IMG/VR virus record: IMGVR_UViG_3300043119_000835
Span: 1-40,422 of that record
Strand: one strand, 5' to 3'
Source of the DNA: a virus
Length of the DNA: 40,422 nucleotides
The notes under the pieces were generated by a model. The model searched no databases, was not told where the DNA came from, and was given only the letters and a program-made list of their open reading frames with translations. This document shows positions 1-40,422 of the stretch, one piece after another; the first letter of the stretch is position 1, and each line of letters opens with the position of its first letter. A program made the translations under genes and the position numbers.

Positions 1-1
1 T

Positions 2-229
2 GGTGTTGATACCGGAGACATTGTCTGCCAAGACTGGTGCCATGTTCTGCCGAACGATACCCCACAGACCTTGTGGCGGCGCTCTCTGGGGCCAATGGGG
101 GTGCGCCTTCTCACCCAGGCCGTCACACGGCTTGTAAGAGATGGCACCTTGCATACAATGCGGCAAGATGAACGATGCGCCACATGGGAGCCAGCATTGG
201 CCCGTGAGCCTCTCAAAAATACAATCTAA
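2..229 (+). CDS. Formyltransferase-family protein, C-terminal fragment (5' end outside window)
   Basis: An open frame with no start enters from the left edge and stops at TAA 227-229, giving 75 residues. It begins with GVDTGDI, which resembles the (L/I/V)DTG(D/P)I motif that follows the catalytic region in formyl-transferase domains such as methionyl-tRNA or sugar-nucleotide formyltransferases. The rest (DTPQTLWRR, then ATWEPALAR near the end) fits the C-terminal part of stand-alone formyltransferase proteins. Members move a formyl group from 10-formyltetrahydrofolate onto an amine; the substrate cannot be told from this piece. A strong terminator follows immediately. It is probably a host or island gene left of the prophage. 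The family call is moderate; the specific enzyme is unknown. Confidence 0.6.
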   Translation, partial: GVDTGDIVCQDWCHVLPNDTPQTLWRRSLGPMGVRLLTQAVTRLVRDGTLHTMRQDERCATWEPALAREPLKNTI

Positions 230-234
230 AAACA

Positions 235-269
235 GGTGCCCCGGAATACCGACCGGGGCACCAAATTTT
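235..269 (+). terminator. Rho-independent terminator after the formyltransferase gene
   Basis: A perfect 10-bp stem, GGTGCCCCGG (235-244) with CCGGGGCACC (253-262), has an 8-nt loop and is followed by AAATTTTA. It starts 6 bp after the stop codon of the preceding gene. The T-run is short, so termination efficiency is uncertain. Confidence 0.7.
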
Positions 270-543
270 AACTCTCGAATTTCCCATTTTGAAATGGCAA
301 AATTCTCAAATAGAGTGTCAGCTTACACTCATGGGACCTCGACAAGAAAACCCAAGGTTCCCTGTGGGGAGCTAGTTAATTTGGCACATACGCCAGAGAG
401 GCTTGCGTGTGCTTTTTCTTTAGCTAAAACGGACTATTAGTCGTATTTGACGTGTCGAATCGCGCGCAATGGCATTTGTGAAGAAAATATAAAAAAATGG
501 AAAAAGCTGCGCAACTTTTGGCACAACTTTGGTTAAGAATAAT
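263..543. other. Non-coding interval expected to contain the phage left end
   Basis: I see no convincing gene here; short open frames have no ribosome site or recognisable protein. It holds a small dyad, GAGTGT (313-318) with ACACTC (325-330), an orphan terminator (384-421) and two TTGGCACA words (382-389 and 518-525). In Mu the repressor gene is read toward the left end, so the terminal TG dinucleotide and the transposase-binding sites of this phage should lie between the host terminator at 262 and the repressor terminator at 544. I could not recognise the terminal repeats or a 5-bp target duplication by eye. Confidence 0.5.
384..421 (+). terminator. Orphan rho-independent terminator
   Basis: GCACA (384-388) pairs with TGTGC (408-412), extended by CGC (391-393) with GCG (405-407) after a 2-nt bulge, and is followed by TTTTTCTTT. 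No annotated gene precedes it, because the formyltransferase gene has its own terminator at 235. It may end a short transcript starting in 263-383, or mark the edge of the inserted element. Confidence 0.55.
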
Positions 544-579
544 AAAAAAGCAGGCGCTGTTTGGGCACCTGCTTTTTTT
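544..579. terminator. Bidirectional terminator downstream of the repressor gene
   Basis: AAAAAAGCAGG (544-554) is complementary to CCTGCTTTTTT (569-579) with a 14-nt loop. Stop codons of the leftward repressor gene lie 18 bp to its right, so it most likely ends repressor transcription. The A-run and T-run on opposite sides make it usable from either direction. Confidence 0.8.
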
Positions 580-596
580 ATTACCTAAGTGCGGCT

Positions 597-1361
597 CTAA
601 CGGGCCTCTCGACACCACCAAATAACGCGACCTATAACGCGAACGTTTTCCGCCAGGTCGCTCCCGCGTGGTATTTTTATATCTTGGTATCTTTTGTTTT
701 TTGAACGGATGACGAGAGTGCCAGGCTCCATATCTAATTGTTTGACCATGATAGTCTCTTCGACGCCGACAGCAAATATGCCGCCGGCGATGACTTGGTT
801 CTTACTCTGATCAATCAATACCATGTCCCCATCGCATATATCCGGCTCCATGCTGTCGCCTGAAACCTCCATCAGCACCATGTCATTCGCATTTCCCTTT
901 GTGCGAATCCAGTCTTTACGAAACGCAAACTTACCGTTGCACTCCGTTTCCACTTCAAAGCTGCCGCCCCCCGCACTGAGACGAGCCTTCAAACGAGGAA
1001 TCCAAACCGTTTCAACACCTTCCTTTGGTTGTTGGGGACAGCGATTCAGTGCCCTTTCATCAAAGGGCGCCGGCTCGTTGAGCTTCACCAAAGAAAGAGG
1101 ATCACCAGCTTTCGCAATGCCGGATCGTGCATGCTCTATTGCCGTTCGTTCATGATCATACATAGGGCCGTGCCCTAACAGAAGCCACTCTAAGCGGACT
1201 CCAGTTTCTGAACAGATTTTTAGTGCCACATCTGTGTTGGGCAGATTTTCGTCCCGCTCGTAAAATCCAAGGGAACCCTTACTGATCTTGAGTTGCTTGG
1301 AGAAGGCATCCTGAGAGGTTGCGCCCCTTGCGGCTCTTATTCTTGAACCTAGCGTTTTCAT
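597..1361 (-). CDS. Phage repressor, LexA/CI type (HTH + S24 peptidase)
   Basis: A 254-residue repressor expected to hold the prophage silent and to be inactivated by RecA-stimulated self-cleavage. Residues about 5-60 form an XRE-type helix-turn-helix. The C-terminal S24 peptidase domain has the nucleophile Ser170 in SGDSMEP and the general-base Lys207 in MVKQL. A likely cleavage bond is Ala130-Gly131 in RLSAGGG. Mu's own c repressor is of a different, smaller type, so this phage should be SOS-inducible rather than Mu-like in control; that is inference from the domain. It is transcribed away from the early operon, ends in a strong terminator, and is preceded by an operator-rich region. The start ATG has a weak GGAA upstream. 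Length and domain order match complete family members. Confidence 0.9.
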   Translation of the reverse strand: MKTLGSRIRAARGATSQDAFSKQLKISKGSLGFYERDENLPNTDVALKICSETGVRLEWLLLGHGPMYDHERTAIEHARSGIAKAGDPLSLVKLNEPAPFDERALNRCPQQPKEGVETVWIPRLKARLSAGGGSFEVETECNGKFAFRKDWIRTKGNANDMVLMEVSGDSMEPDICDGDMVLIDQSKNQVIAGGIFAVGVEETIMVKQLDMEPGTLVIRSKNKRYQDIKIPRGSDLAENVRVIGRVIWWCREAR

Positions 1362-1473
1362 GGGTAAATGTTCCGCGGATTAAGTCTTACTTTGTACAAA
1401 ATTGCGCGCTGTGTACTAATTAGCTCTTTTGACTAGAAAAACAGCACGCAAGGCAGAAATCAAACCTTTACCC
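1362..1473. promoter_or_regulatory. Repressor/early operator region
   Basis: Two sets of inverted repeats lie between the divergent repressor and early genes. GGGTAAA (1362-1368, directly beside the repressor start) is matched by TTTACCC (1467-1473). TGCGCGCTGT (1403-1412) is matched, with one mismatch, by ACAGCACGCA (1441-1450). Such spaced arms are typical repressor operators, here placed to cover both the leftward and rightward early promoters. Assignment of each pair to a particular regulator is not possible from sequence alone. Confidence 0.6.
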
Positions 1474-1483
1474 ATTTTTCTGC

Positions 1484-1512
1484 TTGATATGGACAGTATT
1501 TTGACCTAAAAG
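1484..1512 (+). promoter_or_regulatory. Candidate early promoter
   Basis: TTGATA (1484-1489), a 17-bp spacer and TAAAAG (1507-1512) give a plausible sigma-70 promoter facing the early operon, just right of the operator repeats. The -10 match is moderate. No other promoter-like pair in 1400-1600 was clearly better. Confidence 0.4.
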
Positions 1513-1637
1513 AAGACATGGGCGGTTGATAAACGGAGATACAAGTTCAACCTCAGTTTACAGCCGCTCCATGCAACGGTCAACGTCCCATTTTTTACTA
1601 AATTTTGACGCCAAATGTGACTTTGATGGACGGAGAA

Positions 1638-2075
1638 ATGAAGCAGCTTTCCCTCTTCGACAACGTGGCAAACAGGGTTGCCCTGCTAGACAGGGAAATC
1701 AAATCTGCCATGAACGAAGCCTGTAAGCATTTTTGTAGCCGCAACAGGGTTTCGCGTGAGGAGGTTGTTGACCGCATGAACGCACTGGCATTGCAGGCGG
1801 GCGTGCGTCTTACCGGTGGAAACGCCAAGCAGCTTTCAGATCAGATTCTGGCAAAGTGGTTATCTCCTTCATCCCCTGAACATATGCCTAGCCATCGTGC
1901 ATTAGCTGTCTTTTGTGACGTTGTTGGCAGTCTTGAGCCTTTGGCGGTTCAGGCTGCCGTGCATGGTGGCACTGTGATTGATGAGTCGCAGAGGCTGCGT
2001 CTGGAGCAGGCGGAAGTTGAAGACCAGATCAAAGCGTTACAGCGTCGTAAAAAACAACTGGAGTCAATTCGATGA
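1638..2075 (+). CDS. Early phage protein of unknown function (MKQLSLFD-type)
   Basis: First gene of the early operon, 145 residues from ATG 1638 (MKQLSLFDNV). Upstream in-frame starts exist at 1626 (ATG) and 1605 (TTG). A GGAG stands only 2 nt before 1638, so the start is uncertain; I chose 1638 because the sequence from there looks like a natural N-terminus. The protein is mainly helical, ends in a charged coiled-coil-like tail (about residues 118-145: EQAEVEDQIKALQRRKKQLE) and has no enzyme motif that I recognise. Its stop overlaps the next start by ATGA (2072-2075), so the two are translationally coupled. Position and coupling suggest an early regulator or replication accessory protein; that is inference. 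Confidence 0.7.
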   Translation: MKQLSLFDNVANRVALLDREIKSAMNEACKHFCSRNRVSREEVVDRMNALALQAGVRLTGGNAKQLSDQILAKWLSPSSPEHMPSHRALAVFCDVVGSLEPLAVQAAVHGGTVIDESQRLRLEQAEVEDQIKALQRRKKQLESIR

Positions 2076-2326
2076 TTGGGAATGCACATGCGGCAACCGG
2101 AGCCGGAATACACCGTCAGCCGTATCGGATCAGAGAATTTCTGGACGCACGCGGATTGTCAATGACTGATGTTGCACGACAGGTCGGGGTTAGCCCTCAG
2201 GCTGTTGCGGCAACGGTAAGAGGCAGACGCAATCACCGCAAGGTTCTGAAAGCCTTGCTGGAGATGGGATGCCCTGCAGATGTGCTGAGCTTGCCGGCGG
2301 ATTTGCAACAGAGGAGCGTGGCATGA
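2072..2326 (+). CDS. Small HTH DNA-binding protein (Ner-like position)
   Basis: 84 residues. Residues about 20-60 (REFLDARGLSMTDVARQVGV, then SPQAVAATVRGRR) form a clear XRE-type helix-turn-helix, with the second helix running through SPQAVAATVRG. In Mu the second early gene, ner, encodes a small DNA-binding protein that turns down early and repressor transcription. Size, fold and position suggest the same role here, but this is a positional analogy and not a sequence match I can claim. It overlaps its neighbours by ATGA at both ends, consistent with one early transcript. Confidence 0.75.
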   Translation: MIGNAHAATGAGIHRQPYRIREFLDARGLSMTDVARQVGVSPQAVAATVRGRRNHRKVLKALLEMGCPADVLSLPADLQQRSVA

Positions 2327-2622
2327 GCACCCAAAAGGTAGTCGCCAGTATTTGCCGCAATGGCATTGTCCGGATTGATACAAAGTGTGGTAATGGCGCA
2401 ATCCCCCTGTGTTGTGGGCCTATACCTGCCGTGACAAGTGTTGTGGGATTGCATTGTACCCTCTGCTACGACGGCAAGGGGTATAAATACAGTCCCGTTA
2501 CGCTGGAGGCTGACGATAACAAAGCGTTGAAGATGGTTGTAGATTTATCCCGCGCAATGGCTGAGGGCGTTGCGTTCTATTCGCATCAGTCCCCGGAGTT
2601 TTGGACGGTTGATGGTTCTTAA
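2323..2622 (+). CDS. Hypothetical early protein, Cys-containing
   Basis: 99 residues from ATG 2323 (MSTQKVVASI), preceded by GAGGAG at good spacing; a longer frame starting at 2269 is less likely because it lacks a ribosome site. The protein has CGNG, CCGP and HCTLC segments in its first half that could bind a metal, and a helical second half. I do not recognise the family. Its end overlaps the longest possible 5' end of the transposase frame, but not the start chosen for that gene. Confidence 0.65.
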   Translation: MSTQKVVASICRNGIVRIDTKCGNGAIPLCCGPIPAVTSVVGLHCTLCYDGKGYKYSPVTLEADDNKALKMVVDLSRAMAEGVAFYSHQSPEFWTVDGS

Positions 2623-2656
2623 CAGTCAGGGCCGGAATCACAACGCGAGAGTATTT

Positions 2657-4801
2657 ATGACGATGTACAAGGACGCATACACTACTAAAGAAGTAGCAGA
2701 AGTGCTTAATCAGCAAATCCGCTCTTTAAATCGTCGTGCCAAAAGCGAAGGCTGGCAGTCCCGGCCTCGTAAAGGGCGCGGGGGTGGCAACGAGTGGCTG
2801 GTGGAATCTATGCCAAAGGCCACTCGTCGGGCCATAGCTGCCGGCCTGCTGCGTATGCAAGACCCTGATTCCGGCAGAGTGCCAGCTGTGCCGGATGCTG
2901 CCGGAACCGGGCGCCGGGCGGGCATTGCCTCACGCCTTGGCAATCTTTCGGGCTTAAGCAAACGGCAGCGCGAAGTCGCAACTGCCAGACTGGCCTTTGT
3001 GCGTGAAGTTCATCGGCTGATGGGCGTTGTAGGAAAAGAAGCGGCCATACAGAGCCTTGTCAGCGCAGCGGCAGATGGCAGCCTTGCTTTGCATCTGCAA
3101 CAGCTGGTTTCCGTAGCCAATGACAAGACCGGCAACGGTAAGGCAAAGCGCGGCATTTCACGCCGCAGGCTGTATGCGTGGTGCAGCGATTATGAACGCG
3201 GCGGCGAGGAAGCTCTGGCACCTAAGCACCGGCAGCCGGACTATACCGTACCGGACTGGGCACCGCTTTTTTTGAGCTTTTTTCAGCAACCGCAAAAGCC
3301 ATCTATGGTGCAGGCTCATAAAGACCTGCTTGCCGCGTATGAAAGCGGCAAGCTGACCGGTAAGGCGCCCTCTCTGGACGCAGTGCGCCGCTGGGCCAAA
3401 AAAGTGGCACTGCCGGAGCTTTCACGGGGCCGGAAAACGGGCAATGCCCTGCTTTCCATGGCTCCATGCAAGCGGCGTTCAACAACGCATATGCTGCCCA
3501 CAGATTGCTACACAGCCGACGGAACTACTTTTGATGCAGAGGTGCGCAATCCACTGAACGGCCGACCATTCAAGCCGGAAGTTACCCTGGTGCTGGATGT
3601 CGCCACGAGGCGGTGCGTTGGTATTTCGCTGAGCATGTCTGAAAACATGCAGAGCGTACTTGATGCGTTGCGCATGGCGTGCATGTTCGGTGGCATCCCT
3701 GCCATGTTTTATGCCGACAACGGCCCCGGTTACGACAATCTGCAACTGTCGACCGAGGGGACGGGCATTCTTACCCGACTGGGTATTGAGCGGGCTGCAT
3801 CCTTACCCGGTCGCCCGCAGGGCAAAGGGCTGATGGAACGGGCTGTGGGCACCATCTGCGAGCCTGTGGCCAAACGCCTGCCGTCATGCACGCATAGTGA
3901 CATGGACAAGGACGCAGCGAAGAAGGTGTACAAAATCACCAGAGAAGCCTTGAAGCGTAAGGTGCAGACAGCGTTTTTGCCCAGCTGGGAAGACTTTAAG
4001 GAGCTGATGCTTGAACGTGTTGTGGAATATAACGCCACACCGCACCGTGCGCTGCCTAAAATAACAGATGAAACAGGCCGCCGGAGACATATGTCGCCTG
4101 ACGAGTGCTGGGAACACCACGTGCAAAACGGCTTTGAACCGGTGCGCGTGCCCGAAGATATGAAGGATGAGCTGTTTATGCCCGCGGAGCGGCGTTTCAC
4201 TCGCAGGGGCGAAGTCACCTTCTACGGCGGAACCTACTACTCGGAAGAGCTTGCGCCATACCATGGCGACGCAGTCATGGTGCGATACGATGTGTGGGAT
4301 GCTTCACGGGTTTACATATGGACGATGGATGGCCGGAAAATATGCGACGCGCTACTGGACGGAAACAGCACGCCCTACTTTCAGCAATCGCGTATTGAAG
4401 CCGCCCGCGAACGCAGAGCACAGCAGCAGCTCAGGCGGCTTGAGCGCAAGGCTCAGGCAATTGACCCCGCTGCAACGCTGGCACTGCCTGAGGCACAGCA
4501 TCCAGTAACCATCGACCTGCTGGCCGACTCACTGCAGCGCCCTGAACCAGTCAAAGCTGCATGTTCCGCAGAAGACCCCCCGATTACCCTGCATGTTGTG
4601 CAAAAGCGACCGCGCTTTATGCATGCGTATGAACGCTATGAATGGCTGATGCGTAACAAAGACCGCTGGGAAACCAATGATGAACCATGGCTGATGGACT
4701 ATGTGGAGAGCGCGGAATACGCCGCCAGCCATGACCGGTACGAATATGAAGGTATCGCCTGGCCGCACTGGGCAGAGCCTGCCGCCGGAAATCCCCGTTA
4801 A
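2657..4801 (+). CDS. A: Mu-type DDE transposase A
   Basis: The recombinase that joins phage ends to target DNA and drives replicative transposition. From ATG 2657 it has 714 residues; in-frame starts at 2612 and 2663 are also possible, and none has a strong ribosome site. Residues about 1-75 match the winged-helix MuA end/enhancer-binding domain (TTKEVAEVLNQQIRSLNRR). A second DNA-binding segment follows (about 100-270). The RNase H-like core carries Asp288 in YTADGTTFD, Asp354 in YADNGPG and Glu394 in GKGLMERAV, a complete DDE triad. A beta-barrel and a charged C-terminal region follow, the latter being where MuA contacts B and ClpX. MuA has 663 residues, so length is close. It is 15 bp from the B gene. 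Confidence 0.95.
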   Translation: MTMYKDAYTTKEVAEVLNQQIRSLNRRAKSEGWQSRPRKGRGGGNEWLVESMPKATRRAIAAGLLRMQDPDSGRVPAVPDAAGTGRRAGIASRLGNLSGLSKRQREVATARLAFVREVHRLMGVVGKEAAIQSLVSAAADGSLALHLQQLVSVANDKTGNGKAKRGISRRRLYAWCSDYERGGEEALAPKHRQPDYTVPDWAPLFLSFFQQPQKPSMVQAHKDLLAAYESGKLTGKAPSLDAVRRWAKKVALPELSRGRKTGNALLSMAPCKRRSTTHMLPTDCYTADGTTFDAEVRNPLNGRPFKPEVTLVLDVATRRCVGISLSMSENMQSVLDALRMACMFGGIPAMFYADNGPGYDNLQLSTEGTGILTRLGIERAASLPGRPQGKGLMERAVGTICEPVAKRLPSCTHSDMDKDAAKKVYKITREALKRKVQTAFLPSWEDFKELMLERVVEYNATPHRALPKITDETGRRRHMSPDECWEHHVQNGFEPVRVPEDMKDELFMPAERRFTRRGEVTFYGGTYYSEELAPYHGDAVMVRYDVWDASRVYIWTMDGRKICDALLDGNSTPYFQQSRIEAARERRAQQQLRRLERKAQAIDPAATLALPEAQHPVTIDLLADSLQRPEPVKAACSAEDPPITLHVVQKRPRFMHAYERYEWLMRNKDRWETNDEPWLMDYVESAEYAASHDRYEYEGIAWPHWAEPAAGNPR

Positions 4802-4816
4802 CAACAGGAGCAACTG

Positions 4817-5605
4817 ATGCTGAAACAGTTTGTACAAACAGAAAACTATACCCGCTTTACTGCCGGTATTTCGGCGGTGGAACAGCGAGGCGCGGCAGAA
4901 GCCGGAATGATGCTGGTGCATGGCGCACCGGGCTACGGCAAAAGTCATACTGTCTCACACTGGGCCATTGAAAATGGTGCCGTATTTTTGCGGGCTAATG
5001 TGGACTGGACTCCGAAATACTTCCTCACCGAGCTGGCAAAGGAGCTGCGTGTGGACATGCGCGGTACAGCGCAGCAGCTTTTTGGTCGCCTGCTTGAGCA
5101 CATCGTGGAAACACAGGCGCCGCTCGTCATCGATGAAGCGGAGTTCACTCTACACAAGAACGCGGCTGTGCTGGAAAAAATACGTGACCTTTCCGACCGA
5201 GCCGAGGTGACTGTGGTTCTGATCGGGATGGAGCGCATCCAGCAGAACATTGGCCGACACAAACAGATTAACAGCCGCATTGCTCAGGTTGTGGAGTTTA
5301 AGCCGGCGACGCTGGCGGACGTATCGCACGCATGCCGGCAGCTTGCTGAAGTGGAGCTGGCCCAGAGCGTAATAGCAGAGGTGCACCGGCTCAGCTGCGG
5401 CAGAATGCGTGAGGTGCTGAACATTATCGCCGCCATTGAACGCATTGCCAAGGTTAACGAAATTTCCACGGTGGAAATAGCAGACATTGCCGGCATGCCT
5501 CTTTCATACGACTGGCAGATGCGTGCTCCGCGCATGGTTAAGGAAAGTGCCCCCGGCAGAAAGCGCTCCGGAGGCTCACGGACCGCCGCAGCGGAGGGCC
5601 GTTAA
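4817..5605 (+). CDS. B: Mu-type transposition ATPase B
   Basis: 262-residue AAA+ ATPase that picks target DNA and stimulates the transposase. Walker A is GAPGYGKS (36-43), Walker B is PLVIDEAE (102-109), and an arginine-rich segment follows, with NSRIAQVVEF as a sensor-like region. MuB has 312 residues; the N-terminal DNA-binding helix-turn-helix is reduced or absent here. A CAGGAG ribosome site lies 7 bp before ATG 4817. The C-terminus is basic (APGRKRSGGSRTAAAEGR). The gene is directly followed, with no gap, by the next early gene. Confidence 0.93.
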   Translation: MLKQFVQTENYTRFTAGISAVEQRGAAEAGMMLVHGAPGYGKSHTVSHWAIENGAVFLRANVDWTPKYFLTELAKELRVDMRGTAQQLFGRLLEHIVETQAPLVIDEAEFTLHKNAAVLEKIRDLSDRAEVTVVLIGMERIQQNIGRHKQINSRIAQVVEFKPATLADVSHACRQLAEVELAQSVIAEVHRLSCGRMREVLNIIAAIERIAKVNEISTVEIADIAGMPLSYDWQMRAPRMVKESAPGRKRSGGSRTAAAEGR

Positions 5606-6187
5606 ATGGCGTGGCGCGGGAAAGACATTTTAACGCTGCTTTCTGCAGGTCCGCAGCTGACGCGGCAGATCGCCACGCACTTCGGCCTGAACCGCGAGCA
5701 GGTGCGCAGAGCCTGCAAGAGCTTACAGAGCCGTGGTTTGGTTAATTCTCTTGAGGGGGTGCATGAAATAACCCCCGAGGGCCTGTACGCTCTGAAAAGC
5801 GGCCAGCGTTTTTTTTCCGGCCCCAGAGCGGGAAACGCACAGAGCCGGTCACACGGAACCCTGAGGGCCAAGGCATGGCGGGCCATGCAGATGCTGGAGG
5901 TATTCAGTGTTTCCGATCTGCAAACCATGTTGTGCGACGGCTCAGAACGGTATGCCGAGCGTAACCTTGGCGATTATGTGCGGGCGCTCTGGCTGGCAGG
6001 CTACCTGCTGGCAATGCCAAAGCGAACCAAAAATCAGCAGCAACGATACCGGATGCGGCGTGAACGCTATACAGGCCCGCAGGCTCCTTCGTTTAACAAG
6101 CAGACCCGCATAGTTACCGATGTGAATACCGGTGAGGTCGTATACATCCCCACCCGCAAAGAGTTGGAGGCAGGAGACGGGAAATGA
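5606..6187 (+). CDS. Winged-helix early protein
   Basis: 193 residues. The ATG follows the stop of gene B without a gap, which favours translational coupling. Residues about 5-55 (ILTLLSAGPQLTRQIATHFG, then LNREQVRRACKSLQSRGLV) read as a winged helix-turn-helix of the kind in MarR/ArsR-like regulators. A second similar segment lies at about 90-135 (KAWRAMQMLEVFSVSDLQTM). The C-terminus is basic and mentions no enzyme motif. Related early proteins occur in other Mu-like phages of this group; the role is unknown and could be transcriptional or in replication. Confidence 0.75.
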   Translation: MAWRGKDILTLLSAGPQLTRQIATHFGLNREQVRRACKSLQSRGLVNSLEGVHEITPEGLYALKSGQRFFSGPRAGNAQSRSHGTLRAKAWRAMQMLEVFSVSDLQTMLCDGSERYAERNLGDYVRALWLAGYLLAMPKRTKNQQQRYRMRRERYTGPQAPSFNKQTRIVTDVNTGEVVYIPTRKELEAGDGK

Positions 6188-6495
6188 ACAGCAGCCACTG
6201 GATGACTCTGCTGCGTAACGCACAGCACGGCCGGAGCATTGCCCAGATCGCCAGAGAGCTTGGCGTGTCCCGCACTTCAGTCAGCCTGCTGCTGGCCGGC
6301 AAGTATCCGGGCAAAACGGATAAAATGGCAGAACGGATAATCAAAACATTTCTGCGCACTGAATGTCCTTATCTGGGCAGAGAAATATCGGCTGACGAAT
6401 GCGCAGACCACAGTGGCCGGATGCCAACATCAAGCCCGACAGCACTACGTCATTGGCGGGCCTGTCAGGAATGTTCCCACAGGAGGAAAGCATGA
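6184..6495 (+). CDS. Small HTH protein with C-terminal Cys cluster
   Basis: 103 residues starting in an ATGA overlap with the preceding gene. Residues about 16-42 (SIAQIARELGVSRTSVSLLL) form a LacI/RpiR-like helix-turn-helix. The C-terminal part has four cysteines (CPYLGREISADEC, then CQEC), a spacing that could bind zinc. The combination suggests a small DNA-binding regulator. It overlaps the next gene by ATGA at 6492-6495. Confidence 0.75.
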   Translation: MNSSHWMTLLRNAQHGRSIAQIARELGVSRTSVSLLLAGKYPGKTDKMAERIIKTFLRTECPYLGREISADECADHSGRMPTSSPTALRHWRACQECSHRRKA

Positions 6496-6707
6496 ACAGC
6501 ATTGTTACCCGAGACACGACCGGAGAGGCTGAATCCCTGCGCGGGTTCATTTCCGAGGAGCTGGAACGCGGCGCCATTGAAGCCAAAGTGCTGCTGCAGC
6601 GAGGAGATATTGAGGGCGTAACCCGCCAGTTGAACGTGATTATACGTCTTTCCGACGCAGTTAAAGGACTTGAAACCCGCATGCCGCTGGCAGCGGGAGA
6701 CGCATAG
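6492..6707 (+). CDS. Hypothetical early protein (71 aa)
   Basis: 71 residues from ATG 6492 with a strong AGGAGG ribosome site. The sequence is acidic and helical (ESLRGFISEELERGAIEAKV), without motifs that I recognise. Overlap with the gene before and a 9-bp gap to the gene after place it in the early operon. Unknown function. Confidence 0.7.
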   Translation: MNSIVTRDTTGEAESLRGFISEELERGAIEAKVLLQRGDIEGVTRQLNVIIRLSDAVKGLETRMPLAAGDA

Positions 6708-6716
6708 GAGCATGCA

Positions 6717-7319
6717 ATGAACCACGAAAATTACATGGAAAATGCACAAGGTCACCTGATCCCTGTTGAGCAGGTCAAGCCCATTGATATGGCCCGTCAC
6801 GAACTGGTGATGGAAAAGGTGGGTAAAGTCTTGGAAATGCAGGCCGCCCTGCGGACACTCAAGGCTGAAATTATGGGCGATATTGAGGCTTTTGTCAGCA
6901 TGGCTGCCGATGAGTACGGCGCGAAAATCGGTGGCAAGAAAGGCAACGTGACCCTGCAAAGCTTTGACGGCAGGTATCAGCTGAAGCGGCAGATCAGCGA
7001 ACATCTGGCCTTTGACGAACGCCTGCAGGCCGCCAAGGCGCTGATTGACGAATGCATACGGGAGTGGGCCGAAGGGGCCGATACCAAACTTCAGGCTCTC
7101 GTTAATGATGCGTTTCAGGTGGATAAAGAGGGACGCATCAATACCGGTCGCATATTGGGCCTGCGGCGTTTGAAAATGGACGATGACCGTTGGCACCGCG
7201 CCATGGAGGCCATCTCCGACGGGCTGACCGTTACGGGCACCAAGGCGTATTTCCGCGCGTATGAGCGCACCGGCGATGGCGCTTACAAGCCTCTGCCCTT
7301 GGATATGGCGGCATTGTAG
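6717..7319 (+). CDS. DUF3164 family early phage protein
   Basis: 200 residues. The N-terminus (NYMENAQGHLIPVEQVKPID) and the GGKKGNVTLQSFDGRY segment at about 82-97 are hallmarks of DUF3164, which is nearly always found in the early region of Mu-like phages (Mu carries a member between B and the regulators). The molecular role is not established. The family has no known catalytic residues. A TAGGAG ribosome site precedes the ATG. No Gam homologue is seen in this early operon. Confidence 0.85.
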   Translation: MNHENYMENAQGHLIPVEQVKPIDMARHELVMEKVGKVLEMQAALRTLKAEIMGDIEAFVSMAADEYGAKIGGKKGNVTLQSFDGRYQLKRQISEHLAFDERLQAAKALIDECIREWAEGADTKLQALVNDAFQVDKEGRINTGRILGLRRLKMDDDRWHRAMEAISDGLTVTGTKAYFRAYERTGDGAYKPLPLDMAAL

Positions 7320-7328
7320 GAGCGGCAT

Positions 7329-7865
7329 ATGGCACATGCACCTCTTTACCCCTGCACGCGGCTACATGCCCGCATTACACTGGCGCACTGCGAGAGCAAC
7401 AGATCGCGGAACGATACCCCCCAGATGACCACGAGGGGCTACCCCGTTGTGCGGCCGCGACAATGCCGGGACTGCACGGATTGGAAAGCATGGGGCAAAG
7501 AGGTGGCTCCGGTACAGTTAGAAGGGGTAGCCCCTGCTGCCCGGGAGGTTGATATGGCGAAGAAGAAAGCCGTTTGCAAGGCGTGCAACAAGGAGAAGCC
7601 AATTACGGGGCGCGGCATGTGCGGAGCCTGCTATCAGCGGGTGCTGAAGCGGGAACGGATGGAATCTGCGGCGGTAAAACCTGCGGCGGTAAAATCAGAG
7701 GCCACGTACGGCGTTGAGCAGTTGTTTTCTGATGACCGCGATACAGATTTGCTCGTGGCGTTGCAGGAGGCCGCACGGATCAACTATCGCACCGTGCAGG
7801 GAGAGGTACTTTTCCGTTTGCGCAGCAGCTTGTCGCAAGGTGGAGGGCTGTATGGCCAGCAATAA
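7329..7865 (+). CDS. Cys-rich early protein, zinc-ribbon-like, with a possible internal start
   Basis: 178 residues from ATG 7329, which has GGAG at good spacing. The first half has scattered Cys/His (CTRLHARITLAHC, then CRDC). The second half has a compact CKAC-x(14)-CGAC four-cysteine unit (about 83-104) that resembles a zinc ribbon. An in-frame ATG at 7554 (MAKKKAVCKAC) has its own strong GGGAGG ribosome site 5 nt upstream, so a shorter 103-residue product carrying only the zinc-ribbon half may be made, or the frame may be a fusion of two small genes. Function unknown. The end overlaps the next gene by 14 bp. Confidence 0.7.
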   Translation: MAHAPLYPCTRLHARITLAHCESNRSRNDTPQMTTRGYPVVRPRQCRDCTDWKAWGKEVAPVQLEGVAPAAREVDMAKKKAVCKACNKEKPITGRGMCGACYQRVLKRERMESAAVKPAAVKSEATYGVEQLFSDDRDTDLLVALQEAARINYRTVQGEVLFRLRSSLSQGGGLYGQQ

Positions 7866-8145
7866 GAATAAGGCACGGATAATACAGGCAATAGCACAGG
7901 CTCTTGAATCGCGGCTGCCGGAAGACACCTCGTATTGTGTTTTCAGCGTTGCAGGCTTCGGGGATAGCGTAGCCGGAGTGGCGACGGGGGGCGTCGGGCA
8001 GGTAGGGCCGTCGGACACAAAATTCAGTCAGGCGCTTTTGCTCTTAAAAAAAGAGGTGAGTGAAATGGCCCGGAAATGCGGAGCTGCAGACGGGGGCAGC
8101 GCAGGCGGTCCACAGATTTTTCCGCCGCATCCTACCGTAATGTAA
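7852..8145 (+). CDS. Hypothetical early protein (97 aa)
   Basis: 97 residues from ATG 7852, chosen because GGAGG lies 5 nt upstream and MASNKNKAR is a natural start. A Gly/Val-rich middle (VAGFGDSVAGVATGGVGQVG) is flanked by helices. No family recognised. It overlaps the preceding gene by 14 bp and stays in the operon direction. A 75-bp gap with a small GC hairpin (ACCGCC/GGCGGT around 8157-8173) follows. Confidence 0.65.
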   Translation: MASNKNKARIIQAIAQALESRLPEDTSYCVFSVAGFGDSVAGVATGGVGQVGPSDTKFSQALLLLKKEVSEMARKCGAADGGSAGGPQIFPPHPTVM

Positions 8146-8220
8146 TTGAAGCGAAACCGCCCGTGTGGCGGTCGCCGGGGCGTGGCGGCTCCGGCCTGAT
8201 GAGCAGCCAAAAGGAAAGTT

Positions 8221-8412
8221 ATGGCTCGTAAGTTGGGGAACTATCGTGTGGCACAGTGGCTTGATACCGTCCGGATCTGCCCTGTGTTTGTCATTGAGCG
8301 CTACGTCGATGGCCGTTGGCATCCGTGCGTATACCGCGGCAAACCACTGATTTTTGATTTGGAATATGACGCCTGCGGCATGATGTTGCTGCTGGATTCA
8401 CCCCGCAGCTGA
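8221..8412 (+). CDS. Small hypothetical protein (63 aa)
   Basis: 63 residues with AAGGAAAG upstream of the ATG. Sequence is WHPCVYRGKPLIFDLEY-like beta-rich with no motif. It sits between two early genes in the same direction with a 12-bp gap to the next one. Real because of the ribosome site, tight packing and codon usage like its neighbours; function unknown. Confidence 0.6.
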   Translation: MARKLGNYRVAQWLDTVRICPVFVIERYVDGRWHPCVYRGKPLIFDLEYDACGMMLLLDSPRS

Positions 8413-8424
8413 CAGGGAGCACAT

Positions 8425-9000
8425 ATGCGCATCTACCTTGCCTGCCCGTACACGCACCGTCTGGCCGCCAGGCGCCGGGAGCGCTTTGAGGCTGCCACAA
8501 TGGCGGCCGCCGCGCTGATGGCGAGAGGACATATTGTCTATTCGCCCATAACACATGGGCACCCCATCGGCATATTGGGACGTGTGCCGGGCGATTGGAG
8601 CTACTGGAAGGACCATTGTCTGTCTTTTTTGCGTGGCTGGGCGGAAGAACTGCATATTGTATGCATGCCCGGATGGGAAGATTCCACCGGTGTGCAGGCG
8701 GAAATACAGATGGCCGCAGATATGGGCCTGCCGGTGCGCCACATGCAGCCCACGGCTAGCACCCAGAAAACATGCCTGCCTATCGGGACGTCGGAACAGC
8801 CCCGGCGATTTGAACTGGTGACAACCAACGCATGTATCCCGGCTATCCGCGATATGCGGCACGACAGGCTGGTGGCTATGTTTTTTCGTGACCGTAATAA
8901 GCCCGAGTCCGCAGAACGGATGGCCGCGGTATGTGTTGACGCGCTGCATACAGTAATCGCCACGCATCAGGCAGACAGAAAGGGGGTACCCCATGAATAG
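8425..9000 (+). CDS. DUF1937-like (nucleoside deoxyribosyltransferase-fold) protein
   Basis: 191 residues. The N-terminal 110 residues match the DUF1937/DUF4406 pattern: MRIYLACPYTH, RRERFEAATMAAAALMARGH, the YSPITHGHPI strand and GWEDSTGVQAEIQMA. These are relatives of nucleoside 2-deoxyribosyltransferases, and the Glu in GVQAEI sits at the family's usual acidic position. Activity on nucleotides is possible, but substrate is unknown. The C-terminal 80 residues are helical and not part of the usual domain. GGGAGC precedes the ATG. It overlaps gp16 by 8 bp. Confidence 0.75.
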   Translation: MRIYLACPYTHRLAARRRERFEAATMAAAALMARGHIVYSPITHGHPIGILGRVPGDWSYWKDHCLSFLRGWAEELHIVCMPGWEDSTGVQAEIQMAADMGLPVRHMQPTASTQKTCLPIGTSEQPRRFELVTTNACIPAIRDMRHDRLVAMFFRDRNKPESAERMAAVCVDALHTVIATHQADRKGVPHE

Positions 9001-9400
9001 AAAAATTATGCTGGCAAAGCTGCATATTGCCAAAAAAGACATGGCGCTGACCGATGATGTTTATCGTGCCCTGCTGTACCGCGTAACTGGCAAACATAGC
9101 GCCGCCGCCATGAGTGCCGGAGAAATCGGCCGGGTACTGTCTGATATGAAGGCCAAAGGCTGGAAACCCTCACCACCCAAAAAAGCCGGTAAAAAGCCGG
9201 TAGTCAATCCGGACTGCCAGAGGTTGCTGGCCAAAGTGGAAGCCCTGCTGGCCGAAGAACGCCGCCCGTGGGCATATGCTGAGGCCATAGCCCGTCATAT
9301 GTACGGCGTGGATAAGCTGGAATGGTGTACCCCGGAGATGCTGCGTGGCATTCTGGTTGCGCTGGTAAAAAATGCGCGCCGCAACGGGGGCATGGAATGA
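8993..9400 (+). CDS. gp16-like protein, DUF1018
   Basis: 135 residues, matching the DUF1018 (Mu gp16) family: the start KIMLAKLHIAKKDMALTDD, the YRALLYRVTGKHSAAAMS segment and the C-terminal WAYAEAIARHMYGVDKLEWC. This family stands directly before mor in many Mu-like phages, as it does here. A linker with KKAGKKP separates the two conserved parts. The biochemical role is unknown. Coupled to the next gene by an ATGA overlap. Confidence 0.85.
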   Translation: MNRKIMLAKLHIAKKDMALTDDVYRALLYRVTGKHSAAAMSAGEIGRVLSDMKAKGWKPSPPKKAGKKPVVNPDCQRLLAKVEALLAEERRPWAYAEAIARHMYGVDKLEWCTPEMLRGILVALVKNARRNGGME

Positions 9401-9849
9401 ACACGCTGCATACTGTTGCCGCCAACACACTGCCCGATGCCGCCAGAGAGCTGGCCGCCATAATCGGGATGCCGAAGACCATCAAGCTTGTCGAGGCTCT
9501 GGGTGGCACCACGTTCCCCGTACCGAAGCGGGCCACCAAAGCGGGCGAGGTTCGCTTCTGGGCTTTGTCCGATGCGGTGGGCGACGATGCAGCACAGAAA
9601 CTCTGTCAGCATTACGGCGGGGTGAAGCTGTACATCCCGCGCTGTACAGAAGCGTTGCGCAACGCCCGTGACAGGGCCATCATACAGCAGTTTGACCAAG
9701 AGACCGCCAAAGGGCGCAGTGGGGCGGAAGTTGTCATGGAACTGGCTATGCAGTACAGGCTTTCTGACAGACGCATATGGATTATTTTGAAAACGCCGGA
9801 AGACGCACCCGCTGAGAACACGGCTTTGCAGCAAGGTAGCCTTTTTTAG
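9397..9849 (+). CDS. mor: Mor-family transcription activator
   Basis: 150 residues from ATG 9397 (ATGA overlap with gp16). The C-terminal half (YIPRCTEAL, GRSGAEVVMELAMQYRLSDR and RIWIILK) is the characteristic helix-turn-helix of the Mor/C family, with the recognition helix at LSDRRIWIIL. The N-terminal half is the dimerisation region (ARELAAIIGMPKTIKLVEAL). Mor and C of Mu bind the -35 region of middle and late promoters that lack a good -35 and recruit RNA polymerase. Only one member is present here, so it probably does both jobs. The four CTGAAC-type late promoters in this window are its best candidate targets (inference). It is the last regulator before the lysis promoter at 10106. Confidence 0.9.
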   Translation: MNTLHTVAANTLPDAARELAAIIGMPKTIKLVEALGGTTFPVPKRATKAGEVRFWALSDAVGDDAAQKLCQHYGGVKLYIPRCTEALRNARDRAIIQQFDQETAKGRSGAEVVMELAMQYRLSDRRIWIILKTPEDAPAENTALQQGSLF

Positions 9850-9858
9850 GAGAATGCT

Positions 9859-10071
9859 ATGGCAACTCTTTACCTTATCGGAATCGTTTCTTTCCTCGTT
9901 ACATTAGCTGGGCTTTTTGTGATAAAATTTGGCCGTGAAGGTGCCCTGCGCCGTATCCGTAACCCCAGTCGCGGCCAAGTTGTAATCTCGATTCTATTCA
10001 TTGCTGTAGGCATTCTCATTATACGTACAGTAGCCCTTTGGATTCATGCCGTCAGTACGCATGGAGTATGA
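9859..10071 (+). CDS. Small two-span membrane protein
   Basis: 70 residues. Two hydrophobic segments, about 3-24 (LYLIGIVSFLVTLAGLFVI) and 43-63 (VVISILFIAVGILIIRTV), are joined by a basic loop (GREGALRRIRNPSRGQ). An AGGAG site precedes the ATG. It ends the early/activator operon just before a terminator-promoter region. A holin or antiholin role is possible by position, but a separate holin candidate follows the promoter. Confidence 0.7.
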   Translation: MATLYLIGIVSFLVTLAGLFVIKFGREGALRRIRNPSRGQVVISILFIAVGILIIRTVALWIHAVSTHGV

Positions 10072-10105
10072 CGGCATGGCTAACCCTTTCCCGCGATAGC
10101 TCCTT

Positions 10106-10149
10106 CTGAACCCCTTCCACCTGTCCTGCCCCCTGTTCGCCGCCATACT
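10106..10149 (+). promoter_or_regulatory. Late promoter of the lysis operon (Plys-like)
   Basis: A 23-bp element at 10106-10128 (begins CTGAACCCCTTC, ends CTGTCCTG) is identical to elements at 18927-18949 and 31596-31618 on the other strand. Fifteen bp further lies a -10-like CATACT (10144-10149). No -35 hexamer exists, as in activator-dependent Mu late promoters. The next gene in the direction of transcription is the lysis cassette. The element would cover about -48 to -26, the zone bound by Mor or C in Mu. Function is inferred from repetition, spacing and position. Confidence 0.75.
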
Positions 10150-10174
10150 GGCGGCGACCGGGGGCGTTTTCTTT
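10128..10174 (+). terminator. Terminator of the early operon, straddling the late -10
   Basis: Nested stems: GCCCCC (10128-10133) with GGGGGC (10160-10165), and CGCCGCC (10138-10144) with GGCGGCG (10150-10156), followed by GTTTTCTTT. The inner loop, ATACT, is part of the late -10. RNA arriving from the early operon can form the whole structure; RNA begun at the late promoter should contain only its distal half. Confidence 0.75.
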
Positions 10175-10209
10175 GCGGCGCCTCCACATACAATATTCCG
10201 GAGGTCGCC

Positions 10210-10566
10210 ATGTCCCGTCATCAATTTACGCCGCGCCTGCCCCGCATGGGGTGGTGTCTGCTGCTGGCCGTGATTCTGCTGGCCGCTGTCGCGCTGGTTT
10301 CCCCTCAGCAGCTGCCTGTTATCCTGTATAAATTTTCTCTGGTCACCGTGGCCGGCGTGGGAGGCTACTGGCTTGACCGGTGGGCCTTTCCCTATGGGCG
10401 GCCTGACTTTTTTCTGTTCCGTACACCTGTGGGCAAAGGAGAGACCTTGCGCTCTCCGCTCAGGTTGTTGCCCAGCAGATTGACCCGCATTCCCTTTGCT
10501 GCTGCCAACATCCGTCGGGCCATTATCATGGGAGCGGCCATGCTGGCCGTGGGGATGGGCCTGTGA
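10210..10566 (+). CDS. Putative holin
   Basis: 118 residues with a GGAGG ribosome site. Hydrophobic spans lie at about 14-31 (WCLLLAVILLAAVALV), 38-55 (VILYKFSLVTVAGVGGYW) and near the C-terminus (RRAIIMGAAMLAVGMGL). The segment GGYWLDRWAFPYGRPD is typical of the putative holin family placed before the endolysin in many phages. Such proteins make inner-membrane holes that release or activate the endolysin. The stop overlaps the transglycosylase start. First gene of the lysis operon. Confidence 0.75.
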   Translation: MSRHQFTPRLPRMGWCLLLAVILLAAVALVSPQQLPVILYKFSLVTVAGVGGYWLDRWAFPYGRPDFFLFRTPVGKGETLRSPLRLLPSRLTRIPFAAANIRRAIIMGAAMLAVGMGL

Positions 10567-11261
10567 TGCGCGGATGGCTGACTGCACTTTTTGACGTTTG
10601 CAAGTACTGCGCTGTGTCGGTGCTTGTCGGTTTCGGTCTGATGACGGGAGCAATTGCCGCTGTATGCTTTTGGTATACATGTGCCTTTGCCGCTTCCGAC
10701 ATTCCCGCTGAGGCGAAGCAGCATCAGCGCACGCTGATACGCGAGGCCCGCGCTCAGTGGGGTATTGATGCACCGGTGGCCGTTTTCGCCGCGCAAATAC
10801 ACCAGGAAAGCCTGTGGCGGGCCGACGCCGTATCACACGCCGGGGCACAGGGCATGGCGCAGTTTATGCCTGCCACTGCCAGATGGCTGCCGGAGGTTTT
10901 GCCTCATACAGGAAAGCCTGCGCCGTTTTCGCCTTCATGGGCCATCCGTGCATTAGTCGGGTACGATTTGTGGCTTTGGAAGCGGGTTACAGCAGCCACC
11001 TTGTGCGACCGAATGGCCATGACTCTTTCTGCCTATAACGGAGGCCTTGGCTGGGTTTACAAAGATCAGCGGCTTGCTGCTTCCAAAGGACTGCACAGCG
11101 GCCTCTGGCGTGATGTTGCGGTTGTGAATGCAGGGCGCAGCGCTGCGGCATTCCGTGAAAACAGACAGTACCCGCAACGCATCCTGCAGCGGCTTTTGCC
11201 ACGGTATTCAGCGGCGGGCTGGCCTGCAGGCAGTTTTGCCGGAGGCTGCCATGCCTTTTAG
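10566..11261 (+). CDS. Lytic transglycosylase endolysin (SLT domain)
   Basis: 231 residues from ATG 10566, which overlaps the holin stop (TGATG). A hydrophobic N-terminal segment at about 15-43 (VSVLVGFGLMTGAIAAVCFW) can act as a signal-anchor, so export may be holin-independent. The SLT lysozyme-like domain follows: the catalytic Glu81 in IHQESLWR, AGAQGMAQFMPATA at about 98-112, and SAYNGG in the second half. It cleaves the peptidoglycan glycan strand. The C-terminus overlaps the spanin gene by 11 bp. Confidence 0.9.
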   Translation: MRGWLTALFDVCKYCAVSVLVGFGLMTGAIAAVCFWYTCAFAASDIPAEAKQHQRTLIREARAQWGIDAPVAVFAAQIHQESLWRADAVSHAGAQGMAQFMPATARWLPEVLPHTGKPAPFSPSWAIRALVGYDLWLWKRVTAATLCDRMAMTLSAYNGGLGWVYKDQRLAASKGLHSGLWRDVAVVNAGRSAAAFRENRQYPQRILQRLLPRYSAAGWPAGSFAGGCHAF

Positions 11262-11913
11262 CCTTTGGTCTGTGCCCGGGCTGTTCGGCCGGTGGTGGCT
11301 GCCGCTGGCTGCCGCCTGTGCCGCGGCAGCGCTGCTTGTGGGGGGCTATCACGCCGGATGCCGTGTGACAGCGGCTGAATATGAGCGAGATATGGGGCTG
11401 CTGCGTCTGGCCCATGCCCAGGAACAAACCCAGCGCGCCCGCGCGCATGCACAGGCGTACGCGGCCCTGCACCGGCAGTATGAAAAAGAGCTGTCACGCG
11501 GCAACGCATTGTCCGCGCAACTGGACGAAAAACGCCGGCAGATAGCCCGTCAACGAATGCAATTTGACAGGAGAATACGCGATGTTGTGGTCCGCCTTGA
11601 AGCCAGCGGCACTGACTGCCGCCTTGGCCCTGATTTTGTGCGGCTGTGGAACGAGGCCATCGGGGCCGTTGCCCATGATTCCGGAGGTGGTTCCCTGTCC
11701 GGAGCGGCCGGCACCGCCCCCGTCACTGATACAGCGTCCGGAGCCGCCGGCACCGCTGACACCGGGATACTGGCCGGACAGGCTGCCCCCCCGTCACAGC
11801 GAACCGGCACAGTAACGCCGGCTGACCTGCTGGCCAACATCCGCGATTACGGCGCCCGCTGCCGGGCTATGGAGGTGCAGCTGAACAGCCTGATTGACTG
11901 GGTACAGCCATGA
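11251..11913 (+). CDS. Rz-like inner-membrane spanin
   Basis: 220 residues from ATG 11251 with GGAGG 5 nt before it. A single N-terminal membrane span at about 16-35 (WLPLAAACAAAALLVGGYHA) is followed by a long periplasmic coiled coil (about 45-115, rich in Glu, Gln, Arg). The last third is a low-complexity Ala/Gly/Thr region and then NIRDYGARCRAMEVQLNSLI, a typical Rz/DUF2514-like end. With its nested partner it should fuse inner and outer membranes as the last step of lysis. It is longer than lambda Rz (153 residues), mainly through the low-complexity insert. Confidence 0.75.
   Translation: MPFSLWSVPGLFGRWWLPLAAACAAAALLVGGYHAGCRVTAAEYERDMGLLRLAHAQEQTQRARAHAQAYAALHRQYEKELSRGNALSAQLDEKRRQIARQRMQFDRRIRDVVVRLEASGTDCRLGPDFVRLWNEAIGAVAHDSGGGSLSGAAGTAPVTDTASGAAGTADTGILAGQAAPPSQRTGTVTPADLLANIRDYGARCRAMEVQLNSLIDWVQP
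11582..11815 (+). CDS. Rz1-like outer-membrane spanin lipoprotein, nested in Rz
   Basis: 77 residues in the +1-shifted frame entirely inside the Rz gene. ATG 11582 has AGGAG 7 nt upstream. A signal peptide (SALKPAALTAALALIL) ends in the lipobox LCGC, and the mature part is Pro-rich (PERPAPPPS, PEPPAPLTPGYW), the hallmark of Rz1. The nested arrangement is known for lambda Rz/Rz1. It explains the low-complexity region of the host frame, which is constrained in two frames. Confidence 0.85.
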   Translation: MLWSALKPAALTAALALILCGCGTRPSGPLPMIPEVVPCPERPAPPPSLIQRPEPPAPLTPGYWPDRLPPRHSEPAQ

Positions 11914-12170
11914 ACGAGTTGTTTTTGCTTATCCTTAACGGGCTGTGGGCTTTGCTGCTTGCAATTTTCGCCTTGTGGGGGCGCTCCATGCAGGCGCGCG
12001 ATTCTCAGCGGAGTAAAGAGTTGCAAAGCCTGCGGGACCGTATGGAAGACACCTGCGTGCGGCGTGATGATTACAGTTCTATGCGCGCCGAGGTCATGTC
12101 CCGGCTGGAGCGCATGGATGCCAAACTTGACCGGTTGATAGAACGCGACGGAGCCAGAAATGCACGATGA
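11910..12170 (+). CDS. DUF2730 family protein
   Basis: 86 residues. An N-terminal hydrophobic span (LFLLILNGLWALLLAIFALW, about 4-23) is followed by a charged coiled coil that includes LERMDAKLDRLIERDG. This matches DUF2730, which in Mu-like phages lies a gene or two before the small terminase subunit. It overlaps the spanin gene by 4 bp and the next gene by 11 bp. Function unknown; a role at the membrane is inferred from the span. Confidence 0.8.
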   Translation: MNELFLLILNGLWALLLAIFALWGRSMQARDSQRSKELQSLRDRMEDTCVRRDDYSSMRAEVMSRLERMDAKLDRLIERDGARNAR

Positions 12171-12444
12171 GAAGCCTACGGAAGCACGAACACAGGAGCT
12201 GATGCTGCTGGAGCGTATGGACGCCAAACTTGATGCACTGGATAAGCGTATGGATGGCATGGACAGGCGTGCGGCCAGTGCCGGGGCAGTGGCAGGAGGT
12301 GTTGCCGGCGGTATTACCGGCGCCCTTGTGGCTTCCAGTATCGCCTACATTAAAGCAACACTTGGATGGCATTCAAGAGGTCGTGGGTTCAATTCCCTCC
12401 AGCTCCACCAAGAATTTCTAAGGCTTACAAGTTTTGACTTGTAA
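12160..12444 (+). CDS. Small coiled-coil/glycine-rich membrane protein, 3' end replaced by tRNA-Ala sequence
   Basis: 94 residues. The N-terminal coil repeats the ERMDAKLD motif of the previous gene at both protein and DNA level, suggesting a small duplication. Next come a glycine-rich hydrophobic segment (SAGAVAGGVAGGITGALVAS, about 40-59) and IAYIKATLG. From residue 68 on, the frame runs through the 3' half of a tRNA-Ala and its terminator (codons from 12361), so about 27 C-terminal residues are not original protein sequence. The natural end was lost at, or close to, an attachment-site junction. In related phages this gene is followed by the small terminase gene, which here lies 25 kb away. 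Confidence 0.7.
   Translation: MHDEKPTEARTQELMLLERMDAKLDALDKRMDGMDRRAASAGAVAGGVAGGITGALVASSIAYIKATLGWHSRGRGFNSLQLHQEFLRLTSFDL
12361..12410 (+). other. 3' half of tRNA-Ala(GGC), likely attachment-site remnant
   Basis: These 50 nt correspond exactly to tRNA positions 27-76. The anticodon stem is CTTGG/TCAAG with loop ATGGCAT (anticodon GGC), the variable loop AGGTC, a T-arm with loop TTCAATT, the acceptor strand CAGCTCC, then ACCA. The pattern matches bacterial tRNA-Ala(GGC), for example E. coli alaW. No D-arm or 5' acceptor strand precedes it; instead there is a phage reading frame. A half starting at the anticodon stem is what tyrosine-integrase elements leave at their distal junction (attR). 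The T-stem carries one T-T mismatch. Confidence 0.85.
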
Positions 12445-12453
12445 GCCTTTTTT
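12420..12453 (+). terminator. Terminator following the tRNA-Ala half
   Basis: A perfect 12-bp stem, AAGGCTTACAAG (12420-12431) with CTTGTAAGCCTT (12438-12449), has a 6-nt loop and a T6 run. It stands 9 bp after the CCA end, as a native tRNA terminator does. It also closes the lysis operon read from the left. Confidence 0.9.
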
Positions 12454-12457
12454 CGTG

Positions 12458-12477
12458 TGGATAACCGTTTGGATAAC
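12458..12477 (+). repeat. Direct repeat TGGATAAC x2 beside the tRNA half
   Basis: TGGATAAC occurs at 12458-12465 and 12470-12477 (12-bp period). Short direct repeats at one helical turn beside an att core are typical arm-type binding sites for tyrosine integrases. The segment 12454-12575 holds no gene; apart from this repeat I see nothing in it except the expected right end of the Mu-like phage, which I cannot delimit. Confidence 0.45.
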
Positions 12478-12575
12478 ATTTCCGGTTAGCCAGGATTTGC
12501 GAGATTCCGTTGGGAATGTAAGGCGGCGCGGGATTTGGCACTTCGTGGGGATGGATTCGGCATAGGTTTGTCGGG

Positions 12576-12845
12576 CTATCTGACAGGCAGCAGGATTCTT
12601 TCTGCGAGGATTCTGCCGGCGGTTGTCCGGGCGGTAATTGTCACCGGATGATGGTGCCCCGGGGAGCCGCCGGAGATCAGCGCGGTGAGCAGCGGGCCGG
12701 AGATTGTTTGCTGCTCGACTTTCAGGGCAACCGGCGCTGACCATATGACTTCGGAGATGTTTTCTCCGGGGGCCAGTCTTGCGGACATATCCACTGCGTA
12801 ATCCAGTTTTTCAGTTGCCAGCTTGGGCGGCCAGGACGGGTACAT
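12576..12845 (-). CDS. Small tail-fibre-region protein (possible fibre-tail adaptor)
   Basis: 89 residues from ATG 12845 (MYPSWPPKLA). The remaining sequence is all-beta, with EVIWSAPVALKVEQQTISGP and PVTITARTTAGRILAERI-like strands of an immunoglobulin-type fold. Such small proteins are found next to fibre genes of related prophages and are described as fibre-tail adaptors; I hold this only loosely. It lies 2 bp after the preceding gene and is the last gene of the tail operon. A longer frame upstream belongs to the neighbouring gene in another phase. Confidence 0.65.
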   Translation of the reverse strand: MYPSWPPKLATEKLDYAVDMSARLAPGENISEVIWSAPVALKVEQQTISGPLLTALISGGSPGHHHPVTITARTTAGRILAERILLPVR

Positions 12846-12847
12846 AA

Positions 12848-13879
12848 TCACCTCGTTGCCGGCAGGATGATCTGCCTTTGAATGGTGGATGCTGTATGCA
12901 GCCTGTGCAGCGGGCGGGCGGTGTAAATGCGCTGCCGGGGCGGCACGGGCATCTTGGCATGGCCGGCATACGCCAGCAGGCGGGCAAGACACAGGGCCGA
13001 GGATGTTCCTGCCAGCTTTTTGTGCGCCCGGGCAGTAATGCGGACTGCGCCGCTGTTAACGGCAAGGGCGGCGGTCTGTTTTGTGCCTGTTGTCTGTGCT
13101 GTGGGCGTGTGGCGGATATGGCCGGTACAGCCTGACAGCGCCATTTTATTGCCGCTGGCCGGATCTGTTCCGCAGGCGGCGACATGCGATGCCGCTGTGC
13201 CGTTTTTACAGGCTGTTGTCTGCTGGTATGGCACACGCGCGCCGCCGGTAAGGCCGTGGGCGCCGCGCCGGCCGGATGCCAGACACACAAGACGGGCGAT
13301 ACCGGCCGCGGTGCCGGAGGCTCCTGCGCCGGTCGAAAGGTCGGCAAAGGAATAGCTGCCGAACAGAATCCCGCTTTGCTGTTTGTCCCATGCCGTTGAC
13401 CATGTCCCCATACAGGCATGGCCCTGTCTGTATTTTGTCAGCGTAACCGGCCCGATGACCGGTTCTCCATTGCGGTACACCGTGAACTGCTCACCCTCTG
13501 CCCGGACAGCCAGAGTCTCTGAATCTCCAACGGCTAGGTCGCGGGTAAACGTCCCGTATGTCGTATAATCCTGCACCAGCTTGATCTCGCCGGCCTTTAT
13601 GTAAATGCGGACACACGCGTATTTGTTGTCCGGAGCGTCCTGCCGTGCCATCAACACCAGAGTGTTATCCGTCAGATCGTCACGCCGCGTAACCGTGACG
13701 ATCTGCTCGGTATCGGTGTACTGCCGGTCGGAGTGACTCATGCCCACGGTCATGCCATAGGCATAGCCATCCCCTGTCAGCCGGTACTTGTAGTCGCCGT
13801 AGGCAATGACCGTATGCCAGCCCAGACTTTCCAGCGTGGTGCCCGCCGCCCCTGTGAAGGGTGTGTAAAAATCAGCCAT
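12848..13879 (-). CDS. Virion-associated fibre/spike protein
   Basis: 343 residues. The N-terminal 190 residues look like a concanavalin/LamG-type beta sandwich (ESLGWHTVIAYGDYKYRLTG, ARQDAPDNKYACVRIYIKAG, FTVYRNGEPVIGPVTLTKYR), often used for receptor or glycan binding. The C-terminal part is Ala/Thr/Gly-rich with many Cys and His and no known domain. Its ATG overlaps the end of the small gene upstream by 8 bp. Position at the end of the tail fibre operon suggests an accessory fibre or decoration protein; receptor binding is inference. Confidence 0.7.
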   Translation of the reverse strand: MADFYTPFTGAAGTTLESLGWHTVIAYGDYKYRLTGDGYAYGMTVGMSHSDRQYTDTEQIVTVTRRDDLTDNTLVLMARQDAPDNKYACVRIYIKAGEIKLVQDYTTYGTFTRDLAVGDSETLAVRAEGEQFTVYRNGEPVIGPVTLTKYRQGHACMGTWSTAWDKQQSGILFGSYSFADLSTGAGASGTAAGIARLVCLASGRRGAHGLTGGARVPYQQTTACKNGTAASHVAACGTDPASGNKMALSGCTGHIRHTPTAQTTGTKQTAALAVNSGAVRITARAHKKLAGTSSALCLARLLAYAGHAKMPVPPRQRIYTARPLHRLHTASTIQRQIILPATR

Positions 13880-14069
13880 CGGTCGGGACCTCTGTACAGC
13901 CGGCGGCCAGCAGCGCGGCGTGCTGCTGCGGGCTGACCTGCGGACAGGCTACCAGCGCGGTACCGTCGGGCAGCAGGCGTACCACCCACCACCAGGCCAC
14001 ACAGCCGGCCGCCGCAGGCCGCTGGTCCGTTGTTTCTGCACCTATGATCGGGCAACGGTATTGTTTCAT
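13872..14069 (-). CDS. Small hypothetical tail-operon protein (65 aa)
   Basis: 65 residues with MKQYRCPIIG at the start and CVAWWWVVRLLPDGTALVAC in the middle, a pattern of a short beta-hairpin protein with a DGTALV turn. It overlaps the next gene by 8 bp, indicating coupling. The sequence resembles the short N-terminal domains of tail-fibre assembly proteins (PQQHAALLAAG), but the family is not certain. Confidence 0.6.
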   Translation of the reverse strand: MKQYRCPIIGAETTDQRPAAAGCVAWWWVVRLLPDGTALVACPQVSPQQHAALLAAGCTEVPTDG

Positions 14070-14078
14070 CGCCGCAGC

Positions 14079-14654
14079 CTATTCCAGCGCCAGCACCGCG
14101 CCGGTAAGCTGGTAGGTACCGGCGTTGTTGTATATCTCCGGCACGATGCGGGTCACACGGGCCACCCCGTCTGCGGTGATATCCACGGCGGCGCCGCCAG
14201 CGGCTGCCGCCACTCTGAAGGTGTCGCCCGCTACATCGCGCACATGATAGATAACGCCTGTCTGCAGCCCCGCAGGCGGTTCTCCGCTGAACACCACGGT
14301 ATATCCGTCTGCGAAGCCGTGGTTTTCACAGGTGACGATATCTGTTGCGGGGTCGGTGATGGCCGCTCTGGGCGCTTCGCCCCCCAGCGGTGTGACCGCA
14401 ACGCAGCTTCCGTCCGCCTTGCGCCACGACAACCAGGCCACTGTGGCGCCGGAGGGAACTTCAAACGTGACGGGGGCTGAAAGAGTGCGGGCGCGGGCGG
14501 AAGCTGCCTGCAGTGCCACGGGCCTGCGGGCATAGTTTCCGCCGGAAAGCTCCGCATCTGCCCCGTCGGCTCCCGGATAGGCCGCATGCAGAGCTGCATA
14601 CGCTATGTCCAGCGCATCAAGCATGGTATGTGCCGCTGTATCAGTAAACATCAT
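14079..14654 (-). CDS. Hypothetical tail-region structural protein
   Basis: 191 residues from ATG 14654 (MMFTDTAAHT; a second ATG at 14651 has better spacing to AGGAG). It is beta-rich with segments SAPVTFEVPSGATVAWLSWR and GYTVVFSGEPPAGLQTGVIY, reminiscent of tandem Ig-like or fibre shaft modules. No family recognised. A 9-bp gap separates it from the next gene and its start overlaps the TraR-like gene by 14 bp. Confidence 0.65.
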   Translation of the reverse strand: MMFTDTAAHTMLDALDIAYAALHAAYPGADGADAELSGGNYARRPVALQAASARARTLSAPVTFEVPSGATVAWLSWRKADGSCVAVTPLGGEAPRAAITDPATDIVTCENHGFADGYTVVFSGEPPAGLQTGVIYHVRDVAGDTFRVAAAAGGAAVDITADGVARVTRIVPEIYNNAGTYQLTGAVLALE

Positions 14655-14874
14655 GTCGCTCCTGCCGGCCGGCGCAGTCCACACACAAAGAAACACCGGC
14701 CACGGCGGCCAGTCGTGCCGCCGGAATAGGTTCACCGCATTCCCGGCAGCAGGCTATGCCGTCAATGATCTGCGGTCCGCCGGCGGAACGTAATGTCCCG
14801 GAACGGGCACGGGCTATGGCGGCCTCGCGCTGCAAACGTTCCACCTCGGCTGCCATATCAAGAATATCTGTCAT
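14641..14874 (-). CDS. TraR/DksA-type zinc-finger protein
   Basis: 77 residues. An N-terminal helix (MAAEVERLQREAAIARARSG) is followed by CRECGEPIPAARL and CVDC, the C4 zinc finger of the TraR/DksA family. TraR-like proteins bind the RNA polymerase secondary channel and change promoter choice without DNA binding. Its usual place in Mu-like phages is near the lysis genes, so a copy inside the tail-fibre operon is unusual, although known in some prophages. One base separates it from the fibre-assembly gene and it overlaps the next gene by 14 bp. Confidence 0.85.
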   Translation of the reverse strand: MTDILDMAAEVERLQREAAIARARSGTLRSAGGPQIIDGIACCRECGEPIPAARLAAVAGVSLCVDCAGRQERHDVY

Positions 14875-15453
14875 CTACGCATCCTCCGGCAACGTGTAGA
14901 CGGGGTTGATGCCCTGTATGGTATCTGCCGCCTGCGCATCGTCCAGCCCCTGTGTTGCTTCCAGCGCATCCTGATAGGCAAGGCGCTGGCCTACCACATG
15001 GCCGGATACGGCAACCCATGCGGTGCGGTTGGCAAGGATACGGGCGGCAAGCTCACCCACGGGCATGCCCCGCGTGGCGGCAATGGCCCGCACCAGCGGG
15101 GCCGGTGCGTCCGCATCCGCCTGCAGGGCTTCGGCCTCTGCCGCCTGCTGGTCCCATGTCTGGCGTTCCAGCGGAGCGTATTCCGCGGCCAGCGCGGTCA
15201 GCATGGCTTCGGCCCCGTCGCGGATTTCCGCCTGTTTAGCCGTGTACAGTTCTGCGCGGGTAGGCGCAGGCGGTGCGGCGGGTGTTATGGCCACGGGACA
15301 GCCGTTTTCATCGGGCCGGATTATCTGCCCCCGCGCCTGTGCGGCCAGCAGTGTGGCATGGTCTTCGGGACTGACGGCCACGGCATCGGCGGGGATGCTG
15401 TTGCCGTGTATGTCGGGGTGATAAAAGCCGTTTGTTGAAGGGCTGTATTTCAT
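14875..15453 (-). CDS. Tail fibre assembly protein
   Basis: 192 residues. The N-terminus (MKYSPSTNGFYHPDIHG, then AVAVSPEDHATLLAAQARG) is the common start of caudovirus tail-fibre assembly chaperones. The C-terminal half (ELYTAKQAEIRDGAEAMLTA, LERQTWDQQAAEAEAL, LAARILANRTAWVAVSGHVV) is a DUF4376-like helical domain that usually pairs with a fibre. AAGGAGG precedes the ATG. It follows the fibre gene directly, as Mu gene U follows S. Confidence 0.85.
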   Translation of the reverse strand: MKYSPSTNGFYHPDIHGNSIPADAVAVSPEDHATLLAAQARGQIIRPDENGCPVAITPAAPPAPTRAELYTAKQAEIRDGAEAMLTALAAEYAPLERQTWDQQAAEAEALQADADAPAPLVRAIAATRGMPVGELAARILANRTAWVAVSGHVVGQRLAYQDALEATQGLDDAQAADTIQGINPVYTLPEDA

Positions 15454-15465
15454 TGTGCGGCCTCC

Positions 15466-16893
15466 TTAGTAGCCGATGGAAATGTATGAATATGGCATTA
15501 CAGTTGAACCGGAGTGTTCTCCCTTCAGGGTGAACTTGCCTGCCATCCTGTTGTATACAGCGATGGCGTCGTTGCCGACAGAACCGTAGTCAATGCCGAT
15601 AACAGCAACGCAAGAAAGATGCGCGTTCGGGTAGGCAATCGGCAGCGTTACCTCTGTGGCGACTCCAGTTGATACAGAACCGGTGCCCCACTGCAGAATC
15701 AGCCCGCTGGGCAGCCGTTGCCAGCCGCTTTCGCCCAGACTCTGCGTCCACTCGCTGCGGTCAACCTTGTTGCCGTTAATGGCGCTGACCTGTGCGGCAA
15801 GAGCCTGCATGTCCACCTGTGCGGTATTTACAGCCACATCAAAGGCTTTGATGCAGGGCAGCAGATAACTGGTTTTCGGGCGGTTTTCTTCGGCTGTGGG
15901 GACTACGCGGGAAGCGTCGAAAATGACGCGGTCAGCCCCTACATATACATTCTGGACGATGTTCTCCACACGTCCCGTAAGGTCCTCTTGGTGCACCAGA
16001 AATGCGCCGGAGGCGCCTGCCGTGTCTCTGAGGCTGGGTAACAGCGCATTGGGGGATGTGCTGGACTTCAGCTCACCCGTAATGTTCCGTATGGCATCAC
16101 CGGCCCAGTCGCCTGCCGCTTTACCTGCCGCACCATTCTGCGCGGCCGAGAAGTAGTGTCTGTAGCAAGGCAGAATGATATGCGTATCCGTCAGGCAGTA
16201 CTTGCCGCAGGAGCCTTCCTGTGCGGCGGCTTCTGCGTCCCATTCCGCCTCTGTGGCCAGATAGCCCCCGCAGCTGCGCACCCATGCTGTCAACTGAGGG
16301 TACACCTCCAATGCGAATTTCTGCTTTACGTTTACAGGAACGGTGCCGGGCAGCGGTGTGCCGGTGGTGGAAAACAGCAACGTGCCTACGGGCATACCGC
16401 CTTCGCCGGAGCCTACCACCCGCCAGTCGCTCCACTGGCCGGTGGAGGTACGGCGGCGGTTCCAGCCGGGGTGGTCAGGGTCGTCAGCAGGCCAGCACAC
16501 CTGTGTGCGTCCGGCATCGGCAGGCAGAACCATGGTATGCACAAAAGCCCACGTACCCGCAGGCAGCTCCGGTGCATTCTGCACTTTGGCCCGGTCACAG
16601 GCGTACAGACTGTTATGGGCGATGGTGTTCAGGTCACCTTCAAATGACGCATGCTGCCCTCCGGCGGAAAATCCCCTGAAACGCTCCGGTCCCAGTTTGA
16701 GAATGGCTTCTTTCAGCTGTGCGTTATCCGCTTTTTCCGGCTGTATGCCCGCCTCTGCCAGTACATTCAGAATTTCATCCTGCACGGCATTCAGCCAGTC
16801 GGCGCTGACCACGGTGGCAGGTTCCGGTATGGTGGGGTTACCTTCGGTAAAGCGCCCCTCCGCGGTGGCACCTTGTGAATCAATCCGGTGCAT
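15466..16893 (-). CDS. Tail fibre protein
   Basis: 475 residues. The N-terminal 70 residues (MHRIDSQGAT, EGRFTEGNPTIPEPATVVSA, DWLNAVQDEILNVLAEAGI) are the conserved baseplate-attachment segment of many prophage fibres. A collar-like region (MPVGTLLFSTTGTPLPGTVP) and a shaft follow. The last 80 residues (ESGWQRLPSGLILQWG, VTLPIAYPNAHLSCVAVIG) are a receptor-binding tip of gp53-like fold. Its start overlaps gp48 by 14 bp. The protein determines host range. Confidence 0.9.
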   Translation of the reverse strand: MHRIDSQGATAEGRFTEGNPTIPEPATVVSADWLNAVQDEILNVLAEAGIQPEKADNAQLKEAILKLGPERFRGFSAGGQHASFEGDLNTIAHNSLYACDRAKVQNAPELPAGTWAFVHTMVLPADAGRTQVCWPADDPDHPGWNRRRTSTGQWSDWRVVGSGEGGMPVGTLLFSTTGTPLPGTVPVNVKQKFALEVYPQLTAWVRSCGGYLATEAEWDAEAAAQEGSCGKYCLTDTHIILPCYRHYFSAAQNGAAGKAAGDWAGDAIRNITGELKSSTSPNALLPSLRDTAGASGAFLVHQEDLTGRVENIVQNVYVGADRVIFDASRVVPTAEENRPKTSYLLPCIKAFDVAVNTAQVDMQALAAQVSAINGNKVDRSEWTQSLGESGWQRLPSGLILQWGTGSVSTGVATEVTLPIAYPNAHLSCVAVIGIDYGSVGNDAIAVYNRMAGKFTLKGEHSGSTVMPYSYISIGY

Positions 16894-17461
16894 TGGTTCC
16901 TCCGTATGAAAAAAGGACTTCGGTATGGGCCGGTTTCAGCCTGCGGAAGACACATTCCAGCAGATGATCGCCCCATGAGGACAGGGTTTCGCCCGCGGCG
17001 CTGCGTCCGGCGCTGAAGCGGCGTTCGGTAATGGCAGGTGCGGCTACCCCCCATGCCCATTGCCAGTCGCCGTTGGTCAGCATGTCCCCCGCATGTGAAC
17101 CGGCGCAGAACGGCGGGTATTCGTGCACCACCACTCTGTAGCCAAGCAGCATGGCAAGGCGCGTAAACCATGCCCGCGACAGGCCGGCCTGTTCCTGCAC
17201 GGCTATGGCCAATGCCATGATGCGTTCCTGCAGCGTGGTATCAGGATGGGAACAGGCATCGGGCAGGCCGTAAACACGCTCCCAGTCCGGCAGCCATTCC
17301 TGTGCGCGGAACGGGTCTATGCCCATGACGGCACGTACAGAAGCGGCCAGCGCGGCATCAAGGGCGTTGCCTTCTGCGTGCAGCTGCGCCCGCAGGCGCG
17401 GGGCTTCCGCGCTGTAGCTGGTGGGGGGCAGCAGGTGTTGCAACAACCGGATATGGCCCAT
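16880..17461 (-). CDS. Baseplate protein gp48-like (DUF2313/YmfQ)
   Basis: 193 residues matching the YmfQ/DUF2313 family: HLLPPTSYSAEAPRLRAQLH, FRAQEWLPDWERVYGLPDAC, then a helical middle and a C-terminal CVFRRLKPAHTEVLFSYG. It is a wedge component that links baseplate J to the fibres. The ATG starts immediately after the stop of gp47 (TAAATG). Confidence 0.92.
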   Translation of the reverse strand: MGHIRLLQHLLPPTSYSAEAPRLRAQLHAEGNALDAALAASVRAVMGIDPFRAQEWLPDWERVYGLPDACSHPDTTLQERIMALAIAVQEQAGLSRAWFTRLAMLLGYRVVVHEYPPFCAGSHAGDMLTNGDWQWAWGVAAPAITERRFSAGRSAAGETLSSWGDHLLECVFRRLKPAHTEVLFSYGGTNAPD

Positions 17462-18523
17462 TTACATGGCCTCCAGCGTCACCTGCCCCGGTCTGGGCCA
17501 TTGCAGGCGGGTGGCATCCACCACGGCCTGCACGTTAGCGGCGGGGGTTATCAGCTGTCTGTCCTGCACGCCTGCCATGCCGGATATGAGCGCCTCCAGA
17601 TGGGAACGCACCACAAGGTCGCCCGGCAGCAGTGCGGCGAAAAATACGGCAAGCGACTGCTGAAGCTGCGCCGTTACCACGGGCAGGGTGGTGCCCTGCA
17701 GCCGCACGGCGGCGTGCACGTCTATCATCAGCGGCTGCGGGGCCAGCACGGTGACGCCGGCGGCCGTAACAGGGCGCTGTGCATCAATATGCGCCTGAAC
17801 CGCCGTTACCAGCTCTGCAGCGGGCAAACCGTCGGCGGACAGCACCGCCACGTCCACTGTGCCGAGGCCGCGGCGCAGGGGATACACAAAAGCCGCGGTA
17901 ACGCCGGGCACCTCCAGCGCCCAGCGCTGATAATCGTAGCGGTTGCCGCCGCCCGGCGGAGTACGCATATGCAGCAGCAGACGCTCCAGCAGCTGGGCGT
18001 CGCTTTCGGCATCGGTGCCGCCGGCAAGGGACAGCTGTGCGCCGGAAAGTATGCCGGATGGCGCATTGACCAGCGTTACCGGCTCTGCCGTGTAATCCGG
18101 CAGGGCCTTGGCCGTTACGGCCCGGCAGGGCACGGCCGCGGTGCCGGTTTCATCCAGCACAGCCGCCGCCGTGGTGGCAAATTGTTCTCCTGATGCGGGG
18201 TGTGCGGCACGGATGCCTGCCGCTGCGGGTGTCTGCGGTGCACCGTGCAGCGTCAGGGTGCCTGTGGCTCTGGTAGCCGGTTTGCGGGTGATGCCGCGCA
18301 GGCCGCAATGAATTTCAAGGTATTCGGTATCCGCCGTGTCCGGCAGAATCTGGCGGGCAATCCACAGCTGGTGCTGGTACAACCCTTCGATGGCCGATGC
18401 CGTGGCACTGGCCCGCACGTAGTTGTCGCTGTCGGGCAACGTCGCGGCATCGGGTTGCAGGTTTTGCGTATCGCGCAGAATACCCTGACGGATAGCGGCG
18501 AAGTCTGGCGTGATATACGGCAT
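17462..18523 (-). CDS. Baseplate J-like protein (gp47)
   Basis: 353 residues from ATG 18523, chosen because CAGGA lies at good spacing and MPYITPDFAAIRQGILRDTQ is the family N-terminus. The body contains LYQHQLWIARQILPDTADTE-YLE, GITRKPATRATGTLTLHG, ESDAQLLERLL and PPGGGNRYDYQRWALEVPGV, all signature segments of the baseplate J family. It forms the wedge ring of the contractile tail. It lies 20 bp after gp46. Confidence 0.93.
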   Translation of the reverse strand: MPYITPDFAAIRQGILRDTQNLQPDAATLPDSDNYVRASATASAIEGLYQHQLWIARQILPDTADTEYLEIHCGLRGITRKPATRATGTLTLHGAPQTPAAAGIRAAHPASGEQFATTAAAVLDETGTAAVPCRAVTAKALPDYTAEPVTLVNAPSGILSGAQLSLAGGTDAESDAQLLERLLLHMRTPPGGGNRYDYQRWALEVPGVTAAFVYPLRRGLGTVDVAVLSADGLPAAELVTAVQAHIDAQRPVTAAGVTVLAPQPLMIDVHAAVRLQGTTLPVVTAQLQQSLAVFFAALLPGDLVVRSHLEALISGMAGVQDRQLITPAANVQAVVDATRLQWPRPGQVTLEAM

Positions 18524-18542
18524 GGCGAATCCTGTAATCTGT

Positions 18543-18899
18543 TCAGATAACACGAACAGGGTATTGGAAAGTCTGTTGATTACCGGTTGAATCAGTGGCA
18601 CAGATAATCAACAGGCATACACCGTTATGCGGCTGCATGGCCGTCACCTGTATGGACTGCGCTCTGCCTGCCTCAACCAACGGGGCCAATGCCTGCTGGG
18701 CATATTGCTGTGCAAGGGTACGGATGCGGGGCAGGTCTTTTTCGCGCGCTATTTCGTGCAGGCGCGAACCTACCGTGGGGTCTGCCCACCATGTGCCCAG
18801 AGGCGTCATGATGCGCAGATAGATGGCGTTGCCCAGATGGCTGATGCGCTCTCCGGTGTAGTCGCCTGTATATGGATTTAACCCTGCATCGTTTCCCAT
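18543..18899 (-). CDS. Baseplate protein gp46-like
   Basis: 118 residues from ATG 18899 (MGNDAGLNPYTGDY). The segments LGNAIYLRIMTPLGTWWADP and VGSRLHEIAREKDLPR are those of the GP46/W-like wedge protein. No ribosome site precedes this ATG; instead the predicted late transcript start falls on its first base, so translation may be leaderless. A longer frame beginning at 19001 would run through the promoter and hairpin and into the divergent gene, and is rejected. First gene of the distal baseplate-fibre operon. Confidence 0.88.
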   Translation of the reverse strand: MGNDAGLNPYTGDYTGERISHLGNAIYLRIMTPLGTWWADPTVGSRLHEIAREKDLPRIRTLAQQYAQQALAPLVEAGRAQSIQVTAMQPHNGVCLLIICATDSTGNQQTFQYPVRVI

Positions 18900-18905
18900 G
18901 CCGCC

Positions 18906-18949
18906 ACTGTAGTGGCGGCTGAGATACAGGACAGGTGGAAGGGGTTCAG
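18906..18949 (-). promoter_or_regulatory. Late promoter of the gp46-fibre operon
   Basis: The 23-bp element (18927-18949, read leftward CTGAACCCCTTC...GTCCTG) is identical to that of the lysis promoter. After 15 bp comes TACAGT (18911-18906), a -10 with four of six consensus bases. It sits inside an 8-bp inverted repeat, CCGCCACT (18901-18908) with AGTGGCGG (18911-18918). Six bases after the -10 is the A of the gp46 start codon. Corresponds in position to the Mu late promoter in the tail region. Confidence 0.72.
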
Positions 18950-18960
18950 GAGGAGTACCA

Positions 18961-19629
18961 GTGACATCCAAAACAGAAATAATTGAAAATGTAGATGACA
19001 AAAAAATTTATTGTACAAGATGTGATGGATATCGTCACTGTAAAGTGCTTGGCGCTGTCGAGCATAGTTATGATAACTATGAAGAGTATGAATACAGGTG
19101 TGGGGTTGATGGATGGGACAAATACTACATCGTTGAATGTAATGGATGTGGATACATATTTTTTGCAATAGAATCTTACTTTTCTGAAAAAGAATATCAT
19201 GAAGAAAATAAAATTGATGTAGCTATTTATCCAAAAAACAAATTTAAACCTAAAAGTTGTATTGAAGAAGTACTATGGTCTGAATCATCAGGCACATTAT
19301 ACAATGAAATATACTCAGGACTAAACAATGGGCTTTATTCAATTGTAATTATGGGATTAAGGACTTTCACTGAACAGTTTATGGTTCACGTGAACAAAGA
19401 AGATAAAAAGAATTTTCAAGAAAACATCAAAAATAGTATAAAAAAAAATATTTTTACACAAGATCAGGCGAATTATCTTATTGATGTTACAAAATTTGGA
19501 AACGATGTTGTTCACAGAAAAAGTCAGCCAAATGAAAAGCAAGTCATAATTGCTCTGGATATTGTCGAGAGTGCAATTGAAATATCTCTCGTCAATAAAA
19601 CAAAGGCTAACACTTTAAAAAAATTATAA
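18961..19629 (+). CDS. DUF4145-like accessory gene (moron)
   Basis: 222 residues from GTG 18961, with AGGAGG 7 nt upstream. It runs against all surrounding genes and is strikingly AT-rich, with Lys/Asn/Ile-heavy coding, so it was acquired separately. An N-terminal CTRC-x(n)-CNGC zinc-ribbon-like part (residues about 19-64) is followed by a helical domain, NGLYSIVIMGLRTFTEQFMV, and a terminal LIDVTKFGNDVVHRKSQP, the GN(D/x)xxH pattern of DUF4145. Such domains occur alone or in restriction-type defence proteins; a lysogenic-conversion or defence role is inference. It fills the gap between gp45 and the late promoter of gp46. Its 5' end lies 11 bp from the promoter's activator element. Confidence 0.75.
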   Translation: MTSKTEIIENVDDKKIYCTRCDGYRHCKVLGAVEHSYDNYEEYEYRCGVDGWDKYYIVECNGCGYIFFAIESYFSEKEYHEENKIDVAIYPKNKFKPKSCIEEVLWSESSGTLYNEIYSGLNNGLYSIVIMGLRTFTEQFMVHVNKEDKKNFQENIKNSIKKNIFTQDQANYLIDVTKFGNDVVHRKSQPNEKQVIIALDIVESAIEISLVNKTKANTLKKL

Positions 19630-19630
19630 G

Positions 19631-20257
19631 CTACTCAGGCTCCCCACTAGTCCCGCCGGAATCCCCCTGATGGCGGTGATGCCTCTGGCTTATGCCACCG
19701 GCGACATGATCTCCCTGCGAGGTTATGTCGCCGGTTGTGTTTATGTGGGCATTTATGCTGGCCTGCGCCTGTTCACCGTCCATGCCGCCGAAGGCCAGCG
19801 TGGGGCTGGCAAAGGTTGCGCCCTCAGTCGCCGTGGCCTGCCATGACTTTGTCTGCATGGTGATGCTTTGGGCCGCATTGATGCGGAAGTGGTCGCAGTC
19901 GGCTTCTATTATACGGTCTTTCTTCAGATGGATGCGCGCCCCCCACTGGTTGTAGATGCAGGCCTCGCCCTGTGCAACGTCCATGCGGTAGTTGCCGTGT
20001 TCTGTGGCCACAATAACGCTGTGGGCGGTACGACCGCCCAGAGGCAGGACAATCAGCTGGGTGCCTTCCGGCGGAGCGCTGGTAAACCCGAAATGCTGAA
20101 ACAGCTCTGCCGCCTGCAGGCGTTCACCCGCCAGCGCATCGGCCTGCACCAGCTGAACACGCGGGGCGGTGTCCAAGCCGGTAAGCCGCGCCCTGAAGGC
20201 AAGGCGTATGGTGGAAAGCGCCCGCGCCACTGCCTGCTGAACCTGTCGCATTACCAT
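19631..20257 (-). CDS. Baseplate assembly/spike protein gp45-like
   Basis: 208 residues from ATG 20257 (MVMRQ; 20251 also possible). LFQHFGFTSAPPEGTQLIVLP and GGRTAHSVIVATEHGNYRMD are characteristic of the Mu gp45/V OB-fold hub. The C-terminus is a beta-helix-like stretch ending in HRHQGDSGGTSGEPE, where His residues suggest metal binding at a membrane-piercing tip. It overlaps gp44 by 7 bp. It ends 2 bp from the divergent accessory gene. Confidence 0.9.
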   Translation of the reverse strand: MVMRQVQQAVARALSTIRLAFRARLTGLDTAPRVQLVQADALAGERLQAAELFQHFGFTSAPPEGTQLIVLPLGGRTAHSVIVATEHGNYRMDVAQGEACIYNQWGARIHLKKDRIIEADCDHFRINAAQSITMQTKSWQATATEGATFASPTLAFGGMDGEQAQASINAHINTTGDITSQGDHVAGGISQRHHRHQGDSGGTSGEPE

Positions 20258-21351
20258 ACATCCACCACCTGCAGGGCCTGACCGGTTGTGCGGCCGTTGC
20301 GCAGGCCGGTATCCGGCAGCCACAGACCGTCCGGCTTTAATGTAAGTTCTGTCACACTGCCGCGCTCTTTACCGCCTGTGAATGTACGGGCGGTACAAAA
20401 GTACACATCATCAATATGATGCGGTTCTGAGCAGACGCGCACGCGCTGCCCCGGCTGCCACAACAGGCCCTTGCCTGCGCTGTCTGCAATGCGGTGGCCG
20501 CGCACCGTGGCCGTGATGGTAAGCCCGGCACACATGCCGTCTGCCAGCAGTTTGCGGGCACGGCGGGCGGCCAGCGGCTGGGTGTCGCATTCCGGCTCTA
20601 CCACTATGCGCGGGCGGTATGTTGCCGCGCCGGTATCCGTTGCCTGTGCCCGCAGGTTATGCTGACCGTCCGCGCCTTCTGTCCCGTGGGTCTGCCCCAG
20701 TACCGTGACGGTGCTGTACCGCTCCGCCATATCGCGGCGTACAGACATGCCGGTAACGTTATTGCCTTTACCGTCTCTGCGCAGAATAAGGTCTGCCACC
20801 GGCGGTGCTGCATAGTCCGGCCCGCTGACAATCAGTGTACCGTCCGGAGAAAACCACGGCCACATGCCGTTGGCCTCTGCCGCGCGTTGCAGCGCATCCC
20901 ATGCCGTCATGCCAGGCTCCACGGTGATTTTTTCGCGCCGGTCGCTGAAGCTGCCGCCGCCGATGCGCACTTTGGCTATGCCCAGCGGCCGGACAATGGT
21001 GCTGACTATATCTGTCAGGGTAACCTCGCGCGCCACAAACAGCGGCGCGGAGCAGTCCACCAGCACGGCGGCATCATCGCGGCCGGTCAGGGCAAGAGTG
21101 TGTTCGCCTTTGCTCACGCGCTGTTCCACGCTGTCCACCCTGCCTTGCAATACGGTTTGTCCGCCCACGGCCACATGCACCCGCGCCCATGGTGTCACCT
21201 CCCGCGGCAGCTTGCCGTCAGGCAGGCCCAGTGTGACATGCCAGCCATCCGCCGGTGTCATAAGATCGCTTTCAATCTCATAGGTCAGCCAGTCGGTGTG
21301 CCCGCGTCCGGCAATGGTTACGGATACACGTTGTTCAGAGGGCATAGACAT
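20251..21351 (-). CDS. P: Baseplate hub protein, Mu gp44/P-like
   Basis: 366 residues. The pattern RVSVTIAGRGHTDWLTYEIE, WHVTLGLPDGKLPREVTPWA and VHVAVGGQTVLQGRVDSVEQ matches the Mu P / lambda D-type hub, and EPGMTAWDALQRAAEANGMW and VRVCSEPHHIDDVYFC are typical later segments. The protein connects the tail tube to the spike. Its start overlaps gene N by 17 bp. Confidence 0.9.
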   Translation of the reverse strand: MSMPSEQRVSVTIAGRGHTDWLTYEIESDLMTPADGWHVTLGLPDGKLPREVTPWARVHVAVGGQTVLQGRVDSVEQRVSKGEHTLALTGRDDAAVLVDCSAPLFVAREVTLTDIVSTIVRPLGIAKVRIGGGSFSDRREKITVEPGMTAWDALQRAAEANGMWPWFSPDGTLIVSGPDYAAPPVADLILRRDGKGNNVTGMSVRRDMAERYSTVTVLGQTHGTEGADGQHNLRAQATDTGAATYRPRIVVEPECDTQPLAARRARKLLADGMCAGLTITATVRGHRIADSAGKGLLWQPGQRVRVCSEPHHIDDVYFCTARTFTGGKERGSVTELTLKPDGLWLPDTGLRNGRTTGQALQVVDVW

Positions 21352-22726
21352 GCAGCACCTCGCCCCGTGCGATAAAGTTGGGGTTGCGGATGGCAGGATT
21401 CAGCCGCGCCAGCTCGGCGGCACGGGTATGGTCGCCGTACAGCCTGTGGGCCAGCAGATGCAGGTTGCACGGCGCCGACACCGTATGCGCCACCAGCGGC
21501 GGCCGCTGGTTGATGACGGCGGCCGCCGCCTGCTGTACGGCAAGAGCCGCTGTGCGCAGCGCCTGTGCCGCCGCGTAGCCATCCGGCGGAGACAGCACGG
21601 TGCGGGCCTGCGTTATGCAGTCCTGCAGACGGGTACGGGTATTGCCCGTGAGGGCTTCTATCTCGTGCGGGGTCATGGCCGGGGTATCTGCCTCTGCAAC
21701 CAGCATGGCGGTGGCCTGCGATGCCACAATCTCCGTCTGGGCAATGTTGGCATGTACCGCCACATGGGCCTGAGTCTGCGCTGCCACATCCGTTTGTGAT
21801 TCTGCCGGCGGGTCTGCCGGCAAGTCTGGCAGACCGGCGAGCAGATCTGCGCCGTCAGAGGGCGGTACCGGCGGCAGAAAAATACCGGGGGACGATTCCG
21901 GCAGTCCGGATGACGGCCCCGTGGTGATGGTGCCTGCGTAGCTGCCGACACTGTCGGAATACGGGCGCGTGCCGCCGGACAGCGTGCGTGCCGGAAAAAG
22001 ACGCGAAAGCCGCTGCCAGTTGCGGTACCCCAGCCCCTGCAGGCCGAGGCTCCGGACAGGGTCGGCCAGCAGCTGCTGTGCGGCCTCCATATCTGCCAGA
22101 TAGGCTGAAGGCAGATCGAAATACGAGGCTGCATCGTGCACCGAGCGTACGCCGCCCGCATAGTCCCGCAGCGCCCCTTGCAGTATGTTCAGCACCGCAA
22201 GGCGCTGAGCAGGTGAGACGTTTCTGGCCACGGTCACAAGCCAGCGTGACAGCGATGCGCCGGACTGTTCCGCCGCGGTACGGGTGGCTGACTGCACGCT
22301 GATGTCAGCCGCCTGTGCCCGGGCACGGTGGCCCTGCGCTCCGGCAGCAAAAAACGGCATATCCCGGCCGGCCTCGGCAAATTCCATCTGCACTTCGGCA
22401 TAGTCCGGCCGTTCACCGTCAAACGAACAGTCCCATGTAAGCACCACCACATCCACCGGCCCGAACACAGGGTGCATCAGTTCGCCTTTGCCATGCTCGC
22501 GCAAGGCGGCACGCAGTGCGTTAAGGCCGGTTTCGTACTGCGGCCCGTAAAAAACGCCGGTCAGGCTGATACGCTGTGCGTCGGTGCCCATATCTTCCTG
22601 TTCTGCCCCGTCACGGTACGGGTACTTATGTTCCTGCACTGCATGGCTGCCTGTGTCCCGTATGCGCAGCACCTCAAACGTCACGTTACGAAAGCGGGCG
22701 TCCTGCAGCGAGTCCTTCCAGCTCAT
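21335..22726 (-). CDS. N: DNA circulation / tail protein N (gp43)
   Basis: 463 residues. The N-terminal 110 residues (SWKDSLQDARFRNVTFEVLR, QEHKYPYRDGAEQEDMG, FYGPQYETGLNALRAALREH) are the DNA_circ_N domain. In Mu and P22-like names it is called DNA circularisation protein, but it is a virion tail component. The C-terminus carries a short LysM-like end (APCNLHLLAHRLYGDHTRAA). AGGAGG precedes ATG. Ten bp after the tape measure gene. Confidence 0.9.
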   Translation of the reverse strand: MSWKDSLQDARFRNVTFEVLRIRDTGSHAVQEHKYPYRDGAEQEDMGTDAQRISLTGVFYGPQYETGLNALRAALREHGKGELMHPVFGPVDVVVLTWDCSFDGERPDYAEVQMEFAEAGRDMPFFAAGAQGHRARAQAADISVQSATRTAAEQSGASLSRWLVTVARNVSPAQRLAVLNILQGALRDYAGGVRSVHDAASYFDLPSAYLADMEAAQQLLADPVRSLGLQGLGYRNWQRLSRLFPARTLSGGTRPYSDSVGSYAGTITTGPSSGLPESSPGIFLPPVPPSDGADLLAGLPDLPADPPAESQTDVAAQTQAHVAVHANIAQTEIVASQATAMLVAEADTPAMTPHEIEALTGNTRTRLQDCITQARTVLSPPDGYAAAQALRTAALAVQQAAAAVINQRPPLVAHTVSAPCNLHLLAHRLYGDHTRAAELARLNPAIRNPNFIARGEVLHVYAL

Positions 22727-22735
22727 AACCGCCTC

Positions 22736-24700
22736 CTAGTGCCTGCGTGCATTACGCAGCTGCACAGATTCAACCGCGCTGGCCAGTTCGCGGCCATCTA
22801 TATTGATATGGGTGTGTACCGTGGTGGTGGAATCGTCGGAAAAAATAAGATTGCCCAGCATATCGCCGAGGCTCTGGCCCCCCCACGCGCCAAAACCTGC
22901 ACCAATCAGCCCGCCCACACCGGCGCCTATGGCAATACCTGCGGGGCCGGCAATAGCGCCAAAAGCGCCACCGGCCATCGCGCCGACTTTACCTCCGGCC
23001 AGCGCTCCTGCAAGGCCTCCTGCAGTACCCACGTGGGCTGCGTTTTTCTCGTTGCGGGTCAGATTGCCACTGGCTTCTGTGGTAATGATATCGGCTGCGG
23101 TCGCAGCAAGGGCAAGCGGGGCGCCGCCCCGCCCGAAAATCCTGCCGAGTGATTTTACCGCCCCTTTGCCTTGCCTGCCCACAGCGCGCACCATACCGGC
23201 AACACCGCTGGCACGGCCTCCGCGCAGGGCACCGCCCCCGCCGCGGCCGGTAAGCATGTTCCAGCCGCTCATTGCGGCAGCGGTGGCACCAAACATGGCG
23301 ATAATAGTTGTCGCACCAGCAACAGCGGTTGTGAGTTTAGGAAAACTTTCGGCTGTTTTTACGACTGTATCAACGGTAGAGGCGAGAGGCTTTTTTATGG
23401 ATTCCAGCACAGCAGAATACGCTATCTCCACCTCTGTCATCAGTCTTTGAATTTTAAACATGACTGTTTCAGAAACAACATCGTAGGAAGTCCCTCCGGC
23501 TCCAGATGCGTTCTGCATGGCAGCTTGCACATCCGCGATGTACTTTTTCTGCGACATTTCAGCCACCAGAGCCATCAGGGCTTGCCTGTCCTGCACTATC
23601 TGGCCGACCGCTCCGGCCTGCAGTATGTCTGCCATGTCGTTGAGTATGGCTGTCCGCTCCGGTCCTTTTTCTCCGGCGGCGCGCTGCTGCAGGGCGGCAA
23701 AGCGTTTATCACCGGCAACAATGCGGGTTTCCAGCAGGCGAATAAAAGTATCCAGAGGCAGAGCACCCTTATCTCGGGCTGCGGCAAGGCTACCGGCAAG
23801 GTCGATACCGAATTTTTCAAAATTACGCTGGGCGTCCTGGCTGTTCATCTTGGCCAGCAGGTTGACCAGGTTGTTGCCCGCCTGATCTTTGCTGCCGGCG
23901 GTAATGGCCGATGCCTGCGCCGATGCCAGCAGACGTTCATAACCGGCCATGCCTTTCATGCCCTGAGCGCTGGCCATCATCTGGGGCAGCCAGCGGGCCA
24001 TGTCTTTCAGCTCGAACCCGCCCTGTTGACCTGCCACAATGGCTTTATCCAGTGCTGCCGGTGCCTGATCGGGTGAAAAAAAGCCCTGTTGGACTCCGCG
24101 GATGACAATGTCTGCCAGCTCTGTAGAGGCCGCGCCGGAGGCCTGTGCATATCGCTGCAGCACCGGCAGCAGACGCATGGCCACACCGGTTTCCAGCGCA
24201 CCGGACGCCAGCATGGCGTCCAGTGCCTCAGCAGCCTGATCGCGGTTGCCGCCCAGTCGGGCGGCCATATCCACGACTTTTGTCAGTTCCGCCATGCCCG
24301 CACTGCGTCCTGCGGCATCGCGGTCTGCATACGCCGTGTTTGCCATACGGGCCATGCGCAGTTCAAAATCTACGGGCCGGGCCAGTGCCCGCTGCCCGAC
24401 ATAGGCTCCGGCGGCCAGCCCTGTACCCAGCTGTGCGGTGGACCGGGCCACACCGGCAGCGGTGCGGCCCAGAGCTTTCATGCTGTTTTCCGCCCTGCGG
24501 CTCAGGCTGTCCACCGTGCGCAGGCCGTGTACAAGACGCGAAAAGCCCTGCCTGTCTGCTGAAGCTGTGGCCCGTGCAAGCGTATGTGCCGCGTCAGAAG
24601 CCTTGCCTGCGCCGCGCGCAACCTCGTCAAGGGCACGCCTTGCCTGCGTGCTCATATTGTCCCGCAGGCGCAAGGCTATCTGTACATCCATACCGGACAT
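22736..24700 (-). CDS. Tail tape measure protein
   Basis: 654 residues from ATG 24700 (MSGMDVQIALRL) with GAGG upstream; a GTG at 24706 and an ATG at 24691 are alternatives. Conserved TMP segments: LRDNMSTQARRALDEVARGA, FELRMARMANTAYADR, AELTKVVDMAARLGGNRDQA. Long hydrophobic Gly/Ala-rich parts lie at about 470-500 and 545-630 (ALAGGKVGAMAGGAFGAIAG), which can span a membrane after ejection. It sets tail length. Three-quarters of the way along there are large helical repeats. At 654 residues the predicted tail is similar in length to Mu's. Confidence 0.9.
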   Translation of the reverse strand: MSGMDVQIALRLRDNMSTQARRALDEVARGAGKASDAAHTLARATASADRQGFSRLVHGLRTVDSLSRRAENSMKALGRTAAGVARSTAQLGTGLAAGAYVGQRALARPVDFELRMARMANTAYADRDAAGRSAGMAELTKVVDMAARLGGNRDQAAEALDAMLASGALETGVAMRLLPVLQRYAQASGAASTELADIVIRGVQQGFFSPDQAPAALDKAIVAGQQGGFELKDMARWLPQMMASAQGMKGMAGYERLLASAQASAITAGSKDQAGNNLVNLLAKMNSQDAQRNFEKFGIDLAGSLAAARDKGALPLDTFIRLLETRIVAGDKRFAALQQRAAGEKGPERTAILNDMADILQAGAVGQIVQDRQALMALVAEMSQKKYIADVQAAMQNASGAGGTSYDVVSETVMFKIQRLMTEVEIAYSAVLESIKKPLASTVDTVVKTAESFPKLTTAVAGATTIIAMFGATAAAMSGWNMLTGRGGGGALRGGRASGVAGMVRAVGRQGKGAVKSLGRIFGRGGAPLALAATAADIITTEASGNLTRNEKNAAHVGTAGGLAGALAGGKVGAMAGGAFGAIAGPAGIAIGAGVGGLIGAGFGAWGGQSLGDMLGNLIFSDDSTTTVHTHINIDGRELASAVESVQLRNARRH

Positions 24701-24721
24701 GGGCACCTCATTTGAGTATCA

Positions 24722-24943
24722 TTACTTGCTGATGTGTTTATTTTTCGGGACCAGCCGCCGGTTTACCACTCTGCGGGTCCCCGCCGGTTCGCCTGTTTTT
24801 CTGCCGCCGAGCAGCTCGATAAAATGCAGCATCTCCGGCTGCGTCATGGCCTGCACCTCGGCATAGGCAAAGCCATGACGCACCAGAACCAGCTGGGCCT
24901 GCCTTATCCGGGCAAGGTGGCGCTCGCGGCTTTCAGCTTTTTT
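24722..24943 (-). CDS. Tail assembly chaperone, -1 frameshift extension (gp41')
   Basis: The -1 frame continues from the slippery site as KKAESRERHLARIRQAQLVL and AEVQAMTQPEMLHFIELLGG, ending at 24722, 22 bp before the tape measure start. The basic, helical extension matches the 'T' part of G-GT type chaperones, which binds the tape measure protein. Full fusion product would be 202 residues (25329 to 24722). The extension has no start codon of its own in good context. Confidence 0.85.
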   Translation of the reverse strand, partial: KKAESRERHLARIRQAQLVLVRHGFAYAEVQAMTQPEMLHFIELLGGRKTGEPAGTRRVVNRRLVPKNKHISK

Positions 24944-25329
24944 CGCAGCGCTTCTTCCGCGGCCAGCAGCACGCCGTATTCCGTATCGGCCAGCGAGGCC
25001 AGCATATCGGCGGTTATGTGGGTCACAGTGCCTATGCGTACCAGCGTGCGTGCCCATGTGTGGCGGGTTATGGCGGCCAGCGATGCGCCTTCGCCGGCTT
25101 GTGCCATGGCCACTTCCACATCCAGCATGGTCGGCAGACGGATTTCAAAATCCTTATGCCATGTGCCGGATTCGTCACGGTAGCCTATGGTCAGGGTGCC
25201 CCGTTCTGTCAGGGCGCCGCGGTGCGCCCCCAGAGGCGGGGGTACCGGCTGGATAACGGTGCGGCCTTCTACGATGCCGGGACCGGACTGGCTGTCCGGT
25301 GCGCCGGGCGTTTGTGCGGGGTGTGTCAT
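24904..25329 (-). CDS. Tail assembly chaperone gp41 (0-frame product)
   Basis: 141 residues from ATG 25329 with AAGGAG upstream. TERGTLTIGYRDESGTWHKD and EIRLPTMLDVEVAMAQAG are typical tail-assembly-chaperone strands, followed by TADMLASLADTEYGVLLAAE. Such proteins coat the tape measure during tail assembly and are not in the virion. The gene ends at TAA 24904 unless ribosomes slip at 24937-24943. Confidence 0.88.
   Translation of the reverse strand: MTHPAQTPGAPDSQSGPGIVEGRTVIQPVPPPLGAHRGALTERGTLTIGYRDESGTWHKDFEIRLPTMLDVEVAMAQAGEGASLAAITRHTWARTLVRIGTVTHITADMLASLADTEYGVLLAAEEALRKKLKAASATLPG
24937..24943 (-). promoter_or_regulatory. Programmed -1 ribosomal frameshift site A AAA AAG
   Basis: On the minus strand codons CGA AAA AAG contain the heptamer A AAA AAG, the efficient slippery sequence used in E. 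coli dnaX. Slippage by -1 gives CGA AAA AAA GCT and continues into the open -1 frame. A 6-bp hairpin-capable segment (CTTGCC/GGCAGG) lies about 25 nt downstream. Frameshifting here is conserved in lambda, Mu-like and P2-like tail chaperones. Confidence 0.88.
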
Positions 25330-25346
25330 GTCTGGCTCCTTGGGGG

Positions 25347-25721
25347 TTATTCTTCGATTCTGTCCAGAGCGGCCAGCGTGACGTCCACCTTGGCCTCGTT
25401 ATCCACGCTGTATTTGCGCGAATCTTCCATGCTGACGCAGTCAAGGTAGGATTCGCGCCTGCCACCGGCTGATACGGGATAAATGGTCAGCTTTGCGCCG
25501 ACAATGTTGTCCCAGTCGGGGGCGCCTTCTTTGGGCACGGGCGCAGTCACACGCAGCGAAAATTCATGAACACCTTCGGAATAGCCGCTGGCGCGGCCTG
25601 TGCGGTTCATGGTTTTTACCAGCTTGCGGCCGCTCTTATGGCTGATGTCCACGGATTCAACTTCGTATTCCTGTCCGTCCACTTCCAAAACGATTGCGCC
25701 TAAATATTCTTTCAAAGCCAT
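25347..25721 (-). CDS. Tail tube protein (gp40)
   Basis: 124 residues from ATG 25721 (MALKEYLGAIVLEVDGQEYE), with GGAG 7 nt upstream; a longer frame to 25778 would run into the palindromic terminator and is rejected. VESVDISHKSGRKLVKTMNR and SGYSEGVHEFSLRVTAPVP are those of the Mu tail tube family. It forms the inner tube of the contractile tail. Mu's order is sheath then tube; here an accessory gene, a terminator and a new late promoter stand between them. Confidence 0.9.
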   Translation of the reverse strand: MALKEYLGAIVLEVDGQEYEVESVDISHKSGRKLVKTMNRTGRASGYSEGVHEFSLRVTAPVPKEGAPDWDNIVGAKLTIYPVSAGGRRESYLDCVSMEDSRKYSVDNEAKVDVTLAALDRIEE

Positions 25722-25759
25722 CTGAGTGCTCCATGTTGAGTTGCAGATAGCAGGCATAC

Positions 25760-25801
25760 AAAAAGCCCGCATCGCCACTATAGTGGCGATGCGGGCTTTT
25801 T
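25760..25801. terminator. 42-bp perfect palindrome, bidirectional terminator
   Basis: A5-GCCCGCATCGCCACTA (25760-25780) is the exact reverse complement of 25781-25801, ending in T5. It forms a 20-bp stem with essentially no loop and terminates from either side. Its centre ACTATAGT contains the -10 of the late promoter for the tail tube operon. It ends transcription of the accessory gene 25883-26365. Confidence 0.88.
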
Positions 25802-25821
25802 ATCAGGATGAAGGTGTTCAG
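25777..25821 (-). promoter_or_regulatory. Late promoter of the tail tube operon (diverged element)
   Basis: Read leftward, CTGAACACCTTCATCCTG (25821-25804) aligns with the 23-bp late element after one substitution and a 5-bp loss. The -10 TATAGT (25782-25777, five of six consensus bases) begins 39 bp after the first C, the same distance as in the other three promoters (38-39). It lies at the centre of the 42-bp palindrome. It would drive tube, gp41, tape measure, N, P and gp45. Confidence 0.62.
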
Positions 25822-25882
25822 TAGCTACTAAGAGCGATAAATAAGACTACCTGTATCTTTCTGATTATTCAAAGTGCTGTTT

Positions 25883-26365
25883 TTAATCGAAGGTAATTAC
25901 TTCAAGTTGTTTTTTAGGACTGTCTATACGTAGTTGCAGAGCCTCTTCGACCCTTTTGCGATGTATAGCAATAAGTTCTTCCCGGCTATCCATTTGATAG
26001 TAGGTCGTCTGGTGCCGAAGTGCGGCACGCGCAAGAGCATACTCCATCGCCATAGAAGAGAGTTCGAGGAAGGTTTCTTCAACTTGATATGGAAGTCTTA
26101 TTTTTTTGTACTTCTGCTCAGCGGCTTGGAGTTCTGTTTTCCACTGTTTAGCGGCCGGTGCAAGCATGCCCATATGAAAAAAAGGTTCCGTACGCTTGAT
26201 AGCTAAAAAATCATTATAAAGTTTACGCACATCGTCCTGAAAGACGGGCAACTGCGGATAGTCATCCTGTGAGTAGCCGTAGCTGGATGGTACATCCTGC
26301 TGCCCGGCTTGGGTTACAGGGATGTTTGTCAGCAGCAAAGCCAGCACTAGAATTAATGTTCTCAT
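25883..26365 (-). CDS. Secreted protein of unknown function (moron)
   Basis: 160 residues. A clear signal peptide (RTLILVLALLLTNIPVTQAG) with a probable cleavage after VTQA, then a helical, charged periplasmic domain (KTELQAAEQKYKKIRLPYQV, EYALARAALRHQTTYYQMDS). No family recognised. GGGAGG precedes ATG. It is less GC-rich than its neighbours and has its own sigma-70-like promoter and terminator, so it can be expressed from the lysogen. It separates sheath and tube genes, which are adjacent in Mu. A role in lysogenic conversion or superinfection exclusion is inference. Confidence 0.75.
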   Translation of the reverse strand: MRTLILVLALLLTNIPVTQAGQQDVPSSYGYSQDDYPQLPVFQDDVRKLYNDFLAIKRTEPFFHMGMLAPAAKQWKTELQAAEQKYKKIRLPYQVEETFLELSSMAMEYALARAALRHQTTYYQMDSREELIAIHRKRVEEALQLRIDSPKKQLEVITFD

Positions 26366-26386
26366 ACATCCTCCCTTATGAACACC

Positions 26387-26414
26387 TGTATACGCTATCC
26401 TGTATTCAAATCAA
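26387..26414 (-). promoter_or_regulatory. Sigma-70-like promoter of the secreted-protein gene
   Basis: On the minus strand TTGATT (26414-26409), a 16-bp spacer and TATACA (26392-26387) precede the gene start by about 20 bp. It bears no late element, suggesting expression in the lysogen independent of the activator. Confidence 0.55.
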
Positions 26415-26436
26415 AAGAAAGCCCCCTTGCGGGGGC
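26411..26436 (-). terminator. Terminator after the tail sheath gene
   Basis: GCCCCC (minus strand 26436-26431), loop GCAA and GGGGGC (26426-26421) are followed by TTTCTTTTGA. It closes the protease-head-sheath operon 15 bp after the sheath stop and overlaps the -35 of the next gene's promoter. Confidence 0.8.
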
Positions 26437-26450
26437 CGAGGAATTATCGC

Positions 26451-27872
26451 TTACAGCAGCAGGTCGATGCGCCCGGCAAACACATGCAGGCCGTTGACCA
26501 CGTCCACCGGAATTTTGGCGTTAAGCCTGTTGGGGTCCTGACTGTCGCGTTCCACGATGACGCCGGACTTGTTGGCTTCCACTTCCTCCACAATTTCCAG
26601 CTCTTCCATTTTTACCAGCACGTCCAGAATCTCGCTGCGCACTTTGGGCGCTGTGCGGGCGGACAGTTTTTCACGCGGAAAGCGCAGACTGATGCGTTCG
26701 CGCACGGCCTTGCGCACATAGTCAAGGGTACGGATGGTGGTCACATCAAGCAGTGCGATGTCGTCTATGCCCTGGGGGTCCAGCGTATACGTGCTGACGC
26801 TGCGTACAATGCGCACGATTTCACCCGGCGCCACTTCCAGCGGGGTGATGCCGTTATGCAGGGCTGTTTCCTGCTCCATACGGCTGAGGCGCCGCGGCAC
26901 AGGCGGCGCAACAATGCCGGTAAGCGGCAAGGTGTTGAGGGGCCGCGCGGGGTCTTCTTCTCCCGCAATCTGCGCGGCATAGGCCGCTGCCACTTGCCAT
27001 GAAGTACTTTCCGTACCGGGCAGCAGGGCCATGGTTATACGGCCGGAGTTAATCTGGCCGGCCAGCGTGGTGGCCTGTGCCAGAGTGCCGGTAAGGCCGC
27101 ACACACCTATGGCGCCGCGCTGTTCCAGTGCGTGGGAAACGGCATCAAGGTGCGTGCGCAAGGCTGTCAGGTTTTCCTGATCCGTGTAGGGGCTGACAAT
27201 GATGTGGTGCCCCCCGCCGAATACGGCAGCCAGTGCAGCGGTGATATCGGGGTCGGCCTGACCGCCGCTCATGGCCGCGATTTCCGCTGCCACTCCGTCT
27301 GCAGTCTCGCTGAGGGCCAGCGGAATACGGTTGCCCAGCGTGCCTTTGTTGCGGGCTGTCAGGGTGACGGTGCCTGTCTGCGCGGTGGCCGTTACGGGCA
27401 GTTCCGCACGTGCGTTGACGGCCGCTGCCAACGCGGCGGCCACGGCGGCAGCGGCATCACCTTTTGCCACAGCAATGCGTACACTGCTGTCGGCCACAGC
27501 CAGACTGACAACGCCCGCACTGGCGGCTGTGCCCGTGACAGTAACCGTACCGCTGGCGGCAATACCGGCGGCATCATCGGCAACAGGCAGCACATCGATC
27601 TGCAGGTACGGGTTGCTGACAATGGCCGCTTTTACCATGGCGTGGGCAATGCTGCCGGTGCCGAACAGAATGCGGGCTTCATCATCTGAAAACACGGCCA
27701 CGGGCTGACCGGCGGGCTGGGCACCCTGTGCCGTACTTTGCGCCACAATAAGCACGCGCTGCGTGTTGGCCGGCAGCGTGCGTACAGCAAGACGGGTGTT
27801 AAACTCTATGTACTTGCCCGGCTTGCGGATGGAAGCGGGCAAGGTGTCGAAACTGACGTTAGGACTTGCCAC
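26451..27872 (-). CDS. Tail sheath protein (gp39)
   Basis: 473 residues from GTG 27872, chosen because AAGGAGG lies 6 nt upstream and (V)ASPNVSFDTLPASIRKPG is the family start. YIEFNTRLAVRTLPANTQRV, GGGHHIIVSPYTDQENLTAL, and VRKAVRERISLRFPREKLSA are Mu sheath segments. An Ala/Val/Thr-rich insertion (about 110-190) forms an external domain. The sheath contracts to drive the tube through the envelope. It overlaps the DUF2635 gene by 14 bp. Confidence 0.93.
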   Translation of the reverse strand: MASPNVSFDTLPASIRKPGKYIEFNTRLAVRTLPANTQRVLIVAQSTAQGAQPAGQPVAVFSDDEARILFGTGSIAHAMVKAAIVSNPYLQIDVLPVADDAAGIAASGTVTVTGTAASAGVVSLAVADSSVRIAVAKGDAAAAVAAALAAAVNARAELPVTATAQTGTVTLTARNKGTLGNRIPLALSETADGVAAEIAAMSGGQADPDITAALAAVFGGGHHIIVSPYTDQENLTALRTHLDAVSHALEQRGAIGVCGLTGTLAQATTLAGQINSGRITMALLPGTESTSWQVAAAYAAQIAGEEDPARPLNTLPLTGIVAPPVPRRLSRMEQETALHNGITPLEVAPGEIVRIVRSVSTYTLDPQGIDDIALLDVTTIRTLDYVRKAVRERISLRFPREKLSARTAPKVRSEILDVLVKMEELEIVEEVEANKSGVIVERDSQDPNRLNAKIPVDVVNGLHVFAGRIDLLL

Positions 27873-28068
27873 GGCGGGCCTCCTTGCTGACGGTTTTGGG
27901 GACGGAAGCGGCGGATTTGACATCTGCAACTTCCACCAGATCGCCATCCGCCATGCGGCGGCGATAGTACGCTGTATCGGGCACCTCCACCGGTGCACTG
28001 TCGTCTATGTGGCGGCGCGGGGTATCTTCCGCGGGAACACGCACGCCTCGGACTGCCTGTACAAGCAT
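27859..28068 (-). CDS. DUF2635 protein (gp38-like)
   Basis: 69 residues. LVQAVRGVRVPAEDTPRRHI and VPDTAYYRRRMADGDLVE are the DUF2635 pattern, a small protein always placed before the sheath gene in Mu-like phages. Function unknown; probably tail assembly. It overlaps the sheath start by 14 bp and lies 3 bp after gp37. Confidence 0.88.
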   Translation of the reverse strand: MLVQAVRGVRVPAEDTPRRHIDDSAPVEVPDTAYYRRRMADGDLVEVADVKSAASVPKTVSKEARRGKS

Positions 28069-28071
28069 GGT

Positions 28072-28680
28072 TTACTCCTGCTGAAAGGTAACGGAATCAC
28101 TGGCATCTGCCCGCCCGTCGTCCGGATGCAGATGATACCGCAGGTCAATGCCGCACAGATCATGCGGCGGGGTGCCTTCGCCATCCGGTGCAAGGGGCTG
28201 CAGCGGAGCACGCAGTGCATAACGGGTGTGCCATTCCTGCGAATAGACGCTGATGGCACTGGACTGCAGACGGCCATTGAACAGGCTGCGCACCCTGCCC
28301 GGCCGGAGCGGTGACATCTCCAGCCCCTGGTCTTCAAAGTCCTGCCCCAGAAGCAACGCCGTTACGTCGTGCAGCATCTGATACGTGCCGGGGGTTGCAC
28401 CGTCGCCCTTGCGTCCGGCGGCTTCGCCGCGCAACGAGCGCGAGACGGCCAGCACAACCCACGTGGCGGGCACATGCCATACATCATGCGAAGTGCCTGC
28501 CGGTGCCGGTTGCCCGGCACCCTGAAACGCCACCCATATGGCCGGCAGAGCCTGCACGATATGAGAGGCCACACCGTCCAGCTGGCCCCCGTAGGTGCCG
28601 ACCGTACGCAGGTACGGCAGGGCAGCCTGACTGATACGGCCAGCTATTGCATCTTCTATGGCGGCAATGGTTGTCTGCAT
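28072..28680 (-). CDS. gp37-like protein (DUF1834)
   Basis: 202 residues from ATG 28680 (MQTTIAAIEDAIAGRISQAA) with GGAG upstream. LPAIWVAFQGAGQPAP, YQMLHDVTALLLGQDFEDQG, LRPGRVRSLFNGRLQSSAIS and VYSQEWHTRYAL match the Mu gp37 family, a tail terminator or head-tail joining protein. The upstream extension of the frame is not used. Confidence 0.9.
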   Translation of the reverse strand: MQTTIAAIEDAIAGRISQAALPYLRTVGTYGGQLDGVASHIVQALPAIWVAFQGAGQPAPAGTSHDVWHVPATWVVLAVSRSLRGEAAGRKGDGATPGTYQMLHDVTALLLGQDFEDQGLEMSPLRPGRVRSLFNGRLQSSAISVYSQEWHTRYALRAPLQPLAPDGEGTPPHDLCGIDLRYHLHPDDGRADASDSVTFQQE

Positions 28681-28696
28681 GGTTGCTCCTGTAGCG

Positions 28697-29101
28697 TCAG
28701 GCCAGCCAGCCGCGCGTGCCCGTGTATATGTCCACGCCGTCTGCCTGTTCCTGCTCCGGCGGGGTGACCTCGGGCAGTGAAGCCCTGCCTGAGGCAACAT
28801 CGCGCAGCCACGCCACCGCAGCCTTGTAGCGGGTGGCTATGACCTCGGTCTGGGTGGCGGGGCCGCCGGTAAGCCTGTACAGCGCGATGTCGCATACCGC
28901 AGTACGCAGCACCGGCGGAACAGCCTGCAGCGGCAGCGCATAGCGCACAGACAGATAGCTGTCCGCTTCGCTGGAGGCCTCCTCCAAGGCCCCCAGCGCA
29001 ACAGCGGTATCCGGTTCTCCTGACTGGGCGCGATCAGTGACGGCTATCACCTCGTCCAGCCCGAACGCTGCTATCAGATGGTCAATGGTGGCATATGACA
29101 T
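28697..29101 (-). CDS. gp36-like protein (DUF1320)
   Basis: 134 residues. SYATIDHLIAAFGLDEVIAV, ALEEASSEADSYLSVRYALP and PPVLRTAVCDIALYRL are DUF1320 (Mu gp36) segments. This family sits at the head-tail interface. Its ATG overlaps the stop of gp35 (TAATG). Confidence 0.9.
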   Translation of the reverse strand: MSYATIDHLIAAFGLDEVIAVTDRAQSGEPDTAVALGALEEASSEADSYLSVRYALPLQAVPPVLRTAVCDIALYRLTGGPATQTEVIATRYKAAVAWLRDVASGRASLPEVTPPEQEQADGVDIYTGTRGWLA

Positions 29102-29394
29102 TACTTTTTGTTTTTCCCCGACTTCTTCCCGGAAGCAGCTTTCTCCGCTTCAGGTTCAGGTTCTGCTTCGGGCACCACATCAAGAGGCAGTTCAGACACC
29201 GCGGCCTTTGTTTCCTCTTTTCCGGCATCTGCTGTGCCAAGTGGAGTAACCTGCAGATAAGGGTCACTCTGCAGGGCCTGCAGCTGGCTTTTTTTCAGCA
29301 CGTCGCTGTCCACCGTTTCCGGTTCAGGGCCAAAGCACAGGCCGGCCCGAAAGCGGCGGCCTATACCTTGAGTAGTGCGTACGAGATACCGCAT
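29101..29394 (-). CDS. gp35-like protein (HI1506-related)
   Basis: 97 residues from ATG 29394 (MRYLVRTTQGIGRRFRAGLC) with GGAGG 4 nt before it. The N-terminal RRFRAGLCFGPEPETVDSD and a LKKSQLQALQSDPYLQVTP segment match the FluMu gp35/HI1506 group. The C-terminus is an acidic then Lys-rich tail (EAEPEPEAEKAASGKKSGK). In Mu-like phages this protein follows the major head protein. Confidence 0.8.
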   Translation of the reverse strand: MRYLVRTTQGIGRRFRAGLCFGPEPETVDSDVLKKSQLQALQSDPYLQVTPLGTADAGKEETKAAVSELPLDVVPEAEPEPEAEKAASGKKSGKNKK

Positions 29395-29402
29395 GTGTCC
29401 TC

Positions 29403-30332
29403 CTACAGCAGCCACGGGACGGAATGGATGGTTGCGGCATCGTACCAGGGGTTGGTGCCGCCGCCGGGCAGCTCGGAAACGCCTATGACTTTGCGGGCCG
29501 CGCCGTTCAGGGTGGACGGTACGACCAGCAGCAATGTGTTTTTGCCGCCGGTGCCGAGGCCCAGAGGCCGCCCGCCGTCCGCCTTCATGGTCTGCAGAGC
29601 TTGCAGAGCCTGCTCAAAGCTGTCGGCGTTAAGCGCATGCTGGCTGCGTACGGCCATCTGCCAGAACCCGAAACCGGCATTGCAGCGATACCGCACGCCG
29701 TAAGGAATTTCGTCTTTGATAAAGACATGTTCATTGTCGGCGTTGGTAATGACCTGCAGCTCGGGCTTGGTACGTTCCTGAAAGATCAGCGGCTTGAGCG
29801 GGCGGGATACATCGAGCAGGAACCAGGCGGGTCCGGCATCCGCTGCGGGCACCAGATTGTTGCTGACCAGAGAAACGGCACCGGTGCCGTCCACTTCGGC
29901 ATAGACGGGGTGGTCGGTGTCAAAGAAGGACTGCCCGTCAAAGCAGTTGGTTGTGTGACCGTTTTTCAGCAGGCCGAAAACCAGCTCGTCGGGATGCGTG
30001 GCCGCCCCGTAGCCCATCTCTTCAAACAGCGGGGTATAGATGCCCAGCTGGTCGTCCTCAATGGCGGTGCGGGTTACGCCCACAGTGCCTTCAAACAGCT
30101 TGTTGACAATGGCGTAGCCTTCTTCCTTCATGTTGCGGAAAACACGGTCGCCCACCCATTCACGCAGCTTGGGAAACTGCCCCAGCCAGCCGTAGGTGTT
30201 TTGCGCGTTGCTGCTGGGGATACGCGTTGCGACCTGCGACCACATGGGCTGCGCTCTGGACAGGCCGCGCTGGTAGGCCGCGACAAAGCCGGTACGCAGG
30301 TTGGCAAGCAAAGCATTTGTGACAATGGCCAT
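29403..30332 (-). CDS. T: Major head protein T
   Basis: 309 residues matching the Mu gpT family over its length: IVTNALLANLRTGFVAAYQR, MWSQVATRIPSSNAQNTYGW, REWVGDRVFRNMKEEGYAIV, KLFEGTVGVTRTAIEDDQLG and ALQTMKADGGRPLGLG. It builds the icosahedral capsid (HK97-like fold). The start lies 2 bp after the stop of the protease/scaffold gene, which carries the AAAGGA ribosome site in its last codons. Confidence 0.95.
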   Translation of the reverse strand: MAIVTNALLANLRTGFVAAYQRGLSRAQPMWSQVATRIPSSNAQNTYGWLGQFPKLREWVGDRVFRNMKEEGYAIVNKLFEGTVGVTRTAIEDDQLGIYTPLFEEMGYGAATHPDELVFGLLKNGHTTNCFDGQSFFDTDHPVYAEVDGTGAVSLVSNNLVPAADAGPAWFLLDVSRPLKPLIFQERTKPELQVITNADNEHVFIKDEIPYGVRYRCNAGFGFWQMAVRSQHALNADSFEQALQALQTMKADGGRPLGLGTGGKNTLLLVVPSTLNGAARKVIGVSELPGGGTNPWYDAATIHSVPWLL

Positions 30333-30334
30333 GG

Positions 30335-31567
30335 CTAGTTTCCTTTACCGCTTTTTGCGGCGTGGTATTCCTCGGGCGTAATCCCGAGCTGGTTGATGAC
30401 GTAATCTTCTTCTGCCGTCAGGGCCGCGCTGGAGTCCTGCGTACCGGCGGGCGGTACGCCGCCGGTCTGCATGGCCCCAAGGGCCGCCACAGGCACGGCG
30501 CTGCTCAGGAAGGTACGCAGTGTGTCGGGGGCATCCTTGGCCAGGCCGCGTGCCCAGCCCTCCACAGCCTTGTTCAGCCTTCCGTCGCTGAGCGCGGCGT
30601 CGATTTCCGCATTCAGCGCGTTCTCAATGCTGCTGGTTTCAAGCTCGGCAACACGGTTTTTCAATGCCGCGTTGGCCTGCTGCAATGCGGTGAGGGCCGC
30701 TACGGGTGCAAACCTGGCAGGGTCAGGGGTTGCGGCCTGCTGCGTCAGCGCCGCAATCTGGCTGTCTTTGTGCTGCAACACGTCCAGCAGGCTTACGGGG
30801 GTGCCCCCGGGCTGGTCCGACGCTGCTGCCGCATCGCTTGCCCCCAGCATGTCTTTGAGCTTGTCCAGCTGCGCCGTGATGTCGGCTGCTGTTGCCGTTA
30901 CCGGCAAGTTGAGCATCCAGCGCAGGCGTTCCAGTAGTTCATCCATGGTTGTCTCCTGTTCTGTTGTCTGTGCGGCCTGTACGTGCGCAGAGGCCGCGTG
31001 CACATTGCCCAGCGCCAGCGCCACGGCGTCTAAGCCGTCCAGCGCGGGGGTGTTGGTCAGGGCCGCGTTGATCAGCGCCAGCACGGCGCCGGTTTCGGGA
31101 TCAAAAGAAAAGTACGGGGATATGTATTTGTATTCGCCGGCATCAATGTAGCCGCGCGCCTTATCCGTCCAGCTGACGGAGGCGAACAGACCTTTGCCGG
31201 CCACATAGACAAGCCGCTGCAGCCAGCCGGAAGCGGGCGCGGGCTGCCCGTTGGCACGGGCGTTCAGAGACTGATGCTCGTAATCTATGACAATGGGTGT
31301 TTCGCGGGCCTCTGCGGCTGCGATGATGGCTTCGGCAATGGAGGCATCCATCTGCCAGTGGGTGAGCCTGCCTTCTGTAATGGTGGCAGGGCGGCCGTCA
31401 CGCGCGGCAAAGCGGCCTTCCGGAAACAACTGGATGTTGCAGCCCGCCGGCAGCTCTTTTTGCGATAGCATTTCCGGCAGATCAGAGTGCCCGGCACCGC
31501 CTTGTGACAGCGGCACCGCAAGACTGGCGGCAGGGTATGCGGTATGTCTGGTGGATAAATGCGTCAT
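30335..31567 (-). CDS. I: Protease I with C-terminal scaffold (Z-like)
   Basis: 410 residues from ATG 31567 (MTHLSTRHTA); a GTG at 31588 is in frame but lies inside the promoter hairpin. Residues about 50-150 (GRPATITEGRLTHWQMDASI, IAAAEARETPIVIDYEHQS, GQPAPASGWLQRLVYV) form the Mu-like capsid protease, with His in DYEHQ and a Ser in the following strand as likely catalytic residues. The C-terminal half is a coiled scaffold (LTALQQANAALKNRVAELET), probably also made separately from an internal start, as Mu Z. No ribosome site precedes the ATG; late RNA may start on it. Confidence 0.9.
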   Translation of the reverse strand: MTHLSTRHTAYPAASLAVPLSQGGAGHSDLPEMLSQKELPAGCNIQLFPEGRFAARDGRPATITEGRLTHWQMDASIAEAIIAAAEARETPIVIDYEHQSLNARANGQPAPASGWLQRLVYVAGKGLFASVSWTDKARGYIDAGEYKYISPYFSFDPETGAVLALINAALTNTPALDGLDAVALALGNVHAASAHVQAAQTTEQETTMDELLERLRWMLNLPVTATAADITAQLDKLKDMLGASDAAAASDQPGGTPVSLLDVLQHKDSQIAALTQQAATPDPARFAPVAALTALQQANAALKNRVAELETSSIENALNAEIDAALSDGRLNKAVEGWARGLAKDAPDTLRTFLSSAVPVAALGAMQTGGVPPAGTQDSSAALTAEEDYVINQLGITPEEYHAAKSGKGN

Positions 31568-31573
31568 GCCCCC

Positions 31574-31618
31574 GATATACGGGGGCACGGATGGTCAGGA
31601 CAGGTGGAAGGGGTTCAG
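31574..31618 (-). promoter_or_regulatory. Late promoter of the protease-head operon (PI-like)
   Basis: The 23-bp element (31618-31596 leftward) is identical to the lysis and gp46 copies. A -10, TATATC (31579-31574), or GTATAT one base earlier, follows. The -10 is the loop of TGCCCCC (31567-31573) with GGGGGCA (31581-31587). Six bases after the -10 comes the A of the gene I start codon, as at gp46. Mu has its PI late promoter at the same place. Confidence 0.75.
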
Positions 31619-31738
31619 AAGGTAGGAGTACTTTCTTTGTCGCTGGATAATCCCTTGGCAAAGGGCGTTAGCCCTGCGTTAGATTTTGCGAAGCCGCCTG
31701 TTTGCAGACCGATGTCCGCAAGCGGCAATATCTTCGCT
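31619..31738. other. Intergenic spacer between gpG and the late promoter
   Basis: No gene. On the minus strand it holds GGGCTAACGCCC and CCCTTTGCCAAGGG-type short hairpins about 31655-31680, which may end transcription of the terminase-portal-F-gpG operon. Confidence 0.4.
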
Positions 31739-32230
31739 CTAATCGCCGCCAAGTGCTTTTCGTACATTGTCACGAAGCACTCCCATAATTTCTTCTTCAT
31801 CATCCGGCCCGATACCCAGAAACGGGCGGGGCACAACTGTGCCCCATGGTATAGGACCGCCGCGCCCGGTGCGGCCATGGGCACCGCGCAGAGCGCCGAA
31901 CTGGTGCGTACGGGCGTGGGGTTCGTTGGTGCCTGCCACGGCGAAGTCCGGGCCGTACGCTGTCTGGATGCTGGCTGCCAGCAGGCCCCGCACCTGCAGG
32001 ATGGGGCTGTCTTCATGTCCTGTTTTTGCGCGTTGGCCTATGGTGACCGGCGAAAGCGGATGCCATGCTTCGCCGCTGACGGGGTCGCGTTCTTCTGCAA
32101 AGGCCCGTTCCGAGGCGTCTGCCAGAATGCCGGCCAGCTGCATGGTAACGGGACTCATGTCGCGGCCCAGGTCTGCCAGTCTGGCGAGCTGCTTTTCTAA
32201 CGCGTCCAGATTGACCGTGATTTCAATCAT
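31739..32230 (-). CDS. G: Virion morphogenesis protein gpG-like
   Basis: 163 residues. IEITVNLDALEKQLARLADL, EAWHPLSPVTIGQRAKTGH, LLAASIQTAYGPDFAVAGTN and PWGTVVPRPFLGIGPDDEEE are the tail-completion/virion-morphogenesis (gpS/gpG) pattern. It acts at head-tail joining. It follows gene F after a 136-bp gap that contains CCGCGTTTGCGGG-type inverted repeats but no ORF. Confidence 0.92.
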   Translation of the reverse strand: MIEITVNLDALEKQLARLADLGRDMSPVTMQLAGILADASERAFAEERDPVSGEAWHPLSPVTIGQRAKTGHEDSPILQVRGLLAASIQTAYGPDFAVAGTNEPHARTHQFGALRGAHGRTGRGGPIPWGTVVPRPFLGIGPDDEEEIMGVLRDNVRKALGGD

Positions 32231-32366
32231 GGCTATTCTCCCCTATACAGATGAGCGGATGTGACACGGTGATATTCTGCCTGCCGTAGCACGGGCTTTT
32301 TTGTCCGGAGCGCTTTGTGGGGTTTCCGCGTTTGCGGGTGGCAGGCCCCACCGTCCGCTCCCTTTT

Positions 32367-33641
32367 TTACCTGCCTTCTTTCCCGCCCTTATCCTTTGCC
32401 CGCAGCTGCCGGATAATGCGCTGCCTGCCTGCGTCATCGGCGCTCAGCCGCCAGAAGCTGACCACATACAGCTCGTCTTTTTTGCGGGTGGCTTTGACCA
32501 CTGTTACATACCCTTGCGGGTCATCCATAAAGAACAGCAGTTTCTGCGGATTTTGCCGGACAACTTCTCCCCGCTCCACCACATCCTGTATGCGGGCGTA
32601 ATCGGCCTGCTGCAGTTCCGGATGCTGACTACGCTGTTTTGCATATGTCTCAGATGAAAGCCGTGCAACCGTGGCGCCCGTATCCAGCTGTTCCGCGTGG
32701 TGCGGTGCCAGCTTTGCAACAGGAAAACTGCCCTGCGGCGCGGCCTGCCATTGCGCAAAAGCCGGTCCGGCTGTCAGGTGGCGCACTGTGGCGGCTGCTG
32801 CAGGGTGGCTGGCGGCTTCAAGCTTTTGCACTGCCTGTGCCAGCATATGTTCCATACCGGCGGCACCGGCGTTGTACGAAAAGCCTAAGTCTGTCCAGGC
32901 AACAGCTTCTTCGCCGCCTTTGCGGGTTGCCGTGCCGGGCAGGCGGTATCCTGTGACTTCGCGGTTATGTACCTCGCCGGTGCGGGAGTCTGTGACCTGC
33001 TGCTGTCTGGTGACCATACGGCCCGCGCTGCTTTCCACCTGCAGGCCCTCGCGCTGCAGGCGATGGCCGGACAACGTCCGCACGCGGCAACGGCACCCCC
33101 AGCCGTTAGGCGGGTAATGGCTGCCCCAAAAGGCATCATCATGGGCAAACACTCTGCCGTGCAGGGCGCTGTGCGCCGGGCGCGTTTTCGCATCCAGCAC
33201 CGCCACATACTGCCAGTACGGGCGGGCAGCAGCATTTTGCCGCTGCTGTCTGTACCGGCCGGCCATGTATGCTGTCTGTACATTCTGACGAAAGATAAGC
33301 CGCAGCCGTGCCGGACTGCCCATGCGCACGACACGCGGGGTACCGTCCGCGCCTTGTTCCAGCCGTTTGCCCCACCAGCCTTTTTTGCGCAATACGGGTT
33401 CCAGCTGCTGCATGAACCAGCGCTCGCTTTTGCCTTCGCGCAATTTTACCGCAAGGGCATTGCGTATATCTTCCAGCACATCCAGCTTTGCCACACCGGC
33501 CACGGTAAACGCACGGGCATGGGCCTGCTGCCACATCTCATGCCAGTTGGCAGTTACGGCATAGCCCTTTGATTCAAAGTAGGCGATGGCATCGGCGGGC
33601 GGCAGGCCGATGGCATAAGAAAGGTTCACAGGCTGCGGCAT
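32367..33641 (-). CDS. F: Minor head protein F with C-terminal PBECR2-like nuclease domain
   Basis: 424 residues from ATG 33641 (MPQPVNLSYAIGLPPADAIA), 1 bp after the portal stop. The Mu F-like head morphogenesis domain covers about 20-220 (ALAVKLREGKSERWFMQQLE, RLIFRQNVQTAYMAGRYRQQ, RPAHSALHGRVFAHDDAFWG, HYPPNGWGCRCRVR). Residues about 323-424 (LSSETYAKQRSQHPELQQAD, YARIQDVVERGEVV, YVTVVKATRKKDELYVVSFW) resemble the PBECR2 family, a predicted RelE/barnase/EndoU-fold RNase frequently fused to phage head proteins. An RNase packaged in the head and delivered at infection is a known hypothesis, not shown. Mu F itself lacks this part. Confidence 0.88.
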   Translation of the reverse strand: MPQPVNLSYAIGLPPADAIAYFESKGYAVTANWHEMWQQAHARAFTVAGVAKLDVLEDIRNALAVKLREGKSERWFMQQLEPVLRKKGWWGKRLEQGADGTPRVVRMGSPARLRLIFRQNVQTAYMAGRYRQQRQNAAARPYWQYVAVLDAKTRPAHSALHGRVFAHDDAFWGSHYPPNGWGCRCRVRTLSGHRLQREGLQVESSAGRMVTRQQQVTDSRTGEVHNREVTGYRLPGTATRKGGEEAVAWTDLGFSYNAGAAGMEHMLAQAVQKLEAASHPAAAATVRHLTAGPAFAQWQAAPQGSFPVAKLAPHHAEQLDTGATVARLSSETYAKQRSQHPELQQADYARIQDVVERGEVVRQNPQKLLFFMDDPQGYVTVVKATRKKDELYVVSFWRLSADDAGRQRIIRQLRAKDKGGKEGR

Positions 33642-33642
33642 A

Positions 33643-35244
33643 CTATGAGTCCGGACGCTGTTCGTCAGAGGCACTGAGGCTGCCCCACACTTCGGCCACA
33701 AACAAGGCCCGCGCCAGCAAGTCTTCCAGCTGCCCGCCGTCCATCTGCGGATACAGTTCCCCCAGTCTTCCGAGCAGATCAGCGGGGTCAGCTCCCTGCC
33801 GCACCTCATCCATCAAGGGGGCCAGCATGGCTTCCATAGCCTTATGCAGCTCTTTATCCGGCACGGGAACAGCGTCCACCGCAGTCTGGTCGGGGTAGGC
33901 ATCACCACCTGCCGGTGCTGCAACAGCAGACAACGCTGCCAGAGCTGCAGGCACTGCGGGGCTGGCTGCAGGCGCAACAGGCATAAGAATGTCTTCATCC
34001 TTGCCGGCCACAGGAATTTTAAGTTTTTCATGCACCCATGACGCCGGAATGCGCATGACCGCAGCGAGCTTCGGCAGCGCATCGGCATACTGGGTCAAGT
34101 CTTCTGCCTCACGCGTATCAAAGCGGAACCACGGCAGCAGACGCGGGTCGTTTACACCGCTGTTGAGGATGGCCAGCGGCGCCAGCACCTGACGCGTCAA
34201 CGTACCGGCCAGCTGCAGCGCATCGGAGATCAGCAGGTCATGCCTGATTTCGTTATGCACGTTGCCCAGGGCATTGGTGCTGGTTTTTCCGTCGGCCTGA
34301 CTGGTCAGCGTGCCCCCCAGAATGGCTTTGCTCATGCCGCGTTCGCAGCGGTCTGCCAGCGCCCCGAAATGATCATGGCTGCTGTTGGCCGGCGTTTCAA
34401 ACAGGATTTCCATCCCCTGAGGAATAATGCCGGAAGCATCGCGCCCCAGATACTGCAGCGCCCGACGCAAAGCGGCTTTATCTTCCTTGCTGCTGCCGGG
34501 GGGGTATTTGCCCAGGCGGAACGGCAGGCCATGCACGTCAACATATGCGGCATGGGCGGACAGTGCATATTCACGCAGCAGAAAGCTCCACGCCAGTACA
34601 CGGAACAGACCGGCACGGGGCAGCCAGCCGGAACGTGAACGGTGCACATGCAGCACCCAGCCGAAGGGGAGAAGCTCTGCGCCTTCTGATGTGCCATCAC
34701 GCAGCCGGAGGCTGTTCAAATTATTCGGGTGCGTCTGAAACCACGTCTGCGGGCGGAAATGAAAAGCCTGCGGCAGGTGCAGCGATCCTTCGCGGCCCCA
34801 TTCGATTTCAAGCGCGGCAAAGCCGTGGCCTATGGCGTCAGCCATATCCAGCATCAGGTCTTCCACATTGCTGAGGGCTTCAAACTGTTCTTTAACCGCT
34901 TCCGCTACCCGTTCCGCCTTGGCATCTCCTGCACGCCCCGGCTGAATGTCCCAGTCCAGCGTCAGGAGAGCGCGCTTGCGCTTGGACAACTCTGCCGCCA
35001 GATGGTCGCAACGGTCTTCCATATCGGCAAACAGTTTGTGCTGCTCCAGTATTTCACCTTCATCGGCCGACTGCAGTATGGTGCGCAGGCGTGCAGGCGT
35101 CAGCCCGTGTGTCAGGTTGGCCCATTTGTTCAGCACTTCCAGCGTGCCGACGGCGGAGTATCCATCGGTCTGCTGCAGCCCCTTGGCCAGTGCCGAACGC
35201 ACAAAGCCGCGTGCAGCTTGCATAAGGTCATTAAAAGAAACCAC
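33643..35244 (-). CDS. Portal protein (gp29, DUF935)
   Basis: 533 residues from GTG 35244, chosen because GAGGAGG is 7 nt upstream; an earlier ATG at 35304 lies within terminase and has no ribosome site. ADMEDRCDHLAAELSKRKRA, LLTLDWDIQPGRAGDAKAER, DAIGHGFAALEIEWGREGSL and GRDASGIIPQGMEILFETPA are typical of the Mu portal family. It forms the dodecameric ring through which DNA is packaged. The C-terminus is acidic and Ala/Pro-rich. Overlaps terminase by 14 bp. Confidence 0.93.
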   Translation of the reverse strand: MVSFNDLMQAARGFVRSALAKGLQQTDGYSAVGTLEVLNKWANLTHGLTPARLRTILQSADEGEILEQHKLFADMEDRCDHLAAELSKRKRALLTLDWDIQPGRAGDAKAERVAEAVKEQFEALSNVEDLMLDMADAIGHGFAALEIEWGREGSLHLPQAFHFRPQTWFQTHPNNLNSLRLRDGTSEGAELLPFGWVLHVHRSRSGWLPRAGLFRVLAWSFLLREYALSAHAAYVDVHGLPFRLGKYPPGSSKEDKAALRRALQYLGRDASGIIPQGMEILFETPANSSHDHFGALADRCERGMSKAILGGTLTSQADGKTSTNALGNVHNEIRHDLLISDALQLAGTLTRQVLAPLAILNSGVNDPRLLPWFRFDTREAEDLTQYADALPKLAAVMRIPASWVHEKLKIPVAGKDEDILMPVAPAASPAVPAALAALSAVAAPAGGDAYPDQTAVDAVPVPDKELHKAMEAMLAPLMDEVRQGADPADLLGRLGELYPQMDGGQLEDLLARALFVAEVWGSLSASDEQRPDS

Positions 35245-36895
35245 GGGAATCCTCCTCGATGTCAGACATTCCCCTGAAGGCATTCGCCTGCGGAACGGCT
35301 TCAAAAGCGTCCCTCAAGCTTACAAAACCGCCCGATGCCAGACGCCAGAGCATTTCAAGGGCATCCGGGCCGTCATCGTGATCTGCTTTGGGAAAGTGCC
35401 GTAACTGGTCAATCAGCGTATTCTGGCTGGAATGCACTCTGATGCGCCCCTGAGCCATATAGGGCTGCAGCGTTTCAATGCGCAGCAGTTTGTCGGTACT
35501 GTTGGTGATGGGCCGGACAGGCAGGGGAATCCCCCTTTCCGCTGCGCGCTGGGTCAGGACATGCGCAAAAAATTCCTGAAACTGCACAGCCTCTACCGCC
35601 CACATCAGGCAGCGGTACTGCAGATGAATGGCAATAATGTCTTCGATTATCCTGTCGGGATGCCGCTTGCGGATAAGGGCTTCCACCACATCCAGCGTCA
35701 TGCTGGCACGGTTGAATCCGCCTACCAGAATGGCCGATGGGTCACGGCCGGCACCATGCTTGCCCAGTGATGGGTCCACCGCGCCGAACAGCAGCCAGTC
35801 GCTGCGCCTGTCCACCCAGAAGGCAATACAGGCGGCAAAAGGGGCGCTGTCGGAAGAAAGCGGATCGTTCTGCTGTTCGGCATCAAAGGCGCTATGGTCT
35901 TCTGCCCGTTTGAGCATCAGCTTGTACAGCGGACGCATGGCCGGCCACGACACCACCGCACCGCGCTGCATGGCCTGTGTGTTCTCGTTGTAAAAACGGT
36001 CGGCGGACTCCTGACCTTCCGCCTGCAGCAGGTTTTCCCACTTGTCCCACAAGTCCATGCGTTCAGGCCAGGTGACGATGGCGCGAAAGGCTTTGGACCG
36101 CCACATGGGCTTTTTCATGGTGCGGGCAAGCACGCTGTCATAGTGCAGGATGGTACCCACATAGATAACATCCATGCTGTCGTCGGCTGGTCCCAGCGAT
36201 AAGACAGTACGCTGCAGCCAGCCCTGCAGCTTGTCGCGTTGCTCGGGTTTCTGTACGTTCTCGTCGTTTTCCAGATCGTCCAGAATGGCCAGATCAGGCC
36301 GGTACGGGCCATGACGCAGCCCGCGCATACGCTTGCCGGCGCCCAGAGCCTGCAGTTTGATATTACCGGCGGTTACTGTGGTCGCTTCGTTCCACACACG
36401 GCCGCGCCCGCAGGCCTCTGCAAAGTCCATGGCTAGCCGCGGATTCGCTTCCAGCTCAACCTTGACAGCTTCCAGCAGGGCGGCGGCCTGCGTCAGCGCG
36501 TCAGCTATCAACAAAATATAGTGCTTACGCTGGGTAACAACGCACCACAGTACAAAAAACAGCGCCACATAGGTGCTTTTCGCCTCGCCACGCGGTGCGG
36601 CAACTGCCAGTTTGATGCCGGTTACAGCCTCAATAATGGCGGGCAGCTCCGTATCCAGCCACTGGTGCAGCAACGAATCGCCGCCGTCAGAAGAAGTGCG
36701 CACGTAATGAGGAAAATACGTGCGCCTGAAAAAAACAAAATCGCCTTTGGCGCGTTCGCGGCGCTGCCTGCTGGCTTCGGGGTCCGCGGCAAAACCCTGA
36801 CAATCCGCCTCTATCTGCTGACGCAGTGTGGCAGACAGATCTGCTAATGCCTGCAGAAAATCTTTACGGCTCAGCTTTTCCTTCAAGCGTCCCAT
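35231..36895 (-). CDS. Terminase large subunit (gp28)
   Basis: 554 residues. Packaging ATPase and nuclease of the Mu type: FFRRTYFPHYVRTSSDGG, Walker A AAPRGEAKST (99-108), Walker B DLAILDDLEND (201-211), a coupling motif VGTILHYDS, and the RNase H-like nuclease with GAVDPSLGK and DHDDGPDALEML as the acidic clusters. It packages by headful with host DNA attached at both ends in Mu. Full-length and intact. It lies 8 bp after the small subunit gene. Confidence 0.95.
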   Translation of the reverse strand: MGRLKEKLSRKDFLQALADLSATLRQQIEADCQGFAADPEASRQRRERAKGDFVFFRRTYFPHYVRTSSDGGDSLLHQWLDTELPAIIEAVTGIKLAVAAPRGEAKSTYVALFFVLWCVVTQRKHYILLIADALTQAAALLEAVKVELEANPRLAMDFAEACGRGRVWNEATTVTAGNIKLQALGAGKRMRGLRHGPYRPDLAILDDLENDENVQKPEQRDKLQGWLQRTVLSLGPADDSMDVIYVGTILHYDSVLARTMKKPMWRSKAFRAIVTWPERMDLWDKWENLLQAEGQESADRFYNENTQAMQRGAVVSWPAMRPLYKLMLKRAEDHSAFDAEQQNDPLSSDSAPFAACIAFWVDRRSDWLLFGAVDPSLGKHGAGRDPSAILVGGFNRASMTLDVVEALIRKRHPDRIIEDIIAIHLQYRCLMWAVEAVQFQEFFAHVLTQRAAERGIPLPVRPITNSTDKLLRIETLQPYMAQGRIRVHSSQNTLIDQLRHFPKADHDDGPDALEMLWRLASGGFVSLRDAFEAVPQANAFRGMSDIEEDSRGFF

Positions 36896-36903
36896 GGCAA
36901 CCT

Positions 36904-37434
36904 CTACTTATTTCCTTTGCTGCCATAGTGTTGCGAGAGTACATGCCCGAACGGTTCCAGCACAGCCACCAGAGCCTCGCCCCTTTCCGGGAAGTGTTCG
37001 CGTACAAACTCTCCCAGCAGGGCCAGTACTTCCAAAGCGATGGCCAGTTCATTTGTTTCAGGCATAACCTTGCGGCAGGCGGATACGGTTTTGTTAAAGC
37101 TGTCGGCAAGGCTGGCCAGTATATCCGCCTTTTGTGCGGCGCTTAGCTCACTGTCCGTATCATCACGTAATTGATCTATTAATGCTTTGTGCTGCACCAG
37201 ATAGTCGGCAAGCATCTGGCGGGTGACACTTTCCACACCGCCGGTAGCGCCGGACATGAGGGCACAGGCAAGGCGGGCCTTGTCCCAGTCGTCGCCTTCG
37301 GCCTTGGCTTTACGCTTCCAGCGGGCGGCTGTGGAAGCAGGCACCCCGCCCGCAACTGCCGCACGCTCTAACGGCAGCTGGTCATAAATATAGGCGCTAC
37401 GCACCGCACGGCGCGTTTCTTCCGCGTGGGCCAT
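36904..37434 (-). CDS. Terminase small subunit (DUF1804)
   Basis: 176 residues. AEETRRAVRSAYIYDQLPLE, RAAVAGGVPASTAARWKRKA (a helix-turn-helix) and AEGDDWDKARLACALMSGAT are the DUF1804 pattern, the DNA-recognition subunit in this phage group. The start codon is not preceded by a ribosome site (ATGGTAACCC), and the gene that should lie upstream in this phage group is absent, which suggests that a junction lies within a few tens of bases of 37434. No late element is found upstream. Confidence 0.9.
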   Translation of the reverse strand: MAHAEETRRAVRSAYIYDQLPLERAAVAGGVPASTAARWKRKAKAEGDDWDKARLACALMSGATGGVESVTRQMLADYLVQHKALIDQLRDDTDSELSAAQKADILASLADSFNKTVSACRKVMPETNELAIALEVLALLGEFVREHFPERGEALVAVLEPFGHVLSQHYGSKGNK

Positions 37435-37616
37435 GGGTTACCATTCAATGGCCATGTGAACTCAGGTGATATCTAGAAAACAACATATTCCATAAAAAAA
37501 AGTGTATTAGACAAGTCACTCTTCACTATCCCAGCCTACACTTCACTCAGCTTCTCTTGCAAAACTGGCACAAAACTGGCACAGATTTTTTAGGCATATG
37601 TGCCTGGGAGGCTGTG
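37435..37616. other. Junction and integrase upstream region
   Basis: No gene. The end next to terminase contains ATTCAATGGCCAT (37443-37455), which, read on the minus strand (ATGGCCATTGAAT), resembles the anticodon-loop sequence ATGGCATTCAA of the tRNA-Ala half. The middle is AT-rich. The end next to the integrase has two adjacent copies of AAAACTGGCAC. I read the interval as one side of a rearranged attachment site; this is inference. Confidence 0.5.
37561..37582 (+). repeat. Tandem 11-bp direct repeat AAAACTGGCAC beside integrase
   Basis: AAAACTGGCAC at 37561-37571 and 37572-37582, followed by AG. Two perfect copies at one helical turn, 34 bp before the integrase start, fit arm-type integrase binding sites or an autoregulatory operator. 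Confidence 0.6.
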
Positions 37617-38780
37617 ATGACAAAAGCAAATTGGATCAAGATTGATCGAGGTATCCGCTATAAAGAACACCCCACACGAAAACACGGGGTCAAGCCAGAC
37701 AGATATTTTGTGCTGCGTCACTCGTCAGAAGGCAAAATGCACCAAGAAGCTCTAGGCTGGGCATCTGAAGGAGTAACGCTTGAAAAAGCCAGAATAAGAC
37801 TTGCAGAACTAAAAGAGGCTAAGCGCACAGGCAAGGGCGCCACAACTCTTGCCAGCCAAAGACGGGCTCTACGTGAGGAAGAGGAACGAAATAAACAAGC
37901 GCAACAAGCGGCTAAAGCCAGATTCATAACCTCAGGTTCATTTTGGCATGAATATTACTGGCCGAGCCAGAGCCATAAAGCGCAAGGCAGCCTCGACGCC
38001 GAAAAAGCACTATGGGAAAAATGGCTCTGCCCCATCATAGGGCAAATTCCACTGGCCACAACCACGACAAAAGATCTGGAAGAAGTGAAAAGACGGATGA
38101 TGAAAGCAGGGCGTGCCCCTGCTACCATCAAATATGCCTTAGCACTGTTCTCTCAGATGTGGACTCTAGCCCAGAACTACGGGATAGCAGACGGCACATG
38201 TCCTGCAAAAAGGCTCAAGCTCCCCGCAAGAGATAACAAGAGACAGCGCTACTTGAAGCCAGCTGAAATAGACACACTCCTTTCGGCCTTACGGGATAAG
38301 TCGCAAAAGACGCACGACATAGCTCTCCTGTCACTGGAGTGCGGCCTTCGCTTTGGAGAAATCGCCAACCTGCGTTGGGAAGATGTTGACCTTGAACATG
38401 AAAGACTATTTATCCGCGATCCAAAATCACGAAGGAACAGATTCACATACATAAACCAAACGATACGCAGCATGTTATTACTAAATAGACCAGATCGAGC
38501 TGGAGATCTAATTTTTCCTGACTATGAAGGCAAACCCATGGCAAGAGTTTCCAAAACATTCGGACGTGTTGCTGATGAGCTCTTCAATTCGGATGTAACG
38601 GACACCAGAAACCGGGTATGTTTTCATACGTTACGACATACGTTTGCATCGCGACTTGTCGCCAATGGAACTCCGCTTTATAATGTCAAAGAGCTGTTAG
38701 GACATTCATCACTTGCCATGACGGAGCGGTATGCACACCTTGCTCCCGACTATTACAAAGCACTGAGCACCAAGGAATAG
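37617..38780 (+). CDS. int: Tyrosine recombinase (integrase)
   Basis: 387 residues from ATG 37617 with GGAGG 6 nt upstream (a frame start at 37557 lies inside the repeats). The N-terminal arm-binding part (residues 1-60, WIKIDRGIRYKEHPTRKHGV) is of the AP2/P4-like short type. A core-binding SAM-like domain follows (about 105-200). Catalytic residues: Arg245 (LRFGEIANLRW), His337 and Arg340 (HTLRHTF), His363 (LLGHSS) and nucleophile Tyr372 (TERYAHL). All are present, so it should be active. Mu-like phages do not need such an enzyme, so it belongs to another element or has been captured. Coding is less GC-rich than the phage genes. Confidence 0.93.
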   Translation: MTKANWIKIDRGIRYKEHPTRKHGVKPDRYFVLRHSSEGKMHQEALGWASEGVTLEKARIRLAELKEAKRTGKGATTLASQRRALREEEERNKQAQQAAKARFITSGSFWHEYYWPSQSHKAQGSLDAEKALWEKWLCPIIGQIPLATTTTKDLEEVKRRMMKAGRAPATIKYALALFSQMWTLAQNYGIADGTCPAKRLKLPARDNKRQRYLKPAEIDTLLSALRDKSQKTHDIALLSLECGLRFGEIANLRWEDVDLEHERLFIRDPKSRRNRFTYINQTIRSMLLLNRPDRAGDLIFPDYEGKPMARVSKTFGRVADELFNSDVTDTRNRVCFHTLRHTFASRLVANGTPLYNVKELLGHSSLAMTERYAHLAPDYYKALSTKE

Positions 38781-38783
38781 ATT

Positions 38784-40022
38784 ATGCAAAAAGATGACCT
38801 TCAAGACACAGGAGTGTCTGAGCTTACAGATCACAAATCAAATGAAACCAAAAGCTACCTGCGCAAGGCAAAAAAGGAGGCGTGTCATACACTTGGCCCG
38901 CAGGCTCTAAACGACGAGGACGTTCAAAAAATCGAGCAGCAACTATTTTTCGACTACCATTATGCTGCAAGATGCTTTCTTTCCGACATCGCTAAGAGCA
39001 ACGCCTTCAAAAGGCGTTACGACAAATACAGCATGACATTAAAAATGATGCTAGTTGAGCATGGAATCGACATGGAAGTTGCAAGCGCAGTACTCAGAGA
39101 GTTAATTATTGAATACAACAACATTAAAAATAAAAAGAGTAAGTATCAATTTCAATTGCTTCCCATGGAAAAAAACCATATTTTCAACATGGCAGATCTC
39201 CACAAAGAGGAACGAAAAGCTTTAGATTTCTTTCTTTTTGTGTCTCACAAATATGGCTACACATTCACAACTAAACACATTAGCGCAAGTCTAACAAGTG
39301 AAGTTGAAGACGTACTGCAATGCAAGAAAGAAATTTCTTCATGCATTAAAAAGATACAAAACATTCAGTTCATTAGATATGCAAGAAAAAAAGATACTGA
39401 AATAACATTCAACTATAAAGAAAAAAATGGCAATTCATTCTTTGAGAAACATCGCGAAGGATATTATTACCTTTACATTACGCCAAACGCCTATTCAGAC
39501 AGCTCTGCAACAAAGATTGCTATAACTTCAACCCTAAACATGCTAAAGAAAAAAAAGCAACTAGACACAAAAAATCCTTTTCTCTTTAGCGATCAAGCAC
39601 TGATACAGGTTGTTATCCCATGTAAGTCTCTGGAAAAACCCAATACAACAAAATCTTTTATAGAACGTAATGTACAAACGATTCACCACCAAGTTGTTGC
39701 TTATAACGCATGGCATTACACCACATATCCAGAAACAGCACCTAGAGGAATACAAAACACAATTCCTCTGTCAAAAGTCCATACGGCAATATACACCTCA
39801 AAGTATGAACAGCTGGACAGCCAAGTGCGGCTTATCGGATTATGGCTGTGGGACCGCATTTATTTTGACGGACAAACACAGGCGCAGGCATTTAGATCTC
39901 TTACAGGCATCAAGACGAATCATTGTCGAACAGCCTCTGACAATAAAACCCTAAGCAGAGACTACCATCTCACTGATGCATGCATTAGAAAGTGCAAAAT
40001 TCTCAACTACAGAGACGTTTAG
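38784..40022 (+). CDS. Integrase-linked protein of unknown function
   Basis: 412 residues, starting 3 bp after the integrase stop, so the two are one operon. The coding is markedly AT-rich with many Lys/Asn/Ile/Tyr. It is mainly helical with a DFFLFVSHKYGYTFTTKHIS segment, and a C-terminal region (QVRLIGLWLWDRIYFDGQTQ, AQAFRSLTGIKTNHCRTASD) that could be a small DNA-binding helix-turn-helix. I do not recognise a family. Partner of integration/excision, a replication initiator, or an element-borne regulator are all possible. Confidence 0.75.
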   Translation: MQKDDLQDTGVSELTDHKSNETKSYLRKAKKEACHTLGPQALNDEDVQKIEQQLFFDYHYAARCFLSDIAKSNAFKRRYDKYSMTLKMMLVEHGIDMEVASAVLRELIIEYNNIKNKKSKYQFQLLPMEKNHIFNMADLHKEERKALDFFLFVSHKYGYTFTTKHISASLTSEVEDVLQCKKEISSCIKKIQNIQFIRYARKKDTEITFNYKEKNGNSFFEKHREGYYYLYITPNAYSDSSATKIAITSTLNMLKKKKQLDTKNPFLFSDQALIQVVIPCKSLEKPNTTKSFIERNVQTIHHQVVAYNAWHYTTYPETAPRGIQNTIPLSKVHTAIYTSKYEQLDSQVRLIGLWLWDRIYFDGQTQAQAFRSLTGIKTNHCRTASDNKTLSRDYHLTDACIRKCKILNYRDV

Positions 40023-40175
40023 TAGTCAAAATCCCACAGTCTGGCCAATCTCTGTACTACAAGCCGAAATTATCAAAAATATTTCTTTTGCTGGCAATGG
40101 CTTTAACCGTCACCATTGCCAGCAAGAGGCAGACACCGCCGCTTACTCACGAGTTCTCAGTCAGCCGACGGCCTT

Positions 40176-40247
40176 CTTGGCTGGGGTTGCAGGCCTTTTA
40201 CGCCTACACCCAGTCCAGAAAGCAGCGGCATGGCCGAGGCCTTCGTG
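40176..40247 (+). pseudogene. IS3-family transposase remnant
   Basis: A stretch reading RPFTPTPSPESSGMAEAFV matches the end of the rve core of IS3-type OrfB transposases, which commonly read (R/S)SP(Q/E)SNGMAEAFV, where the Glu is the last catalytic residue. Only this piece is present; upstream the frame is not recognisable and downstream it runs into unrelated sequence before the IS21 end at 40298. It is a decayed copy. Confidence 0.6.
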
Positions 40248-40297
40248 CATGGCCGGACCGGGGTTTATAGAAGAACAAAGCCAATACGCTTGGGTGG

Positions 40298-40422
40298 TGT
40301 CAACGGCAGTTGAAAACTGACCCACTTTTCGTTTCGGTCGGCAACTGAATTTTGACCCACCTGCCTCAGTTGTTTTTTCCGAACACGCCGGATTTGATTT
40401 TGTCTTTCAGCCGGTAGCTGTC
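40298..40422 (-). mobile_element. IS21-type element, one end (continues beyond window)
   Basis: Starts with TGTCAACGG at 40298. Two internal repeats typical of this family follow: GTTGAAAACTGACCCAC (40309-40325) and ACTGAATTTTGACCCAC (40344-40360). The C-terminus of its istB gene lies at 40366-40422. The element inserted next to or into the IS3 remnant. Its other end and the target duplication are outside the window. Confidence 0.7.
40366..40422 (-). CDS. IstB-like transposition helper ATPase, C-terminal 18 residues
   Basis: The minus-strand frame entering from the right edge reads DSYRLKDKIKSGVFGKNN and stops at TGA 40366-40368. The (G)DSYRLKDK ending is that of IstB-like helpers, and its place just inside the IS21-type end supports it. 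Too short for more. Confidence 0.6.
   Translation of the reverse strand, partial: DSYRLKDKIKSGVFGKNN

Follow-up and report, generated by a model that had tools for sequence, protein, structure and literature searches.

The stretch of DNA analysed here (the window; a linear, assembled IMG/VR virus record of 40,422 bp) is one Mu-like (transposable) prophage, and it is nearly certain that the right 25.07 kb of this prophage have been inverted. The inversion was probably caused by a tyrosine integrase acting at a displaced tRNA-Ala attachment site, a reading to which we give a probability of about 0.83. The bounds first proposed for the inversion, 12361-37470, agree to about 26 bp with those found, a break at 12361 and an end of the segment near 37444-37448. 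The features of the window are given in Table 1.

Table 1. Features of the window, in order of position.
Feature	Position	Strand	Remark
Flanking DNA left of the phage	1..362	+	End of a formyltransferase-like gene at 1-229; L004 diverges at 363
Left end of the Mu-like phage	363..387	+	TGT, TTTGGCAC at +17
CI-like repressor	597..1361	-	phrog_4, E 7.5e-52
Transposase A	2570..4801	+	phrog_310, E 1.7e-167
Transposition protein B	4817..5605	+	phrog_296, E 2.5e-54
Late transcriptional activator (Mor/C-like)	9322..9849	+	phrog_836, E 4.8e-39
Late element before the lysis genes	10103..10128	+	Identical to 31596-31621
Lysis genes (holin, endolysin, spanin), then a small gene (phrog_462)	10210..12170	+	
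Small gene (phrog_1103)	12160..12444	+	Precedes terS in relatives
Left junction	12362..12376	+	TTGGATGGCATTCAA; exchange within ATGG, 12366-12369
3' half of tRNA-Ala(GGC), anticodon loop to CCA	12366..12410	+	Displaced attachment half
Inverted segment	12366..37444 (about)		Contains the attachment half, the short flank, the right phage terminus and every virion gene
Terminator-like hairpin and short flank	12411..12516	+	GGGAA at 12512-12516 is the inverted right copy of the duplication
Right end of the Mu-like phage	12517..12541	+	Now oriented like the left end
Virion genes, tail fibre region to terS	12848..37434	-	Mutual order ancestral
Late element before the baseplate genes	18927..18952	-	One mismatch
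Late element before protease and major capsid genes	31596..31621	-	
terS (DUF1804)	36904..37434	-	Pfam PF08822, E 5.7e-60; phrog_756
Right junction	37441..37448	-	TTG-AATGG-TAACCC; exchange within ATGG (37441-37444)
Presumed terminal part of the integrase element, from the junction to the integrase	37449..37556		
Tyrosine integrase	37557..38780	+	R, HxxR and Y motifs; Pfam PF00589, E 4.4e-29; phrog_1, E 4.7e-59
Gene of the integrase element, low G+C	38784..40022	+	

Gene layout and uninverted relatives

The prophage carries transposase A and B, a Mor/C-type late activator and Mu-type head genes, as is expected of a Mu-like phage. The early and lysis genes were described to run rightward and the virion genes leftward, and this is the layout found, with 1605-12444 on the plus strand and the recognised virion genes, from 37434 down to 12848, all on the minus strand. 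The recognised virion genes have open frames almost identical to those of L004 (IMG/VR 2528311093_000006), a relative 99% identical to the window, which suggests that the inversion may be recent. Profile searches with the gene that follows the integrase (38784..40022) gave no match above the cut-off.

The ancestral join, held in the preliminary description to be broken, is that between the small gene at 12160 and terS. The two genes are parted in the window, and the comparison of gene order that had been proposed as a check finds terS adjacent to the small gene, in the uninverted order, in each of the four relatives in which both genes occur (L004, L005, L009 and L083 (L007)). In L004, window 12043-12369 is followed directly by the reversed sequence from 37448, with collinear head and tail genes thereafter; this relative is decayed and has lost an internal stretch reaching from transposase A to the gene ahead of the small one, which leaves the join untouched. 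In the more distant L005, L009 and L083 the small gene adjoins terS on a single strand. L005, a Mu-like prophage (IMG/VR 637000096_000008), has the gene content of the window and late elements at the same three places; unlike the window, it has all its modules on one strand. In the window the small gene has lost its stop codon beyond the crossover, and its frame continues through the tRNA half.

The three late elements, each of 26 bp, are nearly identical (CTTCTGAACCCCTTCCACCTGTCCTG) and are conserved in position in L005, with the core CTGAACCCCTTC. They are candidate promoters of the late activator, and by their places before the lysis, the protease and capsid, and the baseplate genes we take them to resemble Plys, PI and PP of Mu.

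Several other features were seen. The early region contains a type II hammerhead ribozyme at 8149-8212 (plus strand, 71 bits), which is kept in two copies in the L005 prophage (5408-5475 and 5721-5790). A cargo gene of low G+C, encoding a DUF4145 domain (E 8e-11), lies at 18961-19629 on the plus strand, opposing the baseplate operon; its place measures 683 bp in the window and only 262 bp in L004. At 8624-15367 of L083 (L007) the transposition block is opposite to the small gene, terS and terL, a change of orientation at a different place. The right end of the record, at about 40310-40422, looks by eye like the start of an IS21-type element with the repeated TGACCCAC, and such an element would account for the end of the contig at this point.

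Phage ends, tRNA-Ala half and junctions

The terminal signature, TGT with TTTGGCAC 17 bases on, occurs on either strand of the whole window only at 363 and 12517. The sequence at 363 begins TGTGGGGAG, and L004 departs from the window exactly at this base. In a normal insertion of a Mu-like phage the two termini face each other; here, both read on the plus strand. Judged by the relatives, the same-direction termini are the derived state, as a later inversion predicts. A short target duplication lies outside both ends, as in a Mu-like phage, and has the 5 bp known for Mu: TTCCC stands at 358-362 and GGGAA, which is its reverse complement, at 12512-12516. Since the two copies are mutually reversed, they point to a single insertion with the inversion afterwards, and because the right end was then turned together with adjacent DNA, two phages and an ancient gene order are excluded. 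The identical late elements on both sides had already been taken as a sign of one phage rather than two; they are present as claimed, and the inverted duplication, which gives one insertion, leads to the same result.

The tRNA-Ala attachment half noticed earlier at one break is borne out by a match of 47 of 49 bases between 12362-12410 and the 3' part of the complete tRNA-Ala(GGC) gene of the relative L088 (ARAGORN). One of the two differences lies at the crossover and is explained by the phage parent, which supplies that base. No complete tRNA is found in the window by ARAGORN, since the window has only the half from the anticodon loop on. This displaced 3' fragment starts at the crossover, and the other end of its element lies outside the record. 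The 3' end of a tmRNA was also considered for 12362-12410 (ending in CAGCTCCACCA, with a weak Rfam match below the cut-off) and was ruled out by the anticodon arm and the tRNA-Ala of L088.

Both junctions can be derived from two parents. The phage parent, represented by L004, reads CACTTGGATGGTAACCC (CACTTGG-ATGG-TAACCC), and the attR parent, taken from the tRNA-Ala gene of L088, reads CTTGAATGGCATTCAAG (CTTGA-ATGG-CATTCAAGAGG). The left junction is CACTTGG-ATGG-CATTCAAG, with G 12365 from the phage and C 12370 from the tRNA, and the right junction, reversed, is GGCCATTGA-ATGG-TAACCC, with the attachment-site base at 37445 and the phage base at 37440. The exchange is reciprocal, lossless and limited to ATGG, each junction having one flanking base from each parent. 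ATGG corresponds to tRNA positions 32-35, the 5' part of the anticodon loop of tRNA-Ala(GGC). The sequence common to the two sites comprises 8 positions, 7 of them identical, and apart from these 8 bp with one mismatch no matching inverted recombination sites are present at the two borders. A run of at least 4 identical bases at random point pairs has a probability of 0.015; the 4-bp match is weak alone, and it is its place that argues for an integrase.

The left junction is present in a second record, L075 (IMG/VR 3300043120_000147), which is identical to the window over 1-12516, a stretch of 12,516 bp. The two may come from the same or related samples and are thus perhaps not independent. 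L075 extends 1524 bp further left, with the remainder of the formyltransferase-like gene, and its left flank (153-1753) holds this gene together with an ATPase/GNAT-like gene (weak PADLOC match to mads_3). A scan of genome contigs gave one remote match to the formyltransferase, and this gene, with almost no relatives in genome records, is perhaps cargo of a further mobile element. L075 halts at its position 14040, equal to window 12516, exactly at the phage right end, where its assembly may have branched, for example at an empty site in the population.

Cause of the inversion

One breakpoint is of a known attachment-core kind, with the exchange in the anticodon loop, where tyrosine integrases usually cross over, and within palindromic arms. 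Anticodon-loop crossovers are one of the common kinds among 2083 mapped tRNA islands (PMC4383910), and the anticodon loop and stem fit the core-site layout of tyrosine integrases (PMC8371274). Beside the other break a complete tyrosine integrase had been reported, and its gene indeed encodes a full-length Phage_integrase domain with the R, HxxR and Y motifs and starts 109 bp from the right junction. On this reading, the displaced tRNA-Ala half would be the attR of an integrase-bearing element, and a Mu-like phage would have transposed to a point some 100 bp away from it, where the 5-bp duplication TTCCC arose. Later the attR core in the anticodon arm (TTGAATG-G-CATTCAA) would have been recombined with a partly similar secondary site of the phage, TTGGATGGTAACCC, between the small gene at 12160 and terS, by a tyrosine integrase that most likely came from the adjoining element. 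With the two sites facing each other, the intervening 25 kb would flip.

Recombination of the tRNA-Ala attachment half with a secondary site before the terminase, as proposed from the start, is strongly backed by the target duplication, the ancestral relatives, the reciprocal junctions and the anticodon-loop position. Counting against an integrase are the agreement of the phage site with the core at only 8 positions (7 identical) and its poor second half-site. The integrase relatives found are at most 31% identical over long alignments, too distant to show a tRNA-Ala target. Pattern searches of IMG/VR, from which the window's own record may have been left out, did not find the predicted uninverted attR (GGCCATTGAATGGCATTCAAGAGG) and gave 0 matches to the right junction and to the phage right end. 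Mu transposition was considered as a cause and rejected, neither breakpoint being at a phage terminus.

It is unlikely that the inversion, though real, arose by chance illegitimate recombination at the 4-bp microhomology, without an integrase. ATGG offers four identical bases, and a probability of 0.015 is not rare for a process that favours microhomology, but the place of the exchange, in the anticodon loop (7 bases) of the tRNA half, is an element boundary flanked by the palindromic arms of a core site, with an integrase at a distance of 109 bp, and the exchange is exactly reciprocal, with zero loss. That the assembly joined two prophages, or members of a mixed population, into a chimera is very improbable, since the repeats at the junctions, of 4 bp or, with one mismatch, 8 bp, fall well short of any assembly overlap, the two junctions are reciprocal, a single target duplication is common to both termini and the left junction is seen again in L075; on the other side, the window is an assembled record without reads for inspection, and the end of L075 exactly at the phage right end makes a graph branch there possible. 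Least credible of all is a lineage-specific gene order in which the virion module has this orientation with no recent inversion. The copies of the target duplication are mutually inverted, the segment includes the tRNA half and flank, which are DNA from outside the phage, and L004, at 99% identity, has the other order; independent insertions with the same divergent order and without the tRNA half are absent, even if Mu-like phages do vary in module orientation, as the transposition block of L083 (L007), opposed to the late genes, illustrates.

The preliminary description also raised a reversible switch, in which the integrase would flip the virion module both ways to turn particle production on and off. 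The left junction does rebuild a near-perfect core (TTGGATGGCATTCAA, 1 of 15 positions off), the recognised virion genes look intact, and reversal is chemically conceivable. This part of the proposal is nevertheless not supported and retains a very small probability: both copies known (the window and L075) share the inverted state, the only one found; the two sites, which share 8 bp with one mismatch, are very unequal and make a poor inverted pair; and the flipped segment includes the right transposition end, which is reversed with it. Four relatives retain the join, uninverted. Pattern searches did not find the uninverted form of this prophage, which is weak evidence as they covered assembled virus records only, and L004, which is a different insertion, gave the sole match to the uninverted join. 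The inverted state has the look of a defective dead end. That the integrase of the tRNA-Ala element habitually disarms by inversion Mu-like phages inserted beside it, via the gap before terS, as an element-against-phage defence or a slow switch, is quite improbable.

Consequences for the phage and known parallels

The two late elements inside the inverted segment still precede their genes. The genes terS, terL, portal, MuF and gpG, ancestrally downstream of the lysis element, are now severed from it. No late element precedes terS in the present arrangement, and a promoter scan, which is blind to Mu-type late promoters, gave no sigma-70-like promoter before it. Transcription of the lysis genes would now run antisense into the tail-fibre genes. 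The right end now points the same way as the left one, which is wrong for transposition and for being packaged together with the left end, and neither process is expected to work normally. To judge from this arrangement, the prophage is probably grounded, its virion production lost.

The G segment of Mu, about 3 kb of tail-fibre genes inverted by the serine invertase Gin between 34-bp inverted gix sites, is a host-range switch. It is alike in that DNA inside a Mu-type phage is flipped, late genes included. Unlike those of the G segment, the breakpoints of the window are without repeats of the 34-bp type, and there were 0 matches to an invertase among the proteins scanned. In HK022, integrase inversion between the attachment site and a secondary site inside the prophage locks the prophage (Dorgai, Oberto and Weisberg 1993, cited in PMC6379469; also PMC5495485). 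HK022 lysogens are alike in the tyrosine integrase, in the pairing of an attachment site with an inverted secondary site within the prophage, and in the locked outcome. There, the phage's own Int was shown to act, at a site in its own left operon, whereas in the window the integrase would be that of a neighbouring tRNA-Ala element and would have turned 25 kb of a transposable phage, its right end included. Large inversions in Thermococcus are attributed to the integrase of plasmid pTN3, likewise a tyrosine integrase that has tRNA sites and belongs to a mobile element (PMC5495485); these involve longer homologous segments and relaxed specificity, in contrast to the 8 bp shared in the window and an event beside the integrase. 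The window inversion is best read as being of the kind known from HK022.

The window gives an unusually clean natural footprint of the grounding of a temperate phage, all of it readable from sequence: an insertion duplication, a displaced tRNA half, reciprocal junctions and a near-identical uninverted relative. It suggests that the integrase of one mobile element can silence an unrelated transposable phage adjoining it. Such silencing would be a route to defective prophages that surveys of gene content would miss. Also, a divergent module order in virus records should be viewed with caution, since the cause can be a genuine inversion rather than a new type of phage.

Follow-up and report, generated by a model that had tools for sequence, protein, structure and literature searches.

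Leaderless mRNAs are usually regarded as rare in Proteobacteria, and the examples in which a -10 element lies 6-7 nt before the start codon come from Actinobacteria, from Deinococcus and from the lambda cI gene when it is transcribed from PRM. A hairpin that is lost from late transcripts has been described in phage T4, where the 5' strand of an inhibitory stem is missing from the late RNAs of e (lysozyme), soc, 49 and I-TevI, the late promoter lying within that strand (PMC3014915). In phage Mu, the Mor dimer has been located at -43.5 in the promoter Pm (PMC4390567). In the beetrevirus Fc02, late transcription has been reported by strand-specific RNA-Seq to fall into three clusters, which fits separate late operons (PMC9936078). 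We found no leaderless transcripts of Mu-like phages in the open-access literature.

The window analysed here, a 40,422-nucleotide stretch of viral DNA (IMGVR_UViG_3300043119_000835), carries on its minus strand a protease I gene that encodes a Mu-like I protein (30335-31567; PF10123, Pfam E 2.8e-97) and a gp46 gene for a baseplate wedge protein (18543-18899; PF07409, Pfam E 1.4e-18), with predicted leaderless ATG codons at 31567 and 18899, respectively. Reading along the minus strand, the I gene is preceded by the 22-mer TGAACCCCTTCCACCTGTCCTG (31596-31617), a candidate activator box with a dyad GAA-N4-TTC centred at -44.5 relative to the ATG, then by 16 nt, the -10-like hexamer TATATC (31574-31579) and GGGGGC before the ATG. 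The gp46 gene has an exact copy of this 22-mer (18927-18948), followed by 15 nt, the -10-like hexamer TACAGT (18906-18911) and GGCGGC before its ATG. The first-pass annotation had stated that both -10 elements end 6 nt before the A of the ATG and that neither gene has a ribosome site; this geometry can be read directly from the sequence, and the anti-Shine-Dalgarno (anti-SD) duplex energies at the two starts are only -2.2 and -2.8 kcal/mol, respectively.

There are three exact copies of the 22-mer in the window, where none are expected. The third (10107-10128, plus strand) is an exact match at the lys (holin) promoter, and a gene for a Mor/C-family late transcription activator, the presumed box binder (9322-9849, plus strand; PF08765, E 8.7e-16; PHROG 836 'late transcriptional activator', E 4.8e-39), sits just ahead of it. 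A Mor gene was present in all 33 of the records searched. Because the 22-mer heads the lysis operon, I and gp46, and a Mor/C gene is encoded nearby, the boxes very probably serve Plys, PI and a gp46 promoter as activator sites, as judged from their sequence and placement. The exact 22-mer had no match in genome contigs and was found in viral contigs only in near-identical relatives; relatives were therefore sought by protein-based searches. A megablast of the window against phage records gave no match.

The search by I-protein alignment identified 160 loci in viral and genome contigs, of which 113 were left after the removal of near-duplicates and exclusions by hand; in this curation, which preceded the statistics, 12 I loci whose start had evidently been called wrongly were dropped and one mis-called start (L009) was corrected. 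When these 113 loci were aligned on the start codon (A = +1), with no assumption about promoters, a common register could be seen, with A-11 in 64%, T-7 in 52%, C-1 in 85% and A+1 in 98% of them; at -7 the window's own I gene carries C instead of T. The sigma70 -10 element, whose two key bases are A-11 and T-7, lies in this register about 6-7 nt ahead of the start codon, the spacing of leaderless genes. Upstream, a dyad (4+4, spacer 4) peaks at -43.5/-44.5, where 29% of the I loci have at least 3 of 4 pairs, compared with about 3% at most other positions; this is the centre expected of a Mor/C promoter, and the phage encodes an activator of that family. Since the I starts had been picked with a preference for hairpins, the starts of gp46, a gene unrelated to I, were picked from the box alone, and yet the 34 non-redundant gp46 loci share the same register (A-11 71%, T-7 68%, C-1 85%, A+1 85%). 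Three enterobacterial gp46 starts are GTG, a codon that is generally poor for leaderless initiation. The I gene of Fc02 has the same architecture as that of the window. With a 22-mer present three times in the window, and with the arrangement recurring at both genes in 113 and 34 non-redundant relatives, respectively, the organisation of the I and gp46 start regions is not due to chance. The marks of the register agree in placing the predicted transcription start at the A of the ATG or at most 1-2 nt away from it.

An SD core (AGGA, GGAG or GAGG) precedes 1.8% of I starts, compared with 59% of 1775 control ORFs from the same loci (which were scored as positive if a core precedes some candidate start), and the best anti-SD energies over candidate starts have medians of -3.4 for I and -7.3 for the controls (p 1e-36). 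In the window, most other structural genes carry an SD, unlike I and gp46; most of the neighbouring genes have anti-SD energies between -5.6 and -12 kcal/mol at their first or best start. An absent SD is, like the -10 spacing, what is seen in leaderless genes. If transcripts were instead leadered, from an upstream start that we failed to recognise, or if I and gp46 relied on translational coupling or on other start codons, an in-frame GTG at 31588, which belongs to the 5' arm of the hairpin at I (described below), could be such a start. We consider this very improbable: no candidate start of I has an SD comparable to those of the controls, M1 is aligned among divergent I proteins, the stop codon of G (31739) lies some 170 nt from the I start, and box, -10 and ATG keep a conserved register. 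The alignment of M1 extends across five I proteins from Desulfovibrio-like, Klebsiella, Pseudomonas (two) and Mu phages, which are 33-49% identical to that of the window, and the match of gp46 to its family profile, PHROG 180, starts at residue 4, which is also profile position 4. The GTG at 31588 (minus strand) lacks an SD, and a relative (L013) apparently has an in-frame ATG at the matching place; in-frame codons of this kind arise in the 5' arm because the palindrome continues into the start codon.

The same short region can fold when it is transcribed from further upstream. The I hairpin, CGUGCCCCCG-UAUAU-CGGGGGCAUG (31565-31589, minus strand), is predicted to enclose the AUG within a 10-bp stem of the read-through RNA (MFE -21.3 kcal/mol, z -3.25). 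The gp46 hairpin, GCCGCCAC-TACA-GTGGCGGC (18900-18919, minus strand), abuts the AUG and partly pairs with it, its outer pairs being predicted to reach into AUGGG (MFE -29.5 kcal/mol, z -5.2); no shuffle reached the native energy at either site. These predicted folds bear out the earlier proposal that the ATG abuts or sits within a read-through hairpin. To compare loci, hairpin rates were determined at the fixed start codon and set against shuffles, the first starts of control genes and the best score of each control over all its starts. The rate for stems that score at least 14, with the 3' arm ending 0-3 nt before the start, is 75% at I loci, compared with 6% at the first starts of controls and 5.6% in dinucleotide shuffles; taking the maximum over all starts, 23% of control ORFs score at least 14. 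About 15% of I loci are without a good hairpin by stem score, some of them with a clear box.

It is the pairing in this hairpin that is conserved and not its sequence. The 5' arm has 56 distinct sequences among the I loci and, since even the arms of I (GCCCCCG), gp46 (GCCGCCAC) and lys (CGCCGCC) of the one phage in the window differ, a common site for a sequence-specific protein is unlikely. Mismatches within the stems, scored neutrally, include 19-20 G-T/T-G and 2 A-C/C-A, compared with 82:84 at random positions in those loci; a stricter count, restricted to changes in the 5' arm and corrected for base composition, gave 16:1 (p = 0.003, although the loci are related, and p-values are thus indicative only). 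Because a G-T on one strand is an A-C on the other, this bias points to selection on the sense-strand RNA, and hence to a stem that is probably maintained as an RNA structure and that would be present in read-through RNA only.

This strand bias bears on another reading, in which leaderless mRNAs are real and the inverted repeat has no RNA function but acts as DNA, with the GC-rich dyad keeping the promoter closed when the activator is absent or extruding the -10 as a loop. In both gene sets, I and gp46, the hairpin loop does most often span -8 to -13, where the -10 lies; the step at which Mu C acts at Plys, PI and PP is isomerisation (PMC4461284); and a stem TGCTCA..TGAGCA flanks the -10 of Mu PI as well, though the ATG there is 9 nt further on. 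A role confined to DNA nevertheless seems unlikely to us, since G-T mismatches outnumber A-C on the sense strand, a distinction that would be meaningless in DNA, the pairing often runs into the AUG, and the stem at enterobacterial lys genes tracks the ATG and not the -10. The AUG is paired in register in 17 of 25 gp46 hairpins (68%) and in 18 of 85 I hairpins (21%), compared with 10% and 4.5%, respectively, in shifted registers. The predicted cost of opening the start region has a median of 14.3 kcal/mol in read-through RNA, compared with 10.1 kcal/mol in control genes that have an SD; the leaderless form needs 1.0 kcal/mol, a value calculated for the smaller stretch from +1 to +12 only and so not strictly comparable to the other two. 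All of these folding energies are predictions, and the hosts differ among loci.

The hairpin could also serve mainly as a terminator of the operon upstream of each late promoter, with its position against the ATG a by-product of compact packing. Strong hairpins around the -10 are indeed found at the lys genes of the window and of two relatives (L231 and L232), followed in the window by TTTTCTTT. At I and gp46, however, the GC stem is followed by the ATG and A/C-rich codons and by no U-tract, and packing fails to account for either the missing SD or the pairing of the AUG, making this a quite improbable explanation for these two genes. The DNA-only and terminator roles of the I and gp46 hairpins were both down-weighted on the evidence of register, pairing, mismatch bias and AUG pairing. 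The two further proposals of the first-pass annotation, that the transcript starts at the start codon and that the hairpin adds a translational switch, gain independent comparative support: for the former, the fixed register of ATG, A-11, T-7, C-1/A+1 and dyad together with the absence of an SD; for the latter, the conservation of pairing over sequence, the tolerance of G-U and not of A-C, and the pairing of the AUG.

The lys promoters vary on this theme. The third box copy of the window does not head a leaderless gene, a point absent from the first-pass annotation: a holin gene (PF13272) follows, whose ATG (10210) lies about 54 nt downstream and is preceded by an SD, GGAGG (10200-10212, plus strand, for SD and ATG), making it a leadered late gene of this phage. 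The lys -10 is enclosed by a terminator-type hairpin, CCCCC..CGCCGCC-ATACT-GGCGGCG..GGGGG-CGTTTTCTTT (10129-10175, plus strand; -48.9 kcal/mol for the fold of a 95-nt segment), the only one of the window's three sites at which a GC stem is joined to a U-tract. A long, strong stem around the lys -10 is common to the Desulfovibrio-type phages (the window, L231 and L232), and in the window it is terminator-like and is followed by an SD-bearing leader. In the enterobacterial phages (L009, L242, L245 and similar), it is the 5' arm that contains the predicted lys transcription start, and the ATG, some 25 nt further on, is directly preceded by the 3' arm. In L240, L229, L243 and JBD24 (L224), the lys gene, too, appears to be leaderless, its ATG being preceded by a hairpin. 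The Mu lys gene has a leader. As the late start is located at the 5' arm or beyond it, the full stem would be present in read-through RNA only, where, by a logic common to these arrangements, it may either terminate transcription or hide the start codon.

Taken together, we think it likely that I and gp46 are expressed from activator-driven late mRNAs with leaders of 0-2 nt, and that a hairpin silences their start codons in read-through RNA. Under this model, an activator dimer would bind the dyad box near -44, replacing a -35 element, and RNA polymerase would use the weak -10 located in the loop of the inverted repeat. The first nucleotide of the RNA would be the A of the ATG or one no more than 1-2 nt away, just past the 3' arm, so that the late mRNA would be without the hairpin and would present a free 5' AUG for leaderless initiation. 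Read-through RNA, from the lys-to-G operon, from morons or from host or prophage transcription, would carry both arms, and I and gp46 would not be translated from it because it offers no SD and its hairpin abuts or pairs the AUG. We infer this mechanism, since comparative evidence cannot prove a transcript end or its translation.

Both junctions, at I and at gp46, accept foreign genes, and a benefit of silencing the read-through from such insertions is plausible. Between gp45 and gp46 of the window, just behind the gp46 promoter, lies a DUF4145 gene on the plus strand (18961-19629; PHROG 'DNA binding protein'); a near-identical phage (L006, 9050-9185) has different DNA at this place, with homology resuming at the box. 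In JBD24 (L011, 996-1703), the interval from G to a leaderless-type I promoter holds anti-CRISPR genes and one winged-helix gene. We would give an even chance to the broader proposition that, across Mu-like phages, some 20 nt serve twice, as a -10 framed by an inverted repeat in DNA and as a stem that blocks the AUG in transcripts begun elsewhere, and that late structural genes are thus gated twice, by leaderless initiation as well as by the Mor/C activator, and shielded from read-through at junctions that receive foreign genes such as anti-CRISPRs.

The window also differs from a relative in its layout. Its head-tail module is inverted relative to a near-identical contig, IMGVR_UViG_2528311093_000006 (L004), in which window position 12369 (plus) joins 37448 (minus); the breakpoints in the window are 12369/12370 and 37448/37449, and the 12.37-37.45 kb block was inverted either by a real inversion or by assembly. 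A search of the two ends of this block turned up no long inverted repeat. At one end is a sequence resembling a tRNA 3' end with a terminator (12378-12450; GGTTCAATTCCCTCCAGCTCCACCA) and at the other a tyrosine integrase gene (37557-38780; PF00589, E 4e-29), and this placement suggests that an att site or an integrative island adjoins the Mu-like phage; no complete tRNA was found. There is no copy of the 22-mer in the window ahead of the terminase/head operon start (37434, minus strand), so that, after the inversion, the head genes have no obvious late promoter unless they are transcribed from elsewhere.

If the mechanism holds, a large phage group, to which the DMS3/D3112-type Pseudomonas phages of anti-CRISPR work belong, would express its head protease and baseplate genes from leaderless mRNAs, and late-promoter activation and start-codon occlusion would be combined in one short element. 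This would provide a testable explanation of how virion assembly can proceed undisturbed by morons inserted at the I and gp46 junctions, as well as a rule for annotating the starts and promoters of I and gp46 genes.

Set against the systems described above, these genes resemble the leaderless genes of Actinobacteria and Deinococcus and lambda cI in their fixed -10 to ATG spacing, absent SD and AUG start; they differ in being presumably activator-dependent late structural genes of phages of Proteobacteria, with a predicted start-codon hairpin in read-through RNA. With the Mu promoters Plys, PI and PP they share a homologous genome plan, a Mor/C-family activator, I at the head of a late operon, a dyad near -43.5 and a weak -10. 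Mu I, however, has an AGGA and a short predicted leader, the sequence of its box differs from that of the window, and the second structural promoter, at gp46 in the window, is at P in Mu (PMC4461284). The likeness to T4 e would be one of function: in both, a hairpin covers the start region in a long RNA initiated upstream, and the late RNA begins, or in our case would begin, past the 5' strand and so escapes the hairpin. As in T4 e, the fold over the start has its 5' strand upstream of the late transcription start, here with a predicted structure and a start position deduced from the register. T4 hides both SD and AUG, in a leadered mRNA made from a gp55-sigma promoter, whereas I and gp46 of the window have no SD to sequester, an AUG that is abutted or paired and a predicted leaderless mRNA. 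We therefore regard the two genes as probably working like T4 e and do not file them as members of its type; here the -10 is usually the hairpin loop itself, and the arrangement is found at two or three operon heads of a single phage.
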